A DNA stretch of 64,000 nucleotides, taken from the NCBI GenBank assembly GCA_035610835.1, contig CM069444.1, positions 3,478,875-3,542,874 of the forward strand. The letters are read 5' to 3'. This DNA is from Ophiura sarsii (Eukaryota > Echinodermata > Ophiuroidea > Amphilepidida > Ophiuridae). The position numbers and the translations under genes are program-made. Positions 1-64,000 of this stretch are shown piece after piece (the stretch's first letter is position 1; every line of letters starts with the position of its first letter). The notes beneath the pieces are model-generated. The model was not told the origin of the DNA. It searched no databases and worked only from the letters and a program-made list of their open reading frames with translations.

Positions 1-65
1 TTTTTAACAATAGACGTATATGTTTCGCCTTCAGCATCAGCAGCAACGAATATAGCTGTGAAAGT
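1..65 (-). CDS. Exon C of the next array unit, truncated by the window edge
   Basis: Only the first 65 bases of this exon are inside the window. The acceptor (CT on the plus strand at 66-67) and the start of the reading frame, [16 protein letters not shown], match exon C of every other unit. It follows exon B of unit 1 (306-538) in phase 0. It shows that the array and the gene continue beyond the left edge. Confidence 0.9.
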
Positions 66-3000
66 CTACAAAAAACAACAATATATATATCAACATTTGG
101 ATATTAATTTGACCTAGCCGCAGTATTAATTAGGTACGTTATTTTTTAATGCCTCGCATCATATTTAAGGGATAAAACCGTTTCGACTACAGCTAAAATA
201 ATAATGTTTGCTTTAACCCTTTCGACTACAGCTAAAATACTAATATTGGCTTTCGTTAATCATTTAAATATAAATAAACTGCTAACATAAAATTACTTAA
301 AATACCTCGAGATTATCGTTTGAAGGAACTGAAGTAAAATCCGTTTCTGAATCACTGCGAACTTTCATTGTGAAGGTGACTGGAGTCAGAGGAACCCGTG
401 AGATGAGGACAATCGAATCAACTCTAGCAGGTACCGAAAGTGATACTAGATAAGTTTTGCCATTACCGTCAGAACCTTCTTCAGTAGTTACCACTACTCG
501 CAAATCATCGTTGGATGTCATTGAATCCTCACAAGGCTCTGTAAAATGTTGATATACACAACACATGGTATAATTATATACACGTAAATATTATTTAAAA
601 TCATTATTTGACTTCAACTAGATGTTGATCATATAAACTGAAGAAGTAGAGACCAATATTACTTATATTATAATAAACATGATTTGATTTACCTGTCTGT
701 GTCGTTTCTGTTGTTACAGTTTGTTCAGTTGTTGTTGCAGAAGGTTGCAGTGTTGTTATCGTTGATGTTGTAACTTGTGTCGTCACAACTGCAGCCTGTG
801 TAGGTTCAGTCTTTGCCTGAGTGGTCGTTTCCACAGTCGTTTGTTGAGTAGTAGTAACTAATTGTGAGGAAAACAATGTAACATTCATTTTTTTGAAATA
901 AAACAACCGCATAGCCTTCCGTGAACGTGATTAATTCAAATCCTAGGTTAAGTTTTATTATAATTGTTAGAATTTCTTATTAACAAGCCTCATGTTTTGT
1001 GAGCATTATGGTATTTTCTCTATATGGGTTGTTGAGGTTTTCCTTACTGACGAATAAATTGTTTATTTCGTTATATTGCATTTTACCTACGACGTTATAT
1101 GTTATATAGCTAACATATGATATGATATATGATATGATTGTATTGGCACAAAATCGCGACCCGAAGGCCAAATTACATTGTACAGGAAAGCAAGGAATAC
1201 ATATAAACTACATATCATTTGTTAATATTCTTTGTTGATTTCTTATATGGTATTTACTGACCTTCCTCCTGGCATGATTTCAGCACCAGGGAAAAAATCA
1301 CCGCCTGCTCATCATTAGTATTAGTCGGAGTCACCACGATAAGAACAAACTGAACCTCTTTACCGGAGAAGTCCGGGCTTAGTTTTATTGGATTTCCATC
1401 TTCTAGAGTCTCCAATGGATCACCGATCTATGAAACACGTTCGAAAAAAAAGGCATTAGTATAATTTAAACCCGAACGACCAAAAGGCAATTCGTATAAT
1501 TAAAACCCGCAAAATCGATTTGAAAATTCAAGCTTAACAGGATTATGGACTGTTTTATTTTAAAAGCAATTAATTATTGATAAGAAGTTAACAGAGTTGA
1601 ATTATTGATTAACATGGAAAGTAGCCTACAAAAACCACGATTTATACGTGTCTTAAATCTCGTTCAGTTGTCATCTTTCATCATCAACGATCATTTGGTG
1701 ACAATTTATCGAGTTTGATATGCACTTATGCTAAGAAAAGTCGTTTTTCTAATATAATTTAGTACAATTCAAACTGTATCCTCTACAGACAGTCGCTGAA
1801 GCTAAGATATAAATTTTGGATTCTTAAGGTCCCACAACACCAAATCAGTTCCCTATTGCTTTGTGTGGATTTGGTGGAAATTGGTGGAAACAGTGAAATC
1901 GTGTTAAATGATACCATTCAAGAAAAAGCTAGAGATTTTGGGCCTTATGTGGAGGAAATAACCTAGAAATGCCAAATTATGAAACATTTAGGTACATTTA
2001 CGGCACTTTTTACATTTTCTACGATGTTAAATTTAGACTTATGGTGGAGTCTATCTTAAATTCAAACACTGCCGGGTATTGCCAGAATGCAAATATTATT
2101 TGGTGGTGTGTACTCTTAAACTTGAATCAAAGAGGGTAATTTGGATCTATGCAAAAATCACATATTTGCAAGATATTACAAGGCTAGTGAACCTTTTCGT
2201 TTGGTAGGAATCAATGATATATTTGAAGTGTTATATCCTGCACCCAGACTAATTGTTGTTTGTTCGAAGGAGAGGTTGTAGGGATTTGATACAATAGGAA
2301 ATAATATAAACTCACAGGTTCAAATGTACGTGTCTTGTCATTCTTTGGAGCTTTCAAGATAGCAGTAACAGGCTTGTTGTAGGTAAATTCAATTAAATCA
2401 ACCAAGGCCGGTTCGTCCAATTTGTAAACTATATAAGTTTTTCCCGTGACTGAAATAGAGCTGCTCGTAGTTGGCGTCTGATTCGTAATTTGATTAACAT
2501 TATTCACGGGCGTATTAAAAATGTAGATCTCGACAGGCAGATCTTCACTCATACCTGTAGTTTCATCGCATATACCTGAAATGGTTATAGATGATGGATA
2601 ATTGTTATGGTTTGTTCAGCTCAAAATTGCCAAAGCCTCCTCACAGCAGCGAAGGAATACAGAAGGTTGCGGGCGCGCGTGAAGGCATTACATTAACTGT
2701 GCATCACATGTGTGACGCGTGGTGTGTGGTAATCATCGCGCGCATACCCTTGGATTACTTTTACGCACAAAGAGATAAACACCGAATATTTCTCGCCAAT
2801 TTGGAACTGATTCATCTATAGAAATATATCACTTGGCAATTACTTTGAATTAAAGTTAAGTTGACACGGACAATAATAGAATATAATGTTGTTACTACAT
2901 CAAAGCTCACCTTGTTGCTTCGTGGTTGATGCTACTGTGGTAGTTGTAGCTTTGGTTAGTGCTTGAGGTGTAGTGGATTGCAGCTTGGTGGTGGCAACCG

Positions 3001-6000
3001 TGGTTGTCTCTGCAGAGGTTGTGGTTTCTGACACTGTTGTTGTTTCCAAAGTGGTGGTTAGTTTTTGACAACCTCTCAATTGAACGGTTAAGTTAGATGC
3101 TGATGTCTCTCCTGATACAACAATCTCCAGAGCGCCCACTGGATATGCGAGCTGCTTTTTAACAATAGACGTATATGTTTCGCCTTCAGCATCAGCAGCA
3201 ACGAATATAGCTGTGAAAGTCTACAAAAAACAACAATATATATATCAACATTTGGATATTAATTTGACCTAGCCGCAGTATTAATTAGGTACGTTATTTT
3301 TTAATGCCTCGCATCATATTTAAGGGATAAAACCGTTTCGACTACAGCTAAAATAATAATGTTTGCTTTAACCCTTTCGACTACAGCTAAAATACTAATA
3401 TTGGCTTTCGTTAATCATTTAAATATAAATAAACTGCTAACATAAAATTACTTAAAATACCTCGAGATTGTCGTTTGAAGGAACTGAAGTAAAATCCGTT
3501 TCTGAATCACTGCGAACTTTCATTGTGAAGGTGACTGGAGTCAGAGGAACCCGTGAGATGAGGACAATCGAATCAACTCTAGCAGGTACCGAAAGTGATA
3601 CTAGATAAGTTTTGCCATTACCGTCAGAACCTTCTCCAGTAGTTACCACTACTCGCAAATCATCGTTGGATGTCATTGAATCCTCACAAGGCTCTGTAAA
3701 ATGTTGATATACACAACACATGGTATAATTATATACACGTAAATATTATTTAAAATCATTATTTGACTTCAACTAGATGTTGATCATATAAACTGAAGAA
3801 GTAGAGACCAATATTACTTATATTATAATAAACATGATTTGATTTACCTGTCTGTGTCGTTTCTGTTGTTACAGTTTGTTCAGTTGTTGTTGCAGAAGGT
3901 TGCAGTGTTGTTATCGTTGATGTTGTAACTTGTGTCGTCACAACTGCAGCCTGTGTAGGTTCAGTCTTTGCCTGAGTGGTCGTTTCCACAGTCGTTTGTT
4001 GAGTAGTAGTAACTAATTGTGAGGAAAACAATGTAACATTCATTTTTTTGAAATAAAACAACCGCATAGCCTTCCGTGAACGTGATTAATTCAAATCCTA
4101 GGTTAAGTTTTATTATAATTGTTAGAATTTCTTATTAACAAGCCTCATGTTTTGTGAGCATTATGGTATTTTCTCTATATGGGTTGTTGAGGTTTTCCTT
4201 ACTGACGAATAAATTGTTTATTTCGTTATATTGCATTTTACCTACGACGTTATATGTTATATAGCTAACATATGATATGATATGATATGATATGATTTTA
4301 TTGGCACAAAATCGCGACCCGAAGGCCGAATTACATTGTACAGGAAAGCAAGGAATACATATAAAATACATATCATTTGTTAATATTCTTTGTTGATTTC
4401 TTATATGGTATTTACTGACCTTCCTCCTGGCATGATTTCAGCACCATGGAAATAATCACCGCCTGCTCATCATTAGTATTAGTCGGAGTCACCACGATAA
4501 GAACAAACTGAACCTCTTTACCGGAGAAGTCCGGGCTTAGTTTTATTGGATTTCCATCTTCTAGAGTCTCCAATGGATCACCAATCTATGAAACACGTTC
4601 GAAAAAAAAGGCATTAGTATAATTTAAACCCGAACGACCAAAAGGCAATTCGTATAATTAAAACCCGCAAAATCGATTTGAAAATTCAAGCTTAACAGGA
4701 TTATGGACTGTTTTATTTTAAAAGCAATTAATTATTGATAAGAAGTTAACAGAGTTGAATTATTGATTAACATGGAAAGTAGCCTACAAAAACCACGATT
4801 TATACGTGTCTTAAATCTCGTTCAGTTGTCATCTTTCATCATCAACGATCATTTGGTGACAATTTATCGAGTTTGATATGCACTTATGCTAAGAAAAGTC
4901 GTTTTTCTAATATAATTTAGTACAATTCAAACTGTATCCTCTACAGACAGTCGCTGAAGCTAAGATATAAATTTTGGATTCTTAAGGTCTCACACCACCA
5001 AATCAGTTCCCTATTGCTTTGTGTGGATTTGGCTGAAATTGGTGGAAACAGTGAAATCGTGTTAAATGATACCATTCAAGAAAAAGCTAGAGATTTTGGG
5101 CCTTATGTGGAGGAAATAACCTAGAAATGCCAAATTATGAAACATTTAGGTACATTTACGGCACTTTTTACATTTTCTACGATGTTAAATTTAGACTTAT
5201 GGTGGAGTCTATCTTAAATTCAAACACTGCCGGGTATTGCCAGAATGCAAATATTATTTGGTGGTGTGTACTCTTAAACTTGAATCAAAGAGGGTAATTT
5301 GGATCTATGCAAAAATCACATATTTGCAAGATATTACAAGGCTAGTGAACCTTTTCGTTTGGTAGGAATCAATGATATATTTGAAGTGTTATATCCTGCA
5401 CCCAGACTAATTGTTGTTTGTTCGAAGGAGAGGTTGTAGGGATTTGATACAATAGGAAATAATATAAACTCACAGGTTCAAATGTACGTGTCTTGTCATT
5501 CTTTGGAGCTTTCAAGATAGCAGTAACAGGCTTGTTGTAGGTAAATTCAATTAAATCAACCAAGGCCGGTTCGTCCAATTTGTAAACTATATAAGTTTTT
5601 CCCGTGACTGGAATAGAGCTGCTCGTAGTTGGCGTCTGATTCGTAATTTGATTAACATTATTCACGGGCGTATTAAAAATGTAGATCTCGACAGGCAGAT
5701 CTTCACTCATACCAGTAGTTTCATCGCATATACCTGAAATGGTTATAGATGATGGATAATTGTTATGGTTTGTTCAGCTCAAAATTGCCAAAGCCTCCTC
5801 ACAGCAGCGAAGGAATACAGAAGGTTGCGGGCGCGCGTGAAGGCATTACATTAACTGTGCATCATATGTGTGACGCGTGGTGTGTGGTAATCATCGCGCG
5901 CATACCCTTGGATTACTTTTACGCACAAAGAGATAAACACCGAATATTTCTCGCCAATTTGGAACTGATTCATCTATAGAAATATATCACTTGGCAATTA

Positions 6001-9000
6001 CTTTGAATTAAAGTTAAGTTGACACGGACAATAATAGAATATAATGTTGTTACTACATCAAAGCTCACCTTGTTGCTTCGTGGTTGATGCTACTGTGGTA
6101 GTTGTAGCTTTGGTTAGTGCTTGAGGTGTAGTGGATTGCAGCTTGGTGGTGGCAACCGTGGTTGTCTCTGCAGAGGTTGTGGTTTCTGACACTGTTGTTG
6201 TTTCCAAAGTGGTGGTTAGTTTTTGACAACCTCTCAATTGAACGGTTAAGTTAGATGCTGATGTCTCTCCTGATACAACAATCTCCAGAGCGCCCACTGG
6301 ATATGCGAGCTGCTTTTTAACAATAGACGTATATGTTTCGCCTTCAGCATCAGCAGCAACGAATATAGCTGTGAAAGTCTACAAAAAACAACAATATATA
6401 TATCAACATTTGGATATTAATTTGACCTAGCCGCAGTATTAATTAGGTACGTTATTTTTTAATGCCTCGCATCATATTTAAGGGATAAAACCGTTTCGAC
6501 TACAGCTAAAATAATAATGTTTGCTTTAACCCTTTCGACTACAGCTAAAATACTAATATTGGCTTTCGTTAATCATTTAAATATAAATAAACTGCTAACA
6601 TAAAATTACTTAAAATACCTCGAGATTATCGTTTGAAGGAACTGAAGTAAAATCCGTTTCTGAATCACTGCGAACTTTCATTGTGAAGGTGACTGGAGTC
6701 AGAGGAACCCGTGAGATGAGGACAATCGAATCAACTCTAGCAGGTACCGAAAGTGATACTAGATAAGTTTTGCCATTACCGTCAGAACCTTCTTCAGTAG
6801 TTACCACTACTCGCAAATCATCGTTGGATGTCATTGAATCCTCACAAGGCTCTGTAAAATGTTGATATACACAACACATGGTATAATTATATACACGTAA
6901 ATATTATTTAAAATCATTATTTGACTTCAACTAGATGTTGATCATATAAACTGAAGAAGTAGAGACCAATATTACTTATATTATAATAAACATGATTTGA
7001 TTTACCTGTCTGTGTCGTTTCTGTTGTTACAGTTTGCTCAGTTGTTGTTGCAGAAGGTTGCAGTGTTGTTATCGTTGATGTTGTAACTTGTGTCGTCACA
7101 ACTGCAGCCTGTGTAGGTTCAGTCTTTGCCTGAGTGGTCGTTTCCACAGTCGTTTGTTGAGTAGTAGTAACTAATTGTGAGGAAAACAATGTAACATTCA
7201 TTTTTTTGAAATAAAACAACCGCATAGCCTTCCGTGAACGTGATTAATTCAAATCCTAGGTTAAGTTTTATTATAATTGTTAGAATTTCTTATTAACAAG
7301 CCTCATGTTTTGTGAGCATTATGGTATTTTCTCTATATGGGTTGTTGAGGTTTTCCTTACTGACGAATAAATTGTTTATTTCGTTATATTGCATTTTACC
7401 TACGACGTTATATGTTATATAGCTAACATATGATATGATATATGATATGATTGTATTGGCACAAAATCGCGACCCGAAGGCCGAATTACATTGTACAGGA
7501 AAGCAAGGAATACATATAAACTACATATCATTTGTTAATATTCTTTGTTGATTTCTTATATGGTATTTACTGACCTTCCTCCTGGCATGATTTCAGCACC
7601 AGGGAAATAATCACCGCCTGCTCATCATTAGTATTAGTCGGAGTCACCACGATAAGAACAAACTGAACCTCTTTACCGGAGAAGTCCGGGCTTAGTTTTA
7701 TTGGATTTCCATCTTCTAGAGTCTCCAATGGATCACCGATCTATGAAACACGTTCGAAAAAAAAGGCATTAGTATAATTTAAACCCGAACGACCAAAAGG
7801 CAATTCGTATAATTAAAACCCGCAAAATCGATTTGAAAATTCAAGCTTAACAGGATTATGGACTGTTTTATTTTAAAAGCAATTAATTATTGATAAGAAG
7901 TTAACAGAGTTGAATTATTGATTAACATGGAAAGTAGCCTACAAAAACCACGATTTATACGTGTCTTAAATCTCGTTCAGTTGTCATCTTTCATCATCAA
8001 CGATCATTTGGTGACAATTTATCGAGTTTGATATGCACTTATGCTAAGAAAAGTCGTTTTTCTAATATAATTTAGTACAATTCAAACTGTATCCTCTACA
8101 GACAGTCGCTGAAGCTAAGATATAAATTTTGGATTCTTAAGGTCCCACACCACCAAATCAGTTCCCTATTGCTTTGTGTGGATTTGGTGGAAATTGGTGG
8201 AAACAGTGAAATCGTGTTAAATGATACCATTCAAGAAAAAGCTAGAGATTTTGGGCCTTATGTGGAGGAAATAACCTAGAAATGCCAAATTATGAAACAT
8301 TTAGGTACATTTACGGCACTTTTTACATTTTCTACGATGTTAAATTTAGACTTATGGTGGAGTCTATCTTAAATTCAAACACTGCCGGGTATTGCCAGAA
8401 TGCAAATATTATTTGGTGGTGTGTACTCTTAAACTTGAATCAAAGAGGGTAATTTGGATCTATGCAAAAATCACATATTTGCAAGATATTACAAGGCTAG
8501 TGAACCTTTTCGTTTGGTAGGAATCAATGATATATTTGAAGTGTTATATCCTGCACCCAGACTAATTGTTGTTTGTTCGAAGGAGAGGTTGTAGGGATTT
8601 GATACAATAGGAAATAATATAAACTCACAGGTTCAAATGTACGTGTCTTGTCATTCTTTGGAGCTTTCAAGATAGCAGTAACAGGCTTGTTGTAGGTAAA
8701 TTCAATTAAATCAACCAAGGCCGGTTCGTCCAATTTGTAAACTATATAAGTTTTTCCCGTGACTGGAATAGAGCTGCTCGTAGTTGGCGTCTGATTCGTA
8801 ATTTGATTAACATTATTCACGGGCGTATTAAAAATGTAGATCTCGACAGGCAGATCTTCACTCATACCTGTAGTTTCATCGCATATACCTGAAATGGTTA
8901 TAGATGATGGATAATTGTTATGGTTTGTTCAGCTCAAAATTGCCAAAGCCTCCTCACAGCAGCGAAGGAATACAGAAGGTTGCGGGCGCGCGTGAAGGCA

Positions 9001-12000
9001 TTACATTAACTGTGCATCATATGTGTGACGCGTGGTGTGTGGTAATCATCGCGCGCGTACCCTTGGATTACTTTTACGCACAAAGAGATAAACACCGAAT
9101 ATTTCTCGCCAATTTGGAACTGATTCATCTATAGAAATATATCACTTGGCAATTACTTTGAATTAAAGTTAAGTTGACACGGACAATAATAGAATATAAT
9201 GTTGTTACTACATCAAAGCTCACCTTGTTGCTTCGTGGTTGATGCTACTGTGGTAGTTGTAGCTTTGGTTAGTGCTTGAGGTGTAGTGGATTGCAGCTTG
9301 GTGGTGGCAACCGTGGTTGTCTCTGCAGAGGTTGTGGTTTCTGACACTGTTGTTGTTTCCAAAGTGGTGGTTAGTTTTTGACAACCTCTCAATTGAACGG
9401 TTAAGTTAGATGCTGATGTCTCTCCTGATACAACAATCTCCAGAGCGCCCACTGGATATGCGAGCTGCTTTTTAACAATAGACGTATATGTTTCGCCTTC
9501 AGCATCAGCAGCAACGAATATAGCTGTGAAAGTCTACAAAAAACAACAATATATATATCAACATTTGGATATTAATTTGACCTAGCCGCAGTATTAATTA
9601 GGTACGTTATTTTTTAATGCCTCGCATCATATTTAAGGGATAAAACCGTTTCGACTACAGCTAAAATAATAATGTTTGCTTTAACCCTTTCGACTACAGC
9701 TAAAATACTAATATTGGCTTTCGTTAATCATTTAAATATAAATAAACTGCTAACATAAAATTACTTAAAATACCTCGAGATTGTCGTTTGAAGGAACTGA
9801 AGTAAAATCCGTTTCTGAATCACTGCGAACTTTCATTGTGAAGGTGACTGGAGTCAGAGGAACCCGTGAGATGAGGACAATCGAATCAACTCTAGCAGGT
9901 ACCGAAAGTGATACTAGATAAGTTTTGCCATTACCGTCAGAACCTTCTCCAGTAGTTACCACTACTCGCAAATCATCGTTGGATGTCATTGAATCCTCAC
10001 AAGGCTCTGTAAAATGTTGATATACACAACACATGGTATAATTATATACACGTAAATATTATTTAAAATCATTATTTGACTTCAACTAGATGTTGATCAT
10101 ATAAACTGAAGAAGTAGAGACCAATATTACTTATATTATAATAAACATGATTTGATTTACCTGTCTGTGTCGTTTCTGTTGTTACAGTTTGTTCAGTTGT
10201 TGTTGCAGAAGGTTGCAGTGTTGTTATCGTTGATGTTGTAACTTGTGTCGTCACAACTGCAGCCTGTGTAGGTTCAGTCTTTGCCTGAGTGGTCGTTTCC
10301 ACAGTCGTTTGTTGAGTAGTAGTAACTAATTGTGAGGAAAACAATGTAACATTCATTTTTTTGAAATAAAACAACCGCATAGCCTTCCGTGAACGTGATT
10401 AATTCAAATCCTAGGTTAAGTTTTATTATAATTGTTAGAATTTCTTATTAACAAGCCTCATGTTTTGTGAGCATTATGGTATTTTCTCTATATGGGTTGT
10501 TGAGGTTTTCCTTACTGACGAATAAATTGTTTATTTCGTTATATTGCATTTTACCTACGACGTTATATGTTATGTAGCTAACATATGATATGATATGATA
10601 TGATATGATTTTATTGGCACAAAATCGCGACCCGAAGGCCGAATTACATTGTACAGGAAAGCAAGGAATACATATAAAATACATATCATTTGTTAATATT
10701 CTTTGTTGATTTCTTATATGATATTTACTGACCTTCCTCCTGGCATGATTTCAGCACCATGGAAATAATCACCGCCTGCTCATCATTAGTATTAGTCGGA
10801 GTCACCACGATAAGAACAAACTGAACCTCTTTACCGGAGAAGTCCGGGCTTAGTTTTATTGGATTTCCATCTTCTAGAGTCTCCAATGGATCACCGATCT
10901 ATGAAACACGTTCGAAAAAAAAGGCATTAGTATAATTTAAACCCGAACGACCAAAAGGCAATTCGTATAATTAAAACCCGCAAAATCGATTTGAAAATTC
11001 AAGCTTAACAGGATTATGGACTGTTTTATTTTAAAAGCAATTAATTATTGATAAGAAGTTAACAGAGTTGAAGCAATTAATTATTGATAAGAAGTTAACA
11101 GAGTTGAATTATTGATTAACATGGAAAGTAGCCTACAAAAACCACGATTTATACGTGTCTTAAATCTCGTTCAGTTGTCATCTTTCATCATCAACGATCA
11201 TTTGGTGACAATTTATCGAGTTTGATATGCACTTATGCTAAGAAAAGTCGTTTTTCTAATATAATTTAGTACAATTCAAACTGTATCCTCTACAGACAGT
11301 CGCTGAAGCTAAGATATAAATTTTGGATTCTTAAGGTCTCACACCACCAAATCAGTTCCCTATTGCTTTGTGTGGATTTGGCTGAAATTGGTGGAAACAG
11401 TGAAATCGTGTTAAATGATACCATTCAAGAAAAAGCTAGAGATTTTGGGCCTTATGTGGAGGAAATAACCTAGAAATGCCAAATTATGAAACATTTAGGT
11501 ACATTTACGGCACTTTTTACATTTTCTACGATGTTAAATTTAGACTTATGGTGGAGTCTATCTTAAATTCAAACACTGCCGGGTATTGCCAGAATGCAAA
11601 TATTATTTGGTGGTGTGTACTCTTAAACTTGAATCAAAGAGGGTAATTTGGATCTATGCAAAAATCACATATTTGCAAGATATTACAAGGCTAGTGAACC
11701 TTTTCGTTTGGTAGGAATCAATGATATATTTGAAGTGTTATATCCTGCACCCAGACTAATTGTTGTTTGTTCGAAGGAGAGGTTGTAGGGATTTGATACA
11801 ATAGGAAATAATATAAACTCACAGGTTCAAATGTACGTGTCTTGTCATTCTTTGGAGCTTTCAAGATAGCAGTAACAGGCTTGTTGTAGGTAAATTCAAT
11901 TAAATCAACCAAGGCCGGTTCGTCCAATTTGTAAACTATATAAGTTTTTCCCGTGACTGGAATAGAGCTGCTCGTAGTTGGCGTCTGATTCGTAATTTGA

Positions 12001-15000
12001 TTAACATTATTCACGGGCGTATTAAAAATGTAGATCTCGACAGGCAGATCTTCACTCATACCAGTAGTTTCATCGCATATACCTGAAATGGTTATAGATG
12101 ATGGATAATTGTTATGGTTTGTTCAGCTCAAAATTGCCAAAGCCTCCTCACAGCAGCGAAGGAATACAGAAGGTTGCGGGCGCGCGTGAAGGCATTACAT
12201 TAACTGTGCATCATATGTGTGACGCGTGGTGTGTGGTAATCATCGCGCGCATACCCTTGGATTACCTTTACGCACAAAGAGATAAACACCGAATATTTCT
12301 CGCCAATTTGGAACTGATTCATCTATAGAAATATATCACTTGGCAATTACTTTGAATTAAAGTTAAGTTGACACGGACAATAATAGAATATAATGTTGTT
12401 ACTACATCAAAGCTCACCTTGTTGCTTCGTGGTTGATGCTACTGTGGTAGTTGTAGCTTTGGTTAGTGCTTGAGGTGTAGTGGATTGCAGCTTGGTGGTG
12501 GCAACCGTGGTTGTCTCTGCAGAGGTTGTGGTTTCTGACACTGTTGTTGTTTCCAAAGTGGTGGTTAGTTTTTGACAACCTCTCAATTGAACGGTTAAGT
12601 TAGATGCTGATGTCTCTCCTGATACAACAATCTCCAGAGCGCCCACTGGATATGCGAGCTGCTTTTTAACAATAGACGTATATGTTTCGCCTTCAGCATC
12701 AGCAGCAACGAATATAGCTGTGAAAGTCTACAAAAAACAACAATATATATATCAACATTTGGATATTAATTTGACCTAGCCGCAGTATTAATTAGGTACG
12801 TTATTTTTTAATGCCTCGCATCATATTTAAGGGATAAAACCATTTCGACTACAGCTAAAATAATAATGTTTGCTTTAACCCTTTCGACTACAGCTAAAAT
12901 ACTAATATTGGCTTTCGTTAATCATTTAAATATAAATAAACTGCTAACATAAAATTACTTAAAATACCTCGAGATTATCGTTTGAAGGAACTGAAGTAAA
13001 ATCCGTTTCTGAATCACTGCGAACTTTCATTGTGAAGGTGACTGGAGTCAGAGGAACCCGTGAGATGAGGACAATCGAATCAACTCTAGCAGGTACCGAA
13101 AGTGATACTAGATAAGTTTTGCCATTACCGTCAGAACCTTCTTCAGTAGTTACCACTACTCGCAAATCATCGTTGGATGTCATAGAATCCTCACAAGGCT
13201 CTGTAAAATGTTGATATACACAACACATGGTATAATTATATACACGTAAATATTATTTAAAATCATTATTTGACTTCAACTAGATGTTGATCATATAAAC
13301 TGAAGAAGTAGAGACCAATATTAATTATATTATAATAAACATGATTTGATTTACCTGTCTGTGTCGTTTCTGTTGTTACAGTTTGTTCAGTTGTTGTTGC
13401 AGAAGGTTGCAGTGTTGTTATCGTTGATGTTGTAACTTGTGTCGTCACAACTGCAGCCTGTGTAGGTTCAGTCTTTGCCTGAGTGGTCGTTTCCACAGTC
13501 GTTTGTTGAGTAGTAGTAACTAATTGTGAGGAAAACAATGTAACATTCATTTTTTTGAAATAAAACAACCGCATAGCCTTCCGTGAACGTGATTAATTCA
13601 AATCCTAGGTTAAGTTTTATTATAATTGTTAGAATTTCTTATTAACAAGCCTCATGTTTTGTGAGCATTATGGTATTTTCTCTATATGGGTTGTTGAGGT
13701 TTTCCTTACTGACGAATAAATTGTTTATTTCGTTATATTGCATTTTACCTACGACGTTATATGTTATATAGCTAACATATCATTTGTTGATATTCTTTGT
13801 TGATTTCTTATATGGTATTTACTGACCTTCCTCCTGGCATGATTTCAGCACCATGGAAATAATCACCGCCTGCTCATCATTAGTATTAGTCGGAGTCACC
13901 ACGATAAGAACAAACTGAACCTCTTTACCGGAGAAGTCCGGGCTTAGTTTTATTGGATTTCCATCTTCTAGAGTCTCCAATGGATCACCGATCTATGAAA
14001 CACGTTCGAAAAAAAGGCATTAGTATAATTTAAACCCGAACGACCAAAAGGCAATTCGTATAATTAAAACCCGCAAAATCGATTTGAAAATTCAAGCTTA
14101 ACAGGATTATGGACTGTTTTATTTTAAAAGCAATTAATTATTGATAAGAAGTTAACAGAGTTGAATTATTGATTAACATGGAAAGTAGCCTACAAAAACC
14201 ACGATTTATACGTGTCTTAAATCTCGTTCAGTTGTCATCTTTCATCATCAACGATCATTTGGTGACAATTTATCGAGTTTGATATGCACTTATGCTAAGA
14301 AAAGTCGTTTTTCTAATATAATTTAGTACAATTCAAACTGTATCCTCTACAGACAGTCGCTGAAGCTAAGATATAAATTTTGGATTCTTAAGGTCCCACA
14401 CCACCAAATCAGTTCCCTATTGCTTTGTGTGGATTTGGTGGAAATTGGTGGAAACAGTGAAATCGTGTTAAATGATACCATTCAAGAAAAAGCTAGAGAT
14501 TTTGGGCCTTATGTGGAGGAAATAACCTAGAAATGCCAAATTATGAAACATTTAGGTACATTTACGGCACTTTTTACATTTTCTACGATGTTAAATTTAG
14601 ACTTATGGTGGAGTCTATCTTAAATTCAAACACTGCCGGGTATTGCCAGAATGCAAATATTATTTGGTGGTGTGTACTCTTAAACTTGAATCAAAGAGGG
14701 TAATTTGGATCTATGCAAAAATCACATATTTGCAAGATATTACAAGGCTAGTGAACCTTTTCGTTTGGTAGGAATCAATGATATATTTGAAGTGTTATAT
14801 CCTGCACCCAGACTAATTGTTGTTTGTTCGAAGGAGAGGTTGAAGGGATTTGATACAATAGGAAATAATATAAACTCACAGGTTCAAATGTACGTGTCTT
14901 GTCATTCTTTGGAGCTTTCAAGATAGCAGTAACAGGCTTGTTGTAGGTAAATTCAATTAAATCAACCAAGGCCGGTTCGTCCAATTTGTAAACTATATAA

Positions 15001-18000
15001 GTTTTTCCCGTGACTGGAATAGAGCTGCTCGTAGTTGGCGTCTGATTCGTAATTTGATTAACATTATTCACGGGCGTATTAAAAATGTAGATCTCGACAG
15101 GCAGATCTTCACTCATACCTGTAGTTTCATCGCATATACCTGAAATGGTTATAGATGATGGATAATTGTTATGGTTTGTTCAGCTCAAAATTGCCAAAGC
15201 CTCCTCACAGCAGCGAAGGAATACAGAAGGTTGCGGGCGCGCGTGAAGGCATTACATTAACTGTGCATCATATGTGTGACGCGTGGTGTGTGGTAATCAT
15301 CGCGCGCGTACCCTTGGATTACTTTTACGCACAAAGAGATAAACACCGAATATTTCTCGCCAATTTGGAACTGATTCATCTATAGAAATATATCACTTGG
15401 CAATTACTTTGAATTAAAGTTAAGTTGACACGGACAATAATAGAATATAATGTTGTTACTACATCAAAGCTCACCTTGTTGCTTCGTGGTTGATGCTACT
15501 GTGGTAGTTGTAGCTTTGGTTAGTGCTTGAGGTGTAGTGGATTGCAGCTTGGTGGTGGCAACCGTGGTTGTCTCTGCAGAGGTTGTGGTTTCTGACACTG
15601 TTGTTGTTTCCAAAGTGGTGGTTAGTTTTTGACAACCTCTCAATTGAACGGTTAAGTTAGATGCTGATGTCTCTCCTGATACAACAATCTCCAGAGCGCC
15701 CACTGGATATGCGAGCTGCTTTTTAACAATAGACGTATATGTTTCGCCTTCAGCATCAGCAGCAACGAATATAGCTGTGAAAGTCTACAAAAAACAACAA
15801 TATATATATCAACATTTGGATATTAATTTGACCTAGCCGCAGTATTAATTAGGTACGTTCTTTTTTAATGCCTCGCATCATATTTAAGGGATAAAACCGT
15901 TTCGACTACAGCTAAAATAATAATGTTTGCTTTAACCCTTTCGACTACAGCTAAAATACTAATATTGGCTTTCGTTAATCATTTAAATATAAATAAACTG
16001 CTAACATAAAATTACTTAAAATACCTCGAGATTGTCGTTTGAAGGAACTGAAGTAAAATCCGTTTCTGAATCACTGCGAACTTTCATTGTGAAGGTGACT
16101 GGAGTCAGAGGAACCCGTGAGATAAGGACAATCGAATCAACTCTAGCAGGTACCGAAAGTGATACTAGATAAGTTTTGCCATTACCGTCAGAACCTTCTT
16201 CAGTAGTTACCACTACTCGCAAATCATCGTTGGATGTCATTGAATCCTCACAAGGCTCTGTAAAATGTTGATATACACAACACATGGTATAATTATATAC
16301 ACGTAAATATTATTTAAAATCATTATTTGACTTCAACTAGATGTTGATCATATAAACTGAAGAAGTAGAGACCAATATTACTTATATTATAATAAACATG
16401 ATTTGATTTACCTGTCTGTGTCGTTTCTGTTGTTACAGTTTGTTCAGTTGTTGTTGCAGAAGGTTGCAGTGTTGTTATCGTTGATGTTGTAACTTGTGTC
16501 GTCACAACTGCAGCCTGTGTAGGTTCAGTCTTTGCCTGAGTGGTCGTTTCCACAGTCGTTTGTTGAGTAGTAGTAACTAATTGTGAGGAAAACAATGTAA
16601 CATTCATTTTTTTGAAATAAAACAACCGCATAGCCTTCCGTGAACGTGATTAATTCAAATCCTAGGTTAAGTTTTATTATAATTGTTAGAATTTCTTATT
16701 AACAAGCCTCATGTTTTGTGAGCATTATGGTATTTTCTCTATATGGGTTGTTGAGGTTTTCCTTACTGACGAATAAATTGTTTATTTCGTTATATTGCAT
16801 TTTACCTACGACGTTATATGTTATATAGCTAACATATCATTTGTTGATATTCTTTGTTGATTTCTTATATGGTATTTACTGACCTTCCTCCTGGCATGAT
16901 TTCAGCACCATGGAAATAATCACCGCCTGCTCATCATTAGTATTAGTCGGAGTCACCACGATAAGAACAAACTGAACCTCTTTACCGGAGAAGTCCGGGC
17001 TTAGTTTTATTGGATTTCCATCTTCTAGAGTCTCCAATGGATCACCGATCTATGAAACACGTTCGAAAAAAGGCATTAGTATAATTTAAACCCGAACGAC
17101 CAAAAGGCAATTCGTATAATTAAAACCCGCAAAATCGATTTGAAAATTCAAGCTTAACAGGATTATGGACTGTTTTATTTTAAAAGCAATTAATTATTGA
17201 TAAGAAGTTAACAGAGTTGAATTATTGATTAACATGGAAAGTAGCCTACAAAAACCACGATTTATACGTGTCTTAAATCTCGTTCAGTTGTCATCTTTCA
17301 TCATCAACGATCATTTGGTGACAATTTATCGAGTTTGATATGCACTTATGCTAAGAAAAGTCGTTTTTCTAATATAATTTAGTACAATTCAAACTGTATC
17401 CTCTACAGACAGTCGCTGAAGCTAAGATATAAATTTTGGATTCTTAAGGTCCCACACCACCAAATCAGTTCCCTATTGCTTTGTGTGGATTTGGTGGAAA
17501 TTGGTGGAAACAGTGAAATCGTGTTAAATGATACCATTCAAGAAAAAGCTAGAGATTTTGGGCCTGATGTGGAGGAAATAACCTAGAAATGCCAAATTAT
17601 GAAACATTTAGGTACATTTACGGCACTTTTTACATTTTCTACGATGTTAAATTTAGACTTATGGTGGAGGCTATCTTAAATTCAAACACTGCCGGGTATT
17701 GCCAGAATGCAAATATTATTTGGTGGTGTGTACTCTTAAACTTGAATCAAAGAGGGTAATTTGGATCTATGCAAAAATCACATATTTGCAAGATATTACA
17801 AGGCTAGTGAACCTTTTCGTTTGGTAGGAATCAATGAGATATTTGAAGTGTTATATCCTGCACCCAGACTAATTGTTGTTTGTTCGAAGGAGAGGTTGTA
17901 GGGATTTGATACAATAGGAAATAATATAAACTCACAGGTTCAAATGTACGTGTCTTGTCATTCTTTGGAGCTTTCAAGATAGCAGTAACAGGCTTGTTGT

Positions 18001-21000
18001 AGGTAAATTCAATTAAATCAACCAAGGCCGGTTCGTCCAATTTGTAAACTATATAAGTTTTTCCCGTGACTGGAATAGAGCTGCTCGTAGTTGGCGTCTG
18101 ATTCGTAATTTGATTAACATTATTCACGGGCGTATTAAAAATGTAGATCTCGACAGGCAGATCTTCACTCATACCTGTAGTTTCATCGCATATACCTGAA
18201 ATGGTTATAGATGATGGATAATTGTTATGGTTTGTTCAGCTCAAAATTGCCAAAGCCTCCTCACAGCAGCGAAGGAATACAGAAGGTTGCGGGCGCGCGT
18301 GAAGGCATTACATTAACTGTGCATCATATGTGTGACGCGTGGTGTGTGGTAATCATCGCGCGCGTACCCTTGGATTACTTTTACGCACAAAGAGATAAAC
18401 ACCGAATATTTCTCGCCAATTTGGAACTGATTCATCTATAGAAATATATCACTTGGCAATTACTTTGAATTAAAGTTAAGTTGACACGGACAATAATAGA
18501 ATATAATGTTGTTACTACATCAAAGCTCACCTTGTTGCTTCGTGGTTGATGCTACTGTGGTAGTTGTAGCTTTGGTTAGTGCTTGAGGTGTAGTGGATTG
18601 CAGCTTGGTGGTGGCAACCGTGGTTGTCTCTGCAGAGGTTGTGGTTTCTGACACTGTTGTTGTTTCCAAAGTGGTGGTTAGTTTTTGACAACCTCTCAAT
18701 TGAACGGTTAAGTTAGATGCTGATGTCTCTCCTGATACAACAATCTCCAGAGCGCCCACTGGATATGCGAGCTGCTTTTTAACAATAGACGTATATGTTT
18801 CGCCTTCAGCATCAGCAGCAACGAATATAGCTGTGAAAGTCTACAAAAAACAACAATATATATATCAACATTTGGATATTAATTTGACCTAGCCGCAGTA
18901 TTAATTAGGTACGTTATTTTTTAATGCCTCGCATCATATTTAAGGGATAAAACCGTTTCGACTACAGCTAAAATAATAATGTTTGCTTTAACCCGTTCGA
19001 CTACAGCTAAAATACTAATATTGGCTTTCGTTAATCATTTAAATATAAATAAACTGCTAACATAAAATTACTTAAAATACCTCGAGATTGTCGTTTGATG
19101 GAACTGAAGTAAAATCCGTTTCTGAATCACTGCGAACTTTCATTGTGAAGGTGACTGGAGTCAGAGAAACCCGTGAGATGAGGACAATCGAATCAACTCT
19201 AGCAGGTACCGAAAGTGATACTAGATAAGTTTTGCCATTACCGTCAGAACCTTCTTCAGTAGTTACCACTACTCGCAAATCATCGTTGGATGTCATTGAA
19301 TCCTCACAAGGCTCTGTAAAATGTTGATATACACAACACATGGTATAATTATATACACGTAAATATTATTTAAAATCATTATTTGACTTCAACTAGATGT
19401 TGATCATATAAACTGAAGAAGTAGAGACCAATATTACTTATATTATAATAAACATGATTTGATTTACCTGTCTGTGTCGTTTCTGTTGTTACAGTTTGTT
19501 CAGTTGTTGTTGCAGAAGGTTGCAGTGTTGTTATCGTTGATGTTGTAACTTGTGTCGTCACAACTGCAGCCTGTGTAGGTTCAGTCTTTGCCTGAGTGGT
19601 CGTTTCCACAGTCGTTTGTTGAGTAGTAGTAACTAATTGTGAGGAAAACAATGTAACATTCATTTTTTTGAAATAAAACAACCGCATAGCCTTCCGTGAA
19701 CGTGATTAATTCAAATCCTAGGTTAAGTTTTATTATAATTGTTAGAATTTCTTATTAACAAGCCTCATGTTTTGTGAGCATTATGGTATTTTCTCTATAT
19801 GGGTTGTTGAGGTTTTCCTTACTGACGAATAAATTGTTTATTTCGTTATATTGCATTTTACCTACGACGTTATATGTTATATAGCTAACATATCATTTGT
19901 TGATATTTTTTGTTGATTTCTTATATGGTATTTACTGACCTTCCTCCTGGCATGATTTCAGCACCATGGAAATAATCACCGCCTGCTCATCATTAGTATT
20001 AGTCGGAGTCACCACGATAAGAACAAACTGAACCTCTTTACCGGAGAAGTCCGGGCTTAGTTTTATTGGATTTCCATCTTCTAGAGTCTCCAATGGATCA
20101 CCGATCTATGAAACACGTTCGAAAAAAAGGCATTAGTATAATTTAAACCCGAACGACCAAAAGGCAATTCGTATTATTAAATACCGCAAAATCGATTTGA
20201 AAATTCAAGCTTAACAGGATTATGGACTGTTTTATTTTAAAAGCAATTAATTATTGATAAGAAGTTAACAGAGTTGAATTATTGATTAACATGGAAAGTA
20301 GCCTACAAAAACCACGATTTATACGTGTCTTAAATCTCGTTCAGTTGTCATCTTTCATCATCAACGATCATTTGGTGACAATTTATCGAGTTTGATATGC
20401 ACTTATGCTAAGAAAAGTCGTTTTTCTAATATAATTTAGTACAATTCAAACTGTATCCTCTACAGACAGTCGCTGAAGCTAAGATATAAATTTTGGATTC
20501 TTAAGGTCCCACACCACCAAATCAGTTCCCTATTGCTTTGTGTGGATTTGGTGGAAATTGGTGGAAACAGTGAAATCGTGTTAAATGATACCATTCAAGA
20601 AAAAGCTAGAGATTTTGGGCCTTATGTGGAGGAAATAACCTAGAAATGCCAAATTATGAAACATTTAGGTACATTTACGGCACTTTTTACATTTTCTACG
20701 ATGTTAAATTTAGACTTATGGTGGAGTCTATCTTAAATTCAAACACTGCCGGGTATTGCCAGAATGCAAATATTATTTGGTGGTGTGTACTCTTAAACTT
20801 GAATCAAAGAGGGTAATTTGGATCTATGCAAAAATCACATATTTGCAAGATATTACAAGGCTAGTGAACCTTTTCGTTTGGTAGGAATCAATGATATATT
20901 TGAAGTGTTATATCCTGCACCCAGACTAATTGTTGTTTGTTCGAAGGAGAGGTTGTAGGGATTTGATACAATAGGAAATAATATAAACTCACAGGTTCAA

Positions 21001-24000
21001 ATGTACGTGTCTTGTCATTCTTTGGAGCTTTCAAGATAGCAGTAACAGGCTTGTTGTAGGTAAATTCAATTAAATCAACCAAGGCCGGTTCGTCCAATTT
21101 GTAAACTATATAAGTTTTTCCCGTGACTGGAATAGAGCTGCTCGTAGTTGGCGTCTGATTCGTAATTTGATTAACATTATTCACGGGCGTATTAAAAATG
21201 TAGATCTCGACAGGCAGATCTTCACTCATACCTGTAGTTTCATCGCATATACCTGAAATGGTTATAGATGATGGATAATTGTTATGGTTTGTTCAGCTCA
21301 AAATTGCCAAAGCCTCCTCACAGCAGCGAAGGAATACAGAAGGTTGCGGGCGCGCGTGAAGGCATTACATTAACTGTGCATCATATGTGTGACGCGTGGT
21401 GTGTGGTAATCATCGCGCGCGTACCCTTGGATTACTTTTACGCACAAAGAGATAAACACCGAATATTTCTCGCCAATTTGGAACTGATTCATCTATAGAA
21501 ATATATCACTTGGCAATTACTTTGAATTAAAGTTAAGTTGACACGGACAATAATAGAATATAATGTTGTTACTACATCAAAGCTCACCTTGTTGCTTCGT
21601 GGTTGATGCTACTGTGGTAGTTGTAGCTTTGGTTAGTGCTTGAGGTGTAGTGGATTGCAGCTTGGTGGTGGCAACCGTGGTTGTCTCTGCAGAGGTTGTG
21701 GTTTCTGACACTGTTGTTGTTTCCAAAGTGGTGGTTAGTTTTTGACAACCTCTCAATTGAACGGTTAAGTTAGATGCTGATGTCTCTCCTGATACAACAA
21801 TCTCCAGAGCGCCCACTGGATATGCGAGCTGCTTTTTAACAATAGACGTATATGTTTCGCCTTCAGCATCAGCAGCAACGAATATAGCTGTGAAAGTCTA
21901 CAAAAAACAACAATATATATATCAACATTTGGATATTAATTTGACCTAGCCGCAGTATTAATTAGGTACGTTATTTTTTAATGCCTCGCATCATATTTAA
22001 GGGATAAAACCGTTTCGACTACAGCTAAAATAATAATGTTTGCTTTAACCCGTTCGACTACAGCTAAAATACTAATATTGGCTTTCGTTAATCATTTAAA
22101 TATAAATAAACTGCTAACATAAAATTACTTAAAATACCTCGAGATTGTCGTTTGAAGGAACTGAAGTAAAATCCGTTTCTGAATCACTGCGAACTTTCAT
22201 TGTGAAGGTGACTGGAGTCAGAGAAACCCGTGAGATGAGGACAATCGAATCAACTCTAGCAGGTACCGAAAGTGATACTAGATAAGTTTTGCCATTACCG
22301 TCAGAACCTTCTTCAGTAGTTACCACTACTCGCAAATCATCGTTGGATGTCATTGAATCCTCACAAGGCTCTGTAAAATGTTGATATACACAACACATGG
22401 TATAATTATATACACGTAAATATTATTTAAAATCATTATTTGACTTCAACTAGATGTTGATCATATAAACTGAAGAAGTAGAGACCAATATTACTTATAT
22501 TATAATAAACATGATTTGATTTACCTGTCTGTGTCGTTTCTGTTGTTACAGTTTGTTCAGTTGTTGTTGCAGAAGGTTGCAGTGTTGTTATCGTTGATGT
22601 TGTAACTTGTGTCGTCACAACTGCAGCCTGTGTAGGTTCAGTCTTTGCCTGAGTGGTCGTTTCCACAGTCGTTTGTTGAGTAGTAGTAACTAATTGTGAG
22701 GAAAACAATGTAACATTCATTTTTTTGAAATAAAACAACCGCATAGCCTTCCGTGAACGTGATTAATTCAAATCCTAGGTTAAGTTTTATTATAATTGTT
22801 AGAATTTCTTATTAACAAGCCTCATGTTTTGTGAGCATTATGGTATTTTCTCTATATGGGTTGTTGAGGTTTTCCTTACTGACGAATAAATTGTTTATTT
22901 CGTTATATTGCATTTTACATACGACGTTATATGTTATATAGCTAACATATCATTTGTTGATATTCTTTGTTGATTTCTTATATGGTATTTACTGACCTTC
23001 CTCCTGGCATGATTTCAGCACCATGGAAATAATCACCGCCTGCTCATCATTAGTATTAGTCGGAGTCACCACGATAAGAACAAACTGAACCTCTTTACCG
23101 GAGAAGTCCGGGCTTAGTTTTATTGGATTTCCATCTTCTAGAGTCTCCAATGGATCACCGATCTATGAAACACGTTCGAAAAAAAGGCATTAGTATAATT
23201 TAAACCCGAACGACCAAAAGGCAATTCGTATAATTAAAACCCGCAAAATCGATTTGAAAATTCAAGCTTAACAGGATTATGGACTGTTTCATTTTAAAAG
23301 CAATTAATTATTGATAAGAAGTTAACAGAGTTGAATTATTGATTAACATGGAAAGTAGTCTACAAAAACCACGATTTATACGTGTCTTAAATCTCGTTCA
23401 GTTGTCATCTTTCATCATCAACGATCATTTGGTGACAATTTATCGAGTTTGATATGCACTTATGCTAAGAAAAGTCGTTTTTCTAATATAATTTAGTACA
23501 ATTCAAACTGTATCCTCTACAGACAGTCGCTGAAGCTAAGATATAAATTTTGGATTCTTAAGGTCCCACACCACCAAATCAGTTCCCTATTGCTTTGTGT
23601 GGATTTGGTGGAAATTGGTGGAAACAGTGAAATCGTGTTAAATGATACCATTCAAGAAAAAGCTAGAGATTTTGGGCCTTATGTGGAGGAAATAACCTAG
23701 AAATGCCAAATTATGAAACATTTAGGTACATTTACGGCACTTTTTACATTTTCTACGATGTTAAATTTAGACTTATGTTGGAGTCTATCTTAAATTCAAA
23801 CACTGCCGGGTATTGCCAGAATGCAAATATTATTTGGTGGTGTGTACTCTTAAACTTGAATCAAAGAGGGTAATTTGGATCTATGCAAAAATCACATATT
23901 TGCAAGATATTACAAGGCTAGTGAACCTTTTCGTTTGGTAGGAATCAATGATATATTTGAAGTGTTATATCCTGCACCCAGACTAATTGTTGTTTGTTCG

Positions 24001-27000
24001 AAGGAGAGGTTGTAGGGATTTGATACAATAGGAAATAATATAAACTCACAGGTTCAAATGTACGTGTCTTGTCATTCTTTGGAGCTTTCAAGATAGCAGT
24101 AACAGGCTTGTTGTAGGTAAATTCAATTAAATCAACCAAGGCCGGTTCGTCCAATTTGTAAACTATATAAGTTTTTCCCGTGACTGGAATAGAGCTGCTC
24201 GTAGTTGGCGTCTGATTCGTAATTTGATTAACATTATTCACGGGCGTATTAAAAATGTAGATCTCGACAGGCAGATCTTCACTCATACCTGTAGTTTCAT
24301 CGCATATACCTGAAATGGTTATAGATGATGGATAATTGTTATGGTTTGTTCAGCTCAAAATTGCCAAAGCCTCCTCACAGCAGCGAAGGAATACAGAAGG
24401 TTGCGGGCGCGCGTGAAGGCATTACATTAACTGTGCATCATATGTGTGACGCGTGGTGTGTGGTAATCATCGCGCGCGTACCCTTGGATTACTTTTACGC
24501 ACAAAGAGATAAACACCGAATATTTCTCGCCAATTTGGAACTGATTCATCTATAGAAATATATCACTTGGCAATTACTTTGAATTAAAGTTAAGTTGACA
24601 CGGACAATAATAGAATATAATGTTGTTACTACATCAAAGCTCACCTTGTTGCTTCGTGGTTGATGCTACTGTGGTAGTTGTAGCTTTGGTTAGTGCTTGA
24701 GGTGTAGTGGATTGCAGCTTGGTGGTGGCAACCGTGGTTGTCTCTGCAGAGGTTGTGGTTTCTGACACTGTTGTTGTTTCCAAAGTGGTGGTTAGTTTTT
24801 GACAACCTCTCAATTGAACGGTTAAGTTAGATGCTGATGTCTCTCCTGATACAACAATCTCCAGAGCGCCCACTGGATATGCGAGCTGCTTTTTAACAAT
24901 AGACGTATATGTTTCGCCTTCAGCATCAGCAGCAACGAATATAGCTGTGAAAGTCTACAAAAAACAACAAAATATAAATCAACATTTGGATATTAATTTG
25001 ACCTAGCCGCAGTATTAATTAGGTACGTTATTTTTTAATGCCTCGCATCATTTTTAAGGGATAAAACCGTTTCGACTACAGCTAAAATAATAATGTTTGC
25101 TTTAACCCTTTCGACTACAGCTAAAATACTAATATTGGCTTTCGTTAATCATTTAAATATAAATAAACTGCTAACATAAAATTACTTAAAATACCTCGAG
25201 ATTGTCGTTTGAAGGAACTGAAGTAAAATCCGTTTCTGAATCACTGCGAACTTTCATTGTGAAGGTGACTGGAGTCAGAGGAACCCGTGAGATGAGGACA
25301 ATCGAATCAACTCTAGCAGGTACCGAAAGTGATACTAGATAAGTTTTGCCATTACCGTCAGAACCTTCTTCAGTAGTTACCACTACTTGCAAATCATCGT
25401 TGGATGTCATTGAATCCTCACAAGGCTCTGTAAAATGTTGATATACACAACACATGGTATAATTATATACACGTAAATATTATTTAAAATCATTATTTGA
25501 CTTCAACTAGATGTTGATCATATAAACTGAAGAAGTAGAGACCAATATTACTTATATTATAATAAACATGATTTGATTTACCTGTCTGTGTCGTTTCTGT
25601 TGTTACAGTTTGTTCAGTTGTTGTTGCAGAAGGTTGCAGTGTTGTTATCGTTGATGTTGTAACTTGTGTCGTCACAACTGCAGCCTGTGTAGGTTCAGTC
25701 TTTGCCTGAGTGGTCGTTTCCACAGTCGTTTGTTGAGTAGTAGTAACTAATTGTGAGGAAAACAATGTAACATTCATTTTTTTGAAATAAAACAACCGCA
25801 TAGCCTTCCGTGAACGTGATTAATTCAAATCCTAGGTTAAGTTTTATTATAATTGTTAGAATTTCTTATTAACAAGCCTCATGTTTTGTGAGCATTATGG
25901 TATTTTCTCTATATGGGTTGTTGAGGTTTTCCTTACTGACGAATACATTGTTTATTTCGTTATATTGCATTTTACCTACGACGTTATATGTTATATAGCT
26001 AACATATCATTTGTTGATATTCTTTGTTGATTTCTTATATGGTATTTACTGACCTTCCTCCTGGCATGATTTCAGCACCATGGAAATAATCACCGCCTGC
26101 TCATCATTAGTATTAGTCGGAGTCACCACGATAAGAACAAACTGAACCTCTTTACCGGAGAAGTCCGGGCTTAGTTTTATTGGATTTCCATCTTCTAGAG
26201 TCTCCAATGGATCACCGATCTATGAAACACGTTCGAAAAAAAGGCATTAGTATAATTTTAAACCCGAACGACCAAAAGGCAATTCGTATAATTAAAACCC
26301 GCAAAATCGATTTGACAATTCAAGCTTAACAGGATTATGGACTGTTTTATTTTAAAAGCAATTAATTATTGATAAGAAGTTAACAGAGTTGAATTATTGA
26401 TTAACATGGAAAGTAGCCTACAAAAACCACGATTTATACGTGTCTTAAATCTCGTTCAGTTGTCATCTTTCATCATCAACGATCATTTGGTGACAATTTA
26501 TCGAGTTTGATATGCACTTATGCTAAGAAAAGTCGTTTTTCTAATATAATTTAGTACAATTCAAACTGTATCCTCTACAGACAGTCGCTGAAGCTAAGAT
26601 ATAAATTTTGGATTCTTAAGGTCCCACACCACCAAATCAGTTCCCTATTGCTTTGTGTGGATTTGGTGGAAATTGGTGGAAACAGTGAAATCGTGTTAAA
26701 TGATACCATTCAAGAAAAAGCTAGAGATTTTGGGCCTTATGTGGAGGAAATAACCTAGAAATGCCAAATTATGAAACATTTAGGTACATTTACGGCACTT
26801 TTTACATTTTCTACGATGTTAAATTTAGACTTATGGTGGAGTCTATCTTAAATTCAAACACTGCCGGGTATTGCCAGAATGCAAATATTATTTGGTGGTG
26901 TGTACTCTTAAACTTGAATCAAAGAGGGTAATTTGGATCTATGCAAAAATCACATATTTGCAAGATATTACAAGGCTAGTGAACCTTTTCGTTTGGTAGG

Positions 27001-30000
27001 AATCAATGATATATTTGAAGTGTTATATCCTGCACCCAGACTAATTGTTGTTTGTTCGAAGGAGAGGTTGTAGGGATTTGATACAATAGGAAATAATATA
27101 AACTCACAGGTTCAAATGTACGTGTCTTGTCATTCTTTGGAGCTTTCAAGATAGCAGTAACAGGCTTGTTGTAGGTAAATTCAATTAAATCAACCAAGGC
27201 CGGTTCGTCCAATTTGTAAACTATATAAGTTTTTCCCGTGACTGGAATAGAGCTGCTCGTAGTTGGCGTCTGATTCGTAATTTGATTAACATTATTCACG
27301 GGCGTATTAAAAATGTAGATCTCGACAGGCAGATCTTCACTCATACCTGTAGTTTCATCGCATATACCTGAAATGGTTATAGATGATGGATAATTGTTAT
27401 GGTTTGTTCAGCTCAAAATTGCCAAAGCCTCCTCACAGCAGCGAAGGAATACAGAAGGTTGCGGGCGCGCGTGAAGGCATTACATTAACTGTGCATCATA
27501 TGTGTGACGCGTGGTGTGTGGTAATCATCGCGCGCGTACCCTTGGATTACTTTTACGCACAAAGAGATAAACACCGAATATTTCTCGCCAATTTGGAACT
27601 GATTCATCTATAGAAATATATCACTTGGCAATTACTTTGAATTAAAGTTAAGTTGACACGGACAATAATAGAATATAATGTTGTTACTACATCAAAGCTC
27701 ACCTTGTTGCTTCGTGGTTGATGCTACTGTGGTAGTTGTAGCTTTGGTTAGTGCTTGAGGTGTAGTGGATTGCAGCTTGGTGGTGGCAACCGTGGTTGTC
27801 TCTGCAGAGGTTGTGGTTTCTGACACTGTTGTTGTTTCCAAAGTGGTGGTTAGTTTTTGACAACCTCTCAATTGAACGGTTAAGTTAGATGCTGATGTCT
27901 CTCCTGATACAACAAACTCCAGAGCGCCCACTGGATATGCGAGCTGCTTTTTAACAATAGACGTATATGTTTCGCCTTCAGCATCAGCAGCAACGAATAT
28001 AGCTGTGAAAGTCTACAAAAAACAACAATATATATATCAACATTTGGATATTAATTTGACCTAGCCGCAGTATTAATTAGGTACGTTATTTTTTAATGCC
28101 TCGCATCATATTTAAGGGATAAAACCGTTTCGACTACAGCTAAAATAATAATGTTTGCTTTAACCCTTTCGACTACAGCTAAAATACTAATATTGGCTTT
28201 CGTTAATCATTTAAATATAAATAAACTGCTAACATAAAATTACTTAAAATACCTCGAGATTGTCGTTTGAAGGAACTGAAGTAAAATCCGTTTCTGAATC
28301 ACTGCGAACTTTCATTGTGAAGGTGACTGGAGTCAGAGGAACCCGTGAGATGAGGACAATCGAATCAACTCTAGCAGGAACCGAAAGTGATACTAGATAA
28401 GTTTTGCCATTACCGTCAGAACCTTCTTCAGTAGTTACCACTACTTGCAAATCATCGTTGGATGTCATTGAATCCTCACAAGGCTCTGTAAAATGTTGAT
28501 ATACACAACACATGGTATAATTATATACACGTAAATATTATTTAAAATCATTATTTGACTTCAACTAGATGTTGATCATATAAACTGAAGAAGTAGAGAC
28601 CAATATTACTTATATTATAATAAACATGATTTGATTTACCTGTCTGTGTCGTTTCTGTTGTTACAGTTTGTTCAGTTGTTGTTGCAGAAGGTTGCAGTGT
28701 TGTTATCGTTGATGTTGTAACTTGTGTCGTCACAACTGCAGCCTGTGTAGGTTCAGTCTTTGCCTGAGTGGTCGTTTCCACAGTCGTTTGTTGAGTAGTA
28801 GTAACTAATTGTGAGGAAAACAATGTAACATTCATTTTTTTGAAATAAAACAACCGCATAGCCTTCCGTGAACGTGATTAATTCAAATCCTAGGTTAAGT
28901 TTTATTATAATTGTTAGAATTTCTTATTAACAAGCCTCATGTTTTGTGAGCATTATGGTATTTTCTCTATATGGGTTGTTGAGGTTTTCCTTACTGACGA
29001 ATACATTGTTTATTTCGTTATATTGCATTTTACCTACGACGTTATATGTTATATAGCTAACATATCATTTGTTGATATTCTTTGTTGATTTCTTATATGG
29101 TATTTACTGACCTTCCTCCTGGCATGATTTCAGCACCATGGAAATAATCACCGCCTGCTCATCATTAGTATTAGTCGGAGTCACCACGATAAGAACAAAC
29201 TGAACCTCTTTACCGGAGAAGTCCGGGCTTAGTTTTATTGGATTTCCATCTTCTAGAGTCTCCAATGGATCACCGATCTATGAAACACGTTCGAAAAAAA
29301 GGCATTAGTATAATTTAAACCCGAACGACCAAAAGGCAATTCGTATAATTAAAACCCGCAAAATCGATTTGACAATTCAAGCTTAACAGGATTATGGACT
29401 GTTTTATTTTAAAAGCAATTAATTATTGATAAGAAGTTAACAGAGTTGAATTATTGATTAACATGGAAAGTAGCCTACAAAAACCACGATTTATACGTGT
29501 CTTAAATCTCGTTCAGTTGTCATCTTTCATCATCAACGATCATTTGGTGACAATTTATCGAGTTTGATATGCACTTATGCTAAGAAAAGTCGTTTTTCTA
29601 ATATAATTTAGTACAATTCAAACTGTATCCTCTACAGACAGTCGCTGAAGCTAAGATATAAATTTTGGATTCTTAAGGTCCCACACCACCAAATCAGTTC
29701 CCTATTGCTTTGTGTGGATTTGGTGGAAATTGGTGGAAACAGTGAAATCGTGTTAAATGATACCATTCAAGAAAAAGCTAGAGATTTTGGGCCTTATGTG
29801 GAGGAAATAACCTAGAAATGCCAAATTATGAAACATTTAGGTACATTTACGGCACTTTTTACATTTTCTACGATGTTAAATTTAGACTTATGGTGGAGTC
29901 TATCTTAAATTCAAACACTGCCGGGTATTGCCAGAATGCAAATATTATTTGGTGGTGTGTACTCTTAAACTTGAATCAAAGAGGGTAATTTGGATCTATG

Positions 30001-33000
30001 CAAAAATCACATATTTGCAAGATATTACAAGGCTAGTGAACCTTTTCGTTTGGTAGGAATCAATGATATATTTGAAGTGTTATATCCTGCACCCAGACTA
30101 ATTGTTGTTTGTTCGAAGGAGAGGTTGTAGGGATTTGATACAATAGGAAATAATATCAACTCACAGGTTCAAATGTACGTGTCTTGTCATTCTTTGGAGC
30201 TTTCAAGATAGCAGTAACAGGCTTGTTGTAGGTAAATTCAATTAAATCAACCAAGGCCGGTTCGTCCAATTTGTAAACTATATAAGTTTTTCCCGTGACT
30301 GGAATAGAGCTGCTCGTAGTTGGCGTCTGATTCGTAATTTGATTAACATTATTCACGGGCGTATTAAAAATGTAGATCTCGACAGGCAGATCTTCACTCA
30401 TACCTGTAGTTTCATCGCATATACCTGAAATGGTTATAGATGATGGATAATTGTTATGGTTTGTTCAGCTCAAAATTGCCAAAGCCTCCTCACAGCAGCG
30501 AAGGAATACAGAAGGTTGCGGGCGCGCGTGAAGGCATTACATTAACTGTGCATCATATGTGTGACGCGTGGTGTGTGGTAATCATCGCGCGCGTACCCTT
30601 GGATTACTTTTACGCACAAAGAGATAAACACCGAATATTTCTCGCCAATTTGGAACTGATTCATCTATAGAAATATATCACTTGGCAATTACTTTGAATT
30701 AAAGTTAAGTTGACACGGACAATAATAGAATATAATGTTGTTACTACATCAAAGCTCACCTTGTTGCTTCGTGGTTGATGCTACTGTGGTAGTTGTAGCT
30801 TTGGTTAGTGCTTGAGGTGTAGTGGATTGCAGCTTGGTGGTGGCAACCGTGGTTGTCTCTGCAGAGGTTGTGGTTTCTGACACTGTTGTTGTTTCCAAAG
30901 TGGTGGTTAGTTTTTGACAACCTCTCAATTGAACGGTTAAGTTAGATGCTGATGTCTCTCCTGATACAACAATCTCCAGAGCGCCCACTGGATATGCGAG
31001 CTGCTTTTTAACAATAGACGTATATGTTTCGCCTTCAGCATCAGCAGCAACGAATATAGCTGTGAAAGTCTACAAAAAACAACAATATATAAATCAACAT
31101 TTGGATATTAATTTGACCTAGCCGCAGTATTAATTAGGTACGTTATTTTTTAATGCCTCGCATCATATTTAAGGGATAAAACCGTTTCGACTACAGCTAA
31201 AATAATAATGTTTGCTTTAACCCTTTCGACTACAGCTAAAATACTAATATTGGCTTTCGTTAATCATTTAAATATAAATAAACTGCTAACATAAAATTAC
31301 TTAAAATACCTCGAGATTGTCGTTTGAAGGAACTGAAGTAAAATCCGTTTCTGAATCACTGCGAACTTTCATTGTGAAGGTTACTGGAGTCAGAGGAACC
31401 CGTGAGATGAGGACAATCGAATCAACTCTAGCAGGTACCGAAAGTGATACTAGATAAGTTTTGCCATTGCCGTCAGAACCTTCTTCAGTAGTTACCACTA
31501 CTTGCAAATCATCGTTGGATGTCATTGAATCCTCACAAGGCTCTGTAAAATGTTGATATACACAACACATGGTATAATTATATACACGTAAATATTATTT
31601 AAAATCATTATTTGACTTCAACTAGATGTTGATCATATAAACTGAAGAAGTAGAGACCAATATTACTTATATTATAATAAACATGATTTGATTTACCTGT
31701 CTGTGTCGTTTCTGTTGTTACAGTTTGTTCAGTTGTTGTTGCAGAAGGTTGCAGTGTTGTTATCGTTGATGTTGTAACTTGTGTCGTCACAACTGCAGCC
31801 TGTGTAGGTTCAGTCTTTGCCTGAGTGGTCGTTTCCACAGTCGTTTGTTGAGTAGTAGTAACTAATTGTGAGGAAAACAATGTAACATTCATTTTTTTGA
31901 AATAAAACAACCGCATAGCCTTCCGTGAACGTGATTAATTCAAATCCTAGGTTAAGTTTTATTATAATTGTTAGAATTTCTTATTAACAAGCCTCATGTT
32001 TTGTGAGCATTATGGTATTTTCTCTATATGGGTTGTTGAGGTTTTCCTTACTGACGAATACATTGTTTATTTCGTTATATTGCATTTTACCTACGACGTT
32101 ATATGTTATATAGCTAACATATCATTTGTTGATATTCTTTGTTGATTTCTTATATGGTATTTACTGACCTTCCTCCTGGCATGATTTCAGCACCATGGAA
32201 ATAATCACCGCCTGCTCATCATTAGTATTAGTCGGAGTCACCACGATAAGAACAAACTGAACCTCTTTACCGGAGAAGTCCGGGCTTAGTTTTATTGGAT
32301 TTCCATCTTCTAGAGTCTCCAATGGATCACCGATCTATGAAACACGTTCGAAAAAAAGGCATTAGTATAATTTAAACCCGAACGACCAAAAGGCAATTCG
32401 TATAATTAAAACCCGCAAAATCGATTTGACAATTCAAGCTTAACAGGATTATGGACTGTTTTATTTTAAAAGCAATTAATTATTGATAAGAAGTTAACAG
32501 AGTTGAATTATTGATTAACATGGAAAGTAGCCTACAAAAACCACGATTTATACGTGTCTTAAATCTCGTTCAGTTGTCATCTTTCATCATCAACGATCAT
32601 TTGGTGACAATTTATCGAGTTTGATATGCACTTATGCTAAGAAAAGTCGTTTTTCTAATATAATTTAGTACAATTCAAACTGTATCCTCTACAGACAGTC
32701 GCTGAAGCTAAGATATAAATTTTGGACTCTTAAGGTCCCACACCACCAAATCAGTTCCCTATTGCTTTGTGTGGATTTGGTGGAAATTGGTGGAAACAGT
32801 GAAATCGTGTTAAATGATACCATTCAAGAAAAAGCTAGAGATTTTGGGCCTTATGTGGAGGAAATAACCTAGAAATGCCAAATTATGAAACATTTAGGTA
32901 CATTTACGGCACTTTTTACATTTTCTACGATGTTAAATTTAGACTTATGGTGGAGTCTATCTTAAATTCAAACACTGCCGGGTATTGCCAGAATGCAAAT

Positions 33001-36000
33001 ATTATTTGGTGGTGTGTACTCTTAAACTTGAATCAAAGAGGGTAATTTGGATCTATGCAAAAATCACATATTTGCAAGATATTACAAGGCTAGTGAACCT
33101 TTTCGTTTGGTAGGAATCAATGATATATTTGAAGTGTTATATCCTGCACCCAGACTAATTGTTGTTTGTTCGAAGGAGAGGTTGTAGGGATTTGATACAA
33201 TAGGACATAATATAAACTCACAGGTTCAAATGTACGTGTCTTGTCATTCTTTGGAGCTTTCAAGATAGCAGTAACAGGCTTGTTGTAGGTAAATTCAATT
33301 AAATCAACCAAGGCCGGTTCGTCCAATTTGTAAACTATATAAGTTTTTCCCGTGACTGGAATAGAGCTGCTCGTAGTTGGCGTCTGATTCGTAATTTGAT
33401 TAACATTATTCACGGGCGTATTAAAAATGTAGATCTCGACAGGCAGATCTTCACTCATACCTGTAGTTTCATCGCATATACCTGAAATGGTTATAGATGA
33501 TGGATAATTGTTATGGTTTGTTCAGCTCAAAATTGCCAAAGCCTCCTCACAGCAGCGAAGGAATACAGAAGGTTGCGGGCGCGCGTGAAGGCATTACATT
33601 AACTGTGCATCATATGTGTGACGCGTGGTGTGTGGTAATCATCGCGCGCGTACCCTTGGATTACTTTTACGCACAAAGAGATAAACACCGAATATTTCTC
33701 GCCAATTTGGAACTGATTCATCTATAGAAATATATCACTTGGCAATTACTTTGAATTAAAGTTAAGTTGACACGGACAATAATAGAATATAATGTTGTTA
33801 CTACATCAAAGCTCACCTTGTTGCTTCGTGGTTGATGCTACTGTGGTAGTTGTAGCTTTGGTTAGTGCTTGAGGTGTAGTGGATTGCAGCTTGGTGGTGG
33901 CAACCGTAGTTGTCTCTGCAGAGGTTGTGGTTTCTGACACTGTTGTTGTTTCCAAAGTGGTGGTTAGTTTTTGACAACCTCTCAATTGAACGGTTAAGTT
34001 AGATGCTGATGTCTCTCCTGATACAACAATCTCCAGAGCGCCCACTGGATATGCGAGCTGCTTTTTAACAATAGACGTATATGTTTCGCCTTCAGCATCA
34101 GCAGCAACGAATATAGCTGTGAAAGTCTACAAAAAACAACAATATATATATATCAACATTTGGATATTAATTTGACCTAGCCGCAGTATTAATTAGGTAC
34201 GTTATTTTTTAATGCCTCGCATCATATTTAAGGGATAAAACCGTTTCGACTACAGCTAAAATAATAATGTTTGCTTTAACCCTTTCGACTACAGCTAAAA
34301 TACTAATATTGGCTTTCGTTAATCATTTAAATATAAATAAACTGCTAACATAAAATTACTTAAAATACCTCGAGATTGTCGTTTGAAGGAACTGAAGTAA
34401 AATCCGTTTCTGAATCACTGCGAACTTTCATTGTGAAGGTGACTGGAGTCAGAGGAACCCGTGAGATGAGGACAATCGAATCAACTCTAGCAGGTACCGA
34501 AAGTGATACTAGATAAGTTTTGCCATTACCGTCAGAACCTTCTTCAGTAGTTACCACTACTCGCAAATCATCGTTGGATGTCATTGAATCCTCACAAGGC
34601 TCTGTAAAATGTTGATATACACAACACATGGTATAATTATATACACGTAAATATTATTTAAAATCATTATTTGACTTCAACTAGATGTTGATCATATAAA
34701 CTGAAGAAGTAGAGACCAATATTACTTATATTATAATAAACATGATTTGATTTACCTGTCTGTGTCGTTTCTGTTGTTACAGTTTGTTCAGTTGTTGTTG
34801 CAGAAGGTTGCAGTGTTGTTATCGTTGATGTTGTAACTTGTGTCGTCACAACTGCAGCCTGTGTAGGTTCAGTCTTTGCCTGAGTGGTCGTTTCCACAGT
34901 CGTTTGTTGAGTAGTAGTAACTAATTGTGAGGAAAACAATGTAACATTCATTTTTTTGAAATAAAACAACCGCATAGCCTTCCGTGAACGTGATTAATTC
35001 AAATCCTAGGTTAAGTTTTATTATAATTGTTAGAATTTCTTATTAACAAGCCTCATGTTTTGTGAGCATTATGGTATTTTCTCTATATGGGTTGTTGAGG
35101 TTTTCCTTACTGACGAATACATTGTTTATTTCGTTATATTGCATTTTACCTACGACGTTATATGTTATATAGCTAACATATCATTTGTTGATATTCTTTG
35201 TTGATTTCTTATATGGTATTTACTGACCTTCCTCCTGGCATGATTTCAGCACCATGGAAATAATCACCGCCTGCTCATCATTAGTATTAGTCGGAGTCAC
35301 CACGATAAGAACAAACTGAACCTCTTTACCGGAGAAGTCCGGGCTTAGTTTTATTGGATTTCCATCTTCTAGAGTCTCCAATGGATCACCGATCTATGAA
35401 ACACGTTCGAAAAAAAGGCATTAGTATAATTTAAACCCGAACGACCAAAAGGCAATTCGTATAATTAAAACCCGCAAAATCGATTTGACAATTCAAGCTT
35501 AACAGGATTATGGACTGTTTTATTTTAAAAGCAATTAATTATTGATAAGAAGTTAACAGAGTTGAATTATTGATTAACATGGAAAGTAGCCTACAAAAAC
35601 CACGATTTATACGTGTCTTAAATCTCGTTCAGTTGTCATCTTTCATCATCAACGATCATTTGGTGACAATTTATCGAGTTTGATATGCACTTATGCTAAG
35701 AAAAGTCGTTTTTCTAATATAATTTAGTACAATTCAAACTGTATCCTCTACAGACAGTCGCTGAAGCTAAGATATAAATTTTGGACTCTTAAGGTCCCAC
35801 ACCACCAAATCAGTTCCCTATTGCTTTGTGTGGATTTGGTGGAAATTGGTGGAAACAGTGAAATCGTGTTAAATGATACCATTCAAGAAAAAGCTAGAGA
35901 TTTTGGGCCTTATGTGGAGGAAATAACCTAGAAATGCCAAATTATGAAACATTTAGGTACATTTACGGCACTTTTTACATTTTCTACGATGTTAAATTTA

Positions 36001-39000
36001 GACTTATGGTGGAGTCTATCTTAAATTCAAACACTGCCGGGTATTGCCAGAATGCAAATATTATTTGGTGGTGTGTACTCTTAAACTTGAATCAAAGAGG
36101 GTAATTTGGATCTATGCAAAAATCACATATTTGCAAGATATTACAAGGCTAGTGAACCTTTTCGTTTGGTAGGAATCAATGATATATTTGAAGTGTTATA
36201 TCCTGCACCCAGACTAATTGTTGTTTGTTCGAAGGAGAGGTTGTAGGGATTTGATACAATAGGACATAATATAAACTCACAGGTTCAAATGTACGTGTCT
36301 TGTCATTCTTTGGAGCTTTCAAGATAGCAGTAACAGGCTTGTTGTAGGTAAATTCAATTAAATCAACCAAGGCCGGTTCGTCCAATTTGTAAACTATATA
36401 AGTTTTTCCCGTGACTGGAATAGAGCTGCTCGTAGTTGGCGTCTGATTCGTAATTTGATTAACATTATTCACGGGCGTATTAAAAATGTAGATCTCGACA
36501 GGCAGATCTTCACTCATACCTGTAGTTTCATCGCATATACCTGAAATGGTTATAGATGATGGATAATTGTTATGGTTTGTTCAGCTCAAAATTGCCAAAG
36601 CCTCCTCACAGCAGCGAAGGAATACAGAAGGTTGCGGGCGCGCGTGAAGGCATTACATTAACTGTGCATCATATGTGTGACGCGTGGTGTGTGGTAATCA
36701 TCGCGCGCGTACCCTTGGATTACTTTTACGCACAAAGAGATAAACACCGAATATTTCTCGCCAATTTGGAACTGATTCATCTATAGAAATATATCACTTG
36801 GCAATTACTTTGAATTAAAGTTAAGTTGACACGGACAATAATAGAATATAATGTTGTTACTACATCAAAGCTCACCTTGTTGCTTCGTGGTTGATGCTAC
36901 TGTGGTAGTTGTAGCTTTGGTTAGTGCTTGAGGTGTAGTGGATTGCAGCTTGGTGGTGGCAACCGTGGTTGTCTCTGCAGAGGTTGTGGTTTCTGACACT
37001 GTTGTTGTTTCCAAAGTGGTGGTTAGTTTTTGACAACCTCTCAATTGAACGGTTAAGTTAGATGCTGATGTCTCTCCTGATACAACAATCTCCAGAGCGC
37101 CCACTGGATATGCGAGCTGCTTTTTAACAATAGACGTATATGTTTCGCCTTCAGCATCAGCAGCAACGAATATAGCTGTGAAAGTCTACAAAAAACAACA
37201 ATATATATATATCAACATTTGGATATTAATTTGACCTAGCCGCAGTATTAATTAGGTACGTTATTTTTTAATGCCTCGCATCATATTTAAGGGATAAAAC
37301 CGTTTCGACTACAGCTAAAATAATACTGTTTGCTTTAACCCTTTCGACTACAGCTAAAATACTAATATTGGCTTTCGTTAATCATTTAAATATAAATAAA
37401 CTGCTAACATAAAATTACTTAAAATACCTCGAGATTGTCGTTTGAAGGAACTGAAGTAAAATCCGTTTCTGAATCACTGCGAACTTTCATTGTGAAGGTG
37501 ACTGGAGTCAGAGGAACCCGTGAGATGAGGACAATCGAATCAACTCTAGCAGGTACCGAAAGTGATACTAGATAAGTTTTGCCATTACCGTCAGAACCTT
37601 CTTCAGTAGTTACCACTACTCGCAAATCATCGTTGGATGTCATTGAATCCTCACAAGGCTCTGTAAAATGTTGATATACACAACACATGGTATAATTATA
37701 TACACGTAAATATTATTTAAAATCATTATTTGACTTCAACTAGATGTTGATCATATAAACTGAAGAAGTAGAGACCAATATTACTTATATTATAATAAAC
37801 ATGATTTGATTTACCTGTCTGTGTCGTTTCTGTTGTTACAGTTTGTTCAGTTGTTGTTGCAGAAGGTTGCAGTGTTGTTATCGTTGATGTTGTAACTTGT
37901 GTCGTCACAACTGCAGCCTGTGTAGGTTCAGTCTTTGCCTGAGTGGTCGTTTCCACAGTCGTTTGTTGAGTAGTAGTAACTAATTGTGAGGAAAACAATG
38001 TAACATTCATTTTTTTGAAATAAAACAACCGCATAGCCTTCCGTGAACGTGATTAATTCAAATCCTAGGTTAAGTTTTATTATAATTGTTAGAATTTCTT
38101 ATTAACAAGCCTCATGTTTTGTGAGCATTATGGTATTTTCTCTATATGGGTTGTTGAGGTTTTCCTTACTGACGAATACATTGTTTATTTCGTTATATTG
38201 CATTTTACCTACGACGTTATATGTTATATAGCTAACATATCATTTGTTGATATTCTTTGTTGATTTCTTATATGGTATTTACTGACCTTCCTCCTGGCAT
38301 GATTTCAGCACCATGGAAATAATCACCGCCTGCTCATCATTAGTATTAGTCGGAGTCACCACGATAAGAACAAACTGAACCTCTTTACCGGAGAAGTCCG
38401 GGCTTAGTTTTATTGGATTTCCATCTTCTAGAGTCTCCAATGGATCACCGATCTATGAAACACGTTCGAAAAAAAGGCATTAGTATAATTTAAACCCGAA
38501 CGACCAGAAGGCAATTCGTATAATTAAAACCCGCAAAATCGATTTGACAATTCAAGCTTAACAGGATTATGGACTGTTTTATTTTAAAAGCAATTAATTA
38601 TTGATAAGAAGTTAACAGAGTTGAATTATTGATTAACATGGAAAGTAGCCTACAAAAACCACGATTTATACGTGTCTTAAATCTCGTTCAGTTATCATCT
38701 TTCATCATCAACGATCATTTGGTGACAATTTATCGAGTTTGATATGCACTTATGCTAAGAAAAGTCGTTTTTCTAATATAATTTAGTACAATTCAAACTG
38801 TATCCTCTACAGACAGTCGCTGAAGCTAAGATATAAATTTTGGATTCTTAAGGTCCCACACCACCAAATCAGTTCCCTATTGCTTTGTGTGGATTTGGTG
38901 GAAATTGGTGGAAACAGTGAAATCGTGTTAAATGATACCATTCAAGAAAAAGCTAGAGATTTTGGGCCTTATGTGGAGGAAATAACCTAGAAATGCCAAA

Positions 39001-42000
39001 TTATGAAACATTTAGGTACATTTACGGCACTTTTTACATTTTCTACGATGTTAAATTTAGACTTATGGTGGAGTCTATCTTAAATTCAAACACTGCCGGG
39101 TATTGCCAGAATGCAAATATTATTTGGTGGTGTGTACTCTTAAACTTGAATCAAAGAGGGTAATTTGGATCTATGCAAAAATCACATATTTGCAAGATAT
39201 TACAAGGCTAGTGAACCTTTTCGTTTGGTAGGAATCAATGATATATTTGAAGTGTTATATCCTGCACCCAGACTAATTGTTGTTTGTTCGAAGGAGAGGT
39301 TGTAGGGATTTGATACAATAGGAAATAATATAAACTCACAGGTTCAAATGTACGTGTCTTGTCATTCTTTGGAGCTTTCAAGATAGCAGTAACAGGCTTG
39401 TTGTAGGTAAATTCAATTAAATCAACCAAGGCCGGTTCGTCCAATTTGTAAACTATATAAGTTTTTCCCGTGACTGGAATAGAGCTGCTCGTAGTTGGCG
39501 TCTGATTCGTAATTTGATTAACATTATTCACGGGCGTATTAAAAATGTAGATCTCGACAGGCAGATCTTCACTCATACCTGTAGTTTCATCGCATATACC
39601 TGAAATGGTTATAGATGATGGATAATTGTTATGGTTTGTTCAGCTCAAAATTGCCAAAGCCTCCTCACAGCAGCGAAGGATTACAGAAGGTTGCGGGCGC
39701 GCGTGAAGGCATTACATTAACTGTGCATCATATGTGTGACGCGTGGTGTGTGGTAATCATCGCGCGCGTACCCTTGGATTACTTTTACGCACAAAGAGAT
39801 AAACACCGAATATTTCTCGCCAATTTGGAACTGATTCATCTATAGAAATATATCACTTGGCAATTACTTTGAATTAAAGTTAAGTTGACACGGACAATAA
39901 TAGAATATAATGTTGTTACTACATCAAAGCTCACCTTGTTGCTTCGTGGTTGATGCTACTGTGGTAGTTGTAGCTTTGGTTAGTGCTTGAGGTGTAGTGG
40001 ATTGCAGCTTGGTGGTGGCAACCGTGGTTGTCTCTGCAGAGGTTGTGGTTTCTGACACTGTTGTTGTTTCCAAAGTGGTGGTTAGTTTTTGACAACCTCT
40101 CAATTGAACGGTTAAGTTAGATGCTGATGTCTCTCCTGATACAACAATCTCCAGAGCGCCCACTGGATATGCGAGCTGCTTTTTAACAATAGACGTATAT
40201 GTTTCGCCTTCAGCATCAGCAGCAACGAATATAGCTGTGAAAGTCTACAAAAAACAACAAAATATATATCAACATTTGGATATTAATTTGACCTAGCCGC
40301 AGTATTAATTAGGTACGTTATTTTTTAATGCCTCGCATCATATTTAAGGGATAAAACCGTTTCGACTACAGCTAAAATAATAATGTTTGCTTTAACCCTT
40401 TCGACTACAGCTAAAATACTAATATTGGCTTTCGTTAATCATTTAAATATAAATAAACTGCTAACATAAAATTACTTAAAATACCTCGAGATTGTCGTTT
40501 GAAGGAACTGAAGTAAAATCCGTTTCTGAATCACTGCGAACTTTCATTGTGAAGGTGACTGGAGTCAGAGGAACCCGTGAGATGAGGACAATCGAATCAA
40601 CTCTAGCAGGTACCGAAAGTGATACTAGATAAGTGTTGCCATTACCGTCAGAACCTTCTTCAGTAGTTACCACTACTCGCAAATCATCGTTGGATGTCAT
40701 TGAATCCTCACAAGGCTCTGTAAAATGTTGATATATACAAAACATGGTATAATCTTATACACACAAACATTATATAAATTCATTATTTAAATTCATTATA
40801 GATGTTGATCATAGAAATTGAAGAAGTAGCGACCAATATGACTTATATTATAATATATATGATTTGATTTACCAGCCTGCGTCGTTTCTGTTGTTACAGT
40901 TTGTTCAGTTGTTGTTGCAGAAGGTTGCAGTGTTGTTATCGTTGATGTTGTAACTTGTGTCGTCACAACTGCAGCCTGTGTAGGTTCAGTCTGGGTCTGA
41001 GTGGTCGTTTCCACAGTCGTTTGTTGAGTAGTAGTCACTACATGGGAGGAAAACATTGAAAGGAATTATATTCGTGTTATTTTTTTATTTTTTATTGTTT
41101 ATTTCTATCATAATTTTCACATTTCACATAGTTTCATCATGTTTACATTGCATATCATATACATGTATAACACATTTTCATATGCTTTTCAGCATTTTTA
41201 TATATTTATATGCTTTTCGGCATAATTTTCACATTTTATGTATAGCACATTTTCATATACTAGTATATTTTCATATGCTTTTCAGCATGTTTACATTTCA
41301 TATCATGTATAGCACATTTTCATATACTAGTACATTTTCATATGCTTTTCAGCATGTTTAAATATGTTTTTCACATTTCAATTACATGTATAACACATTT
41401 TCATGTGTTTTTCATGTTTACATTGCATATCATTACATAACACATTTTTATATGCTTTTCGGCATGTTTACATTGCATACATGTTTAGCACATTTTCTTT
41501 TCAGCATTTTTATATTTTTATATGCTTTTCGGCATGTTTACATTCATAATTTCCATAATTTCATATCATGTATAACATTCACATATGCTTTTCATCATGT
41601 TTACACATTTTCATATGCTTTTCAGCATGTTTATACATTTTTATGCTTTTCAGCACGTTTACACATTTTCGGCATGTTTACATTCATGTTCACATTTCAA
41701 TAACACATTTTCATGTGCTTTTCGTGTTTACATTGGATATCATTACATAACACATTTTTATATGCTTTTCGGCATGTTTACATGTATAACACAGGTTATT
41801 ATTACATATGCATATTCATAGTATTACATAAACCATAATTGTTCAATATTATATACATCATGTATCCAGTTTATTTGTATATAAACTCATATTTAATTTT
41901 ATTATAAGTTTTACATCAAATCATGTTTATAATATTTAATTTGAACCAATATACATGTGGATTCATACAAATATCTTTGGTATGCCGGTATACATAGACA

Positions 42001-45000
42001 AACAAACAATATACAATTACATTTTTAACATCTACGTTTTACAAATCTCTGATTTGCAGCTCAAACAATAATAAAACCTATTTTTATCCATCCCTTAAAG
42101 TACAGTGTATTACCTTTGCTCGTAATACAATCATTATTCCATATTAATTGATTATCCCAGTTTTCTATTTCGTTTATAGTTTCAGTATTTTTGGTTTTAA
42201 GCCAAACTTTTTAGGTTGTGGTAAAAGGATGGTATTTCTTTTAAAATACCTTTTACGGATTTATTCATAGTTTCAAAACTACAATTGCATTTGAAGATAT
42301 TTAGGTCTAAGCACGTATTTTTCAATAAAGAAATAGGAATATTTTTCCACGTGCTGATTTCTGAATCTGCGAGCTTTTTGATCCATGCCAACTTCCAAAT
42401 CCAAGAAATGTGATAAGTTGAGCATTTTCAGCCAACCTTTTTCATATTCATTTATTAATGTTTTACGTTTAACTTTTTCTGATCCACCCCACACAAATTT
42501 ATAAAACATCCTATTTAAACGATTTACAAATTCAGAGGTTAAGTCAATTAATAATAATAATAATAACACACACTTATAGAGCGCTTTACTTTAGTGAGAT
42601 CTAAACTCAAAGCGCTGTACAACATATAAATACAAGATTAAAGCAAAAATACAACAATGATCATAAAACTACAGAGATAAACATACACAGAGTCAAATGC
42701 ATATTTAAACAAGAGATATAAATGTGTATGACATTAAAAATGCATTATGAATGAAATGAAAGATCATGAACAAAAACACATCAATTAGATTTCCAAGTTA
42801 AATAAGTAGGTCTTAAGTCGCGACTTGAACTCCTGAACTGAACCTGCCTGACGTATGTCCAATGGGAGAGTGTTCCATAATTTAGGGCCCGCGATGGAGA
42901 AAGCTCTATCACCGAAAGACTTCATTTTGCTTTTTGGAACAACAAGAAACTCACGGGAGCCAGAGCGAAGGTTAGCCGTGGGAATATAAGGTTTCAGCAA
43001 TTCAGACACATAACTTGGACCAGCATTGTTAAGTGATTTATACACAATGAGCAGGAGCTTGAACACGATTCTTTTCTTAATAGGAAGCCAGTGGAGATCT
43101 CTGATGACGTGACTTATATGGTCACGTTTCTTTGTGCCTGTAACTAATCTTGCCGCTGGAGTTTTGAACACGTTGTAATTTAGAGATAAGTTTATCAGGA
43201 AGTCCGTACAAAAGGCAGTTACAGTAATCTAATCTGGATGAGACAAACGCGTGCACAAGTTTCTCCGTTGACCCTCGATCAAGGTACTTTCTGATCTGTC
43301 CAATGGCGCGTAAAGCAAACGAGGCTGATTGACACAGTTTATTCACATGTGCAGTCATTGACAGATGTTGGTCAAAGATGACTCCAAGGTTTCGTGCAGC
43401 ATCTGACGGAAATATGGGACTATTACCGATAGTTACAGGGTTGATGGGCACAGTTGGCGTGAAACGAGAGGTAATATGTATAACCTCAGTCTTACTGTCG
43501 TTCAGCTTTAACTTATTTGCAGTCATCCATCCTTTGACATCAGCGATGCAGCGCTCCAGACGAGAAATTGCTTCCTCTCTTTCATCAGGATGAAAAGTAA
43601 CATACAATTGCGTGTCATCCGCGTAAGATAGAACATCGATGTCATGGCTAGAAATTACGTCTTCAACTGGAGCACTGTACATGGTAAATTTGGAGGGACC
43701 AATCACAGACCCTTGGGGTACACCATATATCAATTTATGCGTTCGTGAAAGATTGGATCCAACTGCAACAGACTGCACTCGATTAGAGAGATAGGATTTA
43801 AACCACTTTAACGCAGTACCATCAACACCATATCTAGTTTGCATCCGTTCAAGGAGCATTTTGTGGTCTATCGTATCAAATGCAGCCGATAAATCCAACA
43901 GAACAAGAACAGCGTCTTTCTTATTATCCAATGCGCAAAGCAGATCATTTTGAAGGCGCAGAAGAGCTGTTTCTGTGCTGCAGTTGGGTCGGTAGGCAGA
44001 CTGGTGGGGTGCATACATTTTGTTTGCAGCAAGGTGTTCCTGTAGTTGGTTGCATACTACGCGTTCATTCAGCTTGGAGATGAAACTAAGATTAGATACA
44101 GGCCTGTAGTTGGATATCACCTCAGGATCTAGACTAGCTGTCTTTATTAAAGGAGTTACATAGGCAATCTTCATACAGTCTGGAACATACCCCTTTCTCA
44201 GAGAGAAATTTACAATTTTGGTCAGCAAGGGTAAAATATGATCGATGCACCGCTTCATTAGCCAGGTAGGGAGGGGATCTAGAGCACATGATTTTGTTGG
44301 CATGTCCATAACAATTTTCATGACTTCCTGCTGAGAAAGATCTTGAAATTGACATAGAGGAACAGGGCAGTCACGCTCATTGTCTGGGAGAACCGATAAA
44401 TGATAGCTTTGATGCTAAAAGGCTTTTTACTATCAGTACCTTTCCGATCATTGTAAGGTTTCTTATGGTCCAAGCTCTGATAGACCGTTCTATCAATTCC
44501 ATCTTTGACTCCCAGTTTACAGATAACTCTTCTATTTTAGTACATGGGTTTACTACTACCCCTAGAATTTTTACATTATTATTTGGTACAAATTTCCAAT
44601 TAATCCCCCCAATTTCTTTCTCTGCAAGCACCAATCCAGACAGCGTCGCTCTTTAATTTATTAATATAATTATAAGCCTGAAATTTGTGAAAATAGTTCG
44701 AATGTTTTTAGCACGTTTTTTTTTATTGATTCCTCATCTCTAACAAATATAGTTGTGTTGTCCGCAAATTGCGTAATTTTTACTTCATTTTTGTCGTATT
44801 CAAGGAAGGGCAATTGTATGCCATGTATATATTTTGACTGTCTGATTTGGTTTGCCATTACCTCGGCTGCCACGACATATAATAATGGGGACAAATTGCA
44901 ACCTTGTCTTAGACCATTCATCTGTCTAAAAAATAAGACATATGTGACGCAATTAAGCGAAATGAGTCGGATGTCGGGAATATTGATTTTGAGTTATAGG

Positions 45001-48000
45001 TAAAAAGAAGTGGACAATACTTATGTTTTACTTTGTTTTCTCAGTTGGTAAATTGATTGTAAGTTAAAAACTAGAAATTCGATTTTAGTGGGGTTTGGAC
45101 CAAAGTGAAGCATTTTCTACCTGCTTTGAGATGATAAACAAATATCAAAATTGAAACTGCCGACATGTGACTCATTTCACTTGATCACGTCACATATGTC
45201 AAATATGTGATACACAACTGACAGTGTTATTAAATATAGTCTTAAAAGTCACTTTTTTGACCCAATTTTTTTGAACAAAGCTAACAAACATAATTTTGAG
45301 TTAAAAATGGCCAAATCACTTGATGATGAGTAAAGGCACTACTGAAGGGACGATTTTTTTAATTTTAAATCGAATCCAATATTTTTTGAAATTTTGACAA
45401 AAAAGTGTAAAAAAAAATAAAAAATCAATTTTTCACGTTTTTTGGTCAACATTTTCAAAAATATTAGATTAGGTGTTTTTTTTAAAAAATCGTCCCTTCA
45501 TTAGTGTCTTAACATCATTATAAAGTGATTTGGCCATTTTTTACTCAAAATTATTTTATGTTAGCTTTGTTCAAAAAAAATTGGGTCAAAAAAGTGAATT
45601 TTGTGATTTTCTCAAAAAATCTACTTTTTTGGTCAAAATTGACGCCAAATTTGGATTCTCTGATCCATTTACTTTCCAAAAATGTATACTTTTATATACA
45701 TTTGATTAATAGTTCAATAATTACAGCACTCACAAAATTAAAAAAATCAAATCAAAAACTTCCTTAAGTCCCCCCTTAATCCAATTTATTATTTTTTCAC
45801 CAAAGTTAAATAGTTTAAGGGAATACAATATGAAGTCCGTTTTAATAGTATCGAAAGCTTTTTTAAAATCAATGCAGATCATAGCCCCCTTAATATTATT
45901 TGTTGGGTGTATCTCAAAATATCTTCAATTAAACGTATGTTTAAGTTTGCACCCCGCTTTTCAAGGAAACCGTTTTGATCGGTATCAATGATCGTAGGAA
46001 ATACTTCACTTATTCTAGATGCAAGTGCTTTTGCCGCAATTTTATAATCTATATTTAAAAGTGTTATTGGCCTCCAATTGTCCAATTTGTTTCTTGGTAG
46101 TAATTTACCTTTATGTAATAAAGTAACAATCCCACGCTTGTGGGATGAAGAAAGCTCTCCATGTTCGTATGCCTTGTTGAAAGAGTCTACGATCAATGTA
46201 CCGACCAATTTCCAATGAACTTTGTAAAATTCTGCAGTAAGTCCATCGCACCCCGGACTTTTGTTATTTGACATTTTTTTAAGTGCAGTTAAACATTCTT
46301 CATTGTCAATCATACCTTCACATTTCATTCTATGTTCTTCAGATAACTTCGGTACATTAATATTTTTCATAAATTCATTTACATCATCTATACGGGTTAT
46401 ACTCTTTGTTTTGTACAGTTCTTCATAGAAATCCACCTGCATTTTGATGAGGTCATCATCGTTTCGTGTTATTGATACCGTAATGATGATAAATTAAAAT
46501 CTTATCACAACTGTAAGATGTCACAGTAACTGTATTAATATGTTCTGTGAGCATTTGAATAACCCAACACGAAATTTGTCGATATATAAATTAAATATAA
46601 TTTACTGAACTGAAATTGAATGCTGATATGGAAACAGAAATATTCGTTTAGACAATCATTTAGATCGATTTCGAATACTTGAAGGCTAATTTCGAGGGTT
46701 TTTACAGCGTGACTGGCGAATCCGCAAAGATAGATCAAATGAGCGAATTTTACAATTTTTGAAGAAAAAGACTTGAATGCGCTCTAGTTTTAGCAGATGT
46801 CAGTAATACTTATATAACATTGAATGGTTTGAGAGTGATACAATAATATATTGCACTCGCTATACAAATATTGCACGAATCGGAGACGAGTGCAATATTT
46901 TTACAGCGAGTGCAATATATTCTTGTATCACCCGAAAATAAGACATTCAATATTATTATTATTATTATTATCATTATTTATATAACAGACGGTTTTGATA
47001 AAAATTAATTAAGTGAGTCCTCTGCGAATATGTACTGAAGCGCTCATCTTCTACGCCACCCCAAAATATTGGACGGCAATATTTTTTGAATATTGAACGT
47101 CCGGGTGCACAATATTCAATACGCACTTGTATTGTACCGTTTGGAAGGCCCATATCAATAATACTAACAAGTTATTGTAAACCCTTACCAATTTGCGTGC
47201 ATCCGTAAACTGCCACTGCCATAGATATTCTTGTTTTCCATTGAAGTACTTCAATTCTCAATATTGACGCATTGATCTCTGGTTCCGATAATTGCACCAA
47301 ATTTCCGTCACCTCCGATGCTCTGAAACTATAATATTTAAAATAAAATAAAATAAAATAAAATAAAATAAAATATAATATAATATAATATAATATAATAC
47401 AATACAATACAATACAAAAATAAAAATAATAATAATATAATATAAAATCATAATATCTTTGTTAAATCATACGATAAGGCGAAGAAAACAATGCGATTTA
47501 TTCCGTTTTTGTTCGTTTTAGAAATTCTTTTGAATTTTTTTTGCTTTATTCCACTCCACTATTAAAATCATATTAATAATCATGCAGATAGAACTTTCTC
47601 TGGTTTCGCGGGTTCTTCGGGGTTCCGTTGACAAGCGCGGAGCCAGAACTGAAATTTACGGGGGGGGGGGGGGGGGGGGGGGCTGATATATTTATTGACG
47701 ATGATAGCGAAGCGAGCGTAGTGAGTGGAGCGTCTTGCGGCCGGGTGTCCAGGGGGGCCGCCTTAGGGCCCTGATCAGGGGTCGAACATATTAGTATTTG
47801 TAGTGTCAGGGAGTACATTTGATGCTGAATTTTGCCTAAAATTGCAAAATAAATCTTATTTTATGTGGTATGATTTAGCATAAAAAGCATGGGCGTAATA
47901 GATTAGAACATCCTCTCTGGAATCTGTGAATTCAAACCCATTTCAAAACTTTATCTTAAAAATAACATAATCAACAATATCCTTCTCCGCGCCTGCGTTG

Positions 48001-51000
48001 ACGTGATGGACAGTGCAGTGCTGTGACATTCGCGTTATAATTGGTTAACGCGAACACACGTATTATACAATTTCAAATATGTTAATTCGTGATAATTTCA
48101 TTTCCAAATCCCAACCCACCCTATTTTTTTCGCGTTGAAAATGAAACCGAATTGATCTGAAGCCCGATTGTCGTACACTGTGCATGTATGTTGCTGAGTC
48201 CCAGCCCGTCAGCGATTATTTTTATCGTACATCAGTTTAACCAAAATCAGTTCATTTGTTTAAAAATGTAAACAAATCATTTTATTCAGTGAATTTTGCT
48301 TTATTTTGTATGAAAACGGAATAAATAAATTCGGTTAAACTGATGTACGAAAAAATAATAATCGCAGCCCGTCACACACGTTAACCATTGCATTGTATTG
48401 TTGACTAGACTGAGTGAAATAGTTCCATGTGCTTCCGAGGACTCCCGTGTGTTTTCGATTTGCCTGTTAATTAATAGTGTTTATACAATTAATAGACAAG
48501 AGCAATTCTTCATAAGCTATATCGGAAATAGATCACGACTCATCACCACATCCCAACGTAACAACGTCGTTTGCTGCAATTGTGCTTGATTTCTGTGTGA
48601 AATTGACAAAATCAGACTTCTGAACTTTGGCCAAAAATTACACAGCAGAAAACATTTACATTGCCTTCCTTTGGACAATCGTTCAAGATAACTGCACCAT
48701 AAGAATACACTGATAATAGAACAAAATATAAATATTTTGATTCGGGTCATTTAGATATATGTGCATATATGAAAACGGAACACGGTAATGAGGCAGGCTC
48801 TGTCAATTAGATATTTCTACGTCGTAATGTAAAGTTACCCATCAGTTGCCTGCATTCAAGATGGTACACACTGTGGTGGTGCTGATTTGTACAATAGTGA
48901 ATCTTGGCCAATGCGCCCGCGACGCGTATATGAAAGGGTTAATGGTTAGTGGTATGATGAATTGTTTTGTCTTGGTAAACAAAGTACAGTAGCTTATACA
49001 GGGTGGCTCACAGGTTGGAGGATATTTATGAATAGGCCATACACCTTTTACTACATGTATATACATAATGGAAAACTGCATGTATGACGAACGGTAAAGC
49101 ATGTGTGATAATCTCAATCTGCAACCCTTCCCCAGTAACAGTCATAGGATTATATATAACTAAGTTGTATTGGTAAAATGTTTTACCTTCCGATGTTATG
49201 ACGAACTGTTGAGAGGGGACTTACTTTTGGTGTTGTGTTTATATGCCGGGGTTTGGGTCTCGTTTCATGATGTTTTATTATTTTCAATGTCACATAAACA
49301 TTATTCAATCTATGGAATCAATTGATTTTTTAAATTAATTTCGAATAAAACGTAATACGTGTCACACCACGTGTAATGAACTCTATATGAAGAGCTTTGC
49401 TGCAAAAGGGCCACCAGACCACTCCAACATGTTACTCATTTTGTATTATTGAATTTGCATTGACAAGTCCATGGAATTAATTAAATTATGTATGGCTGTG
49501 TTTATTACTGTTTCTGTATGACTTGGATTAGTGCATCCACTGCACGCCAATTGAGGCACCAACAATACAAGCCACTTCCACATAATGAATTAGCCATCCA
49601 TTCAATAATGCAAAATGAGTAACAGGTAGAAGTGGATGTAGGCCCTTTTGCAACACAGCTCTTTATATGCTAAAGGTACTATCACAATTGCAAAACATAT
49701 GAATGAAAGGGGTGTTGCAATAAAATCTTAACAAACGCAATATCGACTCCAAAGCGTTTAATCTTTTAATATGTATAAAAATGTTACACCAACTTTAGGG
49801 ACTTCATGGTCAATTATAAGTTGGGTAAACACGTGCACGTTTTTTTTGGGGGACACCCTGTATAACATTAACTTATTATTATTGAGGCATTATATTTCAT
49901 GTAGAATCGTAAAAAGATAACAAAATTAAGCAGTACCAATGTATTCTTGCTGCTTAGTACCCTCAGCATAATAATTTAACCATATTCGGTACCATTCTAA
50001 CAGGTGGTAGTAGGGTACCGACTTATTGGCATATTTCCATTTTGCACTATTAGTGTCAGGGAATAAATTCTGCCTATGGGCAGCGATACAGCACAATATC
50101 TGGTTTGATGTTTTGAGCTTAATATTGTGCTGTGTAGAGCTTATTGGGTCAACGCAAAACATACTTACACTACTGTTTCCTGATGTTGAATTAACCGGTG
50201 TCCAGTTTTTGCCGTCTATACTAATGAGAACTCGATATTCTGTCACCCATCCAGTGGCGGCATTATTTCCACCACCGACTTGTACTGCCGTTATCAATAC
50301 TGTATCTTCAAAATCAACCTGTATATATTCATTGGCACTATTAGTGTTGGCGCTATTAGTGTCTGGTGACCATACACTGTCTTTATTTAACTGCCCAAGG
50401 AATGGTGACTTGGCGATATCCGTTGACGAAGACGAGAAGGTGTACTTGCCAGACAGAAGTTCATTACAATCTCCTGAAATTTAAAATGTGATGTTTGGTA
50501 TTTATTATTAGAAAACTTGTAAGGAAAGAATCGAAATGATTGATTTAAAAATATGAAACAGACACCATTTTGTTTTGTTTTAAAGGACTACCTAACCTAC
50601 TTCATATTTTATAACAAAAGTAAATACCTTCATCTGTTGTTTCTTCTACTATAGTTTTGGTAGTAGGAGCTTCTTCAGGGATAAGGACCGGTGACACAGA
50701 TACAGTTGATGATGGAATTAACCGTGGTGTTGTCATTTTCCCAATCATCGTAGTGCTTTCCGGTCTTTTTGGAGTCGGAGTTTCGGGTAGAGCAGGTTTT
50801 GTTCCAGCCATGTCAGCCTGCACTGTTGTCGATTCTGTCTGGATTAGGGCAGGCGCTGTAGGACTGATTGGTTTTGGTGTTTCAGCCACACTCATTGTTG
50901 TTATAGGCGTTTCTACGGTTGAAACTACAACCGGTATAACCTCAGGTGTAACTGTCGTTGAAATCGCCGTTTCAGTTTGTAAAGTGATCGCTGGACTAAT

Positions 51001-54000
51001 AGACTCTGGTGTTTCAGCAGAAACGACAGTCGTTGAAGGTGCTTTTACGGTAGAAGTCTCCGTGACCCTAGGTATAACCTCAGGTGTAACTGTCGTTGAT
51101 ATCGCCGTTTCAGTTTGTAAAGTGATCGCTGGACTAATAGACTCTGGTGTTTCAGCAGAAACGACAGTCGTTGTAGGTGCTTTTACGGTAGAAGTCTCCG
51201 TGACCCTAGGTGTAGCTGTCGTAAATGTTGCCGTCTCTGTATTTACTAACCCTAGTGTGGAACTCGCTTGACTGATTAGTTCGGGCGTTTCAGCCAAAAC
51301 TATCGTTGACATTGTCGTTTCCGTAATGCCAGGTGTAGTGCTTGTTGGTCTGATTGGCTCTCGTGTTTCAGCAGCAACGATCGTCGATGTAGGTGTTTCT
51401 ACGGTGGAAACTACGATTGACCTTATCTCAGGTGTTAACGTCGTTGATGTATCCGTCACAGTTTCTATAAGATCAACTGTAGGACTGATTGGTTCTGGTG
51501 TTTCAGCCATACTAATTGTTGTTATAGGCGTTTCTACGGTTGTTAACGTCGTTGATGTATCCGTCACAATTTCTATAAGATCAACTGTAGGACTGATTGG
51601 TTCTGGTGTTTCAGCCATACTAATTGTTGTTATAGGCGTTTCTACGGTTGAAACTACAACCGGTATAACCTCAGGTGTAACTGTCGTTGAAATCGCCGTT
51701 TCAGTTTGTAAAGTGATCGCTGGACTAATAGACTCTGGTGTTTCAGCAGAAACGACAGTTGTTGAAGGTGCTTTTACGGTAGAAGTCTCCGTGACCCTAG
51801 GTGTAGCTGTCGTAAATGTTGCCGTCTCGGTATTTACTAAGCCTAGTGTGGAACTCTCTTGACTGATTAGTTCGGGCGTTTCAGCCACAGTGATTGTTGT
51901 TGTAGCAACATGGCTCGGGGTGGACGGCAGCTGAAGTGTAACGTTGTCTGCTTCTGACGGGGCATATGTAGTCTCTGTAAGTAATGTAGTTTCAGTTTCA
52001 TGGACTGGTGTCGTGGCTTTAGTTATGGTTTTCTCTGTTGTCGTAAAACTATCGACATCTGAAATGTAGAAACATCGAAAATCATAACCTGTACTTTTAA
52101 ACCGAGCCAAACACGAACTATGTCTTTAGATGTCAACATAACGAGAATTGTGCAAATTATGATGCTATAATGACCTGTCTATCATGTCTATATGAGATCC
52201 ATTTCTGCATCGCAACTATAGAAATGATCAAGTACGAATTTGAATATATCAAATGCACAGGTAAGACCTCAAAAAGTAACTGATTAGGTAATAGACATGC
52301 GCACTACATTATACGTGGTCATGTGTTCAAAACCAAAACAAGGTCCGTTCTTTGGTTCTTACGCAGCCTCTGTGTTGTAATATGATTAACAGCTACCAAC
52401 TACTCCTCGGTCGATAGTAATATGAGGATTGGATGCTTCAATTGATCAATGCAACCCATACACACACCTGCGTGTTCAGAACCAAAATGCGAACATATTA
52501 CCTGATATTTGCGAACGACATTTCTAAATGAAGTGGTGAAATAATTCCGAAACTATTCTATGAATGTGTAATTTATTAGTTTAAGTAAGTTGGAACCATA
52601 TTTGTTAGAGTTATGTGGGTATTTATTAACGACAGTACACCACTAATATAGAGTTAAGCTTATATAGAGTAATTAATGAGCTAAAAGTATCAATTATTAT
52701 CCCGCAGGCTGAAATCAATTCGAAAAATAGCCCGTGTGTTATTCGCCAGATTTGAACCAGCGACCCAATTAAATTATATTATTAAACACTCTCCACTATC
52801 ATTTCTCTTTTAGAACACGCTCATAACCTGGCTCATTTCTTTATAACATTAAAAGAATCCCCGTGTAAAGGCTTTGTTAAAGGAGGTGTCCCGCAAGCAT
52901 AAACGTGTGCATTATATGTTAGAAAAATAACTATCGAGCCCAACTTTTGTAATTAAATAGAACAAAACACCACACTTATGACAAAAACAAATAAAAACCG
53001 CAATCTCTCAACATGCACTTTTTAAAATTCGCGGTGATCGAAAGTCCCAGTGTCGGTGATGTCATAGTTATACAATGCACATGCGCAAATTTGAGCACCG
53101 ATACCCATGACGTCATCGACACCGGGACTTTCGATCGCCGCGAATTAAAAAAAATGCATGTTGAGTGATGGCATTTTTTATTCATTTTTGTGACTAGTAT
53201 GGTGTTTTGTTCTGTATAGTTACGTAATTTCGGCTCGATAATTATATTTCTAACAAATAATGCCAAATGTAGTGCTTGCGGGACCCTTCCTTTAAGCTTT
53301 GTCTTACAGATAGGAAAATGTACCTCTGTACAAAACAGATTGCTGTCATTGTAAGTTTGTACAGGTGTTAATCCAAATATTTGTTTTATTTTTATACTGC
53401 GAGTTCGTTTAACGACAATATAAAACTTAGAAAAAGTATCGACAATGTGGGTACACCCTGTATATGCTCGATAACGTTGTGATATACATATTGATACTTT
53501 TAGGATTACTTTGCCCTTGCTCGACTCTGTACTGTAAATCTTGTTTATAATGAATAACTTTTTAAATTGACTTATAGACCATGATGTTGTGCTAAAGCAT
53601 TACACATATCGAGGGTTAGAGACCCACATGATTCCTACTCCAATAGCTGCTGTATGGAAGTCCATGTGATAAGCAATTGGTTTTTAACTAGTTTTAACTC
53701 AAGATGTATTTTGTAACACTGTCACTGTCAGCAATATAGCTGTTATTATATACTTTGAAATCAAACTTCAAGTTATACTGTATATTCTTTAAAACTATCA
53801 AAGGCAGCAATCACATGAGCCTTTGTACTGAACCCTTGATATCAACTCTGAATTCTAAAAAGATATTTGTTGAATTTGCACATTAAAATTGATATTTTTC
53901 CCAGCAAGTGACTAAGCAATAATACAAGTGACTAACGACTACAATGATGTACAATATCAAAACGATCACCATCTCAGCGCTATCAGTATCTACTGACATG

Positions 54001-57000
54001 TAGACATGTTACGAACATATCACGAAATATATGAAAAATAATGTACAAGTGATTGAGATAAAGTAACTTACCAACTGTGCTTCTGACAGTTGTTGTGGAC
54101 GGAGTCGGAGAAGTAAGACATTTCCAAGATGGAGTTTCAGAGACACATTTAAAACCGGTGTCGGTGTCTCGCTTTGTGCCGGGTTTGCAAATACACGCAC
54201 TACATTCATCCGTGGGCTCGAACAAGCACTTGCTGTCTTCGAAAAGCCCATTGCACAACTTTTTGCAATAACAGTCGTCCCCACAGAAATCTACGTGAAT
54301 GAGTGAATGAATGGATTTATTTAAATGTAATCAACAGAACAAATGTAATCAAAATTATAGATAATTGGGGCGAGAAAAGTATAGAAAATTGGGGCGAGAA
54401 CAAAACATAAAACCCCCTCTGACTAACGAGCTTACCTACGTTTAAAAAAATATAAGGAATAATCACATTTCAGGAAAATAATTTTGTCTCAACAAAATCT
54501 GGTCATAGACCTGAAGCTGCTATTTTCTTTATTATACGCAGACTGCTAGGGGTTGATTATGTTATTTGATTTATTACCATATTGTAACACTTTTCCCAAT
54601 TTGTTCATTCATTTATTTTGTCTGAAAATAGAAGCAAAACCTAGAGTTCTGATACTGGATATCTGAAAAATAAAACACGATATTCGATTATTTTAATTTG
54701 ATTGCAATGGTCACTTACGTTTCAGAGGTGCTTGTGTAGTTGTAGTTACATTTGTAGTATCATTCTGTTGTCCACATTTAGCGATGGTAAACCGGCTGAC
54801 TTTGTTATTAATGCACTTGTACTTCAAGCACTCGTCTTCAGGATCGAGCCAGGATTCGTTAGGCTAAACAAGAAAGAGCAGTACAATAAGCAACATATTT
54901 GATATTTATATTTACGAATCCAAGGAGGAGCAGTATCATTATAATTAGCATTATATTTTCTCGCAAAGTTTTTCAAAATGAACAAGACTTCAATGTGACT
55001 AACTCCCGAGTAGGTTGACCTCGCTTGAAAGTGCACGAGGTCAATCTACTACTCTGATTGGTTACTACACTTGTGACTTTGCGCAGTGATCTGATTGGAG
55101 TGCGCCTTGTGTGTCTCACTGTGGGAGGAGGCTATACAGTCCTCAAAATAAGTAACTGACCAGGTAATTAATATGCTCTCAACTCCAAAACTATAGCTCT
55201 TACGTCAAAAGAAATTCTTTATAATATCGACGAATAGGCTTCTTTTGTCGCCTGAGCGGATACAAATGTACCTCAAAATCATTTTTTTTTGTCGCGCGTC
55301 AGCGTGACTATGAGACCGTTAGTTCCAAGCTCAATTTACGTAATTGTGTTTGTTTACTGGCAGAATGTAGACGGTGTGCGGGGCGGTGTGGAATAACTTA
55401 GTTTTGTGCCGTGCCTGCCCAACTGCACAAATTCACTACCATACAATCTGGATTGGGATTGGCCTGTTATTTAATATACTATTAAAATAAACACACGAGT
55501 TACTTATTATTATTAATTGTTATTAACCCTAATCCTAGAACGTGGCAGTGGGGATGGAACGAAGAACAGGGGGAGGGGGTTAAATAAAAAATGGGAACAA
55601 TTATGTCCGCCGGCCCCGGGAATTGAACCCGGGTCGGCCGCGTGACAGGCGAGATATACTACCACTCAGCCACGGGGAGAGGGCTTCACAGTCTAAAAAA
55701 TCGGAGACCATATATAACCGTTAGTTTAGTGCTACAGGACATAGAATTTGTGCGCGCGCAAGCCAAGTGGTGCTGGCTGTGAGGTGACTGTGAGACGTAG
55801 TAGCGTTAGGGTTATGATATCGGACGTAGATAACTTACTCTTTATTACTTCTTTAAAAACGTGATTTTTTACCTCCAAAATTGTGAAAATAGTGCCACAT
55901 TTTTTGGCACTGTTTGATCGGTAATTCAAATAATAATAAAGGTTTTTTCCTAGGGAATTGTATGAGGAATATAATAAAACTAGTATGACAAAATTTGACA
56001 AAATATATTTTGAGTTATCTTTGCAGAACCTAAAATGGGTCAAAAACGTGTTTTTTATAATTTTCTCCCAAAATAGTCAATTTCATGATCATTGTTGGAT
56101 TCATTGAACCCTTTTCTGCAAAAAACTGTATACTATTATATAGATTAAGTGAATAATGAAGAAGTTACGGCAGTTTTACGGAGGCTGTACCTGAAGGGGC
56201 ACAGCCCCCTTGCGTTCAAACACAATCTTTCTAAGCGACATTTGTCTCTTAGAAGACTCTTCTTGTTAATCACCTTTCTGATGTTACCCAGTTTGTCCAC
56301 ACATTCACATTTTGAGGGTTTTATACATTTCTCGCCGTCAAATACCGTGTTGTTATTGCATTCACAGCATGGTGCCGCCATCTCGTATTTAGCGTCATTG
56401 CATACATCATCACGATATTCCTTGCACTTGGCAGCGGGGTGTTCATCGTAATCACAAGCTGTATTAGAAAGGAAAGGACATGATTAACACTTTACACCTT
56501 ATCCAAGTCTTACTACAAGAATTACTGAACCAATACTAGGCATGTTTGTACTTATTTTAATGCATTTCACATGGTGATTCTCAATATGACGAGATTCAAT
56601 AATGTTGGCATTTTTGAAACATGTGTTGACATTTTGGAACGCTTGGAAAGTGTTAAGATAACAAATAAATCAAAACTGAATGACCAGCACATGTTAAGGG
56701 GGCTGTGCACCTTTAGGTACAGCCTCCCTAAAACTGCCGTAACTTCTTTATTATTTATTAAATCTATATAAAAGTATACATTTTTTGGCAGAAAAGGGTT
56801 CAATGAATCCAAACATGATCATGAAATTGACCATTTTGGGAGAAAATGATAAAAAACACGTTTTTTGACCCATTTTAGGTTCTGCAAAGATAACTCAAAA
56901 TATATTTTGTTAAATTTTATCTAACTAGTTTTATTATATTCCTCATGCAATTCCCTAGGAATTGTTTTTTTAATTTTAATTTTACTTAATTATTTTTTGA

Positions 57001-60000
57001 ATTATCGACCCAAAAGTGCCAAAAATATGATTTTTTACCAAAACACGTGATTTTCACGATTTTGGAGGTTAAAAATCATGTTTTTTAGCACTTATTGGTC
57101 TATAATTCAAAAAATTAATAAAGTAAAAATATAAAAAACCCCGATTCCTAGGGAATTGCATGAGGAATATAATAAAACTAGTATGACACAATTTGGCAAA
57201 ATATATTTTGAGTTATCTTTGCAGAACCTAAAATGGGTCAAAAAACATGTTTTTTTATAATTTTCTCCAAAATGGTCAATTTCATGATCATAGTTGGATT
57301 CATTGAACCCTTTCCTGCAAAAAAATGTATACTTTTATTAAGATTAAATGAATAATGAAGAAGTTACGGCAGTTTTACGGAGGCTATGCGAAGGTGCACA
57401 CCCCCCTTAAAGGGACAGAGATTTGGATTTTTTTTGGTACCAAAAACACACAACAACTATCATCTACCTTTTTATTCAGAAATATCATCTACCTTACATT
57501 GCTGTCTATCGTGGACAATTTCATGATTTGGTCATTTCGATGGACATCACTTCAAACTTATAATCGCCATTCGCCACATACTACTACTCCTAACAACATT
57601 TCTATCTAGCGCCATCATTTAACCCTTTTCCAATAAATTATTTACATTTCAGGGTTCCTACGTACCTTATCTATTATCATTTTATCAACAACAAAACAAT
57701 CTCGGCAATTCAAAAAAAGAAAGAAATCTCGACAATCTCGAACGTGCCCCTTTGCGCATGTTACAATACAAATTTGGTTGCGCTATCGTGTGTATTCAAC
57801 TTCATGTTCAAGCACTTGTGTACTAAGAGATTTTTGAGATTTATGTGTATGCAAAATTTACTTAATATTAATCAGTAATCAAGATCATTATCATTTGGCC
57901 ATTATTGTTGTTTCTATTCACAAAAATCAGCAACACTTGAATTAAACAATGTTTAAATATGTTGAAATATCATCGCTATTTATTGAAACTTTTTTTAAAA
58001 ACGCCCTATATGTAATATCGTTTGAAATTTGAATCGAAAAGAAAAATAGCTGTCCGAGCAGGGAGGGAATATTTTTAAAACGACGTTTAATTGCACAAAG
58101 ACAGCTGATTTGTTATCCTTACAGCTGTAAGTTTGGGTATGTAATTCAAGTGGAAACATGTATAAATCCCGGTTTTTATCCTAATCGAGGGCGCCATCTT
58201 CAACACATCTCTTAGTAACCCTTTAAGTAAATTAAATATGCTTTTAAAATAGCGTGGTAGGCCTATATTTATTTATATAAAATGTGTAAAAATTATATGT
58301 AAATGGTTCTTACTTGGTGTTTTTGGTTTCTTGGGTGGTGGTGGTGCTGCAAAGAATTAAAGAGAGATATTAAATCAATAATGGGTTACATCGATAGACG
58401 AATTATTATTCAAAACAATAGTGTTCTTGAACAAGGATAAGGACGAAGGTCAACCTTCCCGTGCAATGCTTTTAGATTATTAAACGTGCGGTGGGGTTAA
58501 GACGTAAAGTGAAATCTAAATCATGGAATTTTAGAACAACTTTTAGTTGTTAACACTTTCCACGTGGCTATTGGTTTCACTAAAAACAAAGCATATTTTA
58601 AAAAAAACCTTTCCCAACTTTTAAAGCCTATTTTAAGGATTGCTGAATAAATACTAGGCATGGTTGTACTTATTTCAATGTATTTATCATAGTGACTTCA
58701 AATAATTTTGAAATGTTTGAAACATTTTGTGACATTTTGCAATGTCGTCTGCAAACGCCTGCCGTGTGGAAAGTGTAAAGGATAACAATTTAATTAACAG
58801 GCGGGTAATACATCGTACCGATTAGAGGAGTGTTTCGTAATAAATTAACCCATTTTGGTCTGTATGATATACGCTTGAATATGTACTTATAACCTATCAG
58901 GCCTAATAGTTGTATAATGCTTCGAGATTTAAGAAGTATTGGAAATTCTGCTGGTAGATCGAACTCACCGTAATTTGACCGCCTATCAAGATTTCTAATT
59001 TGGGTTAAAGCTAGCTCAGCAGCACATGCTTATTTCGGGTGCGGTCAAAACGAACAATATGTGTGTGTATACTTTGAATACATGATGATGTTATAAGATG
59101 TTTATGGCATTCGAATAAAGCATGAAATGCTTACAAGCTTCCATTATTTAAAGGAGTTTTGATACCGCAAATAATGCTACCCGTTAGAGCATGATTCGAC
59201 AAAGATAGGAGTAATGTCATGAGGGACAAACATACATTCAATAATTCACTCTGGCTTGTAAGGTGCATGCTACTCTATCACCCTCTCTGCCTTGTCTCCC
59301 CCTCTTCATGGTGAATCAAAAAACATTGTCCACGATTTGAAACGGCCATTTGATCTTGATGCGTGCATTGAACCAGGGATTTTTTGTTGTCAGTATAAAG
59401 CGTTGTTAATCAGCAAGCAAGACTCTCATTCCATACCATCTTGTTGCAGATGGTATGGAATGAGATTACTTTTAATTTTTGGGAGGATAAACTAGAATTT
59501 AACAACGATTTATTCTGACAACACACAATTCATGGTTCAATGCACGCATCAAAGTCAAATGGCCGTTTCAAATCGTGCATTATGTTGCTTGATTAACCCT
59601 GTATTACAGTTCCTAATCTCATTGTTAGATTTCAGAGGCTATATCTTGCCTCACGTCCCGTACGGAATAAACCGTGATAGCTACAACGTATTTTAATTGA
59701 TTTGAGCATGCGCACTTGAGTTACGGGACGTCTAGCAAGACATTTCCGATTTCAGACTTACGACATGTCTCTTCATCTTTTCCATTTGCACAATCCTTGT
59801 TCCCATCGCAAACCCATTTTGTAGGAATACAATGTGTAGAATTGCAATTGAACTCTCCTGGGCACTCATCTGTAACACAATGTGGACAGCACTTGTCGTC
59901 ATCTCGAACAAACACCATACCCTAAAAAAAAAAGGTTAAAGGTGGACCTTTAGCTTTTTTCATCAACATTATATGGATAACAGAAGTAAACCCCATGTCT

Positions 60001-63000
60001 CATTATTTCTGTAAATTCTTTAGCGCAATATTATGTTCTATTTAAAAGTTATAAGTCAAATGCAGTGAATTTACTGCCAACGGTGGTTAACCACATGACC
60101 AGTTTGTGTACTACCATGGTACTACTCAATGGGAAAATGTCATACATACATACATTACATCATATATATACAATAAATAATTGTGATACGTAATTCCCCG
60201 GAGGCTCAAAGCGCTTACAAAAAAAACCACCACCAACATAATAGTTGACATAATAATATAAAGAGAACATTGACAAGATGGGGTACAAATATGTCTTGAG
60301 GGCCTTCTTAAACGCAATAACAGTAACAGACTGCCGACTAAATACAGGTAGATTGTTCCATAAACTTGGATACACAAACGGTAAAAGTCCTTGTCATAGG
60401 ATACTCAAGACGTTTATGATCTTTGGAAGATTTCAAGCGTCTATTTGGAACATACAATTTAAAACAGTTTGATAGGTTCATGGGTGTAATTCCATTCAAT
60501 GACTTCAATCATGTCACCTTGTGCTTCTAAAAATATTAAAGCACCATTGGAGTTATGAAATTCGAACTCTGGAATACGACTATTTTGAGCATGACCGTTA
60601 ATGTAGAATAGAAAACTTCCAGTTGAAAATCGGGCCAGCAATCGGAACACCAACCTTAAAAGGTATACAAATACCTCTCATTGGCAAACTCATGTTTACA
60701 TCAAGTGTTGTGTAAACCGGCCATTGTCCCTCTCTTAAATCCCATGACATTTTTACAGTTTATAGACCCACTATAATTATCCTCGTAGTCATGAGAGGAT
60801 CACCCTTGACATTAACATTATTGACTCATATTAACCAATTAACTTAATCTCCGGATAGATTAAAATTATTTCCAAAGATTTTTTTTCGCGGCCAAAGAGC
60901 GAGGGGAAAAGGGCCCCGCGCCCCTGGGGCTCGAATCCCAGATCTCTGGGTTCAGAGGCAGACGATCTACCGCTATGCCACGGGGTCAACCATACATGGC
61001 TCAGTATACTTCGCCATGTTTATACCCTAGGGCCATTATTTCATCGAAAAACTGCCGAGCTGGGTGACACAAGCATCATAGTAATTCGTAGTACTCAAGA
61101 GTGTTAGGGTTAAAGTATACTGCCAAAAAGCATTCTTTAAATCATACACTACAGCTAAACATTATACCATTCCAAGGATAACCCTTTAAGATATAGGAAC
61201 GTGAGTTTCAATAGACTAGAATGATTAAATTAAATATCTTTCACGAGAGTAGGCCAATGCACATTAATTTGAACCAGCAACCTTCGCATCACTATAGTCT
61301 ATTTGGCCATCACGAGACAGTGACGTAACTGCACACTGTCCAGAGGAGGCCAAATAGAGAATAGACTGATATTCTTACCATTGGGCTATACAACAGCAAC
61401 TGGCTGAAAGCGCATAATATAAAAAAAAGTAAAGACTCGGAAGCTCGCGCGCGGAGTGCCCATCTCTCTTTCATTAGCGTTTGGGCCAGACTCCCCCATG
61501 TAATATTTGTAATATTTGGCTGTGGGGGTGGGGGGGGGGGGGGGGGGGGGGGGGCAGTTATACAGTGTAGTGCGAACATAAAATGTCAATTTCAATAAGA
61601 TACAAATTTAAACTACAATGTCAAGTGTCAACCCCCCTACCCCAATCTGAAAAATACTTTGTTTGTTTGTATACCAATGTACCTTTTTTGTTTACAAATT
61701 TACCTTTTATGTGTACTAATGTACTTTTTGTAGTTGTGAAAACGTACCCCTACCCCCGTTTTCTCCGCATTGCGTAAAGCATTTATTCGGGCCTGTTTGA
61801 AATAAAATAATTCCTAACCGCCCACAGTTATACAGTTAATCATATTCTTATTTTATTTTAAAAACAAATCACAATTCCTACCTTTTTACAATCATCTTCG
61901 ATTTCGCATTCCTTTTTAAAGCAAGTTACACGTATTTTATCATTCTTCATTTTGTTACATTCGCAATGTTGGCAGAGTCCAATTTCCCAGGCACTTCCAA
62001 ACTGTGGAAAAACAATGAATTTAAATAATCTCTTAGAAATACAGGCTTACAGGTGGTTACTTCACTTGATAACGTCGCTTCACCTACAACTGCAAGGGCC
62101 AGACCTTGGCGACATGAGCAACTCAAATTCCCTGAATACATGTACTTAATGAAGAAATATCCATTTCACGAGAGTTGTTCATTTTTATTCTAATTTCATA
62201 ATGGCGTGTGTATTACGCTGATATTCATACGCCAACAATGACACCCCCTTTACTATAATAGTTGTGCTATTGTTCTGCATACACCACCAACCATCACTAT
62301 GATCAATGTACACTCATTAGAACAGCTCTATCTAACACGTATCAGTGTTATTTACCTCATGACATACGCCATCCTCCAAACAGCCATTAAGACATTCAGC
62401 AACCATGGCCACAGTTGTATCTGGCTTGATTGTGGTTGTTGTACCTGGAAAAAGGTAAATAAAATGGGCTTTTTAATTTGAAGTCCATACACCCCCTTTC
62501 GAAGATATTACGTAAATCTCCCCTCAGGGAGTGTGAATATAAAATGGGGGTTACCTGCATGGGTGACAGGCTTCCTTTAGGCGTGTATGGATGTTAACTG
62601 GAATATCCTATTTGGATACAAATATCGCGGCAAATTGACGCAAATACAGCATGTCCCAAAAAGAGGGTTCAAAAGTTTGCGAGCTTATAACTAAAGAAGC
62701 AGGAAACATGGATAGTTTATATTTAAAGATATTAAACAAAATATACTTGACCTTAATTGATTAAACTCTGTAATAATCCAATATAAACTTTTTGAAAGAC
62801 AAAGATTTTAAAAGAGCGTGGTCAAAACCCATTTGTCCCACTTTCCAAGGAACACCCCCGATGTGTTGCAGCTGCGTATTGTTGTGACTTCATTCTTTAC
62901 ACAGACTTAGGCAGTAAACAAAATTATCTTGGTCATATTGCAATAATACAAGTTCATTATTTACATTAAAAAAAAAGTTCTTTGTTGTAGTCCGAGTTTT

Positions 63001-63343
63001 TGTTAAGTTCTTTCGGAGAATAAACCCCATGCCGGGAATACTTCACATAGCGCACAGTTTCATGGTTCATTCCTTAAATCGGGACAAATGGGTTCTGACC
63101 ACGCTCTATTGTATTTCAAAAAGGTAGCATTGGATTGGTCCCCGAATGCACCCAATTAAGGTCAAGTATATTTTGTTTGATATCCTTAAATATAAACTAT
63201 CCATGATTCCTACTTATATTGTTATAAGCTCGTAAACTATTGAACCCAGTTTTTTGGGGACACGCTGTAGATGACGGGAAAAACATAAGTCGTATCAAGT
63301 CAGTGATGTTTATAATTTCAGTGGAAACTAACGTATCAATAGC

Positions 63344-63384
<41 letters not shown>

Positions 63385-63851
63385 GAAATTTAACCCTGGT
63401 TCAACACATTATCACTACAAATTTGTTTCGTGTGGGAACATGACCACACTCATCAGGTGATGATATATATATATATTTATTCTAGGCATAGTTAGTCGAT
63501 CATAATTTATAGCTGGATCAGCGATTACATGGTTGGTAATGGCGAGCAAGTATCAGTAACCAGCATAAACTGAACACGGCTATAATGTTAGCAGTTCGAA
63601 CCCTTTGTGGGTCTACCGCGAACTGACTGATCCCTCTTCTGAATGTTGAACATGGATCGGTGGGATCTATCAACACAATTTATATGTTTATGTGACCTAA
63701 ATAGTGTCTGCATTTTGGTAAAAAAAATCATTAAAAGGGTATATAATTGATACTAATCAAATTCGGATTTGAAATAATCAACTTTTTAATGATACATACG
63801 TGGTTGGCAATAACAACACTCTTCTCCATCAGGCTCGACCAATTCTTCGTC
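1..63851 (-). CDS. Giant mucin-like VWC/LDLa/TIL/F5-8C repeat protein gene, internal part (exons plus introns)
   Basis: The span covers about 80 exons on the minus strand that join through GT-AG introns into one open frame. Every junction I checked agrees in codon phase. Translation order runs from high to low coordinates: VWC, VWC, LDLa, Pro/Lys microexon, TIL-like, two Cys-rich exons, a large Thr/Ser/Pro exon, F5/8C, then 13 modules of Thr linker plus two diverged F5/8C-like domains. The domain set is that of large secreted or mucus glycoproteins; hemocytin/hemolectin and sea-star footprint proteins combine similar domains (family knowledge). No transmembrane segment or cytoplasmic domain was seen. 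Both gene ends lie outside the window, so start codon, signal peptide and C-terminus are unknown. Linking the array to the upstream exons depends on reading across a 6.15 kb intron full of transposons; matching phase and domain logic support it, but a transcript is not available. Confidence 0.75.
306..3220 (-). CDS. Array unit 1: five exons of the Thr linker/F5-8C-like module
   Basis: Exons in translation order are C 2911-3220 (phase 0 to 1), D 2316-2575 (1 to 0), E 1262-1427 (0 to 1), A 693-857 (1 to 1) and B 306-538 (1 to 0). A is a 55-residue Thr-rich linker, probably O-glycosylated. B plus the first half of C form one small domain: Cys near the start, a GKTYLV strand in B, and a closing LTVQLRGC in C, followed by a Thr-rich tail. 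D plus E form a second domain: ICDE at the start, [12 protein letters not shown] in D, and a closing MVLKSC-type strand in E. This Cys-to-Cys layout with a phase 0 intron in the middle matches the canonical F5/8C domain at 47189-50473. Unit-specific changes are Ser for Pro in D (SSSIS) and Phe and Leu in E (VIFSLV). It carries the 97 bp intron insertion at 1119-1215. Confidence 0.85.
1119..1215 (-). mobile_element. 97 bp retroelement-tail insertion in unit 1 (E-A intron)
   Basis: Units 5-13 read GCTAACATATCATTTG here, while unit 1 has 97 extra bases bounded by a duplicated ACATAT. Read on the minus strand it is a short GC-containing body ending in CCAATACAATC and then an ATCAT/CATAT microsatellite, as in 3' tails of non-LTR elements. 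The 6 bp duplication argues for insertion in units 1-4 rather than deletion in the others. Confidence 0.65.
3461..6378 (-). CDS. Array unit 2: C-D-E-A-B exons
   Basis: Exons in translation order are C 6069-6378, D 5474-5733, E 4420-4585, A 3848-4012 and B 3461-3693. Exon B carries Gly instead of Glu in the TTEEGSDG segment (TTGEGSDG), shared only with unit 4. The second possible acceptor of exon D is destroyed here (CCAGTAG instead of CCTGTAG on the plus strand near 5711), which points to the upstream acceptor as the one in use. The intron insertion spans 4274-4373 and is 100 bp, 3 bp longer than in units 1 and 3. Confidence 0.85.
4274..4373 (-). mobile_element. 100 bp retroelement-tail insertion in unit 2
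   Basis: Same insertion point and ACATAT duplication as in unit 1, but the tail reads GATATGATATGATATGATTTTATTGG on the plus strand rather than the GATATATG type. This tail variant is shared with unit 4. Confidence 0.65.
6619..9533 (-). CDS. Array unit 3: C-D-E-A-B exons
   Basis: Exons in translation order are C 9224-9533, D 8629-8888, E 7575-7740, A 7006-7170 and B 6619-6851. Exon E has Leu (VIISLV), a change it shares in part with unit 1. Its length (3155 bp) and the 97 bp insertion at 7432-7528 also match unit 1, so unit 3 is the sister of unit 1 rather than of its direct neighbours. Confidence 0.85.
7432..7528 (-). mobile_element. 97 bp retroelement-tail insertion in unit 3
   Basis: Identical in type to the unit 1 copy (GATATATG tail, GATTGTATTGG), again between two ACATAT copies. 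Confidence 0.65.
9774..12727 (-). CDS. Array unit 4: C-D-E-A-B exons
   Basis: Exons in translation order are C 12418-12727, D 11823-12082, E 10733-10898, A 10161-10325 and B 9774-10006. It shares with unit 2 the Gly in exon B, the lost second acceptor of exon D (near 12060), the 100 bp insertion (10587-10686) and several intron variants. It is the longest unit (3194 bp) because of a 36 bp tandem duplication in the D-E intron at about 11036-11107. Confidence 0.85.
10587..10686 (-). mobile_element. 100 bp retroelement-tail insertion in unit 4
   Basis: Same type as in unit 2. This is the last unit in the window that carries the insertion; units 5-13 have the empty site. Confidence 0.65.
11036..11107. 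repeat. 36 bp tandem duplication private to unit 4
   Basis: The segment AGCAATTAATTATTGATAAG plus 16 bases ending in GAGTTGA occurs twice in a row inside the D-E intron of unit 4 and once in every other unit. It explains the 3194 bp length and can serve as a copy-specific marker. Confidence 0.9.
12968..15784 (-). CDS. Array unit 5: C-D-E-A-B exons
   Basis: Exons in translation order are C 15475-15784, D 14880-15139, E 13827-13992, A 13355-13519 and B 12968-13200. This is the first unit of the short class (3057 bp), with the empty insertion site near 13778. Its exon translations match the array consensus. Single-base changes past the donors of A and D lie in introns. Confidence 0.85.
16025..18840 (-). 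CDS. Array unit 6: C-D-E-A-B exons
   Basis: Exons in translation order are C 18531-18840, D 17936-18195, E 16884-17049, A 16412-16576 and B 16025-16257. The protein is the consensus; a silent change is visible in exon B (GATAAGG for GATGAGG on the plus strand). Confidence 0.85.
19081..21897 (-). CDS. Array unit 7: C-D-E-A-B exons
   Basis: Exons in translation order are C 21588-21897, D 20993-21252, E 19940-20105, A 19468-19632 and B 19081-19313. Exon B has Ser for Pro (SRVSLTPV), shared only with the neighbouring unit 8, as is an intron variant CCCGTTCGAC near 18992 and 22050. Confidence 0.85.
22138..24954 (-). CDS. Array unit 8: C-D-E-A-B exons
   Basis: Exons in translation order are C 24645-24954, D 24050-24309, E 22997-23162, A 22525-22689 and B 22138-22370. 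It carries the same Ser for Pro change in exon B as unit 7. Confidence 0.85.
25195..28012 (-). CDS. Array unit 9: C-D-E-A-B exons
   Basis: Exons in translation order are C 27703-28012, D 27108-27367, E 26054-26219, A 25582-25746 and B 25195-25427. Exon B has Gln for Arg (DDLQVVV), shared with units 10 and 11. Exon C has a private Phe for Ile (GALEFVV). Intron variants GAATACATTG and GACAATTCAAGC begin here and continue through unit 13. Confidence 0.85.
28253..31069 (-). CDS. Array unit 10: C-D-E-A-B exons
   Basis: Exons in translation order are C 30760-31069, D 30165-30424, E 29112-29277, A 28640-28804 and B 28253-28485. Exon B has the Gln variant. A base change just inside the D intron (TAATATCAAC) creates an earlier stop in intron read-through, but the donor itself is intact. 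Confidence 0.85.
31310..34126 (-). CDS. Array unit 11: C-D-E-A-B exons
   Basis: Exons in translation order are C 33817-34126, D 33222-33481, E 32169-32334, A 31697-31861 and B 31310-31542. Exon B has the Gln variant and a silent change (AAGGTTACTGG). An intron variant beyond the D donor (GGACATAAT) is shared with unit 12. Confidence 0.85.
34369..37185 (-). CDS. Array unit 12: C-D-E-A-B exons
   Basis: Exons in translation order are C 36876-37185, D 36281-36540, E 35228-35393, A 34756-34920 and B 34369-34601. Its protein is the consensus. Intron markers group it with unit 11. Confidence 0.85.
37428..40244 (-). CDS. Array unit 13: C-D-E-A-B exons
   Basis: Exons in translation order are C 39935-40244, D 39340-39599, E 38287-38452, A 37815-37979 and B 37428-37660. 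The protein is the consensus. This is the last complete unit on the upstream (N-terminal) side of the array. Confidence 0.85.
40485..41037 (-). CDS. Array edge copy: first exons A and B of the repeat region
   Basis: Exon A 40873-41037 (165 nt, phase 1 to 1) and exon B 40485-40717 (233 nt, phase 1 to 0) are the first repeat exons to be translated. Exon A is joined to the end of the canonical F5/8C domain (47189-47321): the split codon G plus TG gives Val, so the sequence reads GCTQI then VTTTQQT. This copy is the most diverged: TQTQTEP for TQAKTEP and TQA for TQT in exon A, and Asn for Lys (GNGNTYLV) in exon B. There is no exon C, D or E upstream of it, so the duplicated unit begins at exon A. 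Edge copies escaping homogenisation are expected in tandem arrays. Confidence 0.85.
41070..41800. repeat. AT-rich minisatellite abutting the array
   Basis: Imperfect tandem copies of a motif of roughly 30-70 bp built on CATATGCTTTTCAGCATGTTT followed by ACATTCATATCATG and TATAACACATTTT. At least eight ATATGCTTTTC cores are visible. It starts within about 15-30 bp of the point where array similarity ends, inside the intron between the F5/8C domain and the first exon A. Open frames across it (Phe/Tyr/His-rich) are by-products of the repeat. Confidence 0.85.
41801..42052. other. AT-rich intron, nothing recognised
   Basis: No exon, element end or repeat could be recognised between the minisatellite and the LINE remains. 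Confidence 0.5.
42548..44390 (-). mobile_element. CR1/L2-type LINE fragment nested in the L1/Tx1 element
   Basis: The main frame (43122-44321) shows a reverse transcriptase with [28 protein letters not shown] (catalytic Asp), [10 protein letters not shown] and [10 protein letters not shown] (catalytic pair). A one-base-type frameshift near 43150 leads into 42785-43171, which holds the usual C-terminal part ([34 protein letters not shown]). The 3' region ends in an AGCGCTTTGAG-type segment and a TTA repeat at 42548-42567. The 5' end is truncated inside the region upstream of the RT, with no endonuclease. It interrupts the older element between its IVKSLL and LTSEFVN segments, so it is the younger insertion. 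The good preservation of motifs suggests recent arrival. Confidence 0.88.
44937..45200. mobile_element. Small foldback element, about 264 bp
   Basis: The ends are inverted copies: CATATGTGACG, GAAATGAGTC and TGTCGG on the left recur reversed at the right end as CCGACATGTGACTCATTTCAC and CGTCACATATG. It sits next to a TTAA-type foldback within the L1/Tx1 element, between its INW and NGLRQGC segments. No coding capacity. Confidence 0.7.
45246..45775. mobile_element. TTAA-type foldback element, left end missing
   Basis: Arms at about 45248-45358 and 45487-45605 are inverted copies (GACCCAATTTTTTT, TTTTGAGTTAAAAATGGCC and AAGGGACGAT with their complements). The right end is GTCCCCCC followed by TTAA at 45776-45779, adjoining the host LINE. 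The outer 170 bp of the right arm has no left partner, so the left end is truncated. Internal motifs (ATGTATACTTTTATATA, TTGGATTC) recur in the elements at 55855-56211 and 56698-57406, so the three are one superfamily. Confidence 0.7.
46491..46817. other. Intron, nothing recognised
   Basis: Neither exons nor element ends could be recognised here. Confidence 0.4.
46818..46952. mobile_element. Short palindromic element, about 135 bp
   Basis: Outer ATTGAATG and CATTCAAT enclose GTGATACAA/TTGTATCAC and an inner ATATTGCACTCGCT/AGCGAGTGCAATAT pair, with a smaller inverted ATTGCACGA...CGAGTGCAAT at the centre. The whole would fold as one near-continuous hairpin. Non-coding. Confidence 0.7.
46950..46984. 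repeat. ATT microsatellite
   Basis: A run of ATT triplets with one ATC interruption directly follows the palindromic element. Confidence 0.8.
47189..47321 (-). CDS. F5/8 type C domain, C-terminal half exon
   Basis: The 133 nt exon (phase 0 to 1) encodes 44 residues with the typical end of a discoidin domain: [18 protein letters not shown], then [11 protein letters not shown], where the last Cys pairs with the one near the start of the preceding exon in this family. The acceptor is TTTCAG and the donor GTAAGG. It follows exon 50169-50473 across a 2.8 kb intron and leads, through a split Val codon, into the first Thr-rich exon of the array (40873-41037) across a 6.15 kb intron. Confidence 0.85.
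47334..47417. repeat. Pentanucleotide microsatellite AAAAT/ATAAT/ACAAT
   Basis: Successive blocks of AAAAT, ATAAT and ACAAT repeats begin 12 bp upstream of the acceptor of the exon at 47189-47321 (minus strand), over its likely polypyrimidine and branch-point region. On the transcript strand this gives a T-rich tract. Confidence 0.9.
47660..47682. repeat. Poly-G run of 23
   Basis: An uninterrupted G run on the plus strand (C on the transcript strand). It is followed by a GC-rich stretch (to about 47790) with AGCGAAGCGAGCG and GGGCCCTGATCAGGGG, which looks like part of a dispersed repeat. The Pro-rich frame opposite is an artefact. Confidence 0.95.
47791..48202. other. Intron, nothing recognised
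   Basis: No exon or element end recognised between the poly-G repeat and the 9 bp-duplication foldback. Confidence 0.4.
48212..48365. mobile_element. 154 bp foldback element with 9 bp target duplication
   Basis: Arms GCGATTATTTTTATCGTACA...TTTAACC at the left and GGTTAAACTGATGTACGA...AATAATCGC at the right are near-perfect inverted copies of about 31 bp. AGCCCGTCA flanks both sides (48203-48211 and 48366-48374). A 9 bp duplication is typical of Mutator-type transposases (family knowledge). There is no coding capacity, so this is a non-autonomous element in the intron between the two F5/8C exons. Confidence 0.88.
48999..49860. mobile_element. TA-flanked mariner-type non-autonomous element
   Basis: The left end CAGGGTGGCTCAC and right end GGGGGACACCCTG are inverted copies with a few mismatches, and both are flanked by TA (48997-48998 and 49861-49862). 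The ends resemble CAGCATGTCCC of the element at 62647-63267. It encloses a second foldback (49382-49669). No transposase frame was seen. Confidence 0.65.
49382..49669. mobile_element. Foldback nested in the mariner-type element
   Basis: Arms 49382-49454 and 49600-49669 are inverted copies, including AGAGCTTTGCTGCAAAAGGG against CCCTTTTGCAACACAGCTCT and GTTACTCATTTTG against CAAAATGAGTAAC. The surrounding element must be older. Confidence 0.75.
49920..50140. repeat. Hairpin-rich intron segment beside the F5/8C donor
   Basis: An inverted pair ACAGCACAATAT/ATATTGTGCTGT (about 50089-50134) and several GTACC-containing short repeats lie just downstream of the exon at 50169-50473. The open frame through it lacks the closing Cys expected of an F5/8C second half, which is instead found at 47189-47321. 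Confidence 0.5.
50169..50473 (-). CDS. F5/8 type C (discoidin) domain, N-terminal half exon
   Basis: The 305 nt exon (phase 1 to 0) encodes about 101 residues. It opens with [17 protein letters not shown] (first domain Cys), continues with [20 protein letters not shown] and [20 protein letters not shown], and ends [14 protein letters not shown]. These are the VWS.., IQVDF, TAVQ.GG, WVTEY and S.DG..W landmarks of coagulation factor 5/8 C-type domains. Such domains are beta-sandwiches that bind sugars or lipids through variable loops (family knowledge). The donor is AGT|GTAAGT and the acceptor TTTCAG. The neighbours are the mucin exon (50628-52058) upstream and the other half (47189-47321) downstream. 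Confidence 0.9.
50628..52058 (-). CDS. Large Thr/Ser/Pro mucin exon with internal repeats
   Basis: A single exon of 1431 nt (477 codons, phase 1 to 1; acceptor ATTTCAG, donor GTATTT) made almost only of Thr, Ser, Val, Glu, Pro, Ala and Ile, with no Cys. Internal repeats are clear: [18 protein letters not shown] occurs three times, and a [19 protein letters not shown] unit occurs twice, separated by near-identical sequence. Dense Ser/Thr with Pro is the mark of O-glycosylated mucin domains (family knowledge). It lies between the Cys-rich exons and the F5/8C domain, like a stiff spacer. The open frames of 204 and 178 residues on the opposite strand are by-products of the biased codon use. Confidence 0.88.
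52059..52876. other. Intron, nothing recognised
   Basis: First part of the 2 kb intron upstream of the mucin exon. No exon or element end recognised. Confidence 0.4.
52881..53291. mobile_element. Complete TTAA-flanked foldback element, 411 bp
   Basis: Flanked by TTAA at 52877-52880 and 53292-53295. The left end AGGAGGTGTCCCGCAAGCA is mirrored by the right end TGCTTGCGGGACCCTTCCT. The arms extend for most of the element: TGTTAGAAA, CTATCGAGCC, GAAAGTCCC and GATGTCAT each have an inverted partner, with a small centre near 53080. The TTAA duplication is typical of piggyBac-type transposition (family knowledge). No coding capacity. Confidence 0.88.
53296..54071. other. Intron, nothing firm
   Basis: A short TACACCCTGTA near 53452-53462 resembles a mariner-type element end, with AAAAAGTATCGACAAT and ATTGATACTTTT as weak inverted flanks. 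Nothing else could be supported. Confidence 0.4.
54072..54290 (-). CDS. Cys-rich exon with short Ser/Thr tail
   Basis: 219 nt, 73 codons, phase 1 to 1. The translation starts [14 protein letters not shown], continues with [20 protein letters not shown], and ends in a [18 protein letters not shown] tail. The many closely spaced Cys suggest a small disulfide-bonded domain of EGF, TIL or VWC type, but I cannot assign a family. The acceptor is CACGTAG and the donor GTAAGT. It joins the mucin exon through a split Asp codon (STV-DVDSF). Confidence 0.78.
54719..54863 (-). CDS. VWC-like Cys-rich exon with Thr linker
   Basis: 145 nt, phase 0 to 1. The translation [20 protein letters not shown], then RFTIAKC and a short [13 protein letters not shown] tail, resembles the W..DPED.C..Y.C start of VWC-like modules that follow TIL domains in large mucin-like proteins (family knowledge). 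The donor is GTAAGT and the acceptor TTTAG. It fits in phase after the TIL-like exon (56274-56458). Confidence 0.75.
54864..55499. other. Intron, nothing firm
   Basis: An inverted TGACCTCG...CGAGGTCA pair around 55016-55044 is the only structure noticed. No exon. Confidence 0.4.
55500..55697 (-). mobile_element. SINE with a tRNA-Asp-like head
   Basis: On the minus strand, the head at about 55610-55690 has an A box (GTGGCTGAGTGGTAG), an Asp-type anticodon loop (GCCTGTCACGCGG) and a B box (GGGTTCAATTCCC). The acceptor stem does not pair (CTCCCCG against GCCGGCG), so it is not a working tRNA. A unique body and an AAT-rich tail (TTAATAATAATAAG, near 55510) follow, as in tRNA-derived SINEs. Confidence 0.75.
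55855..56211. mobile_element. Half of a TTAA-type foldback element
   Basis: Closely similar to the right half of the element at 56698-57406 (TTCCTAGGGAATTG, ATATTTTGAGTTATC, GCAGAACCTAAAATGGGTCA, AAGTTACGGCAGTTTTACGG). The right end is ACAGCCCCCT followed by TTGC instead of TTAA. No matching left arm is present, so it is truncated. It ends 62 bp downstream of the donor of the TIL-like exon. Confidence 0.75.
56274..56458 (-). CDS. TIL-like Cys-rich exon
   Basis: 185 nt, phase 1 to 0. The translation has [19 protein letters not shown], then [17 protein letters not shown] and [16 protein letters not shown]. The pattern C-C-x-C, then VFDGEKCI and PSKCEC, is that of the second half of a trypsin-inhibitor-like (TIL) domain, as found beside VWD and VWC modules (family knowledge). 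The donor AAG|GTGATT is chosen because the frame beyond it runs into a transposon. The acceptor is ATACAG. Confidence 0.8.
56698..57406. mobile_element. Complete TTAA-flanked foldback element, 709 bp
   Basis: TTAA at 56694-56697 and 57407-57410. The left end GGGGGCTGTGCACCTTTAGG and right end AAGGTGCACACCCCCC are inverted copies. The arms carry TAAAACTGCCGTAACTTCTT, AAGTATACATTTTTTG, CAATGAATCC and GACCCATTTTAGGTTCTGCA, all mirrored. It is the intact relative of the half element at 55855-56211. Non-coding. Confidence 0.88.
57411..58313. other. Intron, nothing recognised
   Basis: No exon or transposon end was recognised between the TTAA foldback and the microexon. Confidence 0.4.
58314..58346 (-). 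CDS. 33 nt Pro/Lys microexon
   Basis: Bounded by TTTGCAG and GTAAGAAC and in phase 1 to 1, it inserts 11 residues, [10 protein letters not shown] plus the joined codons, between the LDLa exon (59762-59921) and the TIL-like exon (56274-56458). Both split codons work (C+CA gives Pro, A+CT gives Thr). Being a multiple of three and phase-symmetric, it can be skipped without a frame change. Its short length makes it less certain than the other exons. Confidence 0.62.
58347..59311. other. Intron with a segment repeated from the next intron
   Basis: 58640-58791 resembles 56520-56662 (TACTAGGCATG, TTGTACTTATTT, TGAAACAT, TGACATTTTG, GGAAAGTGT in the same order). The rest shows nothing recognisable. 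Confidence 0.5.
59312..59595. mobile_element. Foldback element, about 284 bp
   Basis: Three nested inverted pairs: ACGATTTGAAACGGCCATTT (left) against AAATGGCCGTTTCAAATCGT (right), TTGTCAGTATAAAGCGTTGTTAA against TTAACAACGATTTATTCTGACAA, and a perfect inner hairpin TCTCATTCCATACCATC/GATGGTATGGAATGAGA. No clear target duplication was found, so the class is unknown. Confidence 0.75.
59762..59921 (-). CDS. VWC end plus LDL-receptor class A domain exon
   Basis: 160 nt, phase 0 to 1. The first 15 codons ([15 protein letters not shown]) close the VWC domain begun in the two upstream exons. The rest, [20 protein letters not shown] then [15 protein letters not shown], is a full LDLa repeat with six Cys and the acidic calcium-binding end (D-x-x-x-D-C-x-x-x-x-D-E; family knowledge). 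The donor is TGTC|GTAAGT and the acceptor TTTTTTTAG. Its last codon is completed by the microexon. Confidence 0.9.
60150..60580 (-). mobile_element. 3' fragment of a CR1/L2-like LINE
   Basis: Frameshifted remains of the C-terminal part of a LINE reverse transcriptase: [19 protein letters not shown], then [20 protein letters not shown] and LKTYLYP. Next come a non-coding AGCGCTTTGAGCCTCCGGGG segment and an ATGT repeat tail near 60144-60157. It is related in type to, but not the same family as, the nested LINE at 42548-44390. Confidence 0.72.
60885..60992 (-). mobile_element. tRNA-derived SINE head (Gln-like)
   Basis: On the minus strand GACCCCGTGGCATAGCGGTA (A box) is followed by a CTG anticodon-like loop (TGCCTCTGAACCCAGAG) and a B box (GGGATTCGAGCCCC). 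The acceptor stem pairs GACCCCG with CGGGGCC with one mismatch but is displaced by extra bases, and the T loop is irregular. A short tail ends in an A-rich run (CGCGAAAAAAAATC). I favour a SINE or tRNA pseudogene. Confidence 0.55.
61265..61390 (-). repeat. Possible interrupted tRNA-like SINE
   Basis: On the minus strand an A-box-like TAGCCCAATGGTAAGA and a B-box-like GGTTGCTGGTTCAAAT are separated by an inverted repeat (AGTCTATT...TATTTGGCC against GGCCAAATAGACT). This could be a tRNA-derived SINE with a small insertion, or chance. Confidence 0.3.
61530..61554. repeat. Poly-G run of 25
   Basis: A pure G run preceded by GTGGGGGTG. It is the second such run in this gene's introns (the first at 47660). 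The proline-rich frames opposite are artefacts. Confidence 0.95.
61882..62001 (-). CDS. VWC domain, middle exon
   Basis: 120 nt, phase 0 to 0, translated [20 protein letters not shown], then [15 protein letters not shown]. The W...LC.HCEC spacing and the C....C that follow are the central VWC motif. The acceptor is TTTTTCCACAG-like and the donor GTAGGA. The upstream exon ends GVCHE and the downstream exon starts with the closing DKCCPHC, giving a VWC of normal size. Confidence 0.83.
62002..62355. other. Intron, nothing recognised
   Basis: A 354 bp intron inside the VWC domain. No element recognised. Confidence 0.5.
62356..62444 (-). CDS. Thr linker and start of VWC domain
   Basis: 89 nt, phase 1 to 0. 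It begins with a short [16 protein letters not shown] linker and continues [13 protein letters not shown], the N-terminal Cys cluster of the VWC domain completed by 61882-62001. The acceptor is TTTTTCCAG and the donor GTAAAT. Pattern and phase fit; the exon is short, so confidence is moderate. Confidence 0.78.
62647..63267. mobile_element. TA-flanked mariner-type non-autonomous element, 621 bp
   Basis: Flanked by TA at 62645-62646 and 63268-63269. The left end CAGCATGTCCCAAAAAGAGG and the right end GGGGACACGCTG begin inverted arms of some 200 bp (GCGAGCTTATAAC against GTTATAAGCTCG, GACCACGCTC, CAAATGGG and others mirrored). Terminal CAG and TA target sites are typical of Tc1/mariner elements (family knowledge). 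No transposase. Confidence 0.85.
63346..63380. repeat. TA microsatellite
   Basis: A run of ATATATA bases, followed by a segment containing TCATCAGGTGATGA and a second short ATAT run near 63463. Confidence 0.9.
63381..63799. other. Intron, nothing recognised
   Basis: No exon or complete element recognised. Confidence 0.4.
63800..63851 (-). CDS. End of a first VWC-like domain
   Basis: 52 nt, phase 0 to 1, translated [17 protein letters not shown]. The DGEECCYC end is the CC.C closing motif of VWC domains. The acceptor is TTTTTCAG and the donor CCAC|GTATGT. It joins the Thr linker exon through an Arg codon. The upstream exon, which should hold the rest of this VWC domain, is outside the window or not recognisable in 63852-64000. 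Confidence 0.72.
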
Positions 63852-64000
63852 CTGAAAAATACATGTCATAAACGAGTTGTTGAATCAGAAAGGTATTAAC
63901 AGATACTATTGCCATGATCAATATGCGTCTTTTACGTAATGCCAATGCCAACAATACAGAAGTTGGTTAATATTAACCATATCGACCTACCTAAAGCCAT

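What the first reader, a model, noticed from the sequence alone, without database searches (positions are those of the whole stretch)
1..41057. A gene grows by frame-neutral duplication of a whole five-exon genomic block, at least 13 times
Each 3.06-3.19 kb unit adds exactly 1134 coding nt (378 codons) with phase 1 at both ends of the block, so copy number can change by unequal crossing-over with no damage to the protein. The 13 full modules give about 4,900 residues, and the array is still open at the left edge. Most amplified mucins repeat within a single exon; here exons and introns are duplicated together as a 3 kb unit.
Basis: partly seen in the sequence, partly recalled or inferred. Interest (0 to 1): 0.9.

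Follow-up and report, generated by a model that had tools for sequence, protein, structure and literature searches.

The report
Giant mucin built from repeated exon blocks
An animal gene for a huge, probably sugar-coated secreted protein contains dozens of near-identical copies of a 3,000-base block of five coding pieces, each copy adding 378 amino acids; one human mucin and one human blood protein are built in a similar way.

Summary
On the minus strand the window holds 13 complete five-exon units (165+233+310+260+166 = 1134 nt, phase 1 at both ends) and part of a 14th. The window's own genome (1.57 Gb, species not identified) has 55 unit starts, all at this locus: 40 units, a 35-kb interruption, then D-E, 14 units and A-B-C. 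All 54 complete units keep 1134 nt, GT-AG sites and an open frame. All 47 distinct internal gap runs in their alignment lie in introns; dN/dS between the arrays is 0.52. Each unit holds two Thr-rich linkers and two related ~130-residue domains, probably diverged F5/8C domains: partial similarity links, and the same 1-0-1 exon layout as a true F5/8C domain upstream; no Pfam cut-off is met. Neighbour similarity and identical dimers fit unequal crossing-over. Human MUC16 (five exons per repeat) and LPA KIV-2 are precedents, so this is a large new variant. Transcription and copy-number variation were not tested.

The parts
50628..52058 (-). Pro/Thr/Ser-rich mucin exon, 1431 nt, phase 1-1; its end resembles in protein the end of a PTS exon just before array 2
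   Evidence: ORF; ends; resemblance seen by eye
50169..50473 (-). First exon of an F5/8C domain (305 nt, phase 1-0)
   Evidence: spliced domain PF00754 E 3.4e-18; phases
47189..47321 (-). Second exon of that F5/8C domain (133 nt, phase 0-1); found by a targeted pattern search that gave 4 candidates, all this exon with alternative ends
38287..41037 (-). Unit 1 (5'-most, most divergent of array 1): A 41037-40873, B 40717-40485, C 40244-39935, D 39599-39340, E 38452-38287
35228..37979 (-). Unit 2, exons A-E
32169..34920 (-). Unit 3, exons A-E
29112..31861 (-). Unit 4, exons A-E
26054..28804 (-). Unit 5, exons A-E
22997..25746 (-). Unit 6, exons A-E
19940..22689 (-). Unit 7, exons A-E
16884..19632 (-). 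Unit 8, exons A-E
13827..16576 (-). Unit 9, exons A-E
10733..13519 (-). Unit 10, exons A-E; units 10-13 carry about 100 nt more in the E-A intron than units 1-9, and unit 10 also 36 nt more in the D-E intron
7575..10325 (-). Unit 11, exons A-E
4420..7170 (-). Unit 12, exons A-E; nearest is unit 14 (2 differences), then unit 10 (8)
1262..4012 (-). Unit 13, exons A-E; nearest is unit 11 (6 differences)
1..857 (-). Unit 14, cut by the window edge (A and B complete; C begins at 65); complete in the genome
59724..59921 (-). ORF with an LDL-receptor class A domain upstream, same orientation (link to this gene assumed)
   Evidence: PF00057 E 9.7e-11
61861..62046 (-). VWC-like ORF, under the Pfam cut-off (link to this gene assumed)
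   Evidence: PF00093 25.0 bits against 27.6

Best explanation
A mucin-like giant gene. Its repeating block is [Thr-rich exon A] + [domain BC] + [Thr-rich tail of C] + [domain DE]; A, BC and DE each start and end in intron phase 1 (shown in sequence). A founding duplication joined introns of the same phase, so the block could repeat in frame (inferred). Unequal crossing-over and conversion between copies then raised the number to 40 units in one array and 14 in a second and keep the units alike (supported by the pattern of variation, not observed). The product would be a secreted, extended protein alternating O-glycosylated stretches with small lectin-like domains, probably diverged F5/8C: a gel, mucus or adhesive scaffold whose length is set by unit number (function inferred from composition and neighbouring domains).
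For: 54 of 54 complete units keep 1134 nt, AG/GT at all ten sites and an open frame; the copies are near-identical, so this is not 54 independent observations. 47 of 47 distinct internal gap runs are intronic. Array consensuses: dN/dS 0.52 (dS 0.051, dN 0.026); pN/pS 0.44 (array 1, units 2-40) and 0.61 (array 2); 18 of 36 differences at codon position 3. Divergence 0.2-0.7% within arrays (unit 1 apart) against 3.3-5.7% between them; unit 1 is 0.8-0.9% (exon) and 1.4-1.5% (intron) from the rest of array 1. Neighbour similarity: array 1 (units 2-40) Mantel r 0.24, reached by 1 of 5000 permutations; array 2 r 0.28, 87 of 5000; odd-even parity in array 2 r 0.22, 70 of 5000. Four-gamete failures 25 of 741 and 26 of 325 site pairs. 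No base differences between units 48 and 50, 49 and 51, 17 and 18. PTS exon, two F5/8C exons and unit 1 join in one open frame of 3003 nt. Thr is 81 of 378 residues per unit. F5/8C, LDLa, TIL and VWC matches in the same orientation.
Against: No transcript or protein was seen. The gap runs are not all independent, so the chance figure printed (6e-10) is too strong. A dN/dS of 0.52 is mild constraint. The unit domains match no Pfam family at its cut-off; the best sub-threshold match of BC (array 2 version) is Glyco_hydro_5_C, 17.6 bits against 22, not F5/8C. hhalign on shallow alignments gave no confident link: BC or DE to type 2 probability under 2%, BC to DE 10%. Domain-wise, BC against the upstream F5/8C (z 0.27) and DE against type 2 (z 0.44) show nothing; exon-wise, C and E against the type-2 second exon (z 2.3, 0.8) are no better than cross controls (z 1.4-2.6). 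Start and end of the gene were not reached.
Confidence: 0.82

Rival explanations
1. The two arrays belong to two tandem paralogous genes (40 and 14 units), not one.
For: The interruption holds cysteine-rich ORFs, among them one TIL match and one VWC match over the cut-off, and a PTS exon whose end resembles the one before array 1 (by eye). Divergence between arrays is roughly ten times that within them.
Against: Three Thr-rich exons follow array 1, each phase 1-1 as I read their splice sites by eye, so the frame of exon E can run on; the PTS exon before array 2 ends in phase 1 and joins exon D in frame. blastn gave no match of the PTS or F5/8C exons in the interruption. I located no start or stop of a gene there, but ran no gene finder.
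Confidence: 0.45
2. The copy number is an assembly artefact: a few real units were over-expanded.
For: MUC16 is a warning: about 60 repeats in older models against 19 by long reads (PMC10829539, passages). The 54 units include three exact repeats of others (51 distinct sequences).
Against: 51 distinct DNA sequences among 54 units, with ordered structure (neighbour similarity, dimers, divergent ends, different unit lengths in the two arrays). No N in the 263,999 bases.
Confidence: 0.08
3. Noncoding satellite or decayed array with chance open frames.
For: Introns are about as alike as exons; retrotransposon ORFs lie between the F5/8C exons and unit 1.
Against: No exonic gap run among 54 copies against 47 intronic; excess of third-position changes; in-frame join to a Pfam-recognised domain upstream.
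Confidence: 0.04

Closest known systems
MUC16 (CA125) tandem-repeat region, human
   Same: Mucin; each repeat is encoded by five exons; tens of repeats in older models, 19 by long reads; each has a folded domain plus a P/S/T-rich linker (PMC3431878 and PMC10829539, passages)
   Different: Repeat is 156 residues, about 1.9 kb, with one SEA domain; here 378 residues in about 3.1-3.3 kb, two non-SEA domains, two Thr-rich linkers, two arrays, copies within an array about 99.5% identical
LPA kringle IV type 2 repeat, human
   Same: Multi-exon block (5.6 kb, two exons of 160 and 182 bp) repeated in the coding region, 1 to more than 40 copies per allele (PMC6314250, passages)
   Different: Kringle domain, one domain per block, no mucin linkers; its variation among people is measured, here none is
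Extracellular proteins with TIL, VWC, LDLa and F5/8C domains, such as SCO-spondin (recalled, from no call) and sea star footprint proteins (PMC9382459, passages)
   Same: Upstream region carries F5/8C, LDLa, TIL and VWC-like modules
   Different: Footprint proteins Sfp1 and Sfp2 have VWD-C8-TIL; I found no convincing VWD signature here by pattern. The passages read mention no multi-exon array

Membership tests
MUC16 / SEA mucins | SEA domain in each repeat | tested here: not met
   Pfam scan of the full unit (E up to 1) and of BC and DE (E up to 10) listed no SEA family
MUC16 / SEA mucins | Five exons per tandem repeat | tested here: met
   comparison PMC3431878
Mucins (general) | Ser/Thr/Pro-rich stretches | tested here: met
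   26 Thr of 55 residues in exon A, 23 Thr of 51 in the second linker; PTS exon 50628-52058
Mucins (general) | Dense O-glycosylation of the product | not testable with these tools
   needs the protein
Gel-forming mucins | VWD domains | tested here: inconclusive
   Patterns only, over 303,999 bases: none (arrays and short frames left out); 16 loose matches, of which 14 are on the plus strand inside array 2 and 2 on the minus strand have no VWD-like context as I judge. Gene ends not reached, no VWD profile run over the whole stretch
F5/8C (discoidin) domain, for BC and DE | Match to PF00754 at its cut-off | tested here: not met
   the upstream domain and the downstream type-2 domain do match
F5/8C (discoidin) domain, for BC and DE | Similarity and gene structure shared with F5/8C domains of the same gene | tested here: inconclusive
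   BC-DE z 4.3, BC-type 2 z 4.3, DE-upstream z 3.1, type 2-upstream z 4.8, but BC-upstream z 0.27 and DE-type 2 z 0.44; all four have 1-0-1 exons
Multi-exon coding VNTR (LPA KIV-2 kind) | Copy number varies among individuals | not testable with these tools
   one assembly only

The most novel reading that the evidence does not exclude
A single transcript joins both arrays and the flanking modules, giving one of the longest animal proteins (20,412 residues from the 54 complete units alone), whose length differs among individuals in 378-residue steps and tunes a mucus or adhesive.
Probability: 0.35. Interest if true: 0.72.

Novelty: new variant of a known kind. Interest (0 to 1): 0.52.

Why it matters
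54 copies of a five-exon coding block, resolved with their introns, are a natural record of how a modular protein lengthens: exons and introns of the same copies can be compared, so exchange and selection can be told apart. The unit domain meets no Pfam cut-off and seems to be a diverged discoidin domain amplified as a pair. The locus could serve as a coding copy-number system to set beside LPA and MUC16.

Tried and rejected
Homologue searches: the full unit gave nothing at E 10, but only the 8000 candidates sharing most words were scored, probably Thr-rich ones, so this miss is weak. The BC domain alone gave 1 hit among 14 candidates, nearly identical to the window's exon B, source not shown; candidates were limited by length, so long annotated proteins could not appear. 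PDB sequence searches: 0 hits for DE; 2 weak hits of unrelated name for the type-2 alignment. Rfam: 0 matches.

Organism: I suspected Amphiura filiformis from its 1.57-Gb genome (PMC11310086, passages). Rejected: an Amphiura retrotransposon protein matches at 59-60% at best among 62 of 41,548 candidates scored; that record's contig length is not among C1-C19, which are 19 chromosome-size contigs against 20 in the paper. COX1: 0 matches. HSP70: 75 matches listed, but no locus was cut out.

Literature on similar arrays: only listings were seen for (12 of 52 papers listed; 0 papers; 2 papers); none of the listed titles is about such an array, and I do not claim that it is absent from print.

Full report
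Observation. In the gene's direction (minus strand) the window carries 13 complete units and part of a 14th. In each complete unit the exons are A 165, B 233, C 310, D 260 and E 166 nt, 1134 nt in all, with AG/GT at every site and no stop. Exon A is phase 1-1; B-C and D-E are each 1-0-1, so A, BC, DE and the whole block could each be inserted or lost in frame. Unit lengths are 3056-3194 nt, as reported.

Beyond the window. The window is C4:3478875-3542874 of a 1.57-Gb assembly. I fetched neighbouring sequence. Array 1 has 40 units (C4:3519911 to 3395121). After about 35 kb, array 2 begins with D-E alone, has 14 full units and ends with A-B-C and a truncated D. 54 of 54 complete units keep the exon lengths and an open frame, in 31 protein versions and 51 DNA versions. 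Since the copies are near-identical, these are not independent observations. A genome-wide protein search with exon B found 55 matches, all here (56 of 56 candidates scored).

Coding status. In the alignment of the 54 complete units, 47 distinct internal gap runs were counted, all intronic; some share simple-repeat sites and are not independent. The array consensuses differ by 14 synonymous and 22 nonsynonymous changes, dS 0.051, dN 0.026, ratio 0.52; pN/pS within arrays is 0.44 (array 1, units 2-40) and 0.61 (array 2). 18 of the 36 differences fall at codon position 3. This is mild but consistent constraint.

How it spreads. Within arrays (unit 1 apart) exons differ by 0.2-0.35% and introns by 0.3-0.7%; between arrays by 3.3-3.5% and 3.3-5.7%. 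Introns are homogenised along with exons. Near neighbours are more alike than distant units, clearly in array 1 (1 of 5000 permutations) and weakly in array 2 (87 of 5000; odd-even parity 70 of 5000). Units 10, 12 and 14 are close to each other, the nearest of unit 13 is unit 11, and no base differs between 48 and 50, 49 and 51, 17 and 18. A few site pairs fail the four-gamete test (25 of 741; 26 of 325), as exchange between units would cause, although repeated mutation can do the same. Unit 1, at the edge, is the most divergent of array 1. This is the usual picture of unequal crossing-over with conversion; no event was observed.

A correction to the finding. In an array of alike units, homologous unequal exchange adds or removes whole units wherever it occurs, and frame is kept because 1134 is divisible by 3. 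Equal phases at the block ends matter for the founding event and for non-homologous joints. Array 2 shows such joints: it starts with D-E and ends with A-B-C, both of which keep phase 1 at their ends.

The protein. Upstream of unit 1, a 1431-nt PTS exon (50628-52058) and the two exons of an F5/8C domain (PF00754 E 3.4e-18; second exon found by a targeted pattern search) join unit 1 in one open frame of 3003 nt. Farther upstream lie ORFs with LDLa and TIL matches and VWC-like ones. Of the 10 cysteine-rich ORFs scanned, from both sides of array 1, 4 matched VWC at E up to 0.1 and 1 of them reached the cut-off; 3 gave no match at all. Downstream of array 2 are a type-2 F5/8C module (PF00754 E 2.8e-8), a further Cys-bounded domain without Pfam match, and Cys-rich plus Thr/Ala/Pro-rich blocks. 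The unit's own domains BC and DE miss every Pfam cut-off; the best sub-threshold match is Glyco_hydro_5_C for the array-2 version of BC (17.6 bits against 22). They resemble each other (BLASTP E 1e-5 in a two-sequence comparison; z 4.3). BC resembles the type-2 domain (z 4.3) and DE the upstream F5/8C (z 3.1), while BC-upstream F5/8C and DE-type 2 show nothing. Exon by exon, B carries the signal; C and E do not exceed cross controls. All four domains share the 1-0-1 layout. I read BC and DE as diverged F5/8C domains: likely, not proven; hhalign on shallow alignments did not support it.

One gene or two. Three Thr-rich exons after array 1 and the PTS exon before array 2 are compatible with one continuing frame, their splice sites read by eye. 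The cysteine-rich ORFs and second PTS exon between the arrays could also be the front of a tandem paralogue. I put the single-gene reading at a little over one half.

Known kind. MUC16 repeats are encoded by five exons each, 156 residues in about 1.9 kb (PMC3431878, passages); its count fell from about 60 to 19 with long reads (PMC10829539, passages), a caution for any count. LPA KIV-2 is a 5.6-kb two-exon block in 1 to more than 40 copies (PMC6314250, passages). The mechanism is therefore not new; the unit, its domains, the scale and the two-array layout are what differ.

Noticed in passing
window 42785-46493 (-): Reverse-transcriptase-like ORFs of LINE type lie in the long intron between the F5/8C exons and unit 1. 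One (43122-44414) was searched: 7987 of 8000 scored candidates at E up to 1e-10, among the few named ones cnidarian and brittle-star proteins.
   Followed up: partly
window 50933-51294 and 51433-51650: The PTS exon has its own internal repeats of 138 and 108 bp (46 and 36 codons), also frame-neutral.
   Followed up: no
L031 and L032 (about C4:3266144-3277017): Long minisatellite whose minus strand reads open for 1709 and 1359 codons (repeat like ELTVRLITIKVPNK); probably not coding.
   Followed up: no
L055 (C4:3248876-3258875) and L032: Repeated modules of a short Cys-rich domain followed by long Thr/Ala/Pro/Asp-rich stretches, same orientation.
   Followed up: no
L026-L028: Downstream of array 2, type-2 and type-3 domains occur three times each, with Thr-rich exons between them.
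   Followed up: partly
protein P0121: The only database match to the BC domain comes from two contigs of at most 3094 bases, about one unit long, as might be if short-read assembly collapses the array; source not shown.
   Followed up: no
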